Position numbers and translations under genes: made by a program | Notes under the pieces: generated by a model | What the model was told of the DNA's origin: nothing | Databases searched by the model: none | What the model saw: the letters and a program-made list of their open reading frames with translations, nothing else | In this document: positions 1-64,000 of the stretch, in pieces | Position numbering within the stretch: position 1 is the stretch's first letter | Layout of the letters: each line of letters begins with the position of its first letter | Source: Corallococcus sp. EGB | Lineage (GTDB): Bacteria > Myxococcota > Myxococcia > Myxococcales > Myxococcaceae | Length of the DNA stretch: 64,000 bases | Reading direction: 5' to 3' | Assembly (NCBI RefSeq): GCF_019968905.1 | Contig: NZ_CP079946.1 | Coordinates: 6,421,356 to 6,485,355 of the forward strand

Positions 1-674
1 GGCTGTACGCGGGCCGCTTCAAGTCGCCCTTCCTCCAGCGCTCGCAGGAGTCGGCGTGGCAATTGCCCCTCCAGGCGCGCGGGCTGGTGGAGGACTACCT
101 CACGTCGACGAACGACCTGGGCGGCCGGCGACTGGGCGTCATGGGAGAGATGCGCCTCAAGCAGGCGTGGGGCCTGAAGCTGTCCGCGGGCCTCTTCCAG
201 GGCGGTGAGGACGCCATGGGGAAGCGGCTGAGCGAGGACGGCTCCGCGAGGCTGAGCATCCGCCCCTTCAAGTTCCTCACGCTGGGCACGAGCACGTACC
301 TGACGCAGGTGCTGGACGGGACGAAGCAGTACGCGACGGCGGCGGACGCGGAAGTGACGCTGTGGGGGCTGTCGGTGGTGGGCGAGGCGGCGGCGGGCCG
401 GCTGGCGTTGGGGCCGTTCCGGTCGCAGTCGGTGCTCGCCTATTGGACGGTGCCGGTGGGACGCCGGGGGTGGGCGGTGCAGCCGGTGGTGGGGGCGGAG
501 GCGCTGCAGTTGCAGGGCGGCATCCAGGCCCAGGGACACTCGATGACGGGGGGCTTCAACGTGTTGTTGGCGGATTCCTTCAAGGCGCAGGTCCAGGCGG
601 AGCGGGCGCTCCGGCCGGGGGATGTGGCGCCCGCGCTCGAGCTGTCCGTGCAGCTCGCCACCCGCTTCCGATGA
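1..674 (+). CDS. Outer-membrane porin, phosphate-selective O/P type (C-terminal part)
   Basis: The reading frame is open from the left edge (first full codon at position 3), so the N-terminus is missing and about 223 residues are visible. The protein consists of alternating short amphipathic segments (for example LKLSAGLF, LRVSIRPFK-like strands and a terminal LELSVQLATRFR), as in a 16-18 stranded beta barrel. It ends in an aromatic-Arg C-terminus close to the Phe-terminal signature of outer-membrane proteins. The segment YAGRFKSPF near the start resembles the conserved region of phosphate-selective porins OprO/OprP. Its stop codon overlaps or nearly abuts a VTC polyphosphate polymerase gene, which fits phosphate or polyphosphate uptake. 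Substrate specificity is inferred from family resemblance and context, not from binding residues. Confidence 0.7.
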   Translation, partial: LYAGRFKSPFLQRSQESAWQLPLQARGLVEDYLTSTNDLGGRRLGVMGEMRLKQAWGLKLSAGLFQGGEDAMGKRLSEDGSARLSIRPFKFLTLGTSTYLTQVLDGTKQYATAADAEVTLWGLSVVGEAAAGRLALGPFRSQSVLAYWTVPVGRRGWAVQPVVGAEALQLQGGIQAQGHSMTGGFNVLLADSFKAQVQAERALRPGDVAPALELSVQLATRFR

Positions 675-688
675 GGAGACTCCAGGAC

Positions 689-1408
689 ATGATCTCGTTC
701 GCGGAAGGCGAAGTGACGAAGTTGCGGCGTGAGTTCAAGCGCGTGCTGGAGGCCTCCGACGCGAAGGCGGTGTGCACGCGGCTGTCGCAGGAGCTGGGGG
801 GCTATCGGCCGCCGCCCACGCGCATCGTGTCGGTGTACTTCGACAAGCCGGGCTGTCCGCTGGCGCGGCGCGCGCTGCTCACGCCGGACGACTGCCTCAA
901 GGTGAGGACGAAGGAGTACTCGCCGGACGTGGGCGCCGCGGGCCGCGAGCGCGTTGTGCTGGAGGTGAAGCGCGAGCACCGGGGGCTCACGCAGAAGCGG
1001 CGCGTGTGGGTGCCGCGCGCGGAGCTGGGCCGGGCCCTGACGGGCGGCGTGAGCCTGTTGCCCCTCATCGCGGGGGGCAGCCTGACGCCGGTGCTGGCGG
1101 TGACGTACCGGCGGCACGTGTACCAGGTGTCGATGGAGTGGCGCGTGACGGTGGACCGGGACATCGGCTTCCACGCGGTGTCGCCGGAGCTGGCCCTTTC
1201 GCCCACGGCGCTGTCGGTGGAGCGGCTGGGGCTGCCCGCGTGGGAGGACTCGCGGGTGGTGGTGGAGGTGAAGCACCTCGGGGCGTCGTTGCCCGGGTGG
1301 CTGGCGGCCCTCAATCCGGGGGGCGCGCAGACATACAGCAAGTTCGCGGAGGGCATGGCGCGGGTACATGCCTTCACAACAGATGGCGTTGGGGTCGTAG
1401 GGGGTTAG
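689..1408 (+). CDS. VTC-domain polyphosphate polymerase-like protein
   Basis: The 239-residue protein matches the VTC catalytic domain (triphosphate-tunnel fold, CYTH-like) without the SPX domain of the yeast enzymes. Visible tunnel motifs in order: RREFK at 13-17, SVYFD, the basic LKVRTKEYSP, the ExK strand VVLEVKRE, the RLTVDR-like strand WRVTVDRD, the ExK strand VVVEVKH and the C-terminal YSKFAEGM motif. In the family these basic residues line a tunnel that binds nucleotide and the growing phosphate chain. I chose ATG 689 because AGGAG lies 10 bases upstream. An ATG at 671, overlapping the porin stop as ATGA, would add six residues but has no ribosome-binding site. The next gene starts six bases after the stop. 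Bacterial VTC proteins often pair with DUF4956 proteins, as here. Confidence 0.85.
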   Translation: MISFAEGEVTKLRREFKRVLEASDAKAVCTRLSQELGGYRPPPTRIVSVYFDKPGCPLARRALLTPDDCLKVRTKEYSPDVGAAGRERVVLEVKREHRGLTQKRRVWVPRAELGRALTGGVSLLPLIAGGSLTPVLAVTYRRHVYQVSMEWRVTVDRDIGFHAVSPELALSPTALSVERLGLPAWEDSRVVVEVKHLGASLPGWLAALNPGGAQTYSKFAEGMARVHAFTTDGVGVVGG

Positions 1409-1414
1409 GGCACC

Positions 1415-3127
1415 GTGTTCATCGATTTCGAAGGCATTGACGGCAGCGGCAAGACGACGCTGTCCAACCTGCTCGCGTCCCGGCTGAAGCGGCTGGGCTA
1501 CAAGGTCGCGCACGCACGCGAGGGGGGCGAGCTGCAGTCGCCCACCGCGCGGCGCATCCGCGAGCTGACGCGCGACGCGAAGCTGTTGGAGATGAGTCCA
1601 CGCGCTGAGTTCTTCCTGAACCTGGCCCGCGACGCGCAGCAGTTGGAGGAGGTCATCGCGCCCGCGCTGAAGCGGGGCGAGGTGTGCATCACCGACCGGT
1701 ATCTGTACTCGCAGCTCGCGCTGACGGGCGGTGGGCGGGGCCTGAAGGAGGCGCAGCTGTTGCCCGCGTGCGAGCTGGCGTCGCAGGGGCTGTGGCCGGA
1801 CCTGGTCATCCTGGTGGACGTGGACCCGGATCTCGCGCGGCTGCGCAAGCGGCTGGGCAAGGTGCAGAGCGGCAAGGTGAACGACGCGGACAGCCGCAAG
1901 GGCCTCGTCGGCGCGGGGCTGGCGGTGCGCGTGCGTGAGGCGTTCCTGGCGCAGGCCCGGAAGGATCCGGCGCGGTGGATCATCCTGGAGAACAATGATC
2001 AGCCGCTGCGAGTGCTGGAGCAGCGCCTGGTGGAGGCCGTGGTGGCGCGGCTGGAGGGCCGCGAGCAGCCGGTGCAGCGGCTGGTCCCCGCCCCTCCCCC
2101 GCCGATGCCGGGCGTGGCGTCGGTGGACGACGTGGAGGAGCGGTTCTTCCGGGCGGTGGACGGCCTGGAGGCGCGCGAGCCGCAGCTGGCGGCGTGGCTG
2201 CTCAACGGCATTCCGGGGCTGCCCGCGCACCAGCGCCGGGTGGCGTACGCGGAGCGGTTGCCGGGGCTGGTCGCTCGCAGCCTGAATGGACTGGATGACG
2301 ACACGTCGTGGACGCTGCGCGAGGTGCTGGCGCCAAGTGTGCCGGTGGACGTGGCGGAGGGTCTGGGGTTCGTGACGTCGCCGCGCTCGCACGCGCTGCG
2401 GCAGCGGCTGTACGCCCCGGCGCCGGCGGCGGTGCTGGAGGGGCTCAAGCGCCAGGACTCGCCGGAAGCGTGGGCGCTGCGCGAGCGCGGCGTGAGGGAC
2501 GGGCACCTGGCGGCGGTGCTGCTGGGCCTGGCCGGCGTGGACGGCGAGGAGTCCTGGGTGCTCCGCGAGGCGGGCATGCAGCGCAAGCTGTACACGGAGG
2601 TGGCGCGCAGCCTGGGCGGCCTGACCACGGAGCGCGCGGAGGCCCTGCGCGAGGCGCTGATTCCGCACGACCGGCTGGCGGTGCTGAAGAGCACCACGGG
2701 GCTGGAGACGCCGGTGGCGGTGGGGTTGCGCGAGCAACTGGAGAAGGGAGCGCTGAAGCTGGTGCTGCGCTCGCTGACGGGCGTGGACACGCCGCGGGCC
2801 TGGGCGATGCGCGAGCGGGGTGTGCAGTCCACCAAGGAGGCGTTGGACTCCGTGGACGGGATGGACTCGCCGCGCGCGTGGAAGCTGCGGGCCTCCGCGG
2901 CGCGCCGGTGGCCGGCGACGGTGGTGTCGTCGATGAGGGGGCTGCCGCTGGTGGCGGAGACGCGGGCGCTGCTGGACCGCATCCTGGAGGAGCAGCCCGG
3001 GAAGCTGCCGGTGCTGCGCAACGCGTACGCGGTGGTGGCGCACGCCCGGGCGCTGGAGCACGCGCAGCGGCCGGCGCGGGCCCTGGCGGAGATGCTGAGC
3101 GTGGACGCCGGGCGGCAGGAGGCATGA
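1415..3127 (+). CDS. Thymidylate-kinase-like P-loop kinase fused to a helical-repeat domain
   Basis: Residues 1 to about 212 resemble dTMP kinase. Walker A is GIDGSGKT at 7-14, the DRY motif is at 94-96 (ITDRYLYSQLAL), and the hydrophobic strand LVILVDVDPDLA precedes an Arg/Lys-rich lid (RLRKRLG). A proline-rich linker (PAPPPPMPG) follows. Residues from about 240 to 560 are not part of any normal dTMP kinase. They form about nine degenerate units of roughly 30-40 residues with the pattern GLD..xAWxLRE...., probably HEAT/ARM-like helical pairs. Ordinary dTMP kinases are about 210 residues long, so this is more than twice that. The start is GTG, six bases after the VTC stop. In this operon the substrate may be a nucleotide or phosphate compound other than dTMP. 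The kinase fold is clear, the substrate is not. Confidence 0.75.
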   Translation: MFIDFEGIDGSGKTTLSNLLASRLKRLGYKVAHAREGGELQSPTARRIRELTRDAKLLEMSPRAEFFLNLARDAQQLEEVIAPALKRGEVCITDRYLYSQLALTGGGRGLKEAQLLPACELASQGLWPDLVILVDVDPDLARLRKRLGKVQSGKVNDADSRKGLVGAGLAVRVREAFLAQARKDPARWIILENNDQPLRVLEQRLVEAVVARLEGREQPVQRLVPAPPPPMPGVASVDDVEERFFRAVDGLEAREPQLAAWLLNGIPGLPAHQRRVAYAERLPGLVARSLNGLDDDTSWTLREVLAPSVPVDVAEGLGFVTSPRSHALRQRLYAPAPAAVLEGLKRQDSPEAWALRERGVRDGHLAAVLLGLAGVDGEESWVLREAGMQRKLYTEVARSLGGLTTERAEALREALIPHDRLAVLKSTTGLETPVAVGLREQLEKGALKLVLRSLTGVDTPRAWAMRERGVQSTKEALDSVDGMDSPRAWKLRASAARRWPATVVSSMRGLPLVAETRALLDRILEEQPGKLPVLRNAYAVVAHARALEHAQRPARALAEMLSVDAGRQEA

Positions 3128-3843
3128 CGTCCATGGAGGGTCCATTCGGAGCGTTGTTCCAGGACGTGGAGCAGGAGCTGTCGGCCCTGTCGATGGGGTC
3201 CATCCTCCCCCGGCTGGTGGCGGCGGCGCTGATTGGCGCGCTGTTGTCGTCGCGGCCGTGGCGGATGTTGACGGGCAAGCCGCTGCCGAAGGTGGAGATG
3301 GTGCAGGCGCAGATCCTGCTCTGCGCGGCGGCGGCGGTGATTACGGCGGTGATTGGCAACAGCGTGGCGAAGGCGTTCGGGCTGGTGGGCCTGGGCGGGT
3401 TCGTGCGGTTCCGCTCGGGGCTGAAGGACCCGAGGGACGCGGCCATCCTGTTCCTGGTGATTGGCCTGGGCATGGCGTGTGGCCACGGGAACCTGGTGGT
3501 GGCGCTCGTGGGCACGGGGTTCGTGGCGACGCTGCTCTTCTTGCTGGACCTGTTCGAGAAGAAGGCCATGGCGACGAAGGACGCGAAGCAGCGGCTGGTG
3601 GTGTCCGCGCAGGCGGACGACCTGGTGTGCGCGGAGGCCACGCTGAGGGCGGCGCTGGGGGAGCGCAACGTGCTGGTGAAGAGCTGCGCGATGGACTTCT
3701 CCGCGCGGCGGGTGGAGCTGGAAGTGGAGGAGCCGGAGCCTGGAAGCCTGGCGGCGGCATTGGGACGGACGGAAGGGGCGCCCTTGCGGGGCCTGCGGTG
3801 GACGGCGGTGAGCGCGAAGGGCGCGCGGGAGGAGCTGGTATGA
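3124..3843 (+). CDS. DUF4956 family membrane protein
   Basis: The 239-residue protein starts at an ATG overlapping the kinase stop as ATGA. It has four predicted membrane segments in its first 140 residues: LPRLVAAALIGALLSS, a second starting AQILLCAAAAVITAVIG, AAILFLVIGLGMACG, and LVVALVGTGFVATLLFLLDLF. Between segments 2 and 3 is the family signature VRFRSGLKDPRDAA. The C-terminal 90 residues are soluble and mixed alpha/beta. This layout matches DUF4956, a family of unknown activity that frequently lies beside VTC-domain proteins. I infer an inner-membrane partner of the polyphosphate polymerase, perhaps for export or localisation. Coupling to the genes on both sides by ATGA overlaps implies equal expression. 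Confidence 0.8.
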   Translation: MTSMEGPFGALFQDVEQELSALSMGSILPRLVAAALIGALLSSRPWRMLTGKPLPKVEMVQAQILLCAAAAVITAVIGNSVAKAFGLVGLGGFVRFRSGLKDPRDAAILFLVIGLGMACGHGNLVVALVGTGFVATLLFLLDLFEKKAMATKDAKQRLVVSAQADDLVCAEATLRAALGERNVLVKSCAMDFSARRVELEVEEPEPGSLAAALGRTEGAPLRGLRWTAVSAKGAREELV

Positions 3844-4649
3844 AGTTCAGGAAGCTGGCGGTGCTGTTCGCGGCATGCGGGGCGCTCGCCGCCTGTGGGG
3901 GTGGCGGAGGCAGTCTGCCCAAGGGGAATGATCCGGGCGCGCCCACGACGAATCCGGACGGTTCAGTGGACCTGCCTGGCAACGCGGTGGACCCCGACAA
4001 GGGCGGCGGCACGAAGCCGGATCAACAGGCGGAGATGACGACGCTCTGGCCGCTGACCACGGGCTCCACGTGGACCTACCGCATCACCGACGACGTGGAA
4101 GGCGTCTTCAACAAGGTGGTGACGGTGCAGGGCCCGGAGACGGTGCCGGGCACGACGATGTCCGCGGTGAAGGTGCACAGCCGGCAGGACCGCACGAAGT
4201 CCGGCACGGTCTACGAAGAGAACTCCTGGCAGTTGGAGCTGACCAACGGGCTGGTGGTGCGCCTGCGCGAGGAGGACATCCTGGACGGGCTGCCCTCGAA
4301 GGCGACGACCTGGTCCCCGGCGATGATGAAGTCCCTGGCGACGATGCCGGCCTCCGTGCCCTGGGAGCACCAGGACCAGGTGCGGGAGCTGATCACCTAC
4401 GCGGCGGGCGGAACGGAGGGGAAGGACCCGAAGTACGTCTGGAAGGTGCTGGAGAAGGACGTCACGGTGACGACGCCCGCGGGCACGTTCACCAATGCCA
4501 TCAAGGTCCTGCGCGACAAGCTGAAAAAGAACGGCGAGGTGAAGGAGGAGAAGTCACGCACCTACTGGCTGGTTCCCGGCGTGGGCAAGGTCCGCGAGGA
4601 GGGCGAACGGCTGGAGGAGCTGCTGTCCTACGACGTGAAGAAGTCGTAG
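3840..4649 (+). CDS. Secreted lipoprotein of unknown function
   Basis: The 269-residue protein begins with a lipoprotein signal: basic MKFRK, a hydrophobic stretch and lipobox LAAC with Cys at residue 19. A Gly run follows, then a Pro/Asp/Gly-rich linker to about residue 60. The globular part (about 65-265) is rich in beta strands and contains TTGSTWTYRI near its start and GTFTNAIKVL and YWLVPGVGKVREE near its end. This resembles lipoproteins with a repeated strand core that read as 'W.Y' and 'G.GxV' motifs, but I cannot name a family with certainty. It is the last gene of the operon, overlapping the DUF4956 stop as ATGA, and a terminator follows. Expected location: periplasm or outer membrane. 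Confidence 0.75.
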   Translation: MKFRKLAVLFAACGALAACGGGGGSLPKGNDPGAPTTNPDGSVDLPGNAVDPDKGGGTKPDQQAEMTTLWPLTTGSTWTYRITDDVEGVFNKVVTVQGPETVPGTTMSAVKVHSRQDRTKSGTVYEENSWQLELTNGLVVRLREEDILDGLPSKATTWSPAMMKSLATMPASVPWEHQDQVRELITYAAGGTEGKDPKYVWKVLEKDVTVTTPAGTFTNAIKVLRDKLKKNGEVKEEKSRTYWLVPGVGKVREEGERLEELLSYDVKKS

Positions 4650-4675
4650 GTCGCTGATTCATCTGGATGGGATTG

Positions 4676-4722
4676 AGGCCCGGGTTGGCGCGAGGGACGC
4701 GCTGGCCCGGGCCTTCGTTTTC
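4676..4722 (+). terminator. Rho-independent-like terminator of the porin-VTC operon
   Basis: AGGCCCGGG (4676-4684) pairs with CCCGGGCCT (4706-4714) around a partly pairing GC-rich loop. It is followed by a T-rich TCGTTTTC tract. It lies 27 bases after the lipoprotein stop and marks the boundary to the AT-richer toxin debris on the right. Confidence 0.75.
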
Positions 4723-4790
4723 GACTCTAGAAAGCGCGATCGATCAACATAGCAAATCTCAACCAACCCCACCGAAACAGCGTCACTACA

Positions 4791-5195
4791 TCAATCAACA
4801 AGCCCCTCATAAATAGGCCCCACCCAATATTCACCAGACACCAGCACCTCTCCCCTGCGCGCAAGACGCCTCGTATCCTCCTTCATCAAAAACACAACCT
4901 TCGGAACACAAGCCACAAGAATTCCGTACGCGATCGCAAACCCCCCCCCCATTAGGCTCTTGGCCGTCTCACTCATCCCTGAATCCAACTGTTTCACGAG
5001 CGCCAAGACAAATGCCCCAAGCAGCACAGGATCAATCTCCACTTCATCAGAAACAATCTCACCAACACCACTCTCAATCCCCACCGCCTCCTCCAAGGCT
5101 CGCACCTGAGAAACAAAAAGCCGAGCCATTCTAAGCGATGGATTCCACACCACACTATCTTGCCACTGGAAAAGCACCCCCACATCTACCTCCAT
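4791..5195 (-). CDS. Putative immunity protein of orphan RHS tip 1
   Basis: The 134-residue protein starts at ATG 5195, overlapping the end of the RHS tip gene by 10 bases. That tail-to-head overlap is the usual arrangement of a polymorphic toxin and its immunity gene. The sequence is acidic, with a glycine/hydrophobic centre (GGGFAIAYGILVACVPKVVF) that could be buried or membrane-associated. I do not recognise a named immunity family. Base composition is much lower in GC than the operon to the left, as is common for horizontally exchanged toxin cassettes. A run of ten G (coding strand) lies inside the gene. Function is inferred purely from position. Confidence 0.6.
   Translation of the reverse strand: MEVDVGVLFQWQDSVVWNPSLRMARLFVSQVRALEEAVGIESGVGEIVSDEVEIDPVLLGAFVLALVKQLDSGMSETAKSLMGGGFAIAYGILVACVPKVVFLMKEDTRRLARRGEVLVSGEYWVGPIYEGLVD
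4941..4950 (-). repeat. Homopolymer G10 tract inside the immunity gene
   Basis: Ten consecutive C on the + strand (ten G on the coding strand) encode Met-Gly-Gly-Gly in the middle of the putative immunity gene. At the present length the frame is open. Gain or loss of one base would truncate the protein. Confidence 0.9.
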
Positions 5196-6781
5196 CGAAT
5201 CCGTATTTCGACATTTGGATACTGTTCCCGAAGAACATCTACAGCAGCCTCGATAGCACTCCTAAACTCAGGCGTAACCGGATCTGTAAAATCCAACCCC
5301 ACAGGAGCGTTTTCATATCCCGGCAATTGCCGTCTTGCCATGATATATTTCTCAATTTTCCCGTCCTCTCCAAAGAGGTGTCGTTCTGCCCACGCAGCAG
5401 GGTCTGGCTCCATGCCACCACCAGCCGACTTCCTCTCCCAAAGGACTCCCTCCTCAATACGATCAATATCAGTGATTCTGTTTCCGGTAGCAGGATCATA
5501 CACATCATGATCAACCGCCCCCTCATAGGGTGGCTGGGTTACGTTCTTAGGCTTTTTAGGTGGGAGATTTTTTGCCTTGTGTTCGGCAGCTCCCTTCCAC
5601 GGCCTATTCTTACCCATCTGCAGGGGCTGAGAAGAATCCGCCAGAGTTTCTACGCCCTCAAGCGTGCTCAGGGAGCCCTTGGGAATACCTGCGTGAACCA
5701 AAGGTGGGCCAGGATGATTGAAGTTCGCAAGATTCGCAAGCGCACGTTCAATACTAACCCTCGCACCATGAGTTTCCAGGAGAGAATCAACGACTGTCAG
5801 CGCCGTTGCGGGCAGTTTTTTGCCACACGCACGAGTAAACTCCTCCGTCAGAACGCTAGTCTCAGCCAAATAGCAGTAACTAGCCGTCTCCTTGAAGTCG
5901 TCACCGGTGGTGACAATTGACATCTTAAACGCATATTCCGGCCCATTCGACAGATAATCCAACGTGGCAAGCCTGGCCCACTCTTGCTCAATCCTACGTT
6001 TGCGCGACCTGTCGTAACTCCAGTCCTCGTTAAAAGCACCTAGAACAACAGTCTCGTCAGAGAAGAGTGTAGTCAGGTCTTTAACCAGCGGTCGAGAAAG
6101 CCACATCGAGCCATTGACAAAACCAACAGCCGCCCCGTTAATACTTTCACCCATCGCACTCCAGCAACTTCCCCTCCAAATACATGTTCCTTGAGGGTCG
6201 GTATATCTGAGCGGATTCCCGCGAACATAGAGCCAAGGACCCAACTCATTTGGAGTAGCCAGGAAAGCGTCCGCCGCAGTCGGATCTTGCGACAAGAACC
6301 TTCCTGTCACCGAGTCATACCAACGCTGCTGGGCGTACGTCAGTCCCGCTTCCGCATCCCACGCGTGCCCCGTGTATCCGAGGCTGGACTGAGTGGATGC
6401 TGGAGCCGTATCGTCGCGATAATTACCCCAGGCGTCATACCGGTGCTGGCTACTTGCGTCGGCCGCGTAGCGCCCCACCGCACTGCCCAAACCATCATGA
6501 GCAATCCGTTCGGCGCCCACCGCTACTGCCATCCCTCCGCCGTGAGTGTAGAGCAGCGCGGGCTGTCCTGCCAAGCGTTCCTCCACCAGCGCGCCACCGG
6601 CCCATAGGTATGTCGACGTCCGAGCACCCGTCGTCCTCTCCACGCGCAGGCCGTCCCAGCCGTACTGGTATTGCGTCGTGACGCTGCCGCCCTCCCCTTG
6701 CATTTCGGGAACGACCGTCACCTTCGTCAGACGCCCTGCCGCATCCCAGCCGTAGGTCTTGCCGCCGCTTCCGCGCTGCTC
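5186..6781 (-). pseudogene. Orphan RHS C-terminal module (tip 1) with PD-(D/E)xK-like nuclease toxin
   Basis: The frame carries the last part of an RHS core and a unique tip. Its 5' end is cut by IS66 copy A at 6781/6782. The core part (about 6200-6781) contains the YD-type repeats (GKTYGWDAAGRL, YQYGWDGLRVERT), GLGSAVGRY, and the closing block GRFLSQDP...RGNPLRYTDPQG. It closely matches 21450-22030 of the full-length RHS gene in this window. The tip (about 340 residues) ends in a domain with ITDIDRIEEG and LWERKS. The Asp plus ExK (codons at 5429-5437) resemble the active site of restriction-endonuclease-fold toxins. There is no start codon, promoter or signal peptide left, so it is probably silent unless recombined onto a full RHS gene. 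The overlapping downstream gene is its likely immunity gene. Confidence 0.8.
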
Positions 6782-6851
6782 GTAACCGTCCGGCCAACGA
6801 CGTGCCGTGAGGGATTGCTGGGGTAGCGGGGCGCGGCGGACGCTGCTGGGC

Positions 6852-7166
6852 ATGGCGAAGCAGGTGGAGAAGCCGGAGTGGGCGCGCATCGCGGAGGCCT
6901 TTGAGGCGAGCGGGCAGACGCAGCGGGAGTTCGCGTTGGCGCACGGCATGCGGCTGAGCACGTTGCAGTCGTGGGTGTACCGGCATCGGCGGTCCGCTCC
7001 ATCGCGAGCGGAAGCCGTGCGGCTGTTGCCGGTGCGAGTGGCGAGCGCCCCCGCGGCGCCGGAGTCCCTGCTGGAGGTGGTGGCCACGAGCGGAGCGCGG
7101 GTGCGATTCGCGGTAGGCACCGACGTGGCGTACGTGGCCCGGCTCGTCGCCGCGTTGGGGCGCTGA
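6852..7166 (+). CDS. tnpA: IS66 OrfA (TnpA) of copy A
   Basis: The 104-residue basic protein has a helix-turn-helix (WARIAEAFEASGQTQREFALAHGMRLSTLQSWVYRHRR). It is the small DNA-binding OrfA product that accompanies IS66 transposases. It ends four bases before tnpB. Copy A has one extra codon compared with copies B and C (residues near LLEVV). The start ATG at 6852 is preferred over the upstream in-frame TTG/GTG codons that would read through the inverted repeat. Confidence 0.8.
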   Translation: MAKQVEKPEWARIAEAFEASGQTQREFALAHGMRLSTLQSWVYRHRRSAPSRAEAVRLLPVRVASAPAAPESLLEVVATSGARVRFAVGTDVAYVARLVAALGR

Positions 7167-7170
7167 AGCG

Positions 7171-7536
7171 ATGTTCGCCCTGCCTGCGTCGGTGCGCGTG
7201 GTGCTGGCGGTGGAGCCGGTGGACATGCGCAAGTCGATTGACGGCCTCATGGCGCTGGTGCGCGGCGCATGGGGCGAGGACGTCTACTCGGGGCACCTCT
7301 TCGCCTTCGTCTCCAGGCGGGGCGACCGCATCAAGGTACTGACGTGGAGCCGGGGCGGCTTCGTGCTGCTGTACAAGCGGCTGGAGACGGGCCACTTCCG
7401 GCTGCCGCCGGTGGACGCGGGCGCGCAGGCGGTGACGCTGGACGCCACGCAGTTGGCCATGCTGCTGGACGGCATCGACGTGGCCCAGGTGAGGCGCCAG
7501 CCCGCCTGGACGCCTCCCGGGCGTCCGGGCACCTGA
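7171..7536 (+). CDS. tnpB: IS66 accessory protein TnpB (Orf2), copy A
   Basis: The 121-residue protein has the canonical IS66 Orf2 features: a start at VVLAVEPVDMRKSIDGL, then the HLFAFVSRRGDRIKVLTWSRGGFVLLYKRLE core. TnpB is required with TnpA and TnpC for IS66 transposition, but its biochemical role is not defined. It lies between tnpA (four bases) and tnpC (46 bases). Val and His replace the Met and Arg seen at two positions in copies B and C, so copy A is a diverged, older copy. Confidence 0.9.
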   Translation: MFALPASVRVVLAVEPVDMRKSIDGLMALVRGAWGEDVYSGHLFAFVSRRGDRIKVLTWSRGGFVLLYKRLETGHFRLPPVDAGAQAVTLDATQLAMLLDGIDVAQVRRQPAWTPPGRPGT

Positions 7537-8087
7537 CGTGCCCGGCCCGGGACACGGCGCGGCGGCGGGGTGTTGAAGCCCGGTGCCCCGTGAGCTTCCC
7601 CAAGACCACTTCTGCCCCTGGCGCGAAGAGGCCGAAGAGCTCAAGGAGCGCCTGACGTCGCTGGAGGCGAAGATGGCGGCGCTGGAGCGTCACGTCTTCG
7701 GCAGGAGGACGGAGAAGCTGCCGACGGTGGCCGCCGAGTTGCGTGGAGCCACGGACTCGACGGCGGCCCAGGCCGAGGCCGCGAAAGAGAAGCGGCAAGA
7801 GAGAGCCGCCCGCAAGGCCGAGGGGGCCCCGGCGCGGGAGATTCGCCACGCGGTGCCGGCCGAGGAGCGCCACTGCCCGGCGTGCGGCAGCGAGGACTTG
7901 AGGCCCCTGGGCAAGGGCAAAACCTCGGTGGTGTACGAGTACGTGCCCGCCCGCTTCGAGAAGCAGGTGCACGTGCAGGAGGTGCTGGCGTGCGCGTGCG
8001 GCCGGGGCGTCGTCACCGCCCCGCCTCCGGCCCGGGTGGTGGACAGGGGCGAGTACGGCCCGGGCTTTCTCTCCCACGTGGTGACGT

Positions 8088-8094
8088 CCAAGTG
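8088..8094. repeat. 7-bp target-site duplication of the IS21 element
   Basis: CCAAGTG occurs immediately left of the IS21 element (8088-8094) and again immediately right of it (10807-10813). Intact IS66 copies have it once. This defines the insertion point inside tnpC. Confidence 0.9.
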
Positions 8095-8100
8095 TGTCGT

Positions 8101-8190
8101 AGCTCGGCGTAACAGGTCCTCCGGAGTTCGGCGAACCCGGTCGGGGTGAGTTCGGCCAAACCGGTCCGCACCGGTTCGGCCAACCCGGTC
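8101..8190 (+). repeat. IS21 left-end repeat array (four 18-mers)
   Basis: Four copies of the motif GTTCGGCNAACCCGGTC lie at 8101-8118, 8125-8142, 8149-8166 and 8173-8190. The spacing from start to start is a regular 24 bp. The outermost is the most diverged. They are presumed IstA binding sites. Confidence 0.88.
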
Positions 8191-8244
8191 CCCCGGGCGT
8201 CCCGCCGACAGGCCACGCTGGCTTCCCTTGGAAAGGGAAGTGGC

Positions 8245-9837
8245 GTGAGTAACCGGAGAGTGGAGATGGACCGGCTGCAGGAATTGGTGCGGTTGCACCG
8301 CCTGGGCACGCCCGCGCGGCAAGTGGCCCGGGTGCTGCGCATGGGCGTGGACGTGGAGCGCAGCTATCGGCGCGTGCTGGAAGCGGCGGGGCTGCTGCGA
8401 GGCGACGTGCAGGTGCTGCCCGAGCTCGAGGTGCTCAAGGCCGCAGTGCTGGCGGGGCGGCCCGCGGCCCCGCCAGCGCCCCAGCAAACGTCCAGCCTGG
8501 AGGCACACCGCGCCCAGGTGGAAGCGTGGGTGGCGAAGGGACTGCAGCCACAGGCCATCTTCACCCGGTTGCAGATGGAGGCGGGGGTGCCGGCAGGCAG
8601 CCTCTCGGCCGTCAAGCGCCTGGTGGGCAGCGTGCGTCGGGCCCAGGGCGTGAGTGAAGAGGACGTCGCCATCCCCGTGGAGACGGCCCCAGGCGAAGTC
8701 GCGCAGGTGGACTTCGGTGAAGTGGGCCGATTGTACGACGCAGACGCAGGGACTCTGCGTCGCGCCTGGGTGTTCGTCAGGGTGCTCGGCTACAGCCGCC
8801 ACCTCTTCGCCACGGTGGTTTTCGACCAGCGTGTGGAGACGTGGCTGCGCTGCCACGAGGCCGCCTTCACGTACTTTGGCGGGGTGCCCCGGTGCGTGGT
8901 GCCCGACAACCTCAAGGCGGCGGTGGTGCGCGCTGCTTTCGGGGTGGACGGGGAGCGGGCCCTGCAGCGCAGCTACCGCGCGCTGGCGCGCCACTACGGC
9001 TTCATCGTCGACCCGGCCCCTCCTCGCGCCCCTGAGAAGAAAGGCAAGGTGGAGGCGGGCGTGCGCTACGTGAAAGGCAACTTCTTCGCCGGGAGGGCCG
9101 GAGAGGACGCGCGCGAGTGCGAGGCCGCACTGCAGCGCTGGCTGCGGGACGTGGCGTCGGTGCGCGTGCACGGCACGACGGGGCGTCAGCCGCGCCTCCT
9201 CTTCCAGCAGGCCGAAGCCGAGGCGCTGCGTGCGCTACCGGCGGCCGCGTGGGCGCCCGAGGTGTGGCACGAGGCCCGCGTGCACCGCGACGCCCACGTC
9301 ATGTACGGCCGACGGCTGTACTCAGTGCCGTGGCGTCTCATCGGCCAGCGCGTCTGGCTGTGCGTCACGGCCTACGACGTGCGCGTGTACGCCCAGGACG
9401 AGCGCGTGGCCACCCACCCGCTGCGCGGCGAGGGCCACCGCAGCACCGTGGAGTCCCACCTGCCCGAGGCGCGCGCGGCCCTGCGCCACCGCAGCCGCGG
9501 CCACTGGGAGACACGGGCGGCCCGGCTGGGCCCGCACACCGAGGCGTACGTGCGCGCCGTCTTCGACGCCGATGACGTCCTCAGCCAGCTGCGCTGCGTG
9601 CAGGCCATGGTGGTGCACCTGGAGGGCTTCCCGCGCGAGCGGGCCGAGGCCGCGTGCCGCCGGGCGCTGCACTTCGGCAACCTGCGCTACCAGGGCCTCA
9701 AGGACATCCTGCGCCGCGGCCTGGACTTGCAGCCGTTGCCCCAGGACGGGCACCTGGCCCTCGCCACGCCCGCCGCCACGGCTGCGTCGCCGGCGCCCCG
9801 CTACGCGCGCGACGTGCGCACGCTGCTGCTGCGTTAG
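8245..9837 (+). CDS. istA: IS21 transposase IstA
   Basis: The 530-residue transposase has an N-terminal helix-turn-helix region (LVRLHRLGTPARQVARVLRMG) and the retroviral integrase-type DDE core: D156 in AQVDFGE, D221 in VPDNLK and E270 in KGKVEAGVRYVKG. A C-terminal SPWRLIG-type beta barrel segment (YSVPWRLIG) follows. IstA cuts and joins the element ends with the help of IstB. I prefer GTG 8245 because GGAAAGGGAAG lies just upstream; ATG 8266 is an alternative. The frame is open back to 8146, but that would translate the terminal repeats. Confidence 0.93.
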   Translation: MSNRRVEMDRLQELVRLHRLGTPARQVARVLRMGVDVERSYRRVLEAAGLLRGDVQVLPELEVLKAAVLAGRPAAPPAPQQTSSLEAHRAQVEAWVAKGLQPQAIFTRLQMEAGVPAGSLSAVKRLVGSVRRAQGVSEEDVAIPVETAPGEVAQVDFGEVGRLYDADAGTLRRAWVFVRVLGYSRHLFATVVFDQRVETWLRCHEAAFTYFGGVPRCVVPDNLKAAVVRAAFGVDGERALQRSYRALARHYGFIVDPAPPRAPEKKGKVEAGVRYVKGNFFAGRAGEDARECEAALQRWLRDVASVRVHGTTGRQPRLLFQQAEAEALRALPAAAWAPEVWHEARVHRDAHVMYGRRLYSVPWRLIGQRVWLCVTAYDVRVYAQDERVATHPLRGEGHRSTVESHLPEARAALRHRSRGHWETRAARLGPHTEAYVRAVFDADDVLSQLRCVQAMVVHLEGFPRERAEAACRRALHFGNLRYQGLKDILRRGLDLQPLPQDGHLALATPAATAASPAPRYARDVRTLLLR

Positions 9838-9892
9838 CGCCCCCTCCTCGCTGTCCCTGCAGTCCCACCCCGCTCAAGGAGTGTCCCGCCGC

Positions 9893-10675
9893 ATGAGTAC
9901 CTATGACGAGCTCGTCCCCGTGCTGAAGAAGCTGCGCCTGTCCGGGCTGCTGCAGTCCCTCGAGGTGCGCTGCCGCGAGGCGGCCGACGCCAACCTGTCG
10001 CTGACGGAATTCCTCTACCGACTCCTGGCCGACGAGGTGGAGCGCCGCGACGGCAAGCAATTGGACGTGCGCATGCGCCGTGCCGCCTTCGAGCGGCCCA
10101 GCACCCTGGAGGACTTCGACTTCTCCTTCAACACCTCCGTCCCTCGCACCAAGGTGCTGGAGCTGGGCACCTGCGCCTTTGTCGAGCGGCAAGAGAATGT
10201 GCTGGTGGTGGGCCCGGCGGGCGTCGGCAAGAGTCACCTCGCCCAGGCGCTGGGGCAGCGAGCTTGCCGCGCCGGCCACGCCGTCCTCTACGTGAGCGCC
10301 CACGACATGCTCACGCAGTTGCGAGCCTCACGCGCCGACAACGGCTACGAGCGTCGCCTCCTGCGCTTCACCACGCCAGCCCTGCTCATCGTCGACGACC
10401 TCGGACTGCGGCCCCTTACGGGTGAGGAGGGCATCGACTTGTACGAGATTGTCCGCCGTCGCTACGAGCGCGCGGCCACTTGCATCACCTCCAATCGCGC
10501 CTTGGAGGAGTGGCCGCCGCTGTTTGGTGACGCACTGCTGGCCAGCGCCGCCATGGACCGGTTGCTGCACCACTCCCATGTCCTCACCATCGAGGGTGAC
10601 AGCTACCGTAACCCTCCGCCCGCCAAGCGCACCCGCGCTCCGCGCGCGGCCCAGGTCGAGACTGCCGCACGCTGA
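9893..10675 (+). CDS. istB: IS21 helper ATPase IstB
   Basis: The 260-residue AAA+ ATPase is related to DnaC. It has Walker A GPAGVGKSH at about 107-115, Walker B LLIVDDLG and a sensor segment CITSNRALEEWP. In IS21, IstB forms ATP-dependent oligomers on target DNA and stimulates IstA. AAGGAGTG lies eight bases before the ATG, supporting this start; the frame extends further upstream without a ribosome-binding site. The gene follows istA after 55 bases. Confidence 0.93.
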   Translation: MSTYDELVPVLKKLRLSGLLQSLEVRCREAADANLSLTEFLYRLLADEVERRDGKQLDVRMRRAAFERPSTLEDFDFSFNTSVPRTKVLELGTCAFVERQENVLVVGPAGVGKSHLAQALGQRACRAGHAVLYVSAHDMLTQLRASRADNGYERRLLRFTTPALLIVDDLGLRPLTGEEGIDLYEIVRRRYERAATCITSNRALEEWPPLFGDALLASAAMDRLLHHSHVLTIEGDSYRNPPPAKRTRAPRAAQVETAAR

Positions 10676-10696
10676 CACCTGGCGCAGCCCCTGCCG

Positions 10697-10800
10697 GACC
10701 GGTTTGGCCGAACCCGCGCGGCCCACTCCGTCGCAATTCCTGGGCGCTTCACGTCCGGACCTGGTTGGCCGAACCGAACAGCGACCTGCTTGGCCGAGCC
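10697..10800 (-). repeat. IS21 right-end repeat array (three inverted 18-mers)
   Basis: The inverted form of the left-end motif, GACCNGNTTGGCCGAACC, occurs at 10697-10714, 10758-10775 and 10783-10800. Spacing is irregular (61 then 25 bp), unlike the regular left array. Confidence 0.88.
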
Positions 10801-11487
10801 TTGACACCAAGTGCGCGGACGCCATGCCCCTGCACCGGCTGGCCCAGCGGGTGGAGAGAGGCGGCGTGCCCATGAGTCGCAGCACCCTGACGGACCTCTT
10901 CCACCAGGCCGCCTCGGTGCTGCGGCCTCTCTCGCAGCACCTCTTGCAAGTCATTGCCGCCGCGGACGTGGTGTGGGCCGACGAGACGCCTGTGCGCGTG
11001 CTGGACGTGAAGAAGACGAAGCAAGGCTACCTCTGGACTTTCCTCACCCAGACGCCCGAAGGGCAGTGGCTCCTGGGCTACCGCTTCAGCCTGGGCCGCG
11101 CCAGCACCACGCCGAAGGAAGTCCTGGGCGGCACCCGGGGCGTCCTCGTCGTGGATGCCTATACCGGCTACAACGCGGTGACGCTGCCCGAAGGGCGCGT
11201 CCGCGTCGGGTGTTGGGCGCACGTGCGACGGCGCTTCTTCGACGCGCTCCCCTCCGCGCCCGAGGCCCGCGAGGCCTTGGACTTCATTCTGGCCCTCTAC
11301 CGGGTGGAGGCGCTGGCCCGCGACGCGGGCGTCGTGCGCACCGACGCGCACCGCGAGCTGCGCCAGCAGCAAAGTCTCCCCGTCCTCACTGCGCTGCGTG
11401 CGTGGATTGAATCCCAGGCCCCACGCCACCTGCCCAGGGGCCCCATGGGCCAGGCCCTCTCCTACGCGCTGAAGCAGTGGGACGCCC

Positions 11488-11495
11488 TGACGCGC
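11488..11495. repeat. 8-bp target-site duplication of IS66 copy B
   Basis: TGACGCGC lies directly left of copy B (11488-11495) and directly right of it (13877-13884). Eight bp is the size expected for IS66. The undisrupted tnpC sequence contains it once. Confidence 0.92.
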
Positions 11496-11565
11496 GTAAC
11501 CGTCCGGCCAACGACGTGCCGTGAGGGATTGCCGGGGTAGCGGGGCGCGGCGGACGCTGCTGGGC

Positions 11566-11877
11566 ATGGCGAAGCAGGTGGAGAAGCCGGAGTGGGCGCG
11601 CATCGCGGAGGCCTTTGAGGCGAGCGGGCAGACGCAGCGGGAGTTCGCGTTGGCGCACGGCATGCGGCTGAGCACGTTGCAGTCGTGGGTGTACCGGCAT
11701 CGGCGGTCCGCTCCATCGCGAGCGGAAGCCGTGCGGCTGTTGCCGGTGCGAGTGGCGAGCGCCCCCGCGGCGCCGGAGTCCCTGGTGGTGGTGGCCACGA
11801 GCGGAGCGCGGGTGCGATTCGCGGTAGGTACCGACGTCGGTTACGTGGCCCGGCTCGTCGCCGCGTTGGGGCGCTGA
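11566..11877 (+). CDS. tnpA: IS66 OrfA (TnpA), copy B
   Basis: The 103-residue helix-turn-helix protein is almost the same as in copy A (SLVVVATS in place of SLLEVVATS) and identical to copy C in translation. It starts at ATG 11566, 70 bases from the element end, and ends just before tnpB. Confidence 0.82.
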   Translation: MAKQVEKPEWARIAEAFEASGQTQREFALAHGMRLSTLQSWVYRHRRSAPSRAEAVRLLPVRVASAPAAPESLVVVATSGARVRFAVGTDVGYVARLVAALGR

Positions 11878-11881
11878 AGTG

Positions 11882-12247
11882 ATGTTCGCCCTGCCTGCGT
11901 CGGTGCGCGTGGTGCTGGCGATGGAGCCGGTGGACATGCGCAAGTCGATTGACGGCCTCATGGCGCTGGTGCGCACGGCATGGGGCGAGGACGTCTACTC
12001 GGGGCACCTCTTCGCCTTCGTCTCCAGGCGGGGCGACCGCATCAAGGTACTGACGTGGAGCCGGGGCGGCTTCGTGCTGCTGTACAAGCGGCTGGAGACG
12101 GGCCGCTTCCGGCTGCCGCCGGTGGACGCGGGCGCGCAGGCGGTGACGCTGGACGCCACGCAGTTGGCCATGCTGCTGGACGGCATCGACGTGGCCCAGG
12201 TGAGGCGCCAGCCCGCCTGGACGCCTCCCGGGCGTCCGGGCACCTGA
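11882..12247 (+). CDS. tnpB: IS66 accessory protein TnpB (Orf2), copy B
   Basis: The 121-residue IS66 Orf2 protein has MEPVDMRKSIDGLMALVR and the FVSRRGDRIKVL core. The ATG at 11882 matches the start used in copy A; an in-frame GTG one codon earlier is possible. Four bases separate it from tnpA. Confidence 0.9.
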   Translation: MFALPASVRVVLAMEPVDMRKSIDGLMALVRTAWGEDVYSGHLFAFVSRRGDRIKVLTWSRGGFVLLYKRLETGRFRLPPVDAGAQAVTLDATQLAMLLDGIDVAQVRRQPAWTPPGRPGT

Positions 12248-12293
12248 CGTGCCCGGCCCGGGACACGGCGCGGCGGCGGGGTGTTGAAGCCCG

Positions 12294-13793
12294 GTGCCCC
12301 GTGAGCTTCCCCAAGACCACTTCTGCCCCTGGCGCGAAGAGGCCGAAGAGCTCAAGGAGCGCCTGACGTCGCTGGAGGCGAAGATGGCGGCGCTGGAGCG
12401 TCACGTCTTCGGCAGGAGGACGGAGAAGCTGCCGACGGTGGCCGCCGAGTTGCGTGGAGCCACGGACTCGACGGCGGCCCAGGCCGAGGCCGCGAAAGAG
12501 AAGCGGCAAGAGAGAGCCGCCCGCAAGGCCGAGGGGGCCCCGGCGCGGGAGATTCGCCACGCGGTGCCGGCCGAGGAGCGCCACTGCCCGGCGTGCGGCA
12601 GCGAGGACTTGAGGCCCCTGGGCAAGGGCAAAACCTCGGTGGTGTACGAGTACGTGCCCGCCCGCTTCGAGAAGCAGGTGCACGTGCAGGAGGTGCTGGC
12701 GTGCGCGTGCGGCCGGGGCGTCGTCACCGCCCCGCCTCCGGCCCGGGTGGTGGACAGGGGCGAGTACGGCCCGGGCTTCCTCTCCCACGTGGTGACGTCC
12801 AAGTGCGCGGACGCCATGCCCCTGCACCGGCTGGCCCAGCGGGTGGAGAGAGGCGGCGTGCCCATGAGTCGCAGCACGCTGACGGACCTCTTCCACCAGG
12901 CCGCCTCGGTGCTGCTTCCTCTTTCGCAGCACCTCCTGCAGTGCATTGCGTCCGCGGACGTGGTGTGGGCCGACGAGACGCCCATGCGCGTGCTGGACGT
13001 GAAGAAGACACGCCAGGGCTACCTCTGGACCTTCCTCACCCAGACGCCCACGGGCGAGTGGCTCATCGGCTACCGCTTCAGCCTCGGCCGGGCCAGCACG
13101 ACGCCCGAGGACGTGCTGGGCGGCACCCGGGGCGCCCTCGTCGTGGATGCCTATACCGGCTACAACGCGGTGACGCTGCCCGAAGGGCGCGTCCGCGTCG
13201 GGTGTTGGGCGCATGTGCGGCGTCGCTTCTTCGACGCGCTGCCCACCGCGCCCGAGGCCCGCGAGGCCTTGGACTTCATTCTGGCCCTCTACCGGGTGGA
13301 GGCGCTGGCCCGCGACGCGGGCGTCGTGCGCACGGACGCGCACCAAGCGCTGCGCCAGCAGCAAAGTCTCCCCGTCCTCACTGCGCTGCGTGCGTGGATG
13401 GAATCCCAGGCCCCACGCCACCTGCCCAGGGGCCCCATGGGCCAGGCCCTTTCCTACGCGCTCAAGCAGTGGGACGCCCTGGCGCGTTTCGTCTCTGACG
13501 CGCGTCTGCCCTTGGACAACAACCGCTCCGAGGCGGCGCTGCGCAAGGCCGCCCTGGGCCGGAAGAATTTCCTCTTCGTCGGCCACGAGGCCGCAGGGCA
13601 GAACCTCGCCGGCCTCTACGCTCTCGTCGCCACCTGCGAGGCCAACCAGGTCAATCCCGAGGCCTACCTCGCGGATGTCCTGTTGCGCGTCCAGACGCAC
13701 CCGTACTCGCGCATCGGTGAGTTGCTACCTCACGAGTGGATGCGGCGACGCGCCGCTGACCCGCCCGAGTCACCCCTCCAGCCCAGTCCCTGA
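12294..13793 (+). CDS. tnpC: IS66 transposase TnpC, copy B
   Basis: The 499-residue transposase starts at GTG 12294. Order of parts: an N-terminal coiled-coil/leucine-rich segment (EELKERLTSLEAKMAALERHVFG), a basic Ala-rich linker, a zinc-finger-like part with CPACGS and CACGRG, then the DDE catalytic core. Candidate catalytic residues are D227 (WADETPMRVLD), D285 (VVDAYTGYNA) and E413 (DNNRSEAALRK). The C-terminal domain includes GRKNFLFVGHEAAG. The length is normal for the family and no defect is seen, so this copy is probably active. Confidence 0.95.
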   Translation: MPRELPQDHFCPWREEAEELKERLTSLEAKMAALERHVFGRRTEKLPTVAAELRGATDSTAAQAEAAKEKRQERAARKAEGAPAREIRHAVPAEERHCPACGSEDLRPLGKGKTSVVYEYVPARFEKQVHVQEVLACACGRGVVTAPPPARVVDRGEYGPGFLSHVVTSKCADAMPLHRLAQRVERGGVPMSRSTLTDLFHQAASVLLPLSQHLLQCIASADVVWADETPMRVLDVKKTRQGYLWTFLTQTPTGEWLIGYRFSLGRASTTPEDVLGGTRGALVVDAYTGYNAVTLPEGRVRVGCWAHVRRRFFDALPTAPEAREALDFILALYRVEALARDAGVVRTDAHQALRQQQSLPVLTALRAWMESQAPRHLPRGPMGQALSYALKQWDALARFVSDARLPLDNNRSEAALRKAALGRKNFLFVGHEAAGQNLAGLYALVATCEANQVNPEAYLADVLLRVQTHPYSRIGELLPHEWMRRRAADPPESPLQPSP

Positions 13794-14275
13794 CCAACTC
13801 GCTCCTCGCGGCGCTCGCTGAGCACGGTCGTGGTCCGTCTTCAATCCTTCCGGCACGTCACTGGCCGGACGGTTACTGACGCGCTTCTCTTCCGACGCGC
13901 GTCTGCCCTTGGACAACAACCGTAGCGAGGCCGCGCTGCGCAAGGCCGCCCTGGGCCGGAAGAATTTCCTCTTCGTCGGCCATGAGGCCGCGGGCGCGAA
14001 CCTCGCGGGCCTCTACGCCCTCGTCGCCACCTGCGAGGCCAACCAGGTCAATCCCGAGGCGTACCTCGCGGATGTCCTGCTGCGGGTGCAGACGCACCCG
14101 AATGCGCGCATCGGTGAGCTGCTACCCCACGAGTGGAGGCGGCGACGCGCCGCCGACCCGCCCGCTTCGCCCCTCCAGCCCAGTCCCTGAACAACTCACG
14201 CTCCTCGCGGCGCCCGCTGAGCACGGTCGTGGTCCGTCTTCAATCCTTCCGGCACGTCACTGGCCGGACGGTTAC

Positions 14276-14710
14276 CGAGAGGAAGACGCCCACTTGCGCG
14301 TTCTCCACCTTGCCCGCAGTGCCTGTGTACTGGCGCGCGACGCCCACGGACTTCTCTCCCTTCTTCAGGAAGCCCGTCTCGTCCACCGCGAGAATGCCGC
14401 CTTCCCCCAGCGCCCTGCGTGCGTACTCCAGCACGTCGTCGCGCACCGCATCCGCGTCCCACTTCGCACGCAGCAGCAGGTTCTGGAAGGCATAGGGCGC
14501 TCGATGCCCGGCCTCCTCCGAAAGGCCCCACACATTCTTGCGCTGCGCTCGCCCCAGCAGGGCCTTCACGTACTCGACCGCGGTGGCATGCGCCTCGCGC
14601 CTGCGGAAGTGCGGCTGCAGCCACGCGCCGACCGCTTCCAGTTCCGTCGCGAGACGGCCAACCAGCCGGACTTCCGGTGCCTGCGCTTCTGTAGCCGATG
14701 GCTGCTGCAT
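14276..14710 (-). pseudogene. IS701-family transposase, N-terminal fragment
   Basis: The ATG is at 14710. About 145 residues remain before IS66 copy A cuts the frame at 14275/14276. The remnant contains YVKALLGRAQRKNVWGLSE and the block LAVDETGFLKKGEKSVGVAR with QYTGTAGKVENAQVGVF. These hold the first catalytic Asp and the Q.TGT.GK signature of IS701-type DDE transposases. The rest of the transposase is absent from the window. Because the other flank of IS66 copy A is an RHS gene, the missing part was lost in a rearrangement rather than split by a simple insertion. Confidence 0.85.
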
Positions 14711-14729
14711 GGAAAGACTCGCTCCTCCC

Positions 14730-14752
14730 CCTCCTGTTTCTTCAACAGGAGG
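14730..14752 (-). other. Hairpin in the leader of the IS701 transposase fragment
   Basis: CCTCCTGTT (14730-14738) and AACAGGAGG (14744-14752) form a 9-bp stem with a 5-base loop, 20 bases upstream of the transposase ATG. On the - strand one arm contains AGGAGG, so it could hide a ribosome-binding site, a common way to restrain transposase translation. The role is inferred. Confidence 0.55.
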
Positions 14753-15100
14753 AGGTCTGCGGAGTCTTCCGAACTACAGCTGTAGGATTAGCAAACCAAC
14801 AAAGCCGCACATCACACATCATGCAGCTCAACCTACCGAGAAGATCCCGGCGCCATCTACAACCCCCATCGAATTGTTGCAACATGAGCCAACCTACTTA
14901 GTGCGGAGAAACAGCGACGCCACCCCTCCATTTGGAGGAATCGATTATTAGGCATCGCTCAACACGCAAGCACACACCACTCGCCCATCACAACACACGC
15001 AACAAATCAACATCAATATCTTCGCGACACAGCAAGCAAGGAACCCTCAACAACAAGCCACAACAGATGCACCACAGGGGCCACGCCAACACCCAACACC
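14753..15100. other. Gene-free AT-richer spacer
   Basis: I see no gene here. The stretch lies downstream of putative immunity gene 2 and upstream of the IS701 fragment. It contains the perfect 12-bp palindrome CTACAGCTGTAG (14774-14785), possibly near the lost IS701 end. Short open frames across it (for example 14932-15168) are Ser/His/Thr-rich and lack ribosome-binding sites. Confidence 0.6.
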
Positions 15101-15556
15101 CTATTCAGTACTTTTCTTCAATGCCCGTCTCCTTATCACTTCCGCCCATTCCCGGTAGCTTCTCCTGAGCATTGGTCGCACCGACTCCTCACTCAATGCA
15201 TTCAAGGCATCCGCCAGGGCCATGGAGTCACTATTGTGCATCCACAATTCAATGCCATTATAAACATCATGCGCATATTCCTGACCCGCCAGAGGATAAA
15301 GCCTCGCCATTAAATACCCCGCAACACAAGGCTCCACATCCATGGCAGCCTCAAGAAGCGACATAACACGTCGCACGAGCTCATAATCTTGCGCGTGAAG
15401 CCCGACTTGGTCCTTCAGCGCCTTAAATAGGAACGCTCCCGCCCCTTCACTAATGACCTGAGCAGCCGCCGACAGCACGTCGGCGCTATGTGGATCCTCA
15501 ATCAACTCTGCGGCCACGAGCCGAATGAAGTCTTGATCTTCAACATTCTTGCTCAT
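15101..15556 (-). CDS. Putative immunity protein of orphan RHS tip 2
   Basis: The 151-residue, acidic, Leu/Ala-rich and probably all-helical protein (MSKNVEDQDFIRLVAAELIE at the start) overlaps the end of the RHS tip gene as ATGA (15553-15556). Position and size fit an immunity protein for the adjacent toxin. It has no signal peptide or membrane segment, so it would act in the cytoplasm. I do not recognise the family. GC content is lower than in the large operons. Confidence 0.62.
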   Translation of the reverse strand: MSKNVEDQDFIRLVAAELIEDPHSADVLSAAAQVISEGAGAFLFKALKDQVGLHAQDYELVRRVMSLLEAAMDVEPCVAGYLMARLYPLAGQEYAHDVYNGIELWMHNSDSMALADALNALSEESVRPMLRRSYREWAEVIRRRALKKSTE

Positions 15557-16748
15557 GGCTGAATCGGAATGTGGGCCCTAGCGGGATCTGTTGTTTTCTT
15601 TGCATCATCATCAAGAGTCGTCGCGCGCCTGTTGTTTGAAAAGTTTCCGCGATTATTTGTCTCTGCAGTTGGAACAATCTCCTTATGCGCGTGTGGCACC
15701 TCGTCAGCATATCCTCGCGGAGGCGTGCGTTCGGTGGCCGGGTCAATGCGGACAACTGCCGTTTGCCCTTTCGGCATCTCTTTGGTCCACACTTTACCAC
15801 CGCCTCTCCCTTCAGTGGAGGAGAACCCGCGCTTTTCCAAGTCCCGCTCGATGGATGCTGCCGAACGCCCCTCTAGCCGGCCCAAGCCGCGGAGTTCCTG
15901 CTGAGCACTCTTCGACCCTGCCATCAGCACCGGTTGAGAGGACGTCGCCAAATCATCAACGACTCCGGGTACTGGCATGCCATACCCAGTCGAGGTGACC
16001 CCCATCTCATTGGGTGCAATCCGGGCCTTGAGCCAAGTGACAAAATTCTCGGCAGTTGCTCCTGGGGGACCAAACGTCTTGAGCGTCCGATAGCTCTCAT
16101 GGGCCGCGACGACACCGAGCGTGATATTTGAGAGCCCGTAGAGACCTCTGCCGAAGTCGCCCTGCTGGAGCGCGTAACTCATTTGAGTTCCGCCTTCGTG
16201 AATTCCGGCGTACGCGCCAACAAGTCCCAGCACAGACAGCGTCAGTTCACCAGCCGTCCCGGCGGCCCCAAGAGCCTGCCCCGCAGAGCCAAGCGTCGCG
16301 CCATTGATGCCTGCATTCCACGACCGTGCGTAATCAATCTGATCCCAATAAGTGACACGATTCGGATTGGCATAGGTCTGCTGCCCCATGTCCGACACGA
16401 AGCCCATGCCAAACCCTAGAGACAAGCCCTTTACACAACCCGCAGGACCAGCCACAGCGCACCCTGCAGTCACCACGACCACTTTGGAGTTCAGTTCCGC
16501 GCTCCACCGATCAGCCTCCAAAGCAACTTCCATGGCGCGCCCAGAATCACACCAAGGATCGCTGTCGCCGAAAGTGCTTTTCCAAAAGCAAACCCAGCAA
16601 ATCGAATCAGACACGTGACCCGGGTAACCTTCAAAACTACTCTCGCCTGTCGGGTCCGTAAACAAAAGCGGATTGTCCCGAGCATAGAGCCAGGGATTAA
16701 GTTCCGTAGGTATTGCCAGATAATTCCACATTCCCAATGGATCGCTAG
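15553..16748 (-). pseudogene. Orphan RHS C-terminal module (tip 2) with unassigned toxin domain
   Basis: Only the very end of the RHS core remains (DPLGMWNYLAIPTELNPW..., ending LLFTDPTGE at about 16660). Upstream it is cut at about 16748 by an IS1182 remnant. The tip of about 370 residues has glycine-rich hydrophobic stretches (KVVVVTAGCAVAGPAGCVKG and ALGAAGTAGELTLSVLGLVG) that may serve translocation. The final 110 residues contain KVWTKEMPKG, AVVRIDPAT and YADEVPHAHKEIVP. The conserved-looking His/Lys/Arg residues suggest an RNase-type toxin, but I cannot assign a family. The internal ATG at 16737 is not a real start. The module lacks everything needed for export and is probably a silent cassette. 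Confidence 0.75.
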
Positions 16749-16766
16749 AGCGCCGAACAGGTTAGG

Positions 16767-17058
16767 TCACGCCGCGCGCTGATAGCGCGCGGCGACCTCG
16801 AGGTTTTGGACGACCGCGATTCGCCTGAGGTCAAAGAGGTTGCGGCGCGTGCCTCGGTAACGGGCCTTCGGGCCCTGGCGGTTGGCGAGATGTGCCAGGC
16901 AATGCTCGACGCCGACACGCTCGCGGAGTTGTGCGCGGCCCGTGCGCGACTGCAGACGTGAGCGCAGGCGCTTCTGGAGCCGCTCATCGTCGCCCATCGT
17001 GACGCTGCGCCCCCTGCCGGACGCGGCCTGGGTACAACGCGAGCGCAGCTTGCACGGC
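16767..17058 (-). pseudogene. IS1182-family transposase, C-terminal fragment
   Basis: About 95 residues remain, ending RRIAVVQNLEVAARYQRAA. The segment CTQAASGRGRSVTMG, QKRLRSRLQSRTGRAQLRERV, VEHCLAHLANRQG and ARYRGTRRNLFDLRR is the hallmark C-terminus of IS1182/IS5-like transposases, with the last catalytic Glu in RERVGVEH. The 5' side is cut by IS66 copy C at 17058/17059. The element end lies between 16745 and 16766 at the RHS tip. The last codons form a perfect 11-bp inverted repeat (16770-16794). Confidence 0.82.
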
Positions 17059-17141
17059 GTAACCGTCCGGCCAGTGACGTGCCGGAAGGATTGAAGACGG
17101 ACCACGACCGTGCTCAGCGAGCGCCGCGAGGAGCGAGTTGG

Positions 17142-18641
17142 TCAGGGACTGGGCTGGAGGGGTGACTCGGGCGGGTCAGCGGCGCGTCGCCGCATCCACT
17201 CGTGAGGTAGCAACTCACCGATGCGCGAGTACGGGTGCGTCTGGACGCGCAACAGGACATCCGCGAGGTAGGCCTCGGGATTGACCTGGTTGGCCTCGCA
17301 GGTGGCGACGAGAGCGTAGAGGCCGGCGAGGTTCTGCCCTGCGGCCTCGTGGCCGACGAAGAGGAAATTCTTCCGGCCCAGGGCGGCCTTGCGCAGCGCC
17401 GCCTCGGAGCGGTTGTTGTCCAAGGGCAGACGCGCGTCAGAGACGAAACGCGCCAGGGCGTCCCACTGCTTGAGCGCGTAGGAAAGGGCCTGGCCCATGG
17501 GGCCCCTGGGCAGGTGGCGTGGGGCCTGGGATTCCATCCACGCACGCAGCGCAGTGAGGACGGGGAGACTTTGCTGCTGGCGCAGCGCTTGGTGCGCGTC
17601 CGTGCGCACGACGCCCGCGTCGCGGGCCAGCGCCTCCACCCGGTAGAGGGCCAGAATGAAGTCCAAGGCCTCGCGGGCCTCGGGCGCGGTGGGCAGCGCG
17701 TCGAAGAAGCGACGCCGCACATGCGCCCAACACCCGACGCGGACGCGCCCTTCGGGCAGCGTCACCGCGTTGTAGCCGGTATAGGCATCCACGACGAGGG
17801 CGCCCCGGGTGCCGCCCAGCACGTCCTCGGGCGTCGTGCTGGCCCGGCCGAGGCTGAAGCGGTAGCCGATGAGCCACTCGCCCGTGGGCGTCTGGGTGAG
17901 GAAGGTCCAGAGGTAGCCCTGGCGTGTCTTCTTCACGTCCAGCACGCGCATGGGCGTCTCGTCGGCCCACACCACGTCCGCGGACGCAATGCACTGCAGG
18001 AGGTGCTGCGAAAGAGGAAGCAGCACCGAGGCGGCCTGGTGGAAGAGGTCCGTCAGCGTGCTGCGACTCATGGGCACGCCGCCTCTCTCCACCCGCTGGG
18101 CCAGCCGGTGCAGGGGCATGGCGTCCGCGCACTTGGACGTCACCACGTGGGAGAGGAAGCCCGGGCCGTACTCGCCCCTGTCCACCACCCGGGCCGGAGG
18201 CGGGGCGGTGACGACGCCCCGGCCGCACGCGCACGCCAGCACCTCCTGCACGTGCACCTGCTTCTCGAAGCGGGCGGGCACGTACTCGTACACCACCGAG
18301 GTTTTGCCCTTGCCCAGGGGCCTCAAGTCCTCGCTGCCGCACGCCGGGCAGTGGCGCTCCTCGGCCGGCACCGCGTGGCGAATCTCCCGCGCCGGGGCCC
18401 CCTCGGCCTTGCGGGCGGCTCTCTCTTGCCGCTTCTCTTTCGCGGCCTCGGCCTGGGCCGCCGTCGAGTCCGTGGCTCCACGCAACTCGGCGGCCACCGT
18501 CGGCAGCTTCTCCGTCCTCCTGCCGAAGACGTGACGCTCCAGCGCCGCCATCTTCGCCTCCAGCGACGTCAGGCGCTCCTTGAGCTCTTCGGCCTCTTCG
18601 CGCCAGGGGCAGAAGTGGTCTTGGGGAAGCTCACGGGGCAC
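17142..18641 (-). CDS. tnpC: IS66 transposase TnpC, copy C
   Basis: The 499-residue transposase translates identically to that of copy B as far as I can compare. It has the same leucine-rich N-terminus, CPACGS/CACGRG zinc-binding part, catalytic D227, D285 and E413, and the C-terminus ending SPLQPSP. Start is GTG at 18641. The identity indicates very recent transposition or gene conversion between B and C. Confidence 0.95.
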   Translation of the reverse strand: MPRELPQDHFCPWREEAEELKERLTSLEAKMAALERHVFGRRTEKLPTVAAELRGATDSTAAQAEAAKEKRQERAARKAEGAPAREIRHAVPAEERHCPACGSEDLRPLGKGKTSVVYEYVPARFEKQVHVQEVLACACGRGVVTAPPPARVVDRGEYGPGFLSHVVTSKCADAMPLHRLAQRVERGGVPMSRSTLTDLFHQAASVLLPLSQHLLQCIASADVVWADETPMRVLDVKKTRQGYLWTFLTQTPTGEWLIGYRFSLGRASTTPEDVLGGTRGALVVDAYTGYNAVTLPEGRVRVGCWAHVRRRFFDALPTAPEAREALDFILALYRVEALARDAGVVRTDAHQALRQQQSLPVLTALRAWMESQAPRHLPRGPMGQALSYALKQWDALARFVSDARLPLDNNRSEAALRKAALGRKNFLFVGHEAAGQNLAGLYALVATCEANQVNPEAYLADVLLRVQTHPYSRIGELLPHEWMRRRAADPPESPLQPSP

Positions 18642-18687
18642 CGGGCTTCAACACCCCGCCGCCGCGCCGTGTCCCGGGCCGGGCACG

Positions 18688-19053
18688 TCAGGTGCCCGGA
18701 CGCCCGGGAGGCGTCCAGGCGGGCTGGCGCCTCACCTGGGCCACGTCGATGCCGTCCAGCAGCATGGCCAACTGCGTGGCGTCCAGCGTCACCGCCTGCG
18801 CGCCCGCGTCCACCGGCGGCAGCCGGAAGCGGCCCGTCTCCAGCCGCTTGTACAGCAGCACGAAGCCGCCCCGGCTCCACGTCAGTACCTTGATGCGGTC
18901 GCCCCGCCTGGAGACGAAGGCGAAGAGGTGCCCCGAGTAGACGTCCTCGCCCCATGCCGTGCGCACCAGCGCCATGAGGCCGTCAATCGACTTGCGCATG
19001 TCCACCGGCTCCATCGCCAGCACCACGCGCACCGACGCAGGCAGGGCGAACAT
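18688..19053 (-). CDS. tnpB: IS66 accessory protein TnpB (Orf2), copy C
   Basis: The 121-residue protein has the same translation as copy B (MEPVDMRKSIDGL, FVSRRGDRIKVLTW). It is placed between tnpA and tnpC with the same spacing. ATG at 19053. Confidence 0.9.
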   Translation of the reverse strand: MFALPASVRVVLAMEPVDMRKSIDGLMALVRTAWGEDVYSGHLFAFVSRRGDRIKVLTWSRGGFVLLYKRLETGRFRLPPVDAGAQAVTLDATQLAMLLDGIDVAQVRRQPAWTPPGRPGT

Positions 19054-19057
19054 CACT

Positions 19058-19369
19058 TCAGCGCCCCAACGCGGCGACGAGCCGGGCCACGTAACCGACG
19101 TCGGTACCTACCGCGAATCGCACCCGCGCTCCGCTCGTGGCCACCACCACCAGGGACTCCGGCGCCGCGGGGGCGCTCGCCACTCGCACCGGCAACAGCC
19201 GCACGGCTTCCGCTCGCGATGGAGCGGACCGCCGATGCCGGTACACCCACGACTGCAACGTGCTCAGCCGCATGCCGTGCGCCAACGCGAACTCCCGCTG
19301 CGTCTGCCCGCTCGCCTCAAAGGCCTCCGCGATGCGCGCCCACTCCGGCTTCTCCACCTGCTTCGCCAT
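19058..19369 (-). CDS. tnpA: IS66 OrfA (TnpA), copy C
   Basis: The 103-residue helix-turn-helix protein has the same translation as copy B. ATG at 19369, 70 bases inside the element end. Confidence 0.82.
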   Translation of the reverse strand: MAKQVEKPEWARIAEAFEASGQTQREFALAHGMRLSTLQSWVYRHRRSAPSRAEAVRLLPVRVASAPAAPESLVVVATSGARVRFAVGTDVGYVARLVAALGR

Positions 19370-19439
19370 GCCCAGCAGCGTCCGCCGCGCCCCGCTACCC
19401 CGGCAATCCCTCACGGCACGTCGTTGGCCGGACGGTTAC

Positions 19440-19656
19440 CGGCCAGTGACGTCACCGTCTTCTTCGCCTGGCCCAAGCGATTGAAGTCCTGATTGCTCAC
19501 CGCCCGGCCCTGCGCGTCCGTGAAGGTCTTGAGCAGGCCGTCCGCATCGTACTCCTGCGCTTGAAACACGGGCTTTGAACCCTCGACGTTCGCCAACGTC
19601 AGTCCCATCAGGTCGCCCGCTGCATTGCGAGGACTTGAGATGGTCGCGGAGCCTTG
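19440..19656 (-). pseudogene. Internal RHS gene scrap
   Basis: About 70 codons match an internal part of the full RHS gene in this window (about 25295-25507). The fragment reads ATISSPRNAAGDLMGLTLAN, then FQAQEYDADGLLKTFTDAQG and FNRLGQAKKTVTSLAG. It differs at several residues (DADG/DPDG, NRLG/NGLG), so it comes from a related, not identical, RHS gene. It is cut by IS66 copy C on one side and by an IS3-type fragment on the other, exactly after GAGCCTTG. Confidence 0.88.
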
Positions 19657-19901
19657 AGCCGCAGCACCTCGTCGTCCGCTGCTTCCGGCTCGCGGCTCTT
19701 GAGGTTCGCTTCGCCCCCAGCCAGGAACTTCTCCCGCCACTCACTCAGCACGGCCGCCGTGACACCCAGCTCCCGCGACAGGGCGTCGAGTTCCTCGCCC
19801 TTGAACAACCGGAGCACGGCCTCCTTCTTGCGCTTCGCCGAGAATCGACCGCGCTCCGACGTCCTGTCCTGCTTCTGCTGCTTCTTCCATCCACCGGACA
19901 A
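19657..19901 (-). pseudogene. IS3-type transposase OrfA, N-terminal fragment
   Basis: About 80 residues are visible. After a basic N-terminus come KRKKEAVLRLFKGEELDALS and RELGVTAAVLSEWREKFLAGG, the helix-turn-helix of IS3-family OrfA proteins, then DDEVLRLKA at the break. The start is uncertain: TTG at 19901 is the first in-frame candidate. After the RHS junction the frame continues as nonsense. OrfB is absent. Confidence 0.7.
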
Positions 19902-19955
19902 GGGGGAGGTTATTCCTCACAGAGAGGTGTCTCAAGAAATCCTGGGGCGGAGGAG

Positions 19956-19983
19956 CCGGACGGTTACGTCGGCCGGACGTTAC
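19956..19983. repeat. Two solo IS66 end remnants
   Basis: CCGGACGGTTAC (19956-19967) and GGCCGGACGTTAC (19971-19983, one base shorter) match the outer 12-14 bases of the IS66 inverted repeats, in tandem and in the same orientation, with no element attached. They look like scars of earlier IS66 copies. Confidence 0.6.
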
Positions 19984-20010
19984 GCAGAAACTCCTCGGGC
20001 TCCTCATCTT

Positions 20011-20337
20011 CTAACGCTCAGGCCGACGCCCCGTCCTCAACTCAGTCTGCTCCAGCAACAAGTCCAAGTCCACGCGATTTACCCGCCCACTCCACTCCTG
20101 AAGATGGACGAGACACCCCCCTGCAATATCAACAGGATACACGTCAACCACCCCCTCCCGACACAACGCAACGTGCTGGCGCGCCACCTCCAAGCAATCC
20201 AAACAGAAAAGATACGCACACCCATAATCATCAAAAACAAAACCGAAATCACACGCCACCCCACCCCCAACACTACCCAGAATATGACGACAACAGGGAA
20301 TTGAATCTTGCAAACCATGAACACCGCACTCAATCAC
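20011..20337 (-). CDS. Putative immunity protein of the full-length RHS toxin
   Basis: The 108-residue protein starts at GTG 20337, three bases after the RHS stop, with GAGG at the end of the RHS gene as a possible ribosome-binding site. It is unusually rich in cysteine, with CAYLFCLDC and several single Cys, so a metal site is possible. The Asp/Tyr-rich stretch FVFDDYGC precedes it. Placement directly after a toxin tip is the standard position of an immunity gene. No family recognised. The region is lower in GC than the RHS core. A hydrophobic frame on the same strand (20079-20333) is a shadow. Confidence 0.58.
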   Translation of the reverse strand: MIECGVHGLQDSIPCCRHILGSVGGGVACDFGFVFDDYGCAYLFCLDCLEVARQHVALCREGVVDVYPVDIAGGCLVHLQEWSGRVNRVDLDLLLEQTELRTGRRPER

Positions 20338-20340
20338 GAA

Positions 20341-23300
20341 TCACCTCGGCGTCGGCGTTTCTTTGAACATCCCATAAACATGGCTTCGCCACTGCGACCT
20401 ATGCAGAGGAACCACTCCACCACCCGCCTCAATCAACAAACATCCAATGCTCGCACAGCTGTTAATTTTTGCCCCACCAAGCACCAGAGGACCGCGTTTC
20501 CCTCCATTCACAAGTGCTTCCGCCGCATCCAATAGTGCTTGTCCATCAGGCACAGTAATCGGCTCACCATACTCCTTCAGCTTAATTTTATCTGTCTTTG
20601 GATTAAAATCACGCACCACAGTCTCACCATTTTCAAGTTGAATCAAATGAACCTCTCTCCACTTGTCTCCGAATCGCAAGATCCACGTAAAATGAGGACC
20701 TGCCTTCCCCATAAAGAATCGACCAGTGACTGTACCGAACCCAGCCCCAGGTGTCTTGACAGGCGCACCGCCCATCCTCAAGTCGGGGGGAGGATTAAAT
20801 CTACTATCCCATACATTTCCACTTCCACTATAATATTCCCTCAACGACCCAAGTGCATTTTCTGACCTGGGTGCGATTTGCGGGACTGCATCCTCGGAAA
20901 GCGGAATCACCTGCCGAGTTGATCGGACACCTCTACCAAGGAAACCGCCAACTAGATCAAACGCACCAAGAAATCCGTGTGCATACCGATGAGGCTGACT
21001 TTCAAACTTCTCAACGACAACAAGGTTCTTAGTCGACCGTTCGAACAACGCGCGGACCGGGGAGATGGAGATCTTTTCCTCTCCCCGTATGGCCTCGCCC
21101 ACATTCACCAGGCCAGAAACAAACATGACGCGCGAAATCCAGGGGTGCGCAGCCGCAGGAATCAATGGGGCCGCATAGTGGCCGACGACCATTAGTCCAA
21201 GCGCACTAAGAGTCGGTCGAACAACATCGCGTTCCAAGTGCTTATTATTAACAACATCCTCTTCGTACTCGGCCGCAGCCGCCCGCAGAAAACCATGCAT
21301 CCTGGCTGCGCCAGCGTCATTCTGACGCTGCGCAGCCAACATATTTGCTGTTTGCCAAGCTTGCGCTGAACGAGCGGCACAGATACGACTATCCAGCTCT
21401 GCATCCGGTCCGTACTGCGCACAACGGGTCGCCTCGCCCGTCGGATCGATGAACATCAACGGATTGCCGCGTGCGTACATCCACGCATTCAATTCCGTCG
21501 GCGTGGCGAGATACGCACCCGCCACTATCGGATCCGCGGAAAGGAAACGGCCAACGGCCGGATCATACCAACGCTGCTGGGCGTAGGCGAGGCCCACATC
21601 ATCATCCCAGGCGTGACCGGTAAAGCCGACGCCTGCCTGCGTGGATGATGGAGCCGTATCATCGCGGTACCTACCCCAGACATCATACCGATGCTGAGCA
21701 CCCGAGCCACTAGCTGTGTAGCGCCCCACCGCACTACCCAAACCGTCATGAGCAATGCGTTCGGCCCCCACCGCGACCGCCATACTTCCGCCCTGCGTGT
21801 AAAGCAGCGCGGGCTGTCCTGCCAAGCGTTCCTCTACCAGCGCGCCGCCTGCCCAAAGATAGGCTACTGTCTGTGCGCCCGTCGTCCGCTCCACGCGCAA
21901 GCCGTCCCAGCCGTATTGATATTGCGTCGTGACGCTGCTGCTCTCTCCTGGCACTTCGGGAGCGACTGTCACCTGCGTCAGACGCCCTGCCACATCCCAG
22001 CCGTAAGTCTTGCCGCCGCTTCCGCGCTGCTCGGACGTCACGCGGCCCACCGGGTCCGTCACATACGTCGCCAAACGCCTCTGCGTCGGATCCGGATTCG
22101 GATCCAGCTCGTTGAGGATGGATTCCAATCCACCACGGGGGTCATGCGTGTAGCGCCAGTGACGCTGGGCCACCGCTTTGTCGAAGCCATCTGGCGTCAG
22201 TGGGCCGGCGTAGCCTAGGGCTGTCTCCTTCTCCTCCAACCGCGTTCCATCCTGAGCCAGCTTGTACAACACCGCCTTACCGTCGTCGTACTTCACACCG
22301 GTCAGTCGGTCAGCGCCGTCGTAGCCGTAGGTTGTCCGCTTCACCATCGCGCCCGGTGCGTCCCAATAGTCTTCCTGGGTCCGATTGCCCCGAACATCGT
22401 AGGAGTATTTGAAGAGGCTTTTCAGCTGTTGAGCCGACTCCAGTTCATTACATACCGCGTCGTCACCTGCATTCAGCACCGCGCTCAGGCGACCACGATC
22501 ATCGTAGCAGCGCCGCTCCACAAGGCCGCCGCCGATCACAGACTGGAGTCTGGCGCCACCGGGCTCCCAATCGAAGGTTGTCTCGCCAGCCGGGCCCGTC
22601 GCCGTGTGCAGCCGCCCCCTCGAGTCATACCCATACGCCACCTCCCCCGCGGAGGACGTCACTGTCCAACGCAGCCCCGAGGCAGTGTAAGTAAAGCTCA
22701 CGGTGTCCGAGTCGCGACTCTGCCTTTTCAACAGACGCCGTGCATTGTATTCATAGTCATTGACCAGCGTCTGTGTTCCCTGCGTCTCCGCCACGAGCCA
22801 CGGCTGGTCCGCCGCCGTGTACGCCAACGCCACCTTTGTCAACTGCGTATTTGCGGCGCTCGCTGTTCCCGGCTGGTAGGAGACCCGCGCCGGACGGCCT
22901 CGGCCGTCCATCAGCGTCACCACCGTGTCCTGATTCGCGTCCACTTGCGTGGAGACACCATTGTCCCACATCGTCAGCCACTGCGACGTCCCCCGCGTCC
23001 TCAAGACCTGACGCCCCAGGGCGTCATAGCCGAAGGTCTGGGCCGCCGTGGGGCTTCCCGCCGGGGGCGTGACCGAGGTCAGCCGCAGGAGCCCGTCATA
23101 CCGATACTCAAACATGCCTAGACCCGGAGGCTGAGCTCCGAGCAGTTCCCCTTGCGCACCTCGCGCGTAGGTCCACGTCTGGGGAGTTTCAGGAGCCTGA
23201 GCGTCAACTCCGTACGTCACCGTGAGGGGCTGGCCGTTCGCGTCGTATGTGTAATCAGTTGTCTCCCAGTTCGTGGACCGACCGTACTTGACGCGCCATT

Positions 23301-26300
23301 TCAGACCTCGAGAGTTGTAGAAGGTCTGCGTCTGCCTTCCGTCCGGATGATCCTGCCGTGTCACCCGACCCGCACGGTCGTAGCTGTAGACCGTCGGAAC
23401 CGTATCGAAGTTCTCGGTCTTCAACAGGCCATTCACATACGAATAGGTCGTCGCCAGCAGCCCTGCCTTCTGCTGCTTCGTCAGCGCACCCGCGGCATCA
23501 TAATCCCAGACGTCCGTATCCCGATCTTGCTTCAGCGACACCACGTTGCCCAACGAGTCAACTTCGATCTCGGACGTCCACGTGTCGGTCTTGCCGCCAG
23601 CGGTGTCCACGCTCGTCATTGTCGCCTTGCGTTTCACCCAGGCCGTCGTCGTCTCGTAAAGGTAGGACGCGCTGTCCGCGGACCATGACTCTGCCTGCGC
23701 CAGCACGCGGCCCCGGTCGTCCCGCGAGCCGTAGGTCGTGGTCGCCGTCCAGTCCGAGCCTTCCGTCACCTTCCGTGACTTCTCCCACGGCCCCTCCCAC
23801 GCGACCGTCAGCTCACGGTTGACATTGTGTCCCGTCACCGTCTCCTTCACCAAGCGGCCCCGCGCGTTGTGCCGTCGTGTCGTGACGATGTTCTTGTCCG
23901 TGCCGAGGACAGCCGTCTCCACTGTCTCGTGCGAGATCGGCAGATAGCCATAGGTCCATTGCATCTGCGGCGTCGACCCGTAGGCCGCCACCGTGCGGCT
24001 CAGGGGTCGTCCCAGGCCGTCGTACGTCAGCGTGCTCTGGTACCCCGGGTGCGGCCCCTTCTCCACTTCCACCCGGCCCTCGTTATCGCGCTCGTAGGTC
24101 TTGATGAAGTGCTCAGGGTCCTCCACCTTCAGCAGGTTGCCCGCGGCGTCATAGGTGCTGCGCGTCACCTCGTTTTCTGGCGACACGTGCCAATACATGT
24201 CGCCGCGCTCCGTGTAGCGGTACACGTCCACCGCCAGCTGCCCGTCCACCTGGCGCCGGGTTTCCAGCACCCGGCCCGCGGTGTCCATCAGGAGCGTCTG
24301 TGACTCCGTACGCGGCCCATTCTCCGTCTCAATGGTGCGCGCCACCGTCACCAGGTGCTGCGCGTCGTCGTACGTCCGTGTCTCCACGAGCGTTCGCGTC
24401 CGAGCATTGGACGTCCCCACAGTTCGCGTCGTGCGGGTCAGCCGCCCCAAAACGTCCGAGTACTCCATCACCTCCACGAGGCCCAGTTCTGCGTCCTCGA
24501 CGCGCGTGAGCCGGCCGGCATTGTCATACAGGCGCACTTCGTGCACAGCGCCATTCGCCCGCACGCTGTCTGTCTTCCCCGGCCGCCCCATCGCATCCAG
24601 TCGCGACATCACCAATGCTTGGTTTGCGGCGGTGCCGCCCAGCACCTGGCGCATGGGATTGCCCTGCGCGTCCAGCAGCACGGATTCCGTGTCGCCATCC
24701 CCGTAGTCCCACGACACGGCACGGCCCGCCTCGTCGTAGTCAATCTTTGTCTGATGCCTCAGCGAGTCCCAGATGGCCAGGGGACGCCCTTCCGCGTCCA
24801 ACTGGTATTCCACCTCCGTGAGGCCATCGACTGTGACACGCTCCAGACGGCCCTCAAGGTCATACACGTTGACGTGTACGTGGCCCGTCGCGTCCGTGGT
24901 GCTCTTCAGCTGGCCATTTTCATACGCGTAGGTCGTCGTCGCCATCCGCACCGGGTTACCCACGCGCACGGACTCGCTTTTCAACAGCCCATCCTCGTAT
25001 GTCGTCACCCGCAGGTGAGCGGACGTCGTGCCACCATTCTGGGCATCCGCCTGCGCCAGCGTCTCCGTCACCGTCAGGACCAGCGTGCCTTCCGGCGACT
25101 CGGTCTCCGTGTACGTGTACGTCCAGTTCTCTTTGGGAGTACCGGAGCGCTCCACGCTGAGCACCCGGCCCAGTCCATCATACGTCCACGCTTCGAAGAC
25201 GCCCGTCTCCGTCTCCTCGGAGCGCAACACCCGGCCATACGCGTCGAACGTCAATGTCTGCGTCAGAGTGTCCAGCCCTGTGGCCCCCTCCAGCTTCGTC
25301 TCCGTCGTCTTCGCCTGTCCCAGGCCATTGAAGTCCTTGTTGCTCACCTTCCGGCCCTGCGCATCCGTGAAGGTCTTGAGCAGGCCGTCCGGATCGTATT
25401 CCTGCGCCTGGAATACGGGCTTTGAACCCTCGACGTTCGCCAACGTCAGTCCCATCAGGTCGCCCGCCGCATTGCGAGGACTTGAGATGGTCGCGGAGCC
25501 TTGCCCCACCTTCACCGTCGACGTCGTCGGCAGCCCGAAGCGGGGATCCAGGTCGAAATGCACGAGCTTCCGATCCGAGCCCAGGCCCGCCACGGGCAGG
25601 CTGCCCTCCGGCCCCTTCGTCAACACCGCGTCCGTCAATTGCAGACTCGTGTTGGACGTCATGTTCATCACCCGCCCGGTGGGTGACTCCGTCTGGCTTA
25701 ACACCACGGGCTGACCCTTCATATCGCTCGGCCACTGCTGCTTCGTCAGCGCCAGCAGTGTCTGACTGCTGGATAGATTATTGGACGTGTTGAGTTGCAA
25801 CTGTACCTGCACCGCGTCCGGCCGCGTGACGGTGCGCTGCCCCTTGGCGCCGTACGTCATCGACAGCGTCCCGGCCATGCCAGTCTCCTGCACCGCCGAC
25901 ACCACCTCCTGCTTCGAGACGTGTGGGTGCGGCGCACCGGGCGACTGCCGGAAGTACCGGGCCGCGTACTGCACCGGGCCCACCGCCTCCACGGCGTTTC
26001 CATGAATCCGGCGCGCCACCGACAACTCATTGAGCGCCGCCCAGCGGTCCGTGGCACCCAATGACTGGGGCACGGGCTCGTATTCGTAGGTATAGATGAG
26101 GTACGGCGCTCCTGGCGTCCGCACCACACGCGTCAGGTTGCCCACGCCATCCCGCGTGAACGTCGACGTGTAGGTGCCTCCCTCGCCGCCGGTCAACGTC
26201 ACGGTCTTCAGCCACTGGAAGCCCTGGCTGCGGACCGCCAGCCGCAACAGCGGTGACACGCCCGGCGCCTGCAGGTCCACGGCTTCGTAGCCGAAGGCCA

Positions 26301-29300
26301 GTTGCACCTGTGTCGTTTCGCCCTTCCGCGTGACGGACGACACCAGGTCCGACGACGGCAGGTAATCGATCTTCGTCCAACCCTTGTCATCACCGCGGGC
26401 GTGCGAATCACCGAAGCGCGTGAGCAGCCAGCGGCGCTTGCCCTCGTCCGCGGCCCCCATCGCCCGGCGGTTGAACTCGAACTTCTCGCCCCGGGGCGTC
26501 GTGAGGGTGACCGCGTCGCCTCCGGACATGTTCACCGGCGCCGTCACGGTGAGCTTGAAGCCGTGCGTGTTGTCCGTCGTGCAATCGCTCGCATTGCCCC
26601 GCTGCGTGGGTTGGTTCTCGGGCGGCGTCGCGCAGCCTGGGAAGCTGTAGGCCTGGCCGTTCACCACCGCGACGTAACGGCCGAAGCGCTCCTCGCGGAC
26701 GTAGCCTTCGAAGTTGTGATGCCAGCCAATGCCCACCGGCGCGTATTCGTTGTCCTGGTTGTTGTACGTCCGCGAGAACCCGAATGAACTGCCCAGGAAC
26801 GGTACGGCGAAGTCGTCGTGCGAGAAGGACAGGTGCCCGTCCGACGAACTGATGCCGGACACCGACGATTGCCCCACCGCCCGCGCATTCGCCGCGTTGT
26901 AGGAGCCTTCCGGCTTGCCCAATGCCGTCACCGTGCGCTCTCCCGCAGCCAACGACGCCGCGGACTCCGTCACCAGGTACACCGTCTTCGTCTTCTGCGG
27001 AGTGCCCGGCATGCTCGCCAGGTCCGCGGGCAATGCGAGTTGGAAGCGCCGTGCCCCTGTCGCGGAGGGCTGCGGCGACAACTGCAACTGCTCACGCACG
27101 CGGCCCCGCTTCGTGTCCGTCACCTGGAGCATCCCGTCCGCCCCGACCGAGAGCAGCGCCTCCTTGAGGAGGTTCCCGTTCGACGACTCGCACTCCTTCG
27201 ACAGGCACACCTTCACCACGCCGGCGCCGAGCTGGTCCGGCTCCACGAAGAAGGTGCTCATCGCCGGGCGGCCCACCTGACGTCCGATGGCCGCGGTGCC
27301 ATCCGTCGCGTCGGGCATCACGGCGGCTTCCGCCAGATGCTCCGTCGACGCCGCGAGGACGTCCTTGCGCGACGCGAGCCCGAAAAGGTTGAACCGGTAG
27401 AGGACGTTCTCCGCGTTCCCGCTGAGGTACAGCTCCAGGTAGAGAATGTCGCTCGCGCTTAGAACTTCGGCGATGTATTCGCCGCCACAGCTCGCCACGA
27501 GGGTGTGCGCCTGCGCGTCCACCTTCAACGGGCAGTCGATACCGAAGGCATCACTGCCCAGGCGCACCCGGTAGTCACCACTGAGGGTGCCAGCGCGCCC
27601 CGGGTCCGTCGGTGCCAGGAGCTGGGCCAGGAAGTCGTAGGCCAGGTCACGCTCCGCCGCCGCCGGTTCATCCTCCTTCGGCAGGTCCATCAGGTCGCGC
27701 GTGGAGCCGTCGCCCGTGGCATCCAACCTCGTTGGCTTCAGGTCGAGGATGCGGAACTCGTGCTCACGCGCCACGTCGTACTGGTCGGAGAGCACGCCCT
27801 TCGCGTCGTAGCGCTTGAAGACGTTCTTCAACACGATGGCCTGCGCGGGCAGGCCTGGCGGGTTGGTCGTTGGCGGCGGCTGCTCCTCGAAGTGCGGCGG
27901 CTTCGCCACGTCCTCTGCACGGCTCACCCAACCGTCGCCGTCCTGGTCGCGCTCGAGCAATCGGCTGCCCACGACGTGCAGGTAATAGTTCGCAGTCAGC
28001 AGGCTGTTGACCGTCTCCGTCTTTCCATTCCCGTTGACCCGCCGCAGCGCCGCGTCCACGTGCACCGTGTGCTGGCCCGGCGCCACCGCGAACGTCGTCA
28101 CCGCGGGCTGCTCCACCGCGCTGCCCGTCACCCGGATGATCTGTCCCGCCAGCGGCGGCACGCCCGTCGGCACGTCCGCCAACTCCTGGTCGTCCTGGAG
28201 GCACGAGGCGGCCTGGAGGGCCGAGGCCCCCGGCGGCAGCTCCGAGCAGTACATCTCCAGCGGTACGCCCGCGTCCGCGTCGTCGTCCGTCAACAGCCCC
28301 GGCGCGCACGAGCCGCCATCCGCATGGAGGCCCCGCACGCAATCGCCCTGGGCCACGCCGCCATCGGCCGCACCGGTCCCCGGCTCCGTCGCCAGTTGTT
28401 TCTGCCGGCGCACCCGCCAACGGGTCACTACCTGCACGTAATCGTCGCGCGTCGTTCCGGCGCCGCCCGTGCGGATGAGGTGCTTCTTCGCCGCCTGCGC
28501 TACGCCGTCGTCCTGGGCGCGCCGCTGCACGCGGACGTCAATCTCCGGTGGGTACAGGTCCACGTCGCCCGGGATGCCCAGTTCCTGCTGCGTGCAATGG
28601 GAGATGGAGAAGGTCTTATCGCCTTCCTGGATCTGCAGCGGACCGTTCGCGTCCGCCGCGCACGTCCCGTTCACCCGGGCATTGCGGTTGATCGACGGCA
28701 CCGTCACCGTCGCCATGCCCGAGTAGCCGGTGGCGTGGTTGATGGCGAAGACCACCAGGCGGTCCCCTTCCGACAACCGCAGGAAGGCGCTGTTGCTGTC
28801 GGAGCACTCGTTCTTCAGGAACAGGCGCTCCTCGACCGTCTTCGCCCCTTCCGTCTGCAGTTGCTCACATCGGGTCCGCGTGGCTCGGGAGACGCTGTTC
28901 GTCGGCCCCAACCGCAGGCGGGAGTACTTCCCCTGGGAGAGTCGCGGCGGGTTCGCGGCATCCGGGCACTCCTGGACCGACGGCCGCGTCACCGCGTAGC
29001 GCGCCAGCGGGTGCTCCAGGTCTCCTTCGCGGAAGAAATGGACCTCCGTCGTGGCGACGTCGGCCTCGGAGAGTTGACGCACTTCGCCCGTCTGCGGGTC
29101 GCGCTGCGTCTGTGTTACGCCCGAGCAGACCGCCGGAAGCGGCTGCCCATCCTTTTGCTTGAAGGTGATGGCGCCGTGCAGAAGCCGCACGTCCACCAGC
29201 ACGTCCGCGCGGGTCGTCGCGCCCGGATACAGCCAGAACATGGGCGAGCACGAGGAGAAGGAGCTGTCCACGCTGTCGAAGCGCGTGTTGCCCTCCGCGT

Positions 29301-32300
29301 CCAGCCGGGCCACGAACCGGGGTCCCAGGGGGATGTCCGCGCAGGCGATGCTCTGCGTGTTGGGCGCGGGCACCTGCAAGAGTGTGCTGTACCTGCCGGA
29401 CTCGCTCGTCATCGCGGCGGTGTCGTTGGCGCTGGTGATGTCCACGCGAACGCCCTGGAAGCGCGCCGCGCCATGCAGCGGATCCTGTTCCCCCTCGGAG
29501 CTCACCTCCGAGCGCTGCAGGACCAGGGTCGCGCGCTTCGGCATGCCACCATCCGCCGGCAGGGGCGTCAGCGTGGCCTTCAGTTCGATGGCCCGCGTGT
29601 CGAATCGCGTCGCCCCCCTCAGGACGAGCGTTGTCGTCCCGGGTGCCAGCGTCACCGACGTGGTCAGCGTCGCCTCGTTGGCATGCTCGACCGTCCAGGT
29701 CTCACCCGCGCCCGGTGCCAGCGGCGTGCCGTCTGGCGAGACGCCCGACAGGGCCGCGGTGACGGATTCACCGCCCGGGGCCGCAAGGGCGCTGTTCGCT
29801 TCATAGCGGGCGACGAATCCGATGTTCTGCGTGTACGGCAAGTCCACCTCTACCGACTGCCCCAGGGTGGCTTCCGCGGGCGCCCTCAGCTCCAGGCGCG
29901 TTTCATCCTCGGCCGGCGCGCGCACCACGCCCCAGGCGTGGGCCGTGCCCCCCGGGAAGGAGTCCATCGCGCTCAGGCCCAACGGCACGATGCTCAGCAG
30001 TCCCTGGGCATGCGCTGTCGCAAGGATGTAGCTGGCCACCTCCTGCCAGAGCGACGGCCGTTCATTCCGCCGCAACCGCAGGCCCAGACCACCATCCGTC
30101 GCGCTCCCGCCGCCACCCGTCGTGCCGCCGCCTGACGAGCCCCCCGCCTGGGCCAGCGCGGCCTCCACCTGCAACTGCTGCGCGGGGGTGATCTCCATGT
30201 AGCCGAAGAACTCGAACGACGCCGAAGCCACCGGCCCGTCCGATTCGATCACCGCCTCACTCACCGCATGGGCGAAGCCCACGCGCTTGAGCGCCAGGCG
30301 CCGCTCGTCGAACGCGACGAGCACCACCATGCGCCCGGTCGCGACCTTCGTCCGGTTGGGCAGGGTCAGCGTCACCGGCTTGAGGAACTGCACGCGCTCG
30401 GGGCCCAGCTGCCACAGGGCCGCGACTCCCGCGCGGTCCTCCATGGGCACGGGGCGACCGTGCGGCGGCAGCTCCGTCACCGTGAGCATGCCCTCCGTCG
30501 AGCCGCCCGCGAAGGCAAGCCCGCCGGCGGGGACAATCATGCTCAGCGCGTCCTGCGCACCATTGAAGGTCAGGGTTCCACCGGTCGCACCGCTCACCGG
30601 TTGCGCCGAGGCGCCATCCACCGGGAAGAGCATCAGCGGCCGGTCCTGCGTCTCCTGCTCGGCAGTCACGAAGAGCTGCCGACGCACCGTGGGCAGCGAC
30701 CGGCCATCCGACGTGGCCCCGCCCTCGTAGCGCATCACCACCTGCTGTCCGCCACGCACGCCAATCAGCGCCCAGTTGCCATCCGGCCCCGTGCGCGTGG
30801 ACTGTCCTGCCTGGCCTTCCACCTCCACCTTCACGCCGGACAGCGGGAACTGCCGCTCGTCCAGCACCACGCCACGAACCACCGTCAGCGGGCGGCGAAC
30901 GGTGAACTCACTTGCGAACGCCGAGGATTGATCCGGCCCCTGGGCAGCCTCCGCGCCCTGGACGCGGACCTGGACGCGCTCCCCCGCCGGCAGTGCTTCG
31001 CGCGCGACGAAGGTCACCGTCTGGCCACCGGGCGCCACCGCGTATCCGCCCTCCAGCTTCGAGCCGCGGGCGCGCACCTCGAAATGGCTGGCGACCGTGG
31101 CCGCATCCACGGGCTTGTTGAAGGCCACGCTCACGAGCGCATCCGTCTCCACTCCGGTGGTGCCCGAAGCAGGCGAGACGCCCGTCACCGCCAGCGGTTC
31201 CTGCTCCACGTCGCGGTAGCGGACGCCGACGCTCGCGGTGCCCGTCAGGCCGTTGGCGTCCGTCGCGCGCACTTCAATGGTGTTCGCGCCCAGGGCCAGC
31301 GTCACCTTCTGCGAGTACACGCCCGAGGGTTCCTTCGTGGCGGTGAGCGAGCCAATGGCTACGGTCACGGGCTCCGTCCCGCCGCTCACCTGGACGCGCA
31401 CGTCGATCTCGTCCGACGTCGCCTCCGTGCCATCCGCCGGCGAGAGCACCGTCACCTGCGGCGGCACGCTGGCGATGTTCAGCACCTGCGTGCGCACGCG
31501 GCGGTTGCCCGCGAGGTCCTCCGCCACGATGACGAACGTGTTCGACCCCGCGTGCAGAGACACCGGCCACGCGAAGCTTCCGGCGATCAGCGTCACCGGC
31601 ACGCCGTCCACTGTCACCCGGGCCAGGTTCGTGTCACCGGCCGTTCCCTTCAGCACGAAGGGGCTCTGGGTCACCGTGGCCGGGTTGGTCGAAGGCGCCT
31701 GGATGGAGAGTGAAGGCATCGTCCGGTCGACGGACACCTGACGCACCGAGGACGCCACGCGGCCCCGCGAGTCCTTCACTTCGACCGTTACCGTCTGGGG
31801 CCCTTCCAACAGCCCCAGCGAGGCATTGAAGTACCGCCCAGTCACCGCCGCGGCGAAGCCGTTCACCGTGACCTGGAGCGGCAGCTCGCCCCCCTCCACC
31901 TGGCCCGACACCGCGAAGCGCGCGCCGCCCAGCACCGCGCCATCGTCCGGTGACGTCACCACCAGAGTGGGAGCGGGCTGGAGCTCAGAAGCTCCCGCAT
32001 CCAGGTCAAATGGGATTCCTGCGTCGCCCGGCGCCGTCCCGCCGTCCTGCGGCCCCTGTGCACCGCCATCCTGCGAAGGCTGCGTTCCTGCATCCTGTCC
32101 TGGGGGAATGCCAGCATCGCTCGCTGAGGACATCCGGTGCAGCAGCAGCATGCGCTCCACGCTGGCGCCATCCGGCGCCGTGACCCGGACGACGACCGTC
32201 TGATCGCCCACCGGCACCGAAAGCACATGGGCGAACGTCCCATCCTCGTGGACCACCACCGGCGCGTCGTTCACCGTCACCACCGGCGTGTCGGAGGGAT

Positions 32301-34401
32301 TCGGAGTAGAGGCCTCTCCGCGGACCGTGACGCTGCTCTCGGTGAAGGCGTAGCCATCCGGAGGATCCGTCACGACGAGCGTGGGCAGCGCCGAGGAGCG
32401 CGTCACCGTGCGCGAGATGGACGTATCGTTCCCCGCCGCGTCCGTCGCGGTGACGGTCACCGTATTGACTCCATTCACGAGGGGGACTTGCGTGGAGAAC
32501 GCCCCCTGCGCATCCGGCGTCACCGCCTGGCCGTTCACCGTCAGAGTCACCGGGGTGGCGTCGTGCACCGTTCCGGAGACGGTGACCACTTCCGCGCTGA
32601 CGAGGGCGTTGTCCACCGGGCTGGTCACCTTGAGGACGGGCTTCACGGTGTCGAGCACGAGATGCACCGCGAGCGTCGTGCGGCTGCCCCTGTCGTCGTA
32701 GGCCACCACCTGGAGGACGTTGCTTCCCTCCACCAGCGACACGGTGAGACGGTGGTTTCCGTCCTCCCCGAGCACGAAGGACGTCTCCCCCAGTTCCACG
32801 TTCGTCACGGAACCGTTGTCCGTGGCATGGACGACCAGTTCAATCTGACCCTGATCCGTCACGGCGTCCGCCAGCGGAGACACCAAGGTCAGCACCGGGG
32901 GCGGGTCGATGAAGAAGCGGATCAGCTGGACGTTGTAGTGATAGAGGGAATCACGGGCGAGGATGGACAGCACGTACTCGCCAGGCGTGGACACCACGCC
33001 ATTATCGAAATTTTCACCATTCAAACTGACCTGGAACACGTCTACGTGGGAGCTCGTGACCGCCACGGAGATGTTCACCGGTCCGGGGTACACCTGCCCG
33101 TGCTCCACGCCGGTGACGACGACGGTGGGAGCCTCGGTCAGGACGGCGAAGTGGAGGTGCTGAATGGCGGCGCGTCCCTGGGCATCCTCCGCCCTGACGC
33201 GCAGGTCGAAATCGCCATGGCGCGAAACCTCGGTTCCACTCTGGAAGCTCTCACCGTTCAAGGTCGCCGTGACGACCACGGGGGCCTCGCCTCCGGTCAC
33301 GCTGAACTCCGGCGTCACCGGGTCCGCGGTCACAAGCCCTTCGGTCACACCGCTGAACGCAATCACAGGAGACGCGCTGTCCAGCACCACGGGGATACAC
33401 TGACGGGCGGTGTTCCCGCAGGTGTCCGAGATCGTCGTGGTGACAGCGTTGATGCCCTCGTCGAGCGGGACCGCGGTATGGAACCCGTCATGGCCGACGA
33501 GCGATGCCTGCTGGCCATTGATGAGAACCCCCTTCGTGTCCATGCCGAACTTGCCGGAGAAGTACACCGGCGACGTCGTGAAGTACGACCCCGGCTCCGG
33601 CTCACTCAGCGTCAACGAGGGAGGCATGACATCCGCGTCGAACAGCGCGGCTCGCGCGCTGCCACCGCTGCTCCCCTGCACGGTCACCTTCAGGGAGTTT
33701 CCCTCCGCCAGCACGGGGACGAGCGCCACGAACGTCCGCTGTTCCGCGGCGGGAACGTTGGCAAGCATGTCCACGCCGTTGAGCAGGACCTCCGCCGTGG
33801 TGTCCTCACCCGTGAGGTCCACCATCAGGATGGCCAGCGTCTCCACGCTCTTGCGGCTGAATGACGGCTCCTCCACCGGAGGACTTCCCACCTGCGCCAC
33901 CACGTTCACGATTCCGCAGGGCAGGTTGGTCAGGGCCGCGACCGAAGCTCGGACCTCACCACCGCCCGTGGCGGACACCTGCAAGAGATTGGGGGAACCC
34001 AGCACCACGCGGCGCACCGCGATGGGCGTGCCTGGAGCGAGCATGAGCACGGTGGCGCCATTCAGCGTGACCTGGGCCGACTGCACCGTGTTCTGGCCCG
34101 TGCCGTTGCCGTTCTGGACGACGACCAGCGCCGGCTCTCCCTCGGAACCGGGAATCTGCGCGCTGCCCTGCGCGCCACCCGCGACCACCAGGGTGCCGCC
34201 CCGCCACGACGGATTCGTCGTCACCGGCTCCACCGGAGCACATGCCTGGACGAGCGCCGGGGCCAGCGGGGCCTGAGACCGGGCCACGGCCGCCGAGGGC
34301 GTCCCCGACGCCGCTGGCGCGTCCTGCTTCTTGCCACACCCCATCACCACGGTCAGCGCCAGGGCTCCCCAGAGCCAGACGCCTCGCATCCCGCCGCTCA
34401 T
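20341..34401 (-). CDS. Giant RHS-repeat toxin lipoprotein with Ig-like N-terminal half
   Basis: The 4,686-residue protein begins with a lipoprotein signal (lipobox VMGC, Cys22), with a good GAGGGGGAG site six bases before the ATG. Residues about 100-1170 are tandem Ig-like/Big-type domains (repeated VTSPxDG, GVNTVTVTATDAAGN), then a Big_5-like domain and a carboxypeptidase-regulatory-like domain (VRGVVLDERQFPLSGVKVEV, about 1170). A calcium-loop-like motif DQDGDGWVSRAED lies near 2147. From about 2510 to 4317 is the RHS shell with many YD repeats (YDAAGNLLK, YDGLGR), closing with GRFLSADP and ARGNPLMFIDPTGE. The last 370 residues are the tip: a hydrophobic linker and a C-terminal domain with GPHFTW (about 4570) and NSCASIGC (about 4650), possibly a Cys-His catalytic pair. 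There is no PAAR domain, so this is not the VgrG/T6SS layout. It overlaps the parvulin gene by ATGA. Confidence 0.9.
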   Translation of the reverse strand: MSGGMRGVWLWGALALTVVMGCGKKQDAPAASGTPSAAVARSQAPLAPALVQACAPVEPVTTNPSWRGGTLVVAGGAQGSAQIPGSEGEPALVVVQNGNGTGQNTVQSAQVTLNGATVLMLAPGTPIAVRRVVLGSPNLLQVSATGGGEVRASVAALTNLPCGIVNVVAQVGSPPVEEPSFSRKSVETLAILMVDLTGEDTTAEVLLNGVDMLANVPAAEQRTFVALVPVLAEGNSLKVTVQGSSGGSARAALFDADVMPPSLTLSEPEPGSYFTTSPVYFSGKFGMDTKGVLINGQQASLVGHDGFHTAVPLDEGINAVTTTISDTCGNTARQCIPVVLDSASPVIAFSGVTEGLVTADPVTPEFSVTGGEAPVVVTATLNGESFQSGTEVSRHGDFDLRVRAEDAQGRAAIQHLHFAVLTEAPTVVVTGVEHGQVYPGPVNISVAVTSSHVDVFQVSLNGENFDNGVVSTPGEYVLSILARDSLYHYNVQLIRFFIDPPPVLTLVSPLADAVTDQGQIELVVHATDNGSVTNVELGETSFVLGEDGNHRLTVSLVEGSNVLQVVAYDDRGSRTTLAVHLVLDTVKPVLKVTSPVDNALVSAEVVTVSGTVHDATPVTLTVNGQAVTPDAQGAFSTQVPLVNGVNTVTVTATDAAGNDTSISRTVTRSSALPTLVVTDPPDGYAFTESSVTVRGEASTPNPSDTPVVTVNDAPVVVHEDGTFAHVLSVPVGDQTVVVRVTAPDGASVERMLLLHRMSSASDAGIPPGQDAGTQPSQDGGAQGPQDGGTAPGDAGIPFDLDAGASELQPAPTLVVTSPDDGAVLGGARFAVSGQVEGGELPLQVTVNGFAAAVTGRYFNASLGLLEGPQTVTVEVKDSRGRVASSVRQVSVDRTMPSLSIQAPSTNPATVTQSPFVLKGTAGDTNLARVTVDGVPVTLIAGSFAWPVSLHAGSNTFVIVAEDLAGNRRVRTQVLNIASVPPQVTVLSPADGTEATSDEIDVRVQVSGGTEPVTVAIGSLTATKEPSGVYSQKVTLALGANTIEVRATDANGLTGTASVGVRYRDVEQEPLAVTGVSPASGTTGVETDALVSVAFNKPVDAATVASHFEVRARGSKLEGGYAVAPGGQTVTFVAREALPAGERVQVRVQGAEAAQGPDQSSAFASEFTVRRPLTVVRGVVLDERQFPLSGVKVEVEGQAGQSTRTGPDGNWALIGVRGGQQVVMRYEGGATSDGRSLPTVRRQLFVTAEQETQDRPLMLFPVDGASAQPVSGATGGTLTFNGAQDALSMIVPAGGLAFAGGSTEGMLTVTELPPHGRPVPMEDRAGVAALWQLGPERVQFLKPVTLTLPNRTKVATGRMVVLVAFDERRLALKRVGFAHAVSEAVIESDGPVASASFEFFGYMEITPAQQLQVEAALAQAGGSSGGGTTGGGGSATDGGLGLRLRRNERPSLWQEVASYILATAHAQGLLSIVPLGLSAMDSFPGGTAHAWGVVRAPAEDETRLELRAPAEATLGQSVEVDLPYTQNIGFVARYEANSALAAPGGESVTAALSGVSPDGTPLAPGAGETWTVEHANEATLTTSVTLAPGTTTLVLRGATRFDTRAIELKATLTPLPADGGMPKRATLVLQRSEVSSEGEQDPLHGAARFQGVRVDITSANDTAAMTSESGRYSTLLQVPAPNTQSIACADIPLGPRFVARLDAEGNTRFDSVDSSFSSCSPMFWLYPGATTRADVLVDVRLLHGAITFKQKDGQPLPAVCSGVTQTQRDPQTGEVRQLSEADVATTEVHFFREGDLEHPLARYAVTRPSVQECPDAANPPRLSQGKYSRLRLGPTNSVSRATRTRCEQLQTEGAKTVEERLFLKNECSDSNSAFLRLSEGDRLVVFAINHATGYSGMATVTVPSINRNARVNGTCAADANGPLQIQEGDKTFSISHCTQQELGIPGDVDLYPPEIDVRVQRRAQDDGVAQAAKKHLIRTGGAGTTRDDYVQVVTRWRVRRQKQLATEPGTGAADGGVAQGDCVRGLHADGGSCAPGLLTDDDADAGVPLEMYCSELPPGASALQAASCLQDDQELADVPTGVPPLAGQIIRVTGSAVEQPAVTTFAVAPGQHTVHVDAALRRVNGNGKTETVNSLLTANYYLHVVGSRLLERDQDGDGWVSRAEDVAKPPHFEEQPPPTTNPPGLPAQAIVLKNVFKRYDAKGVLSDQYDVAREHEFRILDLKPTRLDATGDGSTRDLMDLPKEDEPAAAERDLAYDFLAQLLAPTDPGRAGTLSGDYRVRLGSDAFGIDCPLKVDAQAHTLVASCGGEYIAEVLSASDILYLELYLSGNAENVLYRFNLFGLASRKDVLAASTEHLAEAAVMPDATDGTAAIGRQVGRPAMSTFFVEPDQLGAGVVKVCLSKECESSNGNLLKEALLSVGADGMLQVTDTKRGRVREQLQLSPQPSATGARRFQLALPADLASMPGTPQKTKTVYLVTESAASLAAGERTVTALGKPEGSYNAANARAVGQSSVSGISSSDGHLSFSHDDFAVPFLGSSFGFSRTYNNQDNEYAPVGIGWHHNFEGYVREERFGRYVAVVNGQAYSFPGCATPPENQPTQRGNASDCTTDNTHGFKLTVTAPVNMSGGDAVTLTTPRGEKFEFNRRAMGAADEGKRRWLLTRFGDSHARGDDKGWTKIDYLPSSDLVSSVTRKGETTQVQLAFGYEAVDLQAPGVSPLLRLAVRSQGFQWLKTVTLTGGEGGTYTSTFTRDGVGNLTRVVRTPGAPYLIYTYEYEPVPQSLGATDRWAALNELSVARRIHGNAVEAVGPVQYAARYFRQSPGAPHPHVSKQEVVSAVQETGMAGTLSMTYGAKGQRTVTRPDAVQVQLQLNTSNNLSSSQTLLALTKQQWPSDMKGQPVVLSQTESPTGRVMNMTSNTSLQLTDAVLTKGPEGSLPVAGLGSDRKLVHFDLDPRFGLPTTSTVKVGQGSATISSPRNAAGDLMGLTLANVEGSKPVFQAQEYDPDGLLKTFTDAQGRKVSNKDFNGLGQAKTTETKLEGATGLDTLTQTLTFDAYGRVLRSEETETGVFEAWTYDGLGRVLSVERSGTPKENWTYTYTETESPEGTLVLTVTETLAQADAQNGGTTSAHLRVTTYEDGLLKSESVRVGNPVRMATTTYAYENGQLKSTTDATGHVHVNVYDLEGRLERVTVDGLTEVEYQLDAEGRPLAIWDSLRHQTKIDYDEAGRAVSWDYGDGDTESVLLDAQGNPMRQVLGGTAANQALVMSRLDAMGRPGKTDSVRANGAVHEVRLYDNAGRLTRVEDAELGLVEVMEYSDVLGRLTRTTRTVGTSNARTRTLVETRTYDDAQHLVTVARTIETENGPRTESQTLLMDTAGRVLETRRQVDGQLAVDVYRYTERGDMYWHVSPENEVTRSTYDAAGNLLKVEDPEHFIKTYERDNEGRVEVEKGPHPGYQSTLTYDGLGRPLSRTVAAYGSTPQMQWTYGYLPISHETVETAVLGTDKNIVTTRRHNARGRLVKETVTGHNVNRELTVAWEGPWEKSRKVTEGSDWTATTTYGSRDDRGRVLAQAESWSADSASYLYETTTAWVKRKATMTSVDTAGGKTDTWTSEIEVDSLGNVVSLKQDRDTDVWDYDAAGALTKQQKAGLLATTYSYVNGLLKTENFDTVPTVYSYDRAGRVTRQDHPDGRQTQTFYNSRGLKWRVKYGRSTNWETTDYTYDANGQPLTVTYGVDAQAPETPQTWTYARGAQGELLGAQPPGLGMFEYRYDGLLRLTSVTPPAGSPTAAQTFGYDALGRQVLRTRGTSQWLTMWDNGVSTQVDANQDTVVTLMDGRGRPARVSYQPGTASAANTQLTKVALAYTAADQPWLVAETQGTQTLVNDYEYNARRLLKRQSRDSDTVSFTYTASGLRWTVTSSAGEVAYGYDSRGRLHTATGPAGETTFDWEPGGARLQSVIGGGLVERRCYDDRGRLSAVLNAGDDAVCNELESAQQLKSLFKYSYDVRGNRTQEDYWDAPGAMVKRTTYGYDGADRLTGVKYDDGKAVLYKLAQDGTRLEEKETALGYAGPLTPDGFDKAVAQRHWRYTHDPRGGLESILNELDPNPDPTQRRLATYVTDPVGRVTSEQRGSGGKTYGWDVAGRLTQVTVAPEVPGESSSVTTQYQYGWDGLRVERTTGAQTVAYLWAGGALVEERLAGQPALLYTQGGSMAVAVGAERIAHDGLGSAVGRYTASGSGAQHRYDVWGRYRDDTAPSSTQAGVGFTGHAWDDDVGLAYAQQRWYDPAVGRFLSADPIVAGAYLATPTELNAWMYARGNPLMFIDPTGEATRCAQYGPDAELDSRICAARSAQAWQTANMLAAQRQNDAGAARMHGFLRAAAAEYEEDVVNNKHLERDVVRPTLSALGLMVVGHYAAPLIPAAAHPWISRVMFVSGLVNVGEAIRGEEKISISPVRALFERSTKNLVVVEKFESQPHRYAHGFLGAFDLVGGFLGRGVRSTRQVIPLSEDAVPQIAPRSENALGSLREYYSGSGNVWDSRFNPPPDLRMGGAPVKTPGAGFGTVTGRFFMGKAGPHFTWILRFGDKWREVHLIQLENGETVVRDFNPKTDKIKLKEYGEPITVPDGQALLDAAEALVNGGKRGPLVLGGAKINSCASIGCLLIEAGGGVVPLHRSQWRSHVYGMFKETPTPR

Positions 34402-35243
34402 CGAGACTCCCCCTCGGCACGCGTGGGCACCCCGGCGGTGGACAACCGCTCCGGGTAGCGCTTCACGGTGATGTCCTTGCGAAGCTGTTCCACCCGTTCC
34501 TGCACTGCATCGTGGCGGGCTTGCGCCGCGAGCACGCCACGAACCTCCTCGTAGGAGGGCGTCACGGTGCGCGGAGCTTCCAGCGCCTTCGCCACGTGCA
34601 GCCCGAACGCCGTGCCGAACGGCGCGGACGGCGCGCCCGGCTTCAGGTCCGCCACCGCTTCGAAGAAGCGCGAGTCCACCTGCCCCTCGCGCACGGGCCC
34701 CAGGTCTCCGCCCCGGGCACCGGTGGCCGGGTCCTCCGACACTTCCCGCGCGACGAGCGCGAAGTCCTCACCGCCCACCACGCGCGCGTAAGCGGCGTTG
34801 ATGCGCGCCTGGGCCGCCACGCGCTGCTGCTCCGTCGCCTGCGGCTGCACATAGACCACGATGTGGGCCACGTGCACCTCGCGACGGGCGAGGTCCTCCT
34901 TCCGCGCCGCATAGCGCTGGCGCAGGGCCTCTTCAGTAGACGCCTTCGCGCCCACTGCGTCCGCGTATGCGCTGGCGAGCACCTCGCGACGGGCCGCCTC
35001 CACGCGGGCCGCGATCACCGGGTCCTCGAGCAGTCCCTCGCGACGGGCGGCCTCGGCCAGCAGCGTACGCTCCACCACCGCGTCCAGCGCCACCTCCGGC
35101 GTGCCGCCCTCCTGCTGCCGCAACGCGACGTCCGCGCGCGACACCGACGTGTCCCCCACCCGGGCGACTTCATCCCGCGACTTGCACGCCGCCACCCCGC
35201 ACGCCGCCAGCACCAGCACTCCCCAGACCAGCCCCCTCTTCAC
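34398..35243 (-). CDS. Parvulin-type peptidyl-prolyl cis-trans isomerase lipoprotein
   Basis: The 281-residue protein has a lipoprotein signal (LAAC, Cys15, with a second candidate VAAC at Cys20). An N-terminal SurA/PrsA-like helical chaperone part follows (VALDAVVERTLLAEAARREG, VEAARREVLASAYADAV). The PPIC domain spans about residues 115-220, with VAHIVVYVQP, GEDFALVAREVSEDP, GARGGDLGP and APFGTAFGLHVAKALE. These enzymes speed proline isomerisation and act as holdases for exported proteins. The GTG start overlaps the stop of the giant upstream gene, with GGAGG six bases before it. The 3' end overlaps the RHS gene. Lying between two of the largest exported proteins, it is probably their dedicated folding factor in the periplasm. 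Confidence 0.92.
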   Translation of the reverse strand: MKRGLVWGVLVLAACGVAACKSRDEVARVGDTSVSRADVALRQQEGGTPEVALDAVVERTLLAEAARREGLLEDPVIAARVEAARREVLASAYADAVGAKASTEEALRQRYAARKEDLARREVHVAHIVVYVQPQATEQQRVAAQARINAAYARVVGGEDFALVAREVSEDPATGARGGDLGPVREGQVDSRFFEAVADLKPGAPSAPFGTAFGLHVAKALEAPRTVTPSYEEVRGVLAAQARHDAVQERVEQLRKDITVKRYPERLSTAGVPTRAEGESR

Positions 35244-38200
35244 TGTCCGCCTCCAGAGGACCCGCGGACGGAAGCGCCCACGCAGTCACCATTGCCGCAA
35301 CTCCAGACATCCATCCGGCCAGCGGCCCCACCGCCGACCGGCGCCATCATGGCACGCCAGGGCCCACCGGGCTCCCAGCCCCACCAAGGCAGGGAATTCG
35401 TTCCAGCCCCAATCACGACGGAGGCCAGCAAGGCCCCAGCGTCGGGCATGCCCCCAGCCTCGGCGTGCTCGTCCCGCGGAATCCGGATCGCAGGAACATC
35501 CACAGGTTCATCGGATTGCCTGGACGCCGGGTTGGAAACACCTGCGTCCCCGTTTTCCCCTGGTGGGCGCTTCGCTCGTTGCCGGGTAGGCGAAGCCCCG
35601 CGCACAGAATCTTCGCGGGACTCCCGGCTCCCCCCTCTCAGGGAGAGCGGCTCAAGGCAGCGATACTCGGCGCCATCCGGTTGACACGTTTCCTCCCCAG
35701 GGCACCTGAACCAGGGCCGAGCAGGATCACAGACGCCGTCCCAGTCGAGCTCGCCGGTGACGTGCAGGGTCGTGTCCTGTGCTCCGCTGACCAGGATGAA
35801 GAAGGACTCATCCGCTCTGACCCGCAGCCGAGCCAGGCTGGGAGTTCCACCATCCGAGACCCCCTGGACCTGGGTGTGCGCGACCAGCGATGTACCACCC
35901 GGCGTTCCCCCAGGAGGGGTTCCACCGTCCAACACGCCGCCGTCGGGGATGCCTCCATCCGGCATCCCCAGAGCCAGGACTCCGCCCTCCGGTGATTGCC
36001 TGGCAAACGCGCCGCCATCCATTGAACCGCTACCGGCGGAACAGACGCCGTAGGAACTGTAGGCGGTGCTGCGCAATCCGCACCCCCGTCTGCGCACTTC
36101 GACAGAAGCCGTGGGTGCTACGACCGTGACGTATGCGGAACTCGGCGGATAGATGCCGAAGACACGATCTGGCAGCGGCGCGCCGCACGACAGTGACTCA
36201 TCCCGGGTCGCCCCGACCAGCGCGACCGGGGTGTACTCGGCCGTGATGACCTGAGGGCCCTCGCAGCTCTCACCCGTGCCGCCCCCTTCTTTCTTGCCAC
36301 TCGCGGAGCCACATCCCGGGTCCCTGGGAAAATCCTTGCCGTTGACGCCGTCATCATCTGCGTCGTTGGAGCACTCAGGCGCGACATCGGGATCCGTTTC
36401 GTCGTCATCCGCCAGGGACTCACAGCCTGGATCATTCGGATAGTCCTTCACCGAATCGCCGTCGTCGTTGTTCTCCCCATCACTGCAAGCCGACTCGCGG
36501 CAACGCAGTTCCCCGTTGGTCGGCAGGCAGTACGTACCGGACTCGCAGCTCAACCAGTCTGGAGCGTCTGCGCATTTGGCCCCTGAAGGCAGGGTTGCGG
36601 AGAAGAAGAGGTCGGAATCCTCAGTGCCACTGACGACCAGGAAGTAGGTGCCTTTCTTCAGCTCCTTCGAAACATACGGGTCGGCATCGAGGGCGCCACA
36701 GCCCAGCTCTGACTTTACAACGGCACACAGGGAACGCAGCGCCACATTGGCATTGCTGGCCTCCGCATAGACATAGGCATCGTCAGGCAGGTGGAAGCCG
36801 TAGACGCGATCCGGGGCTGGGGGCGCGCAGGTCATCGTGAAGTCCGTCGTCGCGTTCGAAAGGGAAACCGCGGTCACTGATGACGTGATGACCGCTGGTG
36901 CCTGGCAGCTTTCCCCGTTCCCGGGCTGCTCCTGGGTCCCAGCCGCGGAGCCACAGGCGGGGTCATTGGGGAAGTCCTCGAGCGAGTCACCGTCGTCGTC
37001 GCTGCCGTTCGAACAGGCAGGCAACGGGACCGGGTCGTCCTCGGAAGTGTCCTCCGGAGATTCGCATCCCGGATCGAACGGGTAGTCCACCTTGTGGTCA
37101 GGCGTTGCCTCGTTGTCCTCCCCGTCCATGCAGGCCGGGAGATGGCAACGGTTCACACCCTGCGCGTCAGGCTCGCAGGTTCCCGCGGCACACATAAAGT
37201 CCGTGGACGCAGGATCGCACTTCGCATTCTGGCCCAACCGCGCGCTGATGAGCTTGATGACGGAGGCCTCAGCGTAGCGTGCGGGCTGACCCACGAAGAT
37301 GCGGGCCTTCGCGGGGACGTCGTACACGGTCCTCGCGGGTGTTGCCTCGCTGAAGCAGTAGGTGATGCCTGTCTCGCAATCCTCCATGATGGCGGCACTG
37401 CCGTTGGCTTCAAACGTGAGGCTCTTCAGGGGCCCGTCGAATGGCAGTGAAACCCACGTACCGTAGAATTCATTATTGCAATAGTGGGGAGCATCCGAGG
37501 CGTAGTTCCAAGACAGATAAGTCTGCGAATCCTTGAGGGGCACAGGGAGCGCGCAGGACTGCCCCGAGCCCTCAGGCACCACGTACACATTCCGGGAAAC
37601 GCTTGTATTGAGTCCCGAGTAGTCCCGAGCCTCCAGCTTGAGTTGATGTGTCCCTTCGACAGGCGCGATGACCGATGCCGTCACGTTCGAGCCCAGCTCC
37701 CCGGAGGACGAAGCACCAATGATACGTCTGAATGGCGTGCCCTCCAGGCTGAACTCGACCCAGTCCACGCTCTGCCACTCATCCGCCACACGTCCCCGGA
37801 TGGTCGTGGCCTGGCCGGCGAACAGGTAGCTCGTCTCCAGAACCACTCTTGGAGGATTGTTGGCGCCCACGACGTAGGAGGCCGCTGGAGTGACGCCGAC
37901 GGCCCCCAATGCATCCACTGCGGTCGCGGACAGGGTTACCGAGGACGGAAGGTGCTCAACCTGTACACAGGCGTTCTTGCAATCCGCATGAGCGCAATCC
38001 GCCTCATGCTTGATCACCGAACCATTCAGGCGAATCTCTACGCTCGCAAGTGGGCCGCTGTCGTCAACCTGCACGCAGATCTCTTCGGGATAGCCTGCAT
38101 ACAGTGACGAACTGTTGCTGATATCCAACGCCACCTCGGGCGGCAGGTTGGGCAAAGCCTGGATGCTCGCGGCGGCGGGAACTTCAGTCCCGGCGCGGTC

Positions 38201-41200
38201 TCGGACCAGGGCTGTCAGGGTCACCTCGTTGGAAGGCCCAGCAGCCGGCAGCACGAACTCCGCGTACAGCGCCGCCGACGTCGTCGAGGCGACCTCCTCG
38301 CCGTTTGCCAGCAGTCGCAACGAGACGATGTCATTTTCCCCATTCGGATCGTCCGCCTCCACCCGCACCCCGACGATGTCGCCAGAACGCGCCACATCGG
38401 GCACGTCAGTGAACGCAACCGAGGGCGGCTCGCTGGCAGGCTTGACTGTGTACTCCACCGTGTCCCCGGAGGTGCGCCCCAGCGGGTCGCGGACCTGGAG
38501 GGTCAGCGACACCTTTTGTCCCACACGTGTCTGCGGAATGCGCAGCACGTGGCGCACGCTCAGCGGATTTGCAGCCGGAATCAGGCGCTCGGCCGTCGCG
38601 ACCGTCACGCCATCCATCAGCAACTCCAGGGTGTATGGCCCACTGCCCCAGTAATAGTTGCCGCTCTGGATGACGTTCTCGAACGGCAGGGCACGAAGCT
38701 CCGTTGGCAGGCCTGTGGGCTTCGTCGTGAAAACCGGAGTCGGATTGATGGTCACCGGTGTTTCGGTTGAGAACGGCCGCCCCGCACCGTCCACGAGCTC
38801 CGCGCGCAGGACCTCCGTCACCTGGACCTGGGTCACGGGCATCCGCACGGAGAACGTCACCGACGGGTTCTCCGCTTGCGTCACGGTTTCCGCCAGCAGC
38901 TTGCCTCCCAGCATCAAGCGGATGCGTCCTGGAGCGACCACGCTCTGGCCGTTCATGTAGACCGTCACGAGCTCACCCGAGAAATAGGTCTCTCGGGTAT
39001 ACGCGAAGCGGAGGTCCAACGGTCTCTGCGGAAGCACTGGCGCTCCGACCCGGATGCTCACGGGCTCCGACAGCGCGGAGGCACCGTTGGCGGAACGCAC
39101 CCGCACCTGGAGCGACACTTCCGTCCCCGCGCTGCTGCCCACGGGGATCCACGGGATGGCCTGCGCCACGATGTCATCCAGGACGCCCACCGGCTGGCCA
39201 TTCACCAGCAGTTCGGCGGTGTTCAGGCCGAAGCCGGAAGCCTGGGTCATCACCAGGTATTCCGCGCCTGGGAGCACTTCTGTCCCGGGGAGCGGCAAGG
39301 CGATGCGGACCGAGGGCGCGGCCCGCAGGGAGTCCACCGGGAAGCGGCGGACGCCCAGGTAGGCGTCCGCGACAACCAGATCCGACCCGACCACCACCGC
39401 ATCGTCCGCACGCCCCGCCGGCACTGTCTGCACGAGCCGAGGGACATTCGGATCCGTCAGGTCGAAGAGCTGCACGCCGCTGGCCGCTTCGCTCACGATG
39501 GCCAGGCGGCCGTGGAGCCGGACGCGGGTCACCGAGCCAGCGGTAGGCACCGTCTTCTGCAGCACGCCGCCCGCGTCCGTCACCTTCCAGATCGTCAGGC
39601 TTGACGCGTTGCCCGTCACGAGCATCGTGTCATCCAGAGCCAGGGCCTGGACCGGGAGCTCGGAGTGGGTTGCCCAACGCCGCAGGCTGCCCGAGCCGTC
39701 CACGCCCACCAGGGTCCATCCTGCGGATCCCAGTGCGATCGCGGCCTTTCCCTCCGAGCCCGAGACGTCCACAGGGGCGACATTGAGGCTGAGTGACACG
39801 GCGCCGGTGTCCGGGAGCAGCGTGAGGCTTGAGACGCGCTGGCCGTTGAGCCCCCAGATTCGCCCAGGCGACACGCTGATGCGTGAAACTTGTCCAAGGA
39901 GTTGACCGAGACTCGATGGAACACTGTCGATGGTCCCGTTACCCCGGTCGTTCATGCGGAGGACCGAGTTCCCAGCAAGCGCATACAGATAGCCGCCCGC
40001 CTGCTCGATCTGCATGACGCTGGACCCGCTCCAGGGCTTGAGGACCTCCAGCGTCCCAGGCTTCGACACCCCCAGCTGACGGAGGCCGCTGCTTCCCGCC
40101 GCGACGAGGACCCCTTCGTGGAAAGCCGTGAGGCCCAGAGGAGCGGGCGTCGCGGCATAGGTCGCGGACGGCGTCGTTTCCACCGTCTCCAACCGCTGGG
40201 GCAGTCGACGCAATTCGATGCCTGAGGCCCCCGCGGCGAGCATCAGCTCACCCGAAACCTGCAGGTCGCTGGCTTCCATGGCCGAGGTGGTCAGCATGGC
40301 CACGGACATGGGCTCGCGCACGTCGACGACCCGCAGGAACCCGTCCTCGCACAGGACATAGGCCAGCCCGTCAGCGACATGCAGCGCACGTGCCGCCGCG
40401 CCGAGCGGGACGGAGAACGTACCCCCGTCCCAATACTCGCGAACGTAGAGGGACTTGTCCGTGGCAACAACAAGCCGGTTGCCATCCCGCTCGGCGGCGA
40501 TGACGGATTGTCCGGCCGGCAGGTAGAAGGCGGCATCCGACACGCCTGTCGGCCACTGTCCGACCCGGAAGAGCGTCTGGATGCGGCCGTCAGAAAGGCG
40601 GGCGATGTATCCGTCCCGCTCGGCCGCGAGCACCGTCCCAGAGCCCCAACCCGAGTTCGTCACGACGGGTCGCGAGGGCTCGTCGAGGTCGATGTACTTC
40701 GGATACGCCAGGGGCGCCGTACCCTTCGAGGCCCATGCCCACTTCCCGAACGTGGCGACCTGCGCGAGGGATTGCTCCACGTGCCCCACGACGCGCGCAG
40801 TCGCCACCGTGGACGCGTCCACGATGTCCAGGCCCGGATCGCCATAGGCCAGGAGGACCAGGTTGCCCCGGATGGCCATGGACAAGGGACGGGAAGCGGA
40901 CGTGAACCGCCCCAGGTACGTAAGCGAAGGCACGGGCCCACGCGTCAGCTGGCCCACGGCAAAGCCCGTGGCCGTGCGGACATAGACACGGTCCTCTATC
41001 ACTTCGACCTGTTCGGCGCCCTCGAAGCCCTGTGCGAACAGCGTGCCCTGCTGGGACGTGATGGGCGCCACGACCTTCCACACTGTCGGCGTCAGCGACG
41101 GTGAGAGCCCCGCGCGGCTCGTGACGATGACCTCCAGCTTCAGCTCCGCGCCAACGGGCGTCGACTCCGGCACGACATAGCGGAGCAGGCCGCTCCCCTT

Positions 41201-44200
41201 GGCGACGAGGGCGCCATTCAGCGTCAGGACCTGCTGGATGCGCGCCACCCCACCCGTGGCCTCCGCCGTCACCTTCGACGAAAGCGGACTGCCTGCGGCG
41301 ATACGTCCCGCGGAGGGCTCCACATCCACCTTCACGGTCGGAGCGGTGGTGTCATCCACCACGATGAGCTTCGTCGTGTAGGGCGCGGACGTGCGTCCAG
41401 ATGCGTCCACGGCCACCGCTTCCACCAAGACCTCCGTGCTGCCCGTCACCTGCGGCATCAACAGGGAGGCGACGTAGGGCTTTACCTTCACGCGCTGCTG
41501 ATCCAGGAGCTGCTGGCCTGCGCCGAGGAGTCGGAAACGAACCTCTTCGACCGTGCCCGGATCCGTCGTAGCGACCATGCGCACGCGAGTCCCCTCCACG
41601 ATGGAGGACGGGGTCTCGAGCACCAGGCTCAGCACGCCCGGTGTGGTTCCCGTGTCGTTGAGCACCCGGATTGAGCCCTGCTTCGCGGGGCCATGGCGGC
41701 CCTGAGCGTCCACCGCCACGGCTGTGACAGTCACGTCTCCATCCACTGTGACCTGCGGCGCACGCAGCATGCCGGCCCACGCGGGTGCGCTGAAGACCAC
41801 GGGCTCACCGCCCGCGACCGATACCTCCACCCGGTCCACCTGATTCGGCGCCGCCGCCTCCGGGCGCATCAGGAACTCCGTCCCTTCAAGGACAGCCGCC
41901 GGCAGATTCAGAGACAGGAGCACCGGCCCCGAGCCGGCGTCCACGAGCGTCACGGTCCCCGAGGCCTGAGCCTCGTTGCCCGCCAGGTCCCATACCCGCA
42001 GCGACACCTGGACCACACCCTGCACGGGCGGCAGGTCCACCGATGTCGGCAAGGCATTGTCGAGCACCTGCACCACCCGCCCGCCCACGCTCAGCTCGGC
42101 CGTGAACGCATTCAAAGGAACCACGCCGTCCGACCAGGTCGCCGTGAGCGGCAGCCGGGCGCCCGCGGCCGCCGTGGCGGCCAGCGCGAGCGTCAGCTGG
42201 GGCGCCCCGGGCCCCCGCCCCAGCATGAGCCGGGACAGCGACGTCCCCTTCGCCGCGGCGATGGTATTGCCCGATGCGCTGACGCGTCCCTGGACCGCCG
42301 GATAGAAGCCCGCGATCCGGGGCGCCGTCCGCGCGTCCAGCACCGTCAGCCCGGTGTCGGAGCCCGCCAGCAGCCACGGGCCCAGCGCCGTAACGGACGT
42401 GGCCGCGACTCCGAGCGTCTTCTCCCCCACGAGCGACAACGTGTTTCCAGAGAGCGTGAAGCAGCGTGCCGCCCCGCCCACCACGCAGGCCCGGCCGCCG
42501 CCCAGGGCCGTGACGGCCACACCCGCGGTCTGCACCTGCGCGACCTGCTTCGGCGCGGGAGGCACTGTCAGGTCGACCGCGAACAGACTCGCGTCCGCCA
42601 GCGCGTACAGCCAGTCGGCCTGGATGGAGAGCGCCGTCACGTTCCCCAACGGCAGGCGCGCGCGCGGTACCCCCTTCGGATCAAACAACTCCAGGCCGTC
42701 GTCGCTTCCGACGACGAAGCCTCCCCGGAAGGCCCCCACCGACGTGGGCTCGCGGCGAAGAGCCACACTGCTGCCCACCGAGGAGGACAGATCCTCGGCC
42801 GACAGCAGCGCGAGGGTTCCCGTCCCCGCCGAGCGCAGCACGACCGCCAGACGGTCGCCGAGGACAGCGAGACCCGAGGGAGTGCCTTCCAGCGACCGCC
42901 GCGACACCAACACGCCTGTCGCGCGGTTCCGGCGCTCCACCTCGGCGCCGCCGCCGGCATCGTCCCGGAGGACAAAGAGGTCCGCCCCCTGGAACGCCAG
43001 GGCCGTTACGTTGGCGGTCCCCTCCAATGCGGAGCGCACCGCCGGGCCTTGTGCGAACTCGGCGAGCGAACCTTCGACGCCCGCGTCCACCGTTCCGCCC
43101 AGGCCCACGGCCCGGGCCACCACGCGAACGGAAGCGCCTTCCGGGCGCAGGGGAAGGACGTTCCCCACCGCGCCCGTCGCGATTCCCGCATCCGACACGA
43201 AGACCTGCTGCTCGACCGTAGCCCCCTGGCTGGCCGTGGCCAGCGCGGCCACGGAAGCGCCACCGGCGAAGACCGGCCCTTCGAGTTCCACCGGCAGCGC
43301 CAGGGTCGGCGGCGCGGCGTTGCTGTTCACCACGTTGATCTGCCGGGCCGACGTGGCGTCGATGCCCGCATTGTCCTTCACCCAGGCACGAACCATCGCC
43401 ACACCTCCCGCGGCGTCCACGGGGGGAGCGCTGAACGTGGCCTGCCACGGCGGCTCGAAGAGGATGCGCTCCTGAGCATCCAGGGACAGCCGCACCTCCT
43501 TGACCCCGGCGGGAGCCGCCAACGTGGCAACCACGGTCACCTGGGTTCCTTCGGTGTAGCTCTCGTTGGCGAGCGGACTGTTGATGCTGATGACGGGCGG
43601 TTCGGCGGGCTCCACCGTCACCACCAGGGGTTGGGTCACTCCCTCGTTGCCCCGCTCATCCAGGGCATGGGCCACGAACGTCACCTGCGTGGCTTGAGTC
43701 ACCACCGGAGCGGTCCACTGCGTCAACCAGTTCGGCCCCTGCAGGGTTTCCAAGTCCGCCCCATTCTTCGTGATGCGGACGGACCTCACGGCGTTGGTGT
43801 CGGTGGCGCTCACGCGCAGGTCCAGCGGCATGCCGGAAACGACGCGGGTGTTGGCGCTCGGCGACAGGAACGCCACCACCGGCGCGGTGGTGTCGGGCGT
43901 TACCGTGAGCATCACCGGCGCCGCGGTGCCCACAAGTTGGGCGTTGTCCTGGGCACGGGCTGTGAGCGCATGCGTCTCCGGACCCGAGCCCACCCGCGGC
44001 GCCTTCAACGTGTACGTCAGCGGGCCCGTGGGGTTCAGGACGAGCTTCAGCGAGGCCTCGTCGAGCCGCAGCTCCAGGCTGCTCACGCTCGCGTTGTCCG
44101 TGGCGGTCACCGCCACGGCGAGCGAAGCACCTTCCTCCAAGGTGAGCTGCGATACAGCGGGCGCCGTGAAGGTGACCGTCGGCGGCATGTCGTTCACCAC

Positions 44201-47200
44201 CTGGATCGTGATGGGCGGCAGCTCCGTGACATTGCCCGCCGCGTCCTGGGCCCACGCCACCAGCTGCGAACTCCCCAACGACGACGCGGGCCAGGTGTAC
44301 GTGAAGAGGCCGTTGCTCCCAGTCACGTTCTGGCCATTGACGGACAGCTTGCGGCCGGAGATCTGCCCCGAATCGTCCGCCGCGCGCACCTCGAAGGTCC
44401 ACGGCGTCCCCGCGCTGAACCGGTCGCCTGTCACCACCGTGCGACCCGAGCCCATCTCGATGAGCTCCACCTGCGGCGGAACGCCATCGACAGTGCGGAA
44501 GGTCGCCGTGCCGCCCTGAGTCAGGACGTTATCCGCCAGGTCGGTGACACCCTGAACACTCAACTGGTACTGCGTCGTCTGCGCCAGAGGCGCGGCCGGC
44601 ACCAGGGTGAGGCCCAGGCCGTCCGCGGCCGCCGTCACAGTTGCCTCGACCGCAAGCCCCGTGAGCACCCGGGTGAGCTTCGCCTGCGCGACGCTCGCGG
44701 GAGCGATGGGCTCGCTGAAGCGGACCGTGAACTGCGACGTCACGGGCACGCTCTGTCCACCCTGCACCCCGGCCGGCGACCACGACACCACGGCCGGCGG
44801 CTTGAGATCCGCGCGGCGCACCAGCGATGCCAGCGACACGGGCGCGCTTCCCGGCGACTCCAACCGCAGCGGCACAAACCCAGAAGGTCCCTCTTTGACC
44901 TTCACGGTCAGCGAAGTGCCCGTCAGGGAGACGATCTCCACGGACGTCGGCGTCGGCTCCGTATCCTCGAAGACGGCGAGTCCGCGCGCGAACCTGTCGC
45001 CTGTGAACGTCACGGTCCCACCCTCGAGCGGAATCAACGAAGGCGTGACTGAGTAGACGAAGGGCTGGGCGACATAGGTGAACGCACCCGCCCAGCGCAG
45101 CCAGGGCTGCCTGTCGGCCTCAAGCGCCACCGTCACCGGACCCGCGACGGACGAGGCCGGAGTGGTGACCTGCAACGAGGTCGCGGACTGGCCCGGTTCG
45201 GGGACGACGCTCGCGCCACCGAAGTGAACCTTCGACACGGCGCCCAGGTTCGCTCCGGTGAGGAGAACGGACGTCCCGCCCGCCACGTCACCATGGTCGG
45301 GGACCACTGACGTGAGGCTCATCTGGGTGCCGTCCGCGCCGCCCACGACCGGGAAGCGCCAGGGCCCGAGCAGGGTGCCCCCCACCGCCCCCGACGCAGC
45401 CAACTGCGCCTCGGCCACGTACACCGTCCCCACGGAAAGCGACGGCGACGGCGTGTAGCCTCGCAGGTATCCCGAGCCCGCCAGGGCCGTTCCAGACACC
45501 GGACTCGAGCCCTCGACGGGCTTGACCACCAACGTGCTCGCTGAGGCCGCCACCTGCGGCAGGAAGGGCGACAACGTCATCGACACAGTGCCGCCTGGAG
45601 GCAGCTCGCCTCCCGGCAGGGGGGCCGTCGCCACCGTCACCGGATACGGCAGATGGAACGTCTTCATCGTGGAGGTGTTGGCCGCCACCGCAACGCCCCC
45701 CACCACCATTGTGAGCGCCCCCTGCACCCCGGTCGCCGGGGCCCAGGTGCGCTCCTGGAACACGCCCGCACCAGGCTGGGTGGTGTCCACCCACGACAGC
45801 CGGGTGCGGCCGCCCACCCACGCCCAGGGGCCCGACAGCGCCACGGACAGCGCGTCATTTCCCGGCGTCTGCGAGTCCCAGTGGCCCAACCGCGTGGGGG
45901 CCTCGGGCATCGTCGCGTCCACCAACTCGATGCCCGTCCCCAGGCCCATGAGCACCTGGTTGCCCTGCACGGCCATCGACCACGCGGGCGCCGGCAGGCC
46001 CTCCAGCGTGCCCTTCACGGTGAGCTGACCGTCCGAGAAGTCACGCAGCTCCAAGCGCGACTTGTTCCCCTGGTCCACAAGCAGGACCAGCGCGCCCTGG
46101 ACCCGCTCCAGGGCCCGGAGCGTGCCGCCCGACAGGGACGTCTGGGCGACCACGCGCAACTCCCCGTTCACCCGGCCCAGCAGCGAAACCTCGGTGCCGC
46201 CCGCGACCGCGACATAGGCCGCGTCGCGCGAGGCCACGACGGCCATGGGCACCACGCCCTGAGGCTCCAGGTACACCCGCTCCAGCTCCTGCGGCCGGCA
46301 CGCGTCCAGCTCCGCGGTCGCGCAGGCCCCCAGCGCGTAGCGTACGAGCAGGCCCGGCCCCATGAGGAACGCCTCGTCCCCGCTCACCGTCAGGGCCGTG
46401 GCGTTGGGGACGCCCAGGACATCGTTCCCGTCGTACAGCGTTTCGTTCGCGGCAAGCCCCCGCACCACCAACCGGCCGCCACGCGCCACCAGCAGCTTGT
46501 CGCCTACCCGCGCCATCGCGTCCGCGCCGGGGGAGAACGTCCCCTTTTCCTCCAGCATGAACGTGAACGGAGTGGGCCAGAAGGCGCTCAGCTCCGTTTC
46601 GTCCGGTCCCGGCGTCGCCACGCGCAGCGCGACGGAGCCGGTGACGTTGTCCGGTACGCGGACGCGCAGCTCGGTCGCAGAGAGCAGCTCGACCACCGGC
46701 GCCAGCACCGTGCCGAAGTACACCCGGCTGCTTCCGAACAGCCCCTGCCCTGTCAGCTTGATGAACGTCTGGCTGTTGAACGGTGCGGACATTGCCGACA
46801 CCGCCGTCAGCGCAGGCTCCGGGAGGTAGCGATAGGCCCCCAGCCGCATCGCGGACAGGCCGCCGGGATTGATGATCTCCACGGCGGCGGGCCCCACCAC
46901 GCCCTCGGGCACGGTCACCGAAGCGCTGCGCCCGTCGGCGGCGACCACGACACCCGTCGAGGACGCGCCGCCGAACTTCACGATGCAGCCCGGCACGAAG
47001 TGCTCGCCGGTCAGCGTCACCTTGTTGCCCCCCGCCTCCAGGCCATACGCCGGAACCACGGCGGTGAGCTCCGGCGACTCCGCCGACACGAGCGAGGCCG
47101 TCTTGAAGCGCACATCCACGTCCGTGCCGAGCTTGCCACCGGCAAGGTCCGCCAACGTGGAGCCGACATGCAGCCGGTACTGCGCGGAGGGATTCAGCGG

Positions 47201-50200
47201 GGCATAGGGCTCCAGGAGGACATCAGAGCCACGCGTCGTCGCCACCACGCGCCGCGCGACGTTGACCAGCTCATCGCCGTTCGCCGTCATCCGGGACAGG
47301 GTCACGCCCTGCGCCGTGTTGAGGTCGGCGAGCGCCGTCACGTGCACCTGGGGCGCCGTGCCCACCGCCACCGTCTCGCCCTCGAAAGGCGTCGTTCCGA
47401 CAACCTCCAGATGGTCCAACTCCACGACCGACAACGAGCCCACGAGCGAGGTCGCCCCGGAGGGCGGCTGGGACAGCGGCAGCTCCACCGGTGAGCCCTG
47501 CGCATTCAGCAACAGCGTACCCACCAGCAGGGAGTCACCTGTAAAGGCGGCCGTCCGCGCGTCTCCCACCACCTGCATCCGCTCCAGCGGAACCGGCATG
47601 CCCCCCACCGGCACTGAGAAGCGCTGCACCTTGCCGCCACCCGCGGAGACATAGGCCACGCCGCCCGCCACCCAGGTCTGCTCGGCGGACATCCACGTCC
47701 GGCCCAACGGATCCGTCAGCACCAGCACGCCTCCCGAGGCCGGGTGGGGCGGATCCGCCAGCTCCACCAACTGCACCTGCTTCGCCTTGCCCAGCGACGC
47801 GAACACCCGCGTGCCGCTCATGGTGAGGTGACTGGCCGGCATGGACAATGCGAAGCCATCACCGACCTCGGACAGCGAGCCCTTCGCCGCGTCCAGCACG
47901 TGCAGCCGGGACGGGTTCACGTTGCCGTCCGCCACCACCAGGTGCGAACCATGGAGCACCATCGCCCTGGCGCCCCCCGGCAGCAGCCGCTGGCCCACGG
48001 GCAGCGGCGCGGCGGTCTCACCCAGCCGGTACATCGAAACGCCTGCCCCGTCCGCGACGAACAGCAGGTCGTCCTTCACCAGCACGTCGTAGGCCTCACC
48101 CGTCACCGGCAGCGAGGACAGATCCGTCGGCGAAGCAGGCGTCGCCACGTTCCACCGCATCACGCCCGCGGGGCCCGCGGCCATGTAGAGGATGGAACCC
48201 GCCTTCGCGAGCCGCCGGCCACCGCCCCTGGCCGTGAACGTGACGGTCTTCTCCTCACGCAGCAGGGGCAGGTCGTTCAGCCGAGCGATGAGCAGACCGC
48301 CCTGCGTCGTGGCCTTCGATTGCTCGTAGACCGAACCGTCCACGTTGGTGACGTCCGTCTCTCCGCCGAGCGCGGCATAGGCGACGCCCTCTTCCACCAG
48401 CACATGTGCCACGGGCAGCGAGGGCAGCTGGGAGACCGCGCCCGCGCCGTAGAGGAACGGCAGCCCCAGGGACTGAGGTTGATCCGGCAGCCCCAGGGTC
48501 ACGTCCACCAGACCGGAGGCATGAGGCGGGGCCTTTGCCTCCGCGAGTTCCATGGACGACACGTGCACGTCGAACGACGGCGATCCACCGAACGACACGG
48601 TCATGCCTGGTGCGAAGCCATGGCCCGTGAGCTTCACCTGGACGCCGCCTTGCTGCGGCGACTGCGCGGGCGACAGGGCCACCAACTGGAGGGGGTCCCG
48701 ATAGAGGAACCCGCCCAGACGCCGCGCCACCAGCCCCGACGGCGCGTCCAGCACCTCCACCATCGCGGGTCCAGCGACCGCGGCGAGGGCCGGGGGCACG
48801 AGGACCTTCAGTTCCGTCGGGGACTTCCACGTCACCGCCGCGGCCTGACCGCCGACCCGCACCGTCGTGAGACCGTTCGCGCGGAAGCCGGCACCCGTGA
48901 GCGTCACCTCGGTGGTGACGTTCGTCCGCCCGGAGGCAGGCTCCAGGCGGGTGATGATCGGCTGGCTCGCATCCGGGCCAGCGATGGTGAAGAGCGCCTC
49001 CACGGGCGCCGCCAGCGAGCGCGTGTCGAAGCCCTGCACGCCGGTCGTGATCCTCACGCGGACCTGCGCACCGGGTGCGAAGGGATGCCCCGGATCCGGC
49101 GTGAAGACCGCCGTCGAGCCGCGCGTTGCGAACACCACATCGTATGCACCGGACGTATAGGGGCTCCAACCCGAGCCTTCGTTCACGTCCACCTGGAACG
49201 TGGCGCTCGTGACCGTCTCCTTCTTGACGGGCAGACTGAAGCGCGCCTGGATGGACTGGCCCGACAGCACGACGCTGCCTGGGGCGGGCGACAGCTCCAC
49301 CGCCAGCAACTCCGAGGGAGGCACCTCGATGACGGTGCTCCCCGACGACGTGGAGGCGAACAGCGAGCCGCCCACGAACGTCAGGCCCATGACCGGGCTG
49401 CCCAGGTCCGACGACTGGAGGACCTTGGGCGCGGTCTCCTTGGAAAGGTCGAAGACGTAGAGCTTCGTCCCGACGGTCACGTAGGCGCGGCCCGCGCGCA
49501 CGAGCAGGCGGCTCGACACCAGCTGTTCGTAGGTGCGCTCACCAGAGAGCACCGCCACATGCCCCACGTGGCTTCCGCTCCGCGTGTTGATGGACAGGGT
49601 CAGGCCCTGGCCCTTCCCAGCGGCCACCGACGACGTGAGCGAGTAGAAGCGGTCCGTCCCCAACTCCAGCGCCAGGACGTCGCTGTTCAGCGACACGGTC
49701 TCCACGCCGACCAGCCGGGGTCCCGTGCCCTGGAACACCCGCACACCGCCCCAGGCAGCCGTCGGGTCCGTGACGCCCACGTAGATGGACTCCCCTTCCA
49801 CGCGGACGCTCGTCGCGAGCGAACCCGTCGTGTCCCCGCTTGCCACGAGGAAGGGCTTCTCCGGCCGCGACACGTCCACCGCTTGGAGGCCCATCGAATC
49901 CATCGCCAGGAACGCCAGCGAGCCGGAGAGGTCCAGGCCGCGCACCGGCGCCAGCGTGGACAGCCCGCCCAGCCGCAGCGGGTGTTCCTCCACCTTCACG
50001 TCGAAGAGTTCCAACCCCCAGAACCCGGAGTTGGCCACGCCCACCGCGAGCTGATCTCCCCTCAGGGAGATCTCCGAAGCCACGCGGGGCGGGAAGCCCG
50101 GCAGGTCCAACGAGGAGCCGACCGGCAGATCATACGCGAAGAGGCCCACCTGGACCGGGGTCTCGTCCGGGCGGGCAATCCACACCGGGACCAGCGACGG

Positions 50201-53200
50201 GTGATCCACCTGGGGCGTGACGAAGCGCAGCGATGACAGGTCGTGCACGTCCACGTCCAGCTTCTGGCTGTCCTTCACCAATTCCCAATCGGGGGCCACG
50301 AAGACGCGCGTCCCAGGCGCCAGGCCGGGTCCCGAGAGAGACACCGACACGGTCGTGCTTCCCGCCACCGGTCCATGGTCCGGGGAGATGCTGACGCCAA
50401 TCCCCTCCAGGGACTGGAGGTACAGCACGGCCGAAGGCAACACCGCGACCGGCCCCCCGGCGTCGTGAACCTCCAGGTCGGCAGGGCCCGCCTCGGTGGT
50501 CGCGGGAGCCACGATGCTCAGCTCGGTGTCACTGATGAGGGTAAAAGCCGCGGGCTTGCCGCCCACGAGGACGTTGGACGTACCGGTGAAGTGCTCGCCC
50601 ACCACGGTCAGGAGCGTGCCTCCCGCCATGGACGCGGATGCACGCGACACCGAGGCGATCCTCGGCGTCCGGCTCCCCGCGGCGGCTGTATGGAACGCGA
50701 GCTGGAACGGCATCAGCAACGCTCCGCCGCGCTGATCCGTGACGGACGTGTCCACCGACAGCTGGTAGTCACGCCCTGGCAACAGGGCCTCTTCCGGCCG
50801 GACCGTCAGAACTGCGCCGTTGGTCTCCAGGGTCACGTCCACGGTGTCGCCAGGGGCGCCCCCCACGCCGGGCAGAAGCTGCAGCCGGACGCTGCTGTCC
50901 GTGAAGGACGGCGCGGCCAGCGGACGGTTGAAGCGCACCTTCAGCGCCACGCCCTCAGGGGGAACGAGCGACCGCCGCGCGGGCTCCATTCCCGTCACGT
51001 ACAGGAACGGCACAGCCAGCTCCGTCAGCTTCGGGCCCCCCGCCAGCAGCAGGCGATCCTCCACCGCCACCACGTCCAGCGCCGTCTCCACGTTGCCGCC
51101 GCTCACGAGCCTCGGCTCAAGCGGATTCGCCACGTCCACCAGCACCACGCCGCCCTCGGCTGCGGCGACGAAGAGCATGTCGCCCAGCAGGCGCAACCGC
51201 TGCGGATGGCCCGGTGTATTGGACATCTCCTCGTCAAAGGGCAGCGTCTTCAGCAGCGTCGGGCCCTGCGGCTTCGACACGTCAAAGAACAGGAGCCCCT
51301 TGTCCGCGGCGGCGACGATTGCCACGTCGTCCACCACCACCACGTCCGTCAGGGCCGAGTCCGCGAGGATCGACTTGGACGTCGCCCCCGGACGTGCCGA
51401 CGCGAAGACGTGCAGCCGGCCGTGCGGCGTATAGCCCTCGAACGGGTTCGCATGGTCGCCAGTGGCATGGCCGATGAGCGAGAACTCCGGCGGCGGGGGC
51501 AGGTCGAACGGGCCCGCACCGGTCGCGCAGTTGAAGACACCCTCGTGCACACCCGTGACCACGAAGGCGCGACCCTGGGCGAACGTTGCCCCGAAGACGT
51601 CCTCGCCCAGCGCCAGCTCACCGATGCGCAGCGGGTCGCTTGGGACACGCGTGTCGTAAAGCACCAGCTTGCCATCGGTGCCATGGGCCTTCGGACGGCC
51701 GGGGCACTGCGCCTTGGGATCCAGCGTGAGCCCGGTGCTCAGCAGCCAGGCCCCCGTGGGGGTCGGAAGCACGCGGGTTGCCAGCGGCGGCGTATCCCCG
51801 CTCCCCTTGTCCAACGGCGCCTGCCCCAGCAGCGTCAGCCTCAAGCTCTGTGTCGCATCCAGCACGGCCAGACCGCTCTGGCCATTGGCCACCAGCAGCT
51901 GGCCCCCACGGACTGCTACGTCCAGCGAGTCCGGCATCACCTCCACGTCCGGCGGATCCACCTTCCCCAAGAGCCCCAAGCGCGTAGCGAAGAAGCGGTC
52001 CACGAGCGCGTCGGGCGGGTCGACGGTCGCAACGCCCGACGCCAGGGGGCGGCCGGGCTTGGATGCGTCGAACACCAGCGCCCGGTAGGACTCCGGGATG
52101 GTGCCGCTTCCGGTGAGCGATCCGGCGTAGTTCCGCGGGAATCTATTGCCGTTGCCACTGGCGCCGGCCGCAACGAACAGCTGGAAGGGGTCCGCCGGGT
52201 TGGCGACGAGCGCGTGCGGCGAGGCCGATACCACGCTCTCCTCACCAGAGAACGCCAGGCCATAACCGACCTTGGACGTCGAGCGCACGCGCGACAGGCC
52301 ATCCGGCGACACCAGCGTCACATCCGCCGCACCGAACGAGCCAGGCGGCGCCAAAGCCGTCAACTCCGTGAAGGACGTCACCGACACGGACGACGCAGGC
52401 AGGCCACGCACCAGGACACGCGTGGCGCCCAGCGCGTCCGCCCACGCCGGCAGGAAGCCGTTGCCCGACACCGTCACCTTGCTGTTGCCGCGAGGATTCA
52501 AGAAACGGGGCGTCGCGGTGCCCACCTGCAGCGGCGCCACGTACAGGTAGCCACCGGTCCTGCGCGCGGACAGGCCTGACAGCTGCGTCAACTCCACGTC
52601 CGCCAGGCCCACGGCCCCCGGAGGCACCATCACCCGCAGGCGCGTGGGAGACCACTCCACCACCTGCGCCGCGACTCCGCCCACCTTCACCGTCACGCCC
52701 GGCTCAAAGCCGCTGCCGAGCACCTCCACGCGGTTGCCACCAGAGGTGGGCCCCACCCGGGGCACGACCTGCGAGATGACGGGAACGGCCCCCGCCAGGT
52801 CCGCCGTGCGGAACGACACGGAGAAGGGTGCGATGAGGGACGCGGTATTGCCCGGAGTATGGACCGCCTGCGACACGTGCAGCGTCAACACAGCGCCCGC
52901 CGGGAGCGGGCCGGACGGACGGAACGTCAGCGTGCTGCGCAGCTCCTCGGAAGAGCCGACCTCCAGGGGGAGGCCCGGCACGGGAACACCGTTGGCCGTG
53001 AAGGAGAAGGCCTGGATCGCCGACGCCGCATCAACGGCCGCGGAGAAGGAGACGAGCACGGACGGCAGGTCCGTGGGCACGACGTCACCCTCAGCCACGC
53101 TCGCGCTGGCGACGGACAGTTCCGCCGCATCGCCAAAGTCCAACGACCAGCCGAGCGTGCCCCGATCGCGCGCGCTCACCAGCCGGCCTCCGGCCATCGC

Positions 53201-56200
53201 CACGGCACGGGCGTCGCCGCCCTGGGTGCCGATGACATGGTAGAGCAGCTTCGGGTTCAGCACGTCATTGAGGTCCACCACCGCCACGCCCGCGGCCCCC
53301 GCGGCCACGTAGGCAAGGCGACCCGCGAGCCGGACATCCCAGGCGAAACCCTGAACATCCAACGTGGCGAGCCGCTGCGGCTCCGGCTGTGAAACGTCCA
53401 CCAGCACCAGGCCTTCTGCCCCCGCCGCCACCACCGCCACGTCGCCCAGCATCCGCATGCGCTGGACGGACAGAGGCGCGGATGCATCGGGCACCAGGAT
53501 GGGCGTCGCCTCCACGTTCCAGACCTGGAGCTCTCCCCCAGTCACCTTGAAGTCCGCGGCCCGCGCTCCCGTGCCCACCACGGCCTTGCGGCCCCAGGCC
53601 GCGATCGCCTGGGCGCCTGGGTTCGCGTCCGCGGTATGCACCGGGAACGTCTCCACGGAGATGTCGAACGAACGCAACCCACTGGCTGCCGCTGCCGCCA
53701 TCAGGCGCTCGTCATGCACGTCCACGCCGAACACGCCATGGGTGCCGACGGGCACCGTGCGGAGGACCGACACTCCCGCCAGCGGATCATGCACGTCCAC
53801 GACCGCGACCGACCCTCGGACCGCGACATCGTTCGTGTCCCGGTTGACGAGGCCGACGTAGAGCAGGTGCGGCCTGGACGCCGAGCCCTGCACGTACACC
53901 ACGGATGTCGCCTCGCCGGGCAGGTCCACGTGAGCGGCGAGGCGGTCATCACGGCCGTCCTTATCGAGGTCCACCAGGCCGCCCCGCTGGTCGAACGGGA
54001 TGCTGTCCCCCGCCTTGGTTCCCCGCAGGTAGCGCCCCGACAGACTCACGACGTCCAGCGAGTGGTCGCCCACCGCGAAGGCCCAGTCGCCGGTCACCGC
54101 GACGTCACGCAACGCACGAGACAGCGGCACGGCCGAGCCCGTCGGCTGGTCGAACGTGAAGCCCTTGACCAGGGTGTCCTCGATGAACCCTCCCGGGTTC
54201 GTCGGGTCGGCCTGACGGAGGGTCACATCCACCGGGCCACGAAGACCATCCGGCGTGGTCGCCTCCAGGAGCCCCAGGCCCAGCACCCGTACGTCATAGG
54301 CGGGCTTGTTTCCGAAGCGCACTTCCACGGTGCCTCCGGGCGAGAAGCCCTTCCCCGAAAGGAGCACACGCGTACCGCCAGACGACGGGCCGCGTGCGGG
54401 CGTCACCGCGAGCAGGTCGAGCGGATCCACGTAGAGGTAGGCGCCAATGAGCTCGACGTGCTGGCCTCCGGCCCGCTGGACGGTGATGGTGGCCGCGCCC
54501 GCTTTTCCTTCAGGAGCCAGGACCCGGGCCTCTGTTCCACTCTCGTTGATATTGACGACATCCGCCCGGTTGCCATTGAAGTAGACCTCCAGCTCACGGC
54601 TCGACTTGAGACCGGTGCCCGTCAGGAGGACCTGCACCCGGCTCCCAGCAGGGCCCTGACGCGGCGACACGCTCTTGACACATAGCTGGCGCTCGTCCGC
54701 GTTCACGGCGGTAGTGAACTCCGCCACATACCGCCCCGGCATGGGGGCGCCGTCTGTCCCGACAAGCCCATCGAGCCGCAGCTGATACGTCCTGCCGGGC
54801 AGCAGGCCCGCCCCATCGGGATATACCGTCACCGTGGTCCCTGCGGATTCCACCCCCACGCTCACGTCTTCGCCGTTGGCGGAGCCATCCAGCAGCACCA
54901 GGCGGACCGTGGAGTTCGTGGCATTGGCTACCGGCCGGTTGAGCGTCACCTTCAGCGGCAGCGTCACGATGACGTCATCCGCGCCGTCCGCGGGAGTGCT
55001 ACCGGTCACCAGCGGGAAGGGCATGGCGACGACGCTCAGCGCCTCCTGAGCCACGGGCTGGCCCGCGCGTCCCACCGTCTCCTTCACCGTGGCCACGAGC
55101 AGGCCACCGTCCACCGCCACGTCGGACAGCCTCGTCGCGGGATACAGGTCCACCGCGTTCACGGACTGGGGCCTCGAAGGTTCCGAGGCCAGGAGCACCT
55201 GGACCAGTGCGGACGGCCCGTAGGCGGACGCCGCGCCCAGGTGCGGCCCCATCGCGGCGTTCGTGAACTTCATGCCGCGCACCAGCGGCACCACCGGTGA
55301 CGCGTCCCGGGGACGCATGGGCTGTGCCAGCGACAGCGTGCGCAGCGACTCCGAGGACACCCTCAGGCCGTTGCGACCGGACACGGTCACGTCACTGGAG
55401 CTCCCGGTGAGTTCCCCCATCACCGGCAGGTCCTGCTTCAGCAAGTCCACCACCAGCAGGCGCTCGTCGGCGCCAACCTTCGCGGTGAGGACCGCGTAGT
55501 GACCCGACACCTGGACATCCTCGATGGAAGGCGACCGCTTCTGCCCACCGAAGAGGAACTGCGTCACCGAGCCCAGCAGCACCGGCCGGACGGGGTCCTG
55601 CAGCGAGTACAGCGCCACGCCACCAGTCCCCGCCGCCATCAGCGCCAGATCCCCGGCAATGGCCAAACCCTTCGCCACTCCCACCGAGGGGAAGATCGCC
55701 TTGAGCACGGGCTGCGAGGGGTCGGCCGCGTCGAAGACGAGCAACGAAGGGACGCCCTCGCCCGCGACGTCGACATATTGCAGCGACGCACCGTTCGCCA
55801 CGACGTACGCGTACGAGCCCCGGACGGACAGGGCTACCGGTTGATAGGGCGGAGGAATTCCCGCCAGGCCCTTGAGGGCTGCGTGAGCAGGGTCGGACAC
55901 GTCCACCAGCGACAGCGCGCCGTGGATGCTCTTCTCCCTCAACTGAGCGGCGTCCATCGCGGACACGAATACGTTCGTCGGGGACAGCACCCACGCGAAG
56001 CCGCCGGACAGCGCGACCTTGATGGGGGGCTGCGACGGCAGCTTCTCGCTCGGCCGCGGGTCGTCTACCCCAGTGGGCACGTGCCGGCTCACGGAGGACG
56101 ACACCCCCAGGTCCGTGTACAGGTAGGCGCCAGGCGCCACCACGCTCTTCAAATCCGCGTTCGTCACCACCACGTCCGCGGGACCGAACACGCCGGCCGG

Positions 56201-59200
56201 GACCGTCAGGGTGATGAGCCCCGGAGACACCACGCGGACCTGCGTGGCGGGCGTGCCGCCCACCGTGACGGTCGCGCCGCGCTGGAAGCCCGCGCCGGTC
56301 ACCTCCACCGTGTTGCCACCCGCGAGCGGGCCGGTGGCAGGCGACACGAAGTCGACGTGCAGGACCTTGAGGTAGAGGAAGCCACCGAACAGCGATCCTT
56401 CCAGGCCGTTGGGGTTGACCACCGTCACCGTGGCCGCGCCCTCCTCGGCGCTGGGCGGGGTCCTGGCCGTCAGGGACAGGCCACCCGCGGCGACGGAAAC
56501 GTCGGTCGCCTCCACGCCAGAGAAGAACACGCGAGCACCGGGCATCAGGTTCGAGCCCGAAAGCGTGACGAGGGTCCCGCCCTCCTGCGCCCCCGAAGCA
56601 GGCGTGAGGAACGACACGGTCGGCGGCTCCGCGTTCGCCGCGCGCGTCGTGAACCGGGTGAGGAAGGACGTGCCCAGCGTCCAGCCCTGGTTGGACGCCA
56701 GGTCCTTGTCCACCGTGAGGAAGTACTCCGTGGACAGCGTCAGCCCCTGAGGCTCGCTGGGACGCACCCGCAGCCGCCGGTCCGTGACATCCACCGTGAT
56801 GGGCACCACCGGTCCCAGCAGGGGGTCTCCCGAGCGCAGCACCACCGTGCCCGGCATGACGCTGCCCTGGTCAATCACCTCCGACAGGAAGACGTCGATC
56901 TTCACGCCCGTCTCCACGTTGGAGGACACGGGCACCTGGCGCGCGCCATCCTCCGGCGTGACGGACGTCACGACCATCCGCTGCAACCCGAAGCGCACGA
57001 GTTCCCGGTCCATCACCGTCACCGCGCCGCTCGCGGCCCCCACCACCTGGGCGGCGCGCGGGAGGTTGGCGCGCACGAGCGTCTTCCCCGCCCCGTGCGC
57101 GGAGAAGGTGGACACCGACAGCATGCCCTTCACCGGCGTCGCGTCCTGGTCCGTCAGCTCGCTGGTGGCGAGCGCCAGGTTCCCGGAGACGCTCACCGAC
57201 GCGAGCCCCGTGGTCAGAAGGTCCGCGCGCCGGGAGGCGTGCGACAACAGCGAGACGAGCCGCGGCGCCTCCGGCCGCGAGAAGTCCACCTCCGCCAAGT
57301 AGGCCCCTGCACCTTCGCACGCCACGAAGGCGCGCGTCCCCACGGCCGAGACCGCGCTGGCGGCACCAGGCACAGCCACGAAGCTCTTCTCCGGCGACAC
57401 CATGGGCAGCTTGGGGTTGCGCAGGTCCAGGATGCGCAACCCGCCGCTCCCGGCGGCAACGAGCAACAGGTTCCCGGAAACGAACACGCCCCGCGCGCCC
57501 CCCGCCCCCACCACGGGGACCGCGCGCACGCGCTGGGGCAAGGTCGGGTCCGACAGCTCCACCACCACCACGCCCGCGGTGCCATTGGCGACGTAGGCCA
57601 GCCGGTCCTTCACCGCCACGCCCAGGACCTCCTCACCCGGCAGGTCCACGCTGCCCACCACCTGCATCGATGCCAGTGACACCACCGAAAGCAGCGGTGG
57701 CATGTACTGATTCGCGCCCGTCGCATGCGCGGGCGTCAGCACCAGCGCGTAGTTGCCGTGGAAGGCCACAGCCGCCGGCGCGGCCGTGAAGGGCACGTGG
57801 GACAGGCGCTGGATGGCGCCGGTGGAGAGCTGCGCGAGAACGAGCGCGTTCCCCTGGCTCACCTCCTGGCTGCTGATGCCCTGGGCGCCCACAACCACCC
57901 GGTTCGTCGCATCCACCGCCACGGGCCCCAGTCGTCCGGAGTTGAAGGGGCTCAGCCGCGCGGGAGAAGGCTGCAGGCCCAGCTCCACCCTGACGGTCTG
58001 GGAAGTGCCCTCGTTGTTCGAGGGATCCTTGGCGGTCGCGAAGACGGGCACTTCCTGCCCAGCCCTATCGTTCGGCGCCAGCACGTTGAGCGAATACAGC
58101 GGCCGGCCCGCGGGCCCGGGCTGCGACTGTGTCGTGGAGTCCACGAACTGGCCATCCCAGTAGAACCCCACCGAGGTCACGTTGCCTGTGTTGTCCCGGG
58201 CCGCTGCCCTCAGGGTCACGAGGCTTCCGCCCGTCACCAGGTCGCCCGCGGGCGGATCCACGAACTCCACGTCCGGGGGGACGGTGTCGCTCACGGTGCC
58301 CACGTCCACGGCCGCGGACACGGTCTCCTGCCCGGCCTTGTCCACCGCCACGGCGGTGATGGCGAAGCGCCGGTTGCGGCTGCCCACGGGGGCGACGAAC
58401 GTCCCCACATAGACATCGGGTGATCCTGGGATGCCCGCGGGCGTCCGGGCGACGTCCACCCGCTTGCCGTCCACCAGGAAGATGACCTCCTTGATGCCGC
58501 TGTCCACGTCCTGGGCCATCGCCTCGATGCGGATGCTGCCACCGTCGAAGACGTTGGTTCCGGCGAGCGGCTTCCGGATGGCCACCGTCGGCTTCTGGTC
58601 CTCCTTCACCAGCACGTTCAGGGGCGGAGACCAGGCTTCGCGTCCCGCCACGTCCAGCACGTAGGCGGTCATGCGCGCCGTCTGGCCCGTCAACGTCGCG
58701 GGCACCCGATAGGTGAAGTCAAAGGGCCGCAGGTAGCGCCGTGACACCTCCGTGGTGTTGCCCTCCGGCCCCAGATGCAGGGCGACGTACGCGACCCCCA
58801 GACTTTCGTTGGTCACCTTCGCGGAGAAGTCCGCGTCGAGCCCCACCACCATGTCGCTCGCGCCCTGCAGCGCCACCGCCAGCGGCGGGGCCGCCACCGC
58901 GGTGACCGTCACTTCGGCCGTCTTCGTATTGCCAGAGGTGTCCACCGCGCGCGCCACGAACGTCAGCGCCTTGCCCAGGTCCGTCTTGGCCACCCGGTAG
59001 GTGTAGCGGTACGGCGCCACCGGCATCGTGGCCAACGGTGCGTCCGGCTTGTCCTTGAGCGTGAACACCACCGCGGCGACACCGACGTTGTCATCCGCCA
59101 CCACCTCCAGGTCCAGGTTCATGCCCGCGACGATCTGTGAGTTGTTCGCCGGAGTGAGGAAGCTCACGGTGGGCGGCTGCTCATCCGCCTGGACGTTCAG

Positions 59201-62200
59201 TGTCACGACCGGGGCGTCGGCCACGTGTCCGAACGTGTCCTTCGCGCGAGCGCGCACGATGAGAGGATGATTGGCGGAGCCGTATGGCAGCGGGACTCGG
59301 AACGAGTAGGGCTTCGCCGTGGCGGTGAAGCGCAGAGGGCCGTTCACCCCGCCTTCGACGACAGCCTCTACCCACGAAATCCCGACGTCATCTTGCGCCG
59401 CGACGACGAGGGCGAAGTCTCGGCCCTCGGTGAGGGTGTCCCCGGTGTGGGGCTGGGCCACCGCGACCGTGGGCGGGGCATCCGCGCCCACGGGCAGCAC
59501 GACCACCTGGCTGGAGACGACGTGGCCATACGTGTCGATGGCCTTTGCCTGGAGCGTGAGCGTCTGGGCGCCCGTCGGCACCGGCACCTGGAAGGAGAAC
59601 GGCGGCTGCGTCACCGCGCTCATGTCCGCGCCGTTCACCCGCAGCTGCACGGACGCGATCCCGACGTCGTCCTCGGCGGCGACGGCCACCGGCACGACGC
59701 TTCCTTCCACGACGGTCCGGCCATCTGGCGGAGACACGATGGCTACCGACGGTTCACGATCCCTCACCACCCGGAAGGGCTGGACGAAGGTGCCCTTGTG
59801 CCCCGACAGGTCCCAGGCCTCCGCGGCCACGAAGTACTCCATGCTCACGCTGCCCGATTCGGGCAGTGCGGGCGCCACCGCCTGCGCGCTGATGAGCGGG
59901 GCGTAGATATCCACCTCCGACGAGGGGAACGCGTTCTCCAGTGGGAAGCCCCCGGCGGTGTGGAACACCTGGAGCTCCGCGAGGCTGGGGCCCGCGAGCA
60001 GCTTCACCTGGCTCACGAAGACGTTGTCCCAGGCCATCGCGGACACGCGGAACGACGTCTTCTCCACCACGGCCTGACTCATGGTGGGGAGCAGCACCTG
60101 TACGGACGGCGGTTTGCTGTCCGCCACCACCAGGGTGGCGCGTTCGACGACGGAGGAATGGCCTTCCTTGTCGGTGGCCACCACCCGCACGTCGACGTAC
60201 GTCTGGGTCCGAAACCCATCCATCGAGATGAACCCCGGCGGAAGCCGGACGCGGCCTCCGTAGGACTTCAGCCGCGAGATATCCCGGTAGGGCGAGTCCT
60301 CATCGCAGCCAGCCCATTCCTGGGTGCCCTGAGGCCCCCCATCGCAGCCAAGCAGCTGCTGGTAGGCCGTGCGCACGTCCGTATCCACGGGGAACGGAAA
60401 CCCGTTGACGAGCCGGTCCTGCAGGACGGGAATGACCTTCCCCTGCGCTGCCTCGACCTTCAGGGCCGACTGGCCGTTGAGGAAGAACTCCACCTTCTCG
60501 ACGCCGGTGTCATCCCCCGCCAGGGCCTCCACGAAGAGCTGGATGCTTCCCTCGATGAGGGTCGCGTTCTGCGCGGGTGAGGCGAGCACGACCACCGGGG
60601 CCTGGGGCTTGCGGCCCTCCACCACGAGGCGCCCCACCCCCACCTTGCCGGCGGTGTCCGTCACCATGACGCTGAGCACGGACGGCGCGCCATCCCAGGA
60701 CACGGGCGGCGTGAACTTCACCTCGTGCGACACCTTCGCCTGGGCCGGAGCCACCGTGTGGCTGCTGGGAGGAGCGTCGCCGAAGACGGTCGTGATGCCC
60801 ACGACGCCCACATCATCCGTGGCCTCCAGTGACAGGGTGGCCTCGACGCCCTGCACGAGCCGCACGAGGCCGCTGCCCAGCTCCATCTCGGAGACGGACT
60901 CGACGGAGGACTGGAGCTTCACCCACTTCACCGTGGGCACCGTGTCCGCGCGCACATGAACGAAGGTCGCGGGCGAAATGAAGGCATTGCCCGCACGGTC
61001 CCGTGCCACCACCGTCAACGCCACGGGAGCGCCCGTGGCCGTCGGCTGGAGCACCACCATGCGCTGGACCGATGCCTCGGGGCGCGTGAACGACTCACGC
61101 GCCGCGCCGTCCACCAGCAGGTCCGCGGACTCCACCTCCACGTTGTCCTGGAACGACAGCACCACGGGAGTGGGCACGCCCGCGACGGCAGACGCTCCGG
61201 TGGCGGGCTGGACCACCGCCGCCACGGGCACCTCCAGGTCCCGCTGCACGCGCATCGAGGACACCGCGCGAGCCCGGTTCCCTTGGGCATCGGTGGCGAA
61301 GGCCGTCAGCACCGCCGTGCTCGGCGCCCACCCCAGCGCGGGCTTCATGAACGTGACCGGCTGCAGCGCCCGGCCCGGCGCCGAACCGGCGACGCTCCAA
61401 CGTGCGACAGCGAGCCAGGTCCCGGCCACCTCCGCCCGGACCTGGACCGAACTCCCTTCGTACACGAGCTGCGTGCGGCGGACGTCCACGGGAGCGGCCG
61501 GCGCGTTCCCGGACATGAACTCCACGTCGATTTCATCCACGGTCACGAAGCTCGCGGGGAAGCCCACGTCCACCTCGTAGGATGGCGCCTTGAACTCGAC
61601 CTCGCGGTGTCCCGCGCTCAGCGAGGCCAGGAAGGTCTTCACCTCCGCAATGGCCTCCGCGCCGGCCTTCAACCGGTAGCGGTACCCCACGCGCGCCTTC
61701 AGTGACTGACCGGCTGGCGGCGCGGACACCTTCAGCCTCGCGCGCCCGGCCTGGCTCCCCAGCCCCGCGGCGGGGGGCACCACGCGCACGCTCCCGGACG
61801 CCACGTCCAGTCGGGCCGTGCGCGCATCCCCCATGAGCCACGTCACGTGCGAAGCCAGGCCGTCACCGGTGGCACCCGGCGCCGCCACATCGAACGCCTC
61901 GGGAGTGCCCTCGACGGAGGTGGCCTCGGCATTTGCGAGCACCGCGAAGCTGGACGCCACCGCCACGTCGTCCCGCAGCTCCACCTGGAGGCGCTCGGAC
62001 CGCTCCTCCGTCAGGGCCGCGCCAGACGCGGGGACGAGCCACGCCACCGTGGGCGGGCCATCCGGCAGCAACACGCGGGTGAGGGCTTGTTCCGTGGCCT
62101 TGCCTGAGGCGTCCACCGCGCGAGCGGAGAAGACCAGGGGCTTGGACCCGGACGCGAGCGTCGGCAGCAGGACGGACACGGACGCGGTGACGAAGCTGCC

Positions 62201-64000
62201 GGGCGTAATGGTCGGCAGCGTCAGCGGCGTGTCCCCCAGGCGCGCCTCGAGCGACTTCACCTGCCCGTCGTCGCTGGCCTGCAGCACCAGTTCCACGGTG
62301 GAGCCCGCGACGCACGTGGCGTCATCCGGGGTGTTCTTCAAGGTCATCGTCAGCCGGGGCGCTTCACGGTCCACCTTCTCCTGCACTTGGAGCGTTACCG
62401 CCGTGTCTGCGTGGTTGCCGGCGGGGTCGTAGGCGCGCGCGGCGAGGGCGTGCGAGCTCTTGGGGGCCAGCGAGGAGGGCAGTGTCACGGTGCCCGCATA
62501 CGTGCCCACGTACTCACGCCTCAGCAGCACGGTGCCCGGGCCGAGCGGATCCGGGGTCCTCACCTCGTCGAAGCGCTCCTCGACGTTCTGCAGCAGGACC
62601 GGCGGTGACAGCGGGCTGCCATCCAGGAGAAGCTCCACGGAGGACACCCTCACGTCATCCCGTGTCTCCACGCGAAGCCCCAGTGAGCCCCCAGCCGCTA
62701 CCTCCACGGTGTTGGACGTAGGAGCCACCCGGCTCACGCGGGGCGGCTGGACGTCGCGCGTCACGGCCAGGGTGACCGTACCCGCGTCCGAGTCCTGCTT
62801 CGCCGTGTCCCGCGCGATGACCCCCACCGTGGCGGGCTGGCCCAGGTGGATGATGGGCGCGCGCACCACCACCGTCTGTGGCTGAGTGACGTCGCGAGCC
62901 GCGCCCGCAGCGGGCAGCGTCCCCTGCGGGATGCCGCCGGAGACGCCCACCCAGCCGATGACGCCGACGTCATCGCTGAGCGACACCGTCACGCGCACGT
63001 CCTCGCCTTCCTTGTAGGGACTCCCCGGCGGAGGGGCGAGCACCGTCACGGACGGGGGCGCATCCTGGACCACGCGAACGGTCAAGCTCCGCTCAGCGGT
63101 GCGGGCCGGAGACCCCAGGTCCGAGGCCACGGCGCGCAAAGTCACGTCCTGGTTCACGTCCGCCGAGGACAGCGGTACCTGGAAGGTGAAGACCTGGTAG
63201 AGCCCCTGCCCGGTGCCCTTGGTGAGATGGCCCACGCGCGTCGAGCCGCGGTACAGGTCCACCGACGAGAGCCCGACGTTGTCGGACGCCATCACCTCCA
63301 CGCTCAACGAGGAGCCGGAGAAGACCCGCGCGCCTTCCGAGGGCGACCGGAAGCCCACGAGCGGGGCTTGGTCGTCCTCGATCAATACCAGGCTCCGGGT
63401 CACCTCGGCCGTCTGGCCGCCGGAGTCCATGGCCACCGCGCGGAGCACCTCCGTGCGAGCGGCGCCCGTCAAGAGCAGTTCGAAGCGGTACGGCGCGGCC
63501 TTCAGGGTCGCGACCGGCGTGCTGCCCGTGCCCAGGAAGAGCTCCACCTGCGTCACGGACACGTCGTCCGCCGCGTTGACGAGCACCTCCAGCCGCGTGC
63601 CCAGCGTCGCGGTGGTCCCGGCGAGCGGACGCACGAACGCGACCGTCGGGCCGCTGTCCGCATTGGACTGGAACCAGACCTCCGGGGCGATGCCTATGTT
63701 GCCGGAGGCGTCCGTCGCATGCACCCGCAGGGAGTGCCTGCCCAGTGACGAGATGGACGTCTTGGGAATGATGAAGTGGGAGATGAACGACCCCACAGCG
63801 GTGCCGTTGCGCGCCGGGGCGGAGTCCGTGAACACAGGCTCGACCTTGGAGTCGAGGAAGAGCTCCACCTTCCGCACGCCGACGTCATCCTGGCCGGCCA
63901 CGGTGACGAGCAGGTCCTGCGTGGCGACCACGGAGGCGTTCATCAGCGGAGTGACGATGGACACCGCCGGCGGCAGCAGGTCCGGAGACACGGTCACGTT
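35240..64000 (-). CDS. Giant Ig/IPT/propeller-repeat surface protein (N-terminus outside window)
   Basis: At least 9,585 residues are visible and the frame is open at the window edge. Layout along the protein: about twenty Ig-like domains (64000-58000; pattern DDVGVxxVELFL, ending VVTAVAVD); then six large units of about 600-700 residues, each with a Big_5-like domain, two IPT/TIG domains (GPxxGGTxVxVxGxGF) and an LVIVD-type propeller (LAYVANGTAGVVVVELSDP), between about 57000 and 45650; a seventh unit without propeller; then alternating Ig and propeller blocks (44500-37550). The tail (37500-35240) has three Cys-rich modules, two carrying Asp-rich DGDS..DxPxDPGC loops that may bind calcium. 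The C-terminal 150 residues are low-complexity. The architecture is that of an extracellular adhesin or matrix protein. No catalytic domain recognised. Its start, signal peptide and promoter are not in the window. Confidence 0.88.
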   Translation of the reverse strand, partial: NVTVSPDLLPPAVSIVTPLMNASVVATQDLLVTVAGQDDVGVRKVELFLDSKVEPVFTDSAPARNGTAVGSFISHFIIPKTSISSLGRHSLRVHATDASGNIGIAPEVWFQSNADSGPTVAFVRPLAGTTATLGTRLEVLVNAADDVSVTQVELFLGTGSTPVATLKAAPYRFELLLTGAARTEVLRAVAMDSGGQTAEVTRSLVLIEDDQAPLVGFRSPSEGARVFSGSSLSVEVMASDNVGLSSVDLYRGSTRVGHLTKGTGQGLYQVFTFQVPLSSADVNQDVTLRAVASDLGSPARTAERSLTVRVVQDAPPSVTVLAPPPGSPYKEGEDVRVTVSLSDDVGVIGWVGVSGGIPQGTLPAAGAARDVTQPQTVVVRAPIIHLGQPATVGVIARDTAKQDSDAGTVTLAVTRDVQPPRVSRVAPTSNTVEVAAGGSLGLRVETRDDVRVSSVELLLDGSPLSPPVLLQNVEERFDEVRTPDPLGPGTVLLRREYVGTYAGTVTLPSSLAPKSSHALAARAYDPAGNHADTAVTLQVQEKVDREAPRLTMTLKNTPDDATCVAGSTVELVLQASDDGQVKSLEARLGDTPLTLPTITPGSFVTASVSVLLPTLASGSKPLVFSARAVDASGKATEQALTRVLLPDGPPTVAWLVPASGAALTEERSERLQVELRDDVAVASSFAVLANAEATSVEGTPEAFDVAAPGATGDGLASHVTWLMGDARTARLDVASGSVRVVPPAAGLGSQAGRARLKVSAPPAGQSLKARVGYRYRLKAGAEAIAEVKTFLASLSAGHREVEFKAPSYEVDVGFPASFVTVDEIDVEFMSGNAPAAPVDVRRTQLVYEGSSVQVRAEVAGTWLAVARWSVAGSAPGRALQPVTFMKPALGWAPSTAVLTAFATDAQGNRARAVSSMRVQRDLEVPVAAVVQPATGASAVAGVPTPVVLSFQDNVEVESADLLVDGAARESFTRPEASVQRMVVLQPTATGAPVALTVVARDRAGNAFISPATFVHVRADTVPTVKWVKLQSSVESVSEMELGSGLVRLVQGVEATLSLEATDDVGVVGITTVFGDAPPSSHTVAPAQAKVSHEVKFTPPVSWDGAPSVLSVMVTDTAGKVGVGRLVVEGRKPQAPVVVLASPAQNATLIEGSIQLFVEALAGDDTGVEKVEFFLNGQSALKVEAAQGKVIPVLQDRLVNGFPFPVDTDVRTAYQQLLGCDGGPQGTQEWAGCDEDSPYRDISRLKSYGGRVRLPPGFISMDGFRTQTYVDVRVVATDKEGHSSVVERATLVVADSKPPSVQVLLPTMSQAVVEKTSFRVSAMAWDNVFVSQVKLLAGPSLAELQVFHTAGGFPLENAFPSSEVDIYAPLISAQAVAPALPESGSVSMEYFVAAEAWDLSGHKGTFVQPFRVVRDREPSVAIVSPPDGRTVVEGSVVPVAVAAEDDVGIASVQLRVNGADMSAVTQPPFSFQVPVPTGAQTLTLQAKAIDTYGHVVSSQVVVLPVGADAPPTVAVAQPHTGDTLTEGRDFALVVAAQDDVGISWVEAVVEGGVNGPLRFTATAKPYSFRVPLPYGSANHPLIVRARAKDTFGHVADAPVVTLNVQADEQPPTVSFLTPANNSQIVAGMNLDLEVVADDNVGVAAVVFTLKDKPDAPLATMPVAPYRYTYRVAKTDLGKALTFVARAVDTSGNTKTAEVTVTAVAAPPLAVALQGASDMVVGLDADFSAKVTNESLGVAYVALHLGPEGNTTEVSRRYLRPFDFTYRVPATLTGQTARMTAYVLDVAGREAWSPPLNVLVKEDQKPTVAIRKPLAGTNVFDGGSIRIEAMAQDVDSGIKEVIFLVDGKRVDVARTPAGIPGSPDVYVGTFVAPVGSRNRRFAITAVAVDKAGQETVSAAVDVGTVSDTVPPDVEFVDPPAGDLVTGGSLVTLRAAARDNTGNVTSVGFYWDGQFVDSTTQSQPGPAGRPLYSLNVLAPNDRAGQEVPVFATAKDPSNNEGTSQTVRVELGLQPSPARLSPFNSGRLGPVAVDATNRVVVGAQGISSQEVSQGNALVLAQLSTGAIQRLSHVPFTAAPAAVAFHGNYALVLTPAHATGANQYMPPLLSVVSLASMQVVGSVDLPGEEVLGVAVKDRLAYVANGTAGVVVVELSDPTLPQRVRAVPVVGAGGARGVFVSGNLLLVAAGSGGLRILDLRNPKLPMVSPEKSFVAVPGAASAVSAVGTRAFVACEGAGAYLAEVDFSRPEAPRLVSLLSHASRRADLLTTGLASVSVSGNLALATSELTDQDATPVKGMLSVSTFSAHGAGKTLVRANLPRAAQVVGAASGAVTVMDRELVRFGLQRMVVTSVTPEDGARQVPVSSNVETGVKIDVFLSEVIDQGSVMPGTVVLRSGDPLLGPVVPITVDVTDRRLRVRPSEPQGLTLSTEYFLTVDKDLASNQGWTLGTSFLTRFTTRAANAEPPTVSFLTPASGAQEGGTLVTLSGSNLMPGARVFFSGVEATDVSVAAGGLSLTARTPPSAEEGAATVTVVNPNGLEGSLFGGFLYLKVLHVDFVSPATGPLAGGNTVEVTGAGFQRGATVTVGGTPATQVRVVSPGLITLTVPAGVFGPADVVVTNADLKSVVAPGAYLYTDLGVSSSVSRHVPTGVDDPRPSEKLPSQPPIKVALSGGFAWVLSPTNVFVSAMDAAQLREKSIHGALSLVDVSDPAHAALKGLAGIPPPYQPVALSVRGSYAYVVANGASLQYVDVAGEGVPSLLVFDAADPSQPVLKAIFPSVGVAKGLAIAGDLALMAAGTGGVALYSLQDPVRPVLLGSVTQFLFGGQKRSPSIEDVQVSGHYAVLTAKVGADERLLVVDLLKQDLPVMGELTGSSSDVTVSGRNGLRVSSESLRTLSLAQPMRPRDASPVVPLVRGMKFTNAAMGPHLGAASAYGPSALVQVLLASEPSRPQSVNAVDLYPATRLSDVAVDGGLLVATVKETVGRAGQPVAQEALSVVAMPFPLVTGSTPADGADDVIVTLPLKVTLNRPVANATNSTVRLVLLDGSANGEDVSVGVESAGTTVTVYPDGAGLLPGRTYQLRLDGLVGTDGAPMPGRYVAEFTTAVNADERQLCVKSVSPRQGPAGSRVQVLLTGTGLKSSRELEVYFNGNRADVVNINESGTEARVLAPEGKAGAATITVQRAGGQHVELIGAYLYVDPLDLLAVTPARGPSSGGTRVLLSGKGFSPGGTVEVRFGNKPAYDVRVLGLGLLEATTPDGLRGPVDVTLRQADPTNPGGFIEDTLVKGFTFDQPTGSAVPLSRALRDVAVTGDWAFAVGDHSLDVVSLSGRYLRGTKAGDSIPFDQRGGLVDLDKDGRDDRLAAHVDLPGEATSVVYVQGSASRPHLLYVGLVNRDTNDVAVRGSVAVVDVHDPLAGVSVLRTVPVGTHGVFGVDVHDERLMAAAAASGLRSFDISVETFPVHTADANPGAQAIAAWGRKAVVGTGARAADFKVTGGELQVWNVEATPILVPDASAPLSVQRMRMLGDVAVVAAGAEGLVLVDVSQPEPQRLATLDVQGFAWDVRLAGRLAYVAAGAAGVAVVDLNDVLNPKLLYHVIGTQGGDARAVAMAGGRLVSARDRGTLGWSLDFGDAAELSVASASVAEGDVVPTDLPSVLVSFSAAVDAASAIQAFSFTANGVPVPGLPLEVGSSEELRSTLTFRPSGPLPAGAVLTLHVSQAVHTPGNTASLIAPFSVSFRTADLAGAVPVISQVVPRVGPTSGGNRVEVLGSGFEPGVTVKVGGVAAQVVEWSPTRLRVMVPPGAVGLADVELTQLSGLSARRTGGYLYVAPLQVGTATPRFLNPRGNSKVTVSGNGFLPAWADALGATRVLVRGLPASSVSVTSFTELTALAPPGSFGAADVTLVSPDGLSRVRSTSKVGYGLAFSGEESVVSASPHALVANPADPFQLFVAAGASGNGNRFPRNYAGSLTGSGTIPESYRALVFDASKPGRPLASGVATVDPPDALVDRFFATRLGLLGKVDPPDVEVMPDSLDVAVRGGQLLVANGQSGLAVLDATQSLRLTLLGQAPLDKGSGDTPPLATRVLPTPTGAWLLSTGLTLDPKAQCPGRPKAHGTDGKLVLYDTRVPSDPLRIGELALGEDVFGATFAQGRAFVVTGVHEGVFNCATGAGPFDLPPPPEFSLIGHATGDHANPFEGYTPHGRLHVFASARPGATSKSILADSALTDVVVVDDVAIVAAADKGLLFFDVSKPQGPTLLKTLPFDEEMSNTPGHPQRLRLLGDMLFVAAAEGGVVLVDVANPLEPRLVSGGNVETALDVVAVEDRLLLAGGPKLTELAVPFLYVTGMEPARRSLVPPEGVALKVRFNRPLAAPSFTDSSVRLQLLPGVGGAPGDTVDVTLETNGAVLTVRPEEALLPGRDYQLSVDTSVTDQRGGALLMPFQLAFHTAAAGSRTPRIASVSRASASMAGGTLLTVVGEHFTGTSNVLVGGKPAAFTLISDTELSIVAPATTEAGPADLEVHDAGGPVAVLPSAVLYLQSLEGIGVSISPDHGPVAGSTTVSVSLSGPGLAPGTRVFVAPDWELVKDSQKLDVDVHDLSSLRFVTPQVDHPSLVPVWIARPDETPVQVGLFAYDLPVGSSLDLPGFPPRVASEISLRGDQLAVGVANSGFWGLELFDVKVEEHPLRLGGLSTLAPVRGLDLSGSLAFLAMDSMGLQAVDVSRPEKPFLVASGDTTGSLATSVRVEGESIYVGVTDPTAAWGGVRVFQGTGPRLVGVETVSLNSDVLALELGTDRFYSLTSSVAAGKGQGLTLSINTRSGSHVGHVAVLSGERTYEQLVSSRLLVRAGRAYVTVGTKLYVFDLSKETAPKVLQSSDLGSPVMGLTFVGGSLFASTSSGSTVIEVPPSELLAVELSPAPGSVVLSGQSIQARFSLPVKKETVTSATFQVDVNEGSGWSPYTSGAYDVVFATRGSTAVFTPDPGHPFAPGAQVRVRITTGVQGFDTRSLAAPVEALFTIAGPDASQPIITRLEPASGRTNVTTEVTLTGAGFRANGLTTVRVGGQAAAVTWKSPTELKVLVPPALAAVAGPAMVEVLDAPSGLVARRLGGFLYRDPLQLVALSPAQSPQQGGVQVKLTGHGFAPGMTVSFGGSPSFDVHVSSMELAEAKAPPHASGLVDVTLGLPDQPQSLGLPFLYGAGAVSQLPSLPVAHVLVEEGVAYAALGGETDVTNVDGSVYEQSKATTQGGLLIARLNDLPLLREEKTVTFTARGGGRRLAKAGSILYMAAGPAGVMRWNVATPASPTDLSSLPVTGEAYDVLVKDDLLFVADGAGVSMYRLGETAAPLPVGQRLLPGGARAMVLHGSHLVVADGNVNPSRLHVLDAAKGSLSEVGDGFALSMPASHLTMSGTRVFASLGKAKQVQLVELADPPHPASGGVLVLTDPLGRTWMSAEQTWVAGGVAYVSAGGGKVQRFSVPVGGMPVPLERMQVVGDARTAAFTGDSLLVGTLLLNAQGSPVELPLSQPPSGATSLVGSLSVVELDHLEVVGTTPFEGETVAVGTAPQVHVTALADLNTAQGVTLSRMTANGDELVNVARRVVATTRGSDVLLEPYAPLNPSAQYRLHVGSTLADLAGGKLGTDVDVRFKTASLVSAESPELTAVVPAYGLEAGGNKVTLTGEHFVPGCIVKFGGASSTGVVVAADGRSASVTVPEGVVGPAAVEIINPGGLSAMRLGAYRYLPEPALTAVSAMSAPFNSQTFIKLTGQGLFGSSRVYFGTVLAPVVELLSATELRVRVPDNVTGSVALRVATPGPDETELSAFWPTPFTFMLEEKGTFSPGADAMARVGDKLLVARGGRLVVRGLAANETLYDGNDVLGVPNATALTVSGDEAFLMGPGLLVRYALGACATAELDACRPQELERVYLEPQGVVPMAVVASRDAAYVAVAGGTEVSLLGRVNGELRVVAQTSLSGGTLRALERVQGALVLLVDQGNKSRLELRDFSDGQLTVKGTLEGLPAPAWSMAVQGNQVLMGLGTGIELVDATMPEAPTRLGHWDSQTPGNDALSVALSGPWAWVGGRTRLSWVDTTQPGAGVFQERTWAPATGVQGALTMVVGGVAVAANTSTMKTFHLPYPVTVATAPLPGGELPPGGTVSMTLSPFLPQVAASASTLVVKPVEGSSPVSGTALAGSGYLRGYTPSPSLSVGTVYVAEAQLAASGAVGGTLLGPWRFPVVGGADGTQMSLTSVVPDHGDVAGGTSVLLTGANLGAVSKVHFGGASVVPEPGQSATSLQVTTPASSVAGPVTVALEADRQPWLRWAGAFTYVAQPFVYSVTPSLIPLEGGTVTFTGDRFARGLAVFEDTEPTPTSVEIVSLTGTSLTVKVKEGPSGFVPLRLESPGSAPVSLASLVRRADLKPPAVVSWSPAGVQGGQSVPVTSQFTVRFSEPIAPASVAQAKLTRVLTGLAVEATVTAAADGLGLTLVPAAPLAQTTQYQLSVQGVTDLADNVLTQGGTATFRTVDGVPPQVELIEMGSGRTVVTGDRFSAGTPWTFEVRAADDSGQISGRKLSVNGQNVTGSNGLFTYTWPASSLGSSQLVAWAQDAAGNVTELPPITIQVVNDMPPTVTFTAPAVSQLTLEEGASLAVAVTATDNASVSSLELRLDEASLKLVLNPTGPLTYTLKAPRVGSGPETHALTARAQDNAQLVGTAAPVMLTVTPDTTAPVVAFLSPSANTRVVSGMPLDLRVSATDTNAVRSVRITKNGADLETLQGPNWLTQWTAPVVTQATQVTFVAHALDERGNEGVTQPLVVTVEPAEPPVISINSPLANESYTEGTQVTVVATLAAPAGVKEVRLSLDAQERILFEPPWQATFSAPPVDAAGGVAMVRAWVKDNAGIDATSARQINVVNSNAAPPTLALPVELEGPVFAGGASVAALATASQGATVEQQVFVSDAGIATGAVGNVLPLRPEGASVRVVARAVGLGGTVDAGVEGSLAEFAQGPAVRSALEGTANVTALAFQGADLFVLRDDAGGGAEVERRNRATGVLVSRRSLEGTPSGLAVLGDRLAVVLRSAGTGTLALLSAEDLSSSVGSSVALRREPTSVGAFRGGFVVGSDDGLELFDPKGVPRARLPLGNVTALSIQADWLYALADASLFAVDLTVPPAPKQVAQVQTAGVAVTALGGGRACVVGGAARCFTLSGNTLSLVGEKTLGVAATSVTALGPWLLAGSDTGLTVLDARTAPRIAGFYPAVQGRVSASGNTIAAAKGTSLSRLMLGRGPGAPQLTLALAATAAAGARLPLTATWSDGVVPLNAFTAELSVGGRVVQVLDNALPTSVDLPPVQGVVQVSLRVWDLAGNEAQASGTVTLVDAGSGPVLLSLNLPAAVLEGTEFLMRPEAAAPNQVDRVEVSVAGGEPVVFSAPAWAGMLRAPQVTVDGDVTVTAVAVDAQGRHGPAKQGSIRVLNDTGTTPGVLSLVLETPSSIVEGTRVRMVATTDPGTVEEVRFRLLGAGQQLLDQQRVKVKPYVASLLMPQVTGSTEVLVEAVAVDASGRTSAPYTTKLIVVDDTTAPTVKVDVEPSAGRIAAGSPLSSKVTAEATGGVARIQQVLTLNGALVAKGSGLLRYVVPESTPVGAELKLEVIVTSRAGLSPSLTPTVWKVVAPITSQQGTLFAQGFEGAEQVEVIEDRVYVRTATGFAVGQLTRGPVPSLTYLGRFTSASRPLSMAIRGNLVLLAYGDPGLDIVDASTVATARVVGHVEQSLAQVATFGKWAWASKGTAPLAYPKYIDLDEPSRPVVTNSGWGSGTVLAAERDGYIARLSDGRIQTLFRVGQWPTGVSDAAFYLPAGQSVIAAERDGNRLVVATDKSLYVREYWDGGTFSVPLGAAARALHVADGLAYVLCEDGFLRVVDVREPMSVAMLTTSAMEASDLQVSGELMLAAGASGIELRRLPQRLETVETTPSATYAATPAPLGLTAFHEGVLVAAGSSGLRQLGVSKPGTLEVLKPWSGSSVMQIEQAGGYLYALAGNSVLRMNDRGNGTIDSVPSSLGQLLGQVSRISVSPGRIWGLNGQRVSSLTLLPDTGAVSLSLNVAPVDVSGSEGKAAIALGSAGWTLVGVDGSGSLRRWATHSELPVQALALDDTMLVTGNASSLTIWKVTDAGGVLQKTVPTAGSVTRVRLHGRLAIVSEAASGVQLFDLTDPNVPRLVQTVPAGRADDAVVVGSDLVVADAYLGVRRFPVDSLRAAPSVRIALPLPGTEVLPGAEYLVMTQASGFGLNTAELLVNGQPVGVLDDIVAQAIPWIPVGSSAGTEVSLQVRVRSANGASALSEPVSIRVGAPVLPQRPLDLRFAYTRETYFSGELVTVYMNGQSVVAPGRIRLMLGGKLLAETVTQAENPSVTFSVRMPVTQVQVTEVLRAELVDGAGRPFSTETPVTINPTPVFTTKPTGLPTELRALPFENVIQSGNYYWGSGPYTLELLMDGVTVATAERLIPAANPLSVRHVLRIPQTRVGQKVSLTLQVRDPLGRTSGDTVEYTVKPASEPPSVAFTDVPDVARSGDIVGVRVEADDPNGENDIVSLRLLANGEEVASTTSAALYAEFVLPAAGPSNEVTLTALVRDRAGTEVPAAASIQALPNLPPEVALDISNSSSLYAGYPEEICVQVDDSGPLASVEIRLNGSVIKHEADCAHADCKNACVQVEHLPSSVTLSATAVDALGAVGVTPAASYVVGANNPPRVVLETSYLFAGQATTIRGRVADEWQSVDWVEFSLEGTPFRRIIGASSSGELGSNVTASVIAPVEGTHQLKLEARDYSGLNTSVSRNVYVVPEGSGQSCALPVPLKDSQTYLSWNYASDAPHYCNNEFYGTWVSLPFDGPLKSLTFEANGSAAIMEDCETGITYCFSEATPARTVYDVPAKARIFVGQPARYAEASVIKLISARLGQNAKCDPASTDFMCAAGTCEPDAQGVNRCHLPACMDGEDNEATPDHKVDYPFDPGCESPEDTSEDDPVPLPACSNGSDDDGDSLEDFPNDPACGSAAGTQEQPGNGESCQAPAVITSSVTAVSLSNATTDFTMTCAPPAPDRVYGFHLPDDAYVYAEASNANVALRSLCAVVKSELGCGALDADPYVSKELKKGTYFLVVSGTEDSDLFFSATLPSGAKCADAPDWLSCESGTYCLPTNGELRCRESACSDGENNDDGDSVKDYPNDPGCESLADDDETDPDVAPECSNDADDDGVNGKDFPRDPGCGSASGKKEGGGTGESCEGPQVITAEYTPVALVGATRDESLSCGAPLPDRVFGIYPPSSAYVTVVAPTASVEVRRRGCGLRSTAYSSYGVCSAGSGSMDGGAFARQSPEGGVLALGMPDGGIPDGGVLDGGTPPGGTPGGTSLVAHTQVQGVSDGGTPSLARLRVRADESFFILVSGAQDTTLHVTGELDWDGVCDPARPWFRCPGEETCQPDGAEYRCLEPLSLRGGSRESREDSVRGASPTRQRAKRPPGENGDAGVSNPASRQSDEPVDVPAIRIPRDEHAEAGGMPDAGALLASVVIGAGTNSLPWWGWEPGGPWRAMMAPVGGGAAGRMDVWSCGNGDCVGASVRGSSGGGQ

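Follow-up and report, generated by a model that had tools for sequence, protein, structure and literature searches.

A thymidylate-kinase-fold protein with a predicted ring-like repeat tail, encoded with VTC-domain and DUF4956 genes in Myxococcota and Planctomycetota

A kinase gene among phosphate genes

Why should a protein with the fold of thymidylate kinase (TMK) be encoded between a polyphosphate polymerase and a membrane protein, and what purpose could its long repeat tail serve? The question arises at the beginning of a 64,000-nucleotide stretch of the 9.43 Mb genome of Corallococcus sp. EGB (the window, meaning this whole stretch). An ORF with a GTG start on the forward strand (positions 1415 to 3127) codes there for a 570-residue protein, the tail kinase, which is 87-95% identical to that of named Corallococcus loci.

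The gene belongs to a tightly packed operon on the forward strand in the order porin, VTC, tail kinase, DUF4956 and lipoprotein. ATGA overlaps join porin to VTC, kinase to DUF4956 and DUF4956 to the lipoprotein gene, while 6 bases separate VTC from the kinase. The conserved porin gene that opens the operon extends about 774 bases beyond the left edge of the window, which holds its 3' part (1-674). This copy gives no Pfam match of its own; it matches the porin of a paralogous operon (E 7.6e-12), itself assigned to PF07396, phosphate-selective porin O/P (2.2e-9). The initial annotation had placed the kinase gene between VTC and DUF4956, and Pfam bears this out with PF09359 at 671-1408 (E 7.2e-14) and PF16316 at 3124-3843 (E 5.8e-12). 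The former is a VTC-domain polyphosphate polymerase of 245 amino acids whose family profile matches yeast Vtc4 (3g3q) at 2.6e-15. Its tunnel columns R66, K87, K96, R98, R135, R145, D149, E186, K188 and S210-K211-F212 are invariant in 14 relatives. The Vtc4 match and these basic and acidic columns make it plausibly an active polymerase. The DUF4956 protein (239 amino acids) has hydrophobic segments at about residues 19-43, 55-94 and 106-146 and a soluble C-terminus; its N-terminal membrane part is weakly similar to MgtC. The lipoprotein gene (3840-4649), last of the operon in most Myxococcaceae, codes for a lipobox-like N-terminus and gives a weak PF21347 match below the cut-off. Taken together, these genes suggest a chemistry of phosphate polymers at the envelope.

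Upstream of the porin gene, outside the window, lies a divergently transcribed Ser/Thr protein kinase gene conserved in several Myxococcaceae genera (positions 2535-4763 of locus L068). Beyond the operon in the window, a fragment of an Rhs-repeat gene on the minus strand (5186-9837) looks truncated and apparently abuts transposase-like ORFs, IS66-like and IS21-like as judged by eye.

Kinase site and thymine pocket

Residues 1-213 (1415-2053, forward strand) form a P-loop domain of thymidylate kinase fold, assigned by Pfam and Foldseek. PF02223 (Thymidylate_kin) covers residues 5-192 with E 1.3e-26 and 93.9 bits against a cut-off of 27. TIGR00041, the NCBI equivalog model for dTMP kinase, scores 97.9 bits, above its cut-off of 83.25, and the best Foldseek matches of the domain are all TMKs, with target TM-scores of about 0.81-0.88. 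Tmk (PF02223, TIGR00041; PDB 3hjn, 5x7j, 2ccg) is thus the closest known protein by sequence and structure, and shares with the tail kinase the fold, the Walker A and DRY motifs, a REP-like Arg and the lid Arg. It differs in that the Phe, Arg, Ser/Asn, Tyr and Gln that read thymine are substituted in the tail kinase, that the lid Glu is replaced by Gly, and that the tail kinase carries a 330-residue tail and is encoded in a VTC operon. PADLOC gives weak matches to VakA, a TMK-fold kinase (E 4e-9); since VTC and DUF4956 have no PADLOC match, we take this to reflect the P-loop kinase fold that both share.

Residues were counted in 38 full-length relatives from Myxococcota and Planctomycetota, aligned with 8 reference or housekeeping TMKs; the numberings of different TMKs were matched by motif on the alignment. 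Walker A and DRY motifs, which the initial annotation had reported, are both present. Walker A reads GIDGSGKT (residues 7-14, 1433-1456; GIDGSGKTT in full), and its Lys, like the Asp-Arg of the DRY motif, is found in 38/38 relatives. D94-R95-Y96 leads into the pocket segment YLYSQLALT (1694-1726 for the whole), where TMKs have YxxSSxAYQ. The REP-motif Arg, the R48-equivalent and the lid Arg are each kept in 37 of the 38. The lid segment reads RKGLVG (residues 161-166, 1895-1912), and the Gly at the place of the TMK lid Glu is found in 36/38.

The side of the site that would face the base is different. In the complex of M. tuberculosis TMK with dTMP, Phe70 stacks on the base, Arg74 and Asn100 bond to it and Arg95 touches base and phosphate (PMC3619541); a thymine-like inhibitor of the S. 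aureus enzyme contacts Phe66, Arg70, Ser97, Gln101 and Arg48 (PMC10610096). The recognition set of stacking Phe, O4 Arg, Ser/Asn and the Gln after DR[Y] is not retained in the 38 tail kinases. The Arg that contacts thymine O4 is kept in 8/8 TMKs, and each of the 38 tail kinases has Asp or Glu in its place (D73 in the window protein, next to R72, which is specific to the tail family and present in 38/38). The pocket Gln, also kept in 8/8 TMKs, is Ser, Ala, Thr or Cys in 38/38, and the pocket Tyr is Leu, His or another residue in 38/38. The stacking Phe is replaced by Asn, Tyr, Gly or Leu (Tyr or Asn in 36/38; N69 here, 1619-1633 together with D73), a position that is indecisive when taken alone since 3 of the 8 TMKs have Tyr there too, the others Phe. 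Several base-pocket positions also vary within the family (A/Q/H/L, L/H, S/A).

With the thymine readers substituted, the tail kinase is probably not a dTMP kinase, judging from its residues, and the NCBI equivalog model then probably misnames the family. This pattern, with the Arg residues for the acceptor phosphate retained and the base readers lost, suggests a phosphate-bearing acceptor without thymine, although the altered pocket could still take a different nucleotide.

The relation to housekeeping enzymes leads to the same view. The 38 kinase domains form one clade with 100/100 support and a long stem, apart from housekeeping TMKs, in a tree that contains some long branches of uncertain exact position. 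The source genome has a separate tmk with intact thymine-pocket residues (L001, G000:C1:5576498-5577064), and a third PF02223 match (L003) that is deoxynucleoside-kinase-like by sequence and unrelated to the operon. The main tmk of Myxococcota has a Walker A of GAGTTT or GSGTTT, without the usual Lys, in 28/28 copies read (L001, L145-L173), with its thymine pocket intact. It might thus be argued that the tail kinase is an ordinary or secondary dTMP kinase, brought by chance into a phosphate operon and kept as a backup, as its equivalog score and all-TMK structural matches would allow. The Lys-less tmk occurs, however, also in genomes that have no tail kinase, so that no backup is needed and this role was rejected; with the thymine readers replaced in every one of the 38 proteins, we regard a dTMP kinase as very improbable.

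The repeat tail

The initial annotation had counted about nine repeat units fused behind the kinase, and nine helical repeats of 27 residues are confirmed at residues about 257-500 (2183-2914, forward strand). The period is exactly 27: residue identity at this lag is 0.213, against a maximum of 0.156 over all lags in 500 shuffles, and in seven divergent members, distant relatives included, no shuffle reaches the observed value. Each repeat has one near-invariant Arg (R275, R302, R329, R356, R384, R412, R439, R466 and R492), conserved in at least 37 of the 38 relatives and spaced by 26-28 residues. No acidic column of the tail makes a ladder matching these Arg in the 38 relatives. The Arg may face a surface or be structural, as in HEAT repeats.

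Structure prediction of the tail, proposed with the first reading of the sequence, gave a confident helical solenoid. The AlphaFold2 model of the full-length protein has a mean pLDDT of 83.5, most of the tail being above 90, and the tail modelled by itself reaches 93.9. With its caps, the alpha-solenoid spans residues 236-555 (2120-3079), and it is predicted to be ring-like. Pfam gives no significant match to the tail, and Foldseek none at E<=0.001. Its best structural likeness is the PC-repeat toroid of proteasome subunits Rpn1/Rpn2 (PDB 9e8o, 4ady; Z 15.8, rmsd 4.8, 314 of 322 residues aligned), though high Z values are common among helical repeats. Each of the top 38 structural rows is a 26S proteasome entry of this kind; the first unrelated row after them drops to Z 11.4, with an rmsd of 10.2. 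The likeness is structural only, with about 10% identity and no significant sequence or Foldseek match, and the PC repeats of Rpn1/Rpn2 are longer than 27 residues.

A tail that is the larger and confidently folded part of the protein raises the main rival to a catalytic role: a scaffold or nucleotide sensor without catalysis, in which the P-loop would act as an ATP/ADP switch and the ring would assemble VTC and DUF4956 and regulate them according to energy state. Variation at several base positions of the acceptor pocket is what would be expected if there were no small acceptor. Against this stands the near-invariance of the Walker Lys, Asp-Arg, R35, R49 and lid Arg in 38 divergent proteins. 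Three of these residues, R35, R49 and the lid R161, are lost only in the orphan locus L059 (7062-8723), the sole member with such losses, which retains the repeats and has neither VTC nor DUF4956 as neighbours. This pattern suggests that catalysis is selected, and the losses, a single case read from sequence, would fit a catalytic role coupled to the module. We consider the scaffold or sensor unlikely.

The VTC gene set and the proposed role

Full-length or near-full-length relatives of the tail kinase are present in 75 of 195 Myxococcota genomes, and about 15 full-length ones were found among 392 Planctomycetota genomes. A search of genome contigs for distant relatives gave 11 loci, and the broader picture comes from the wider genome search. 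A search for the same fusion beside VTC genes elsewhere, suggested in the initial annotation, finds a same-strand VTC gene upstream of the kinase in 36 of the 38 full-length loci, either adjacent or, in paralogous operons, with a porin gene intervening. The exceptions are the orphan L059 and L061, whose genome has a VTC-porin pair on another contig. DUF4956 and CotH genes are recurrent neighbours among the 38 loci. The usual order in Myxococcota is porin-VTC-kinase-DUF4956. Some Myxococcaceae have in addition a paralogous set, CotH-VTC-porin-kinase-DUF4956 (Pfam matches PF08757 at 3e-56, PF09359 at 2.7e-17 and PF07396 at 2.2e-9), and some Planctomycetota have VTC-kinase-DUF4956 followed by up to four tandem CotH genes (L123, L135, L137). 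CotH is found in the paralogous operons and in many Planctomycetota and several Myxococcota loci; it is absent beside the window operon, and the source genome has four CotH genes elsewhere.

The association extends to whole genomes. Of 59 relatives, 29 have a tail kinase, and in 26 of these a VTC gene is detectable by Pfam; among the 30 that lack the kinase, 2 have such a VTC gene (Fisher p 3e-11, not corrected for relatedness). Among the three tail-kinase genomes lacking a Pfam VTC, one (L058) has a VTC detected by the family profile, and in another the contig ends within the kinase. Distances between pairs of kinase domains correlate with the corresponding distances for the tail (r 0.93) and for VTC (r 0.92), the correlations being 0.90-0.93 overall and without correction for phylogeny. 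The tail kinase is thus encoded and inherited with VTC and DUF4956, a conclusion that is well supported. Such close linkage is unexpected for a housekeeping enzyme. It contradicts the case that the initial annotation had set against its own idea, a housekeeping tmk with dTMP activity and no VTC/DUF4956 link in other genomes, and the substituted pocket likewise tells against dTMP as substrate.

Given the loss of the thymine readers, the ring-like tail and the linkage to the VTC gene set, the tail kinase is probably no housekeeping enzyme but a component, so far undescribed, of a machine that handles phosphate. We favour, with moderate confidence, a dedicated cytosolic subunit of a VTC-DUF4956(-CotH/porin) module: a phosphotransferase that descends from thymidylate kinase and would be competent in catalysis, whose tail would dock it and whose product would feed VTC. 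From the site, with ATP-binding residues and acceptor-phosphate Arg kept and base readers lost, the kinase would pass a phosphoryl group from ATP on to an acceptor that bears phosphate and is not dTMP. Candidate acceptors are a small phosphorylated primer, pyrophosphate or a polyphosphate chain end, and a protein. The repeat Arg of the modelled ring could dock the kinase to VTC/DUF4956 or hold a phosphate-rich ligand, and the product could prime, feed or gate VTC at the membrane. We infer the phosphoryl transfer to a non-thymidine acceptor, the docking by the tail and the action on VTC.

The initial annotation had offered two possibilities for the kinase: interconversion of nucleotides at the expense of polyphosphate, or phosphorylation of another substrate, with the tail as a docking or substrate-recruiting arm. 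The proposal is partly supported, by the tie to VTC and DUF4956 in other genomes and by the pocket substitutions, which speak against dTMP; another substrate and a docking tail would fit the anatomy. The first half is the less likely one. An enzyme moving phosphate between VTC-made polyphosphate and nucleotides, like PPK2, would be well placed beside a polyphosphate polymerase, and the TMK and PPK2 folds are related. The tail kinase keeps, however, the TMK-type ATP site and has no conserved nucleobase pocket, and Pfam gives no PPK2 family match to it at E<=1, a search in which HMMER filters may drop very weak matches. We find this possibility improbable.

A bolder variant of the phosphotransferase reading, to which we give very little credence, makes kinase and ring the cytosolic part of a trans-envelope machine. 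The kinase would prime or cap the chain, the ring of nine Arg would guide the nascent polyanion from VTC into DUF4956, and the exported chain, instead of ATP, would serve exported CotH-type kinases outside the inner membrane.

Gene sets with the same families are known elsewhere. CotH-VTC(PPP)-DUF4956 accessory genes occur beside Gram-positive pel clusters (PMC7112168). In Streptococcus intermedius the set is SIR_1592-1594, where deletion of the MgtC/DUF4956-like or of the CotH gene altered Pel levels and aggregation, and the three-gene synteny was reported as not found outside Pel loci (PMC12345266). The clusters described here bring VTC, DUF4956 and CotH families together outside the Pel-locus setting and add the ring-tailed kinase. 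They differ from the pel set also in that the immediate neighbours read include no pel cluster, that Myxococcota have a porin and that some Planctomycetota carry several CotH genes in tandem. Compared with the yeast VTC complex, the VTC partner shows a match to Vtc4 along its length and conserves the tunnel columns, but it is a stand-alone soluble domain with a kinase partner, and DUF4956 replaces the VTC transmembrane domain as membrane partner.

While the TMK fold and the VTC-DUF4956-CotH gene set were already known, the kinase-solenoid fusion, the reversal of the base pocket and the tight linkage to VTC across two phyla, Myxococcota and Planctomycetota, are new. No account of the fusion was found in the open-access literature on DUF4956 together with thymidylate kinase, polyphosphate polymerase, CotH, or planctomycetes or myxobacteria. 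VTC-DUF4956-CotH clusters recur in bacteria, and the tail kinase adds to them a conserved fourth member, whose readable active site and distinctive tail provide a handle through which the chemistry of the module could be revealed. It is not essential to every VTC-DUF4956 module, since two genomes (G019 and G031) have the pair and lack the kinase. In G031 (L174, 6150-11850) the pair is flanked by HlyD-type and TolC-type (OEP) export genes and by a gene for an ATP-grasp-like PPDK_N protein whose N-terminus is lipoprotein-like, the same core with different partners.

What the first reader, a model, noticed from the sequence alone, without database searches (positions are those of the whole stretch)
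20011..64000. Coupled operon: giant Ig/IPT/propeller protein, parvulin, RHS toxin lipoprotein, immunity gene
The sequence shows four genes on one strand over 44 kb, joined by a GTGA overlap (35240-35243), an ATGA overlap (34398-34401) and a 3-base gap. A surface protein of more than 9,585 residues and a 4,686-residue RHS lipoprotein with its own prolyl isomerase do not match the known RHS delivery layouts (PAAR/VgrG for type VI, or Tc toxin complexes). I infer a surface-anchored, contact-dependent toxin system in which the giant protein binds the target or scaffolds the RHS shell. This is my best candidate for an undescribed system.
Basis: partly seen in the sequence, partly recalled or inferred. 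Interest (0 to 1): 0.8.

Follow-up and report, generated by a model that had tools for sequence, protein, structure and literature searches.

The report
Toxin paired with a giant protein
A social soil bacterium carries a swappable toxin-type gene that, in all 35 related genomes found to have it, comes with a giant exported protein of about ten thousand residues, usually seen with its own folding helpers, which hints at an undescribed way of displaying or delivering this class of toxin.

Summary
On one strand lie a PpiC parvulin lipoprotein (PpiC1, just beyond the window), a 10,445-aa (1.08 MDa) exported Ig/IPT/LVIVD protein, a second parvulin lipoprotein (PpiC2, 34398-35243), a 4,686-aa RHS lipoprotein (20341-34401) and an immunity gene (20011-20337). 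Of 195 Myxococcota genomes, 35 hold both this RHS family and the giant, 0 RHS alone, 2 giant alone (both cut by a contig end), 158 neither. Four genomes hold two of each. Two gene orders occur. Five of nine system-free Corallococcus genomes were examined; all five show an empty site. All 16 giants compared (three cut at one end) have seven Big_5-IPT-IPT units. All 17 RHS tips compared are unrelated and lower in GC than their cores. The immunity gene follows fragments of the same tip in two other genomes; an orphan tip cassette lies at 4791-6782. The T6SS sheath gene is missing from 6 of 19 RHS holders tested. This is a polymorphic RHS toxin system with an obligate giant partner; my literature searches found no description. 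That the giant scaffolds or delivers the toxin is inference; the toxin's chemistry is unknown.

The parts
35240..64000 (-). Giant exported protein, C-terminal 9,586 of 10,445 aa; the gene continues outside the window to ATG at 66577
   Evidence: domains
44855..58000 (-). Giant aa about 2860-7241: seven units of [290-430-aa region - Big_5 - IPT/TIG - IPT/TIG]; the region before Big_5 holds LVIVD (propeller-type) repeats in six of the seven
   Evidence: seven Big_5-TIG-TIG units in all 16 giants compared
58067..64000 (-). In-window part of the N-terminal Ig array (21 Big_7 matches at giant aa 449-2837)
35243..37555 (-). Cysteine-rich, poorly conserved C-terminal part of the giant (aa about 9675-10445)
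   Evidence: 10-17% mean identity in the last bins; cysteine positions
34398..35243 (-). PpiC2: parvulin prolyl isomerase lipoprotein, both conserved histidines kept
   Evidence: (Rotamase 3e-20)
20341..34401 (-). RHS toxin-type lipoprotein, 4,686 aa (lipobox VMGC by eye, Ig domains, conserved middle region, DUF6531, YD repeats, RHS core)
26902..30204 (-). Conserved middle region (aa 1400-2500) of this RHS family; no confident fold found
21436..26847 (-). DUF6531 and YD-repeat shell up to the RHS core end (DPxG motif)
   Evidence: Rhs_assc_core 1e-18; solved Rhs proteins, best 3.5e-13
20344..21435 (-). Variable C-terminal tip (364 aa after the core), low GC at its end, presumed toxin of unknown chemistry
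20011..20337 (-). Presumed cognate immunity gene, 108 aa, GTG start
   Evidence: homologues 46% and 40% over the full length directly after fragments of tip homologues in two genomes; GC 0.535
5186..6782 (-). Orphan RHS core end with a different tip (silent cassette)
   Evidence: (6315-6782, 84% DNA identity to the RHS gene)
4791..5195 (-). Orphan immunity-like ORF, 134 aa, overlapping the orphan tip
   Evidence: no homology shown, placed by position
19450..19656 (-). RHS gene fragment, 92% DNA identity to the RHS gene, next to an insertion-sequence copy

Best explanation
This is a polymorphic toxin system of one order of Myxococcota. Shown by sequence: an RHS lipoprotein with a swappable C-terminal tip and a small gene behind it is inherited as one unit with a 9.7-12.7 thousand-residue exported protein of fixed architecture and two lipoprotein parvulins. 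Inferred: the RHS shell encloses its tip, as in solved Rhs proteins. Inferred: PpiC2 (conserved histidines kept) and PpiC1 (histidines lost, holdase-like) help fold the giant and RHS proteins after Sec export. Inferred: the giant is a long surface rod or adhesin that displays the RHS capsule or docks it on a neighbouring cell, where the tip is released. Siblings survive through the immunity protein, so the likely role is competition or kin discrimination.
For: Co-occurrence in 195 Myxococcota genomes: both 35, RHS only 0, giant only 2, neither 158. Two of each in four genomes (same calls; only the three best candidates per genome were scored). Counted by hand from those tables, 27 of 39 RHS copies share a contig with the giant segment, always on the same strand: 21 giant-first, 6 giant-after-RHS; in the other 12 the two fall wholly or partly on different contigs. 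PpiC1 > giant > PpiC2 > RHS in 11 of 11 stretches spanning both genes; second order. Pairwise identities of giant and RHS track each other (r = 0.96 over 11 genomes). At the same site G000 and G006 share a flanking gene at 95% but giant at 41% and RHS at 42%. Empty site in 5 of 5 examined. Seven Big_5-TIG-TIG units in 16 of 16 giants. 17 of 17 tips unrelated and lower in GC than their cores. Tip/immunity pairing. Parvulin histidines. Relatives among solved Rhs proteins.
Against: No experiment; no direct evidence of surface location or of contact between giant and RHS protein. No outer-membrane export route for the giant was identified. The r = 0.96 is not corrected for shared species history. 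Myxobacterial Rhs4/Rhs5 are reported to act in kin discrimination with no giant mentioned in the passages read (PMC10433427), and four other RHS loci of this genome come without a second giant (one match at E<=1e-40), so an RHS toxin need not have such a partner. In G026 and G059 no convincing immunity ORF was seen. The tip matches no family, its model is poor (pLDDT 40), and its toxicity is unproven.
Confidence: 0.6

Rival explanations
1. The RHS lipoprotein acts alone, like other surface Rhs or teneurin-like toxins; the giant is a separate adhesin or matrix protein co-inherited because joint adhesion and killing pay off.
For: Myxobacterial Rhs toxins with no giant mentioned work in kin discrimination (PMC10433427, passages); four other RHS loci here come without a second giant.
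Against: 0 of 195 genomes carry this RHS family without the giant, copy number matches, and linkage survives a change of gene order.
Confidence: 0.25
2. The RHS lipoprotein is transferred by outer membrane exchange (TraA/TraB), like SitA toxins.
For: Lipobox in 10 of 11 RHS proteins read by eye. [quoted passage not shown] that they are lipoproteins is recalled.
Against: Gives no role to the giant; the RHS protein of G091 shows no lipobox. TraA distribution was not tested.
Confidence: 0.08
3. A T6SS effector or a Tc-toxin relative.
For: RHS cocoon proteins serve in both (recalled); the solved relatives include T6SS Rhs proteins; the window's own genome has a T6SS sheath gene.
Against: No PAAR, VgrG, TcA or TcB family in the RHS protein, PpiC2 or giant; export signals of Sec type by eye; T6SS sheath gene VipB not found in 6 of 19 RHS holders tested, including single-contig genome G091.
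Confidence: 0.03
4. A co-inherited cell-cell adhesion or signalling module in which the RHS tip is a recognition domain, not a toxin.
For: Tips vary as in allorecognition; no tip chemistry shown here; a role in communication is left open for teneurin-like proteins (PMC13018210, passage).
Against: A small gene that travels with the tip, an orphan cassette, low-GC tips, and one below-cut-off Ntox50 match in another tip (G006) fit toxin and immunity.
Confidence: 0.04

Closest known systems
Surface Rhs kin-discrimination toxins of Myxococcus xanthus (Rhs4, Rhs5)
   Same: About 4,000-aa Rhs proteins with signal sequences and C-terminal polymorphic toxins, T6SS-independent (PMC10433427, passages)
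   Different: Reported on Mx-alpha prophages; no giant or parvulin partner mentioned in the passages. Their sequences were not compared here (primary paper not held).
Bacterial teneurin-like proteins (TLPs)
   Same: YD-shell, Ig/TTR-type N-terminus, lipoprotein prediction in Myxococcota, variable tip plus downstream immunity gene (PMC13018210, outline, sections 6-7 and passages)
   Different: No NHL or FN-plug match here; PMC13018210 has no occurrence of 'isomerase' and states no obvious delivery machinery
T6SS Rhs effectors
   Same: RHS core with DPxG motif
   Different: No PAAR/VgrG match; T6SS sheath gene missing from some holders
Contact-dependent growth inhibition (CdiA/CdiB)
   Same: Large exported stick-like protein, swappable tip, immunity gene, orphan cassettes (recalled)
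   Different: Here rod and toxin would be two proteins; no two-partner-secretion family found in the proteins scanned
VARTIG modules of Thermococcales
   Same: Large Ig protein in a variable island organised like a polymorphic toxin system (PMC8416519, outline and abstract)
   Different: There the Ig protein itself is hypervariable; here the giant's architecture is fixed and the RHS tip varies

Membership tests
Polymorphic toxin system of RHS type | RHS/YD repeats and RHS-associated core | tested here: met
Polymorphic toxin system of RHS type | Conserved body with unrelated C-terminal tips | tested here: met
   17 of 17 tips (last 150 aa) unrelated at E<1e-3; identity falls after the core end between close relatives
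Polymorphic toxin system of RHS type | Immunity gene directly downstream | tested here: met
   Plausible ORF starting -6 to +29 of the RHS stop in 8 of 10 ends read; G026 and G059 unclear; pairing seen twice more for this tip
Polymorphic toxin system of RHS type | Orphan tip/immunity cassettes | tested here: met
   further RHS-matching ORFs also in G091
Polymorphic toxin system of RHS type | Tip is toxic and neutralised by its immunity protein | not testable with these tools
   needs expression assays
Bacterial teneurin-like protein | FN-plug, NHL and YD-shell together | tested here: not met
   Pfam scan at E<=0.1: RHS repeats and a below-cut-off TTR_TEN1-4, no NHL or FN-plug; sequence models only
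T6SS Rhs effector | PAAR/VgrG link and T6SS in the genome | tested here: not met
   no PAAR or VgrG; VipB not found in 6 of 19 RHS holders tested, found in 13 including the window's genome
Tc toxin | TcA and TcB components | tested here: not met
   no such Pfam family in the RHS protein, PpiC2 or giant
CDI (CdiA/CdiB) | Two-partner secretion domain and CdiB transporter | tested here: inconclusive
   no such domain in the RHS protein, PpiC2 or giant; the genome was not searched for a CdiB transporter
SitA toxins (outer membrane exchange) | Lipoprotein toxin transferred through TraA/TraB | not tested
   lipobox present; TraA dependence and SitA similarity not tested

The most novel reading that the evidence does not exclude
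The giant protein with its parvulin lipoproteins is a dedicated delivery apparatus for RHS capsule toxins: a rod of fixed geometry (seven repeated units), built and exchanged as one genetic island and distinct from T6SS, Tc, CDI and outer membrane exchange. It would explain how some surface Rhs toxins with no known delivery machine reach their targets.
Probability: 0.35. Interest if true: 0.87.

Novelty: new variant of a known kind. Interest (0 to 1): 0.73.

Why it matters
[quoted passage not shown] An obligate, co-inherited, copy-number-matched partner of about 1.1 MDa is a concrete, deletable candidate for that missing step for this RHS family. The fixed seven-unit architecture suggests a very large protein whose length is under constraint, and natural system-free Corallococcus genomes with an empty site provide comparison strains.

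Tried and rejected
T6SS and Tc readings: rejected on domains and genome content. Teneurin-like membership: not met by Pfam. Toxin chemistry: no Pfam or NCBIfam match for the tip, no plasmid or viral relative, structure model too poor (pLDDT 40), so left open; I considered a permuted papain-like reading by eye and dropped it for lack of support. By-eye guesses on tips of relatives (HNH, deaminase, metalloprotease types) found no Pfam or NCBIfam support and are not claimed. Middle region of the RHS protein: model of pLDDT 62, best PDB matches at query TM-score 0.12 or less in the rows shown, no sequence match to solved structures, so no fold claimed. Whether the two giant-only genomes (G066, G071) truly lack the RHS gene: undecided, because their contigs end inside the giant.

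Full report
What is there. The window is G000:C1:6421356-6485355 of a 9.43 Mb single-contig genome. Every coordinate of the finding checks out. Reading past the window edge puts the giant's likely start at window position 66577 (10,445 aa, 1.08 MDa), with a PpiC lipoprotein gene just before it (66606-67514, PpiC1) and a divergent PpiC gene beyond (67684-68649, PpiC0). The operon is therefore PpiC1 > giant > PpiC2 > RHS > immunity gene. Signal peptides and lipoboxes were judged by eye.

The giant. Pfam finds Big_7, Big_5, TIG and LVIVD, and Big_2 below its cut-off. Iterated profiles give 33 Big_7, 15 TIG, 8 Big_5 and 18 LVIVD matches (slightly fewer when searched with 13 others): 21 Ig matches (aa 449-2837), then seven Big_5-TIG-TIG units separated by 290-430-aa regions (aa about 2860-7241), then an eighth Big_5, more Ig and LVIVD-bearing regions, and a cysteine-rich tail. 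LVIVD repeats fall in six of the seven inter-unit regions, so calling all seven propellers is inference; none was modelled. All 14 giants compared have seven such units at similar spacing (G016, G066 and G071 are cut at one end; three have an extra Big_5 earlier, two an extra TIG match), and so do M. xanthus AM003 and an M. eversor giant in the second gene order: 16 of 16. Identity among the 11 giants compared is 36-88%. A further giant, in G158, is split by a frameshift; its pieces hold five and two units.

The RHS protein. It has a lipobox, Ig-type domains, DUF6531, YD repeats and an RHS core and a conserved 1,100-aa middle region without a known fold. Its C-terminal 2,186 aa match solved Rhs proteins (best E 3.5e-13). 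By eye a lipobox is present in 10 of 11 relatives. Seventeen RHS proteins have 17 unrelated tips, each lower in GC over its last 130 aa than its core. Here the last 219 aa have GC 0.505 and the immunity gene 0.535, against 0.671 for the body. In one search, 4 of 195 genomes including the window's own match the last 205 aa. Two of the other three have a homologue of the 108-aa immunity protein (46% and 40% over its full length) directly behind the tip match; the third has no significant immunity hit. All three tip matches are short fragments, so these look like silent or decayed cassettes. An orphan RHS core end with a different tip and a small overlapping ORF lies at 4791-6782 behind insertion-sequence copies.

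The parvulins. PpiC2 keeps histidine at the 'HI' position in 10 of 11 and at the 'GxH' position in 11 of 11; PpiC1 lacks both in 13 of 13. That these are the catalytic histidines of parvulins is recalled, not from a call.

Linkage across genomes. A profile of the RHS middle region hits 35 of 195 Myxococcota genomes (11 genera, all in the window's order). The giant segment at E<=1e-40 hits 37 of 195. All 35 RHS genomes have the giant; in the two giant-only genomes the gene is cut by a contig end. Four genomes have two of each; only the three best candidates per genome were scored. From those tables by hand, 27 of 39 RHS copies share a contig with the giant segment, always on the same strand: 21 with the giant upstream, 6 downstream. 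The remaining 12 have giant and RHS wholly or partly on different contigs; in one of these (G159) the end of the giant segment lies on the RHS contig. An earlier pass over 118 relatives agreed (19 RHS genomes, all 19 with the giant), as did 12 of 12 genomes behind 13 of the 18 named loci; these sets overlap. PpiC2 homologues appear in 13 of the 18 named loci; the other five contigs begin inside the RHS gene. The order PpiC1 > giant > PpiC2 > RHS holds in 11 of 11 stretches spanning both and in G158, where 5 kb separate PpiC2 from the RHS match. In M. eversor (two copies) and M. qinghaiensis the order is PpiC1 > PpiC2 > RHS > giant, with small ORFs between RHS and giant in two of those three loci.

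Inheritance as a unit. Nine of the 16 Corallococcus genomes held lack the system. In the five of these that I examined, the flanking genes are 0.5-7.7 kb apart with none of the system's genes detected between them. At the same site G006 carries a very different allele: the flanking gene used as marker (thymidylate-kinase-like by eye) is 95% identical while giant and RHS are 41% and 42%. Giant and RHS pairwise identities correlate at r = 0.96 over 11 genomes, not corrected for species history.

Delivery. No PAAR, VgrG, Tc or two-partner-secretion family appears in the RHS protein, PpiC2 or giant. The T6SS sheath gene was not found in 8 of 21 giant-bearing genomes tested, 6 of them among the 19 with the RHS gene, including single-contig genome G091; two of the six are under 90% complete. 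The other 13, the window's genome included, do have it. Four other RHS loci of this genome come without a second giant at E<=1e-40. The best reading is a Sec-exported lipoprotein RHS capsule with an obligate giant partner; the giant's role as rod, adhesin or scaffold is inference.

Literature. PMC10433427 (passages): myxobacterial Rhs4/Rhs5 mediate kin discrimination independently of T6SS. PMC13018210 (outline, sections 6 and 7, passages): teneurin-like proteins are polymorphic toxins frequent in Myxococcota, predicted lipoproteins there, with immunity genes and no obvious delivery machinery; the text has no occurrence of 'isomerase'. PMC3482391 (passages): no occurrence of isomerase, PPIase or parvulin in the first 300,000 characters held. 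PMC8416519: outline and abstract. Searches for a description of this giant-RHS-parvulin operon listed none by title or start of abstract, in an open-access library that lacks most subscription papers and, the primary Rhs4/5 paper.

Noticed in passing
17059-19439, 11496-13876, 6778-8094: Insertion-sequence copies downstream of the operon (IS66-type by eye, no call names them): two identical inverted 2,381-bp copies and a third, partial copy at about 98.7% identity. They separate the live tip and immunity gene from the orphan cassette.
   Followed up: partly
L088 (G091), downstream of the RHS gene: Two further ORFs with RHS matches (765 and 862 aa) and small ORFs follow the main RHS gene, with a transposase-like ORF by eye: possibly a string of orphan tips.
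   Followed up: partly
L139-L141 (G158): The giant is split by a frameshift near aa 6080 in a single-contig genome: either a decaying copy or a sequencing error.
   Followed up: no
L123 (Myxococcus xanthus AM003), 1784-6372: The N-terminal part of the RHS gene falls into several ORFs, possibly a frameshift.
   Followed up: no
G000:C1 near 598000, 3030000, 3937000, 7532000: Four other RHS ORFs of about 2,000 aa in the same genome, without a second giant.
   Followed up: no
window numbering 67684-68649 (outside the window): A third, divergent PpiC gene faces the operon in 10 of 13 upstream regions read (not seen in G066 and G071; G007's contig starts too close); it keeps the GxH histidine in 9 of 10 and the HI one in 2 of 10.
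   Followed up: partly
L075 (G026) and L078 (G059), between PpiC1 and the giant: An extra ORF of 543 and 548 aa lies between PpiC1 and the giant in these two genomes only, of those read.
   Followed up: no
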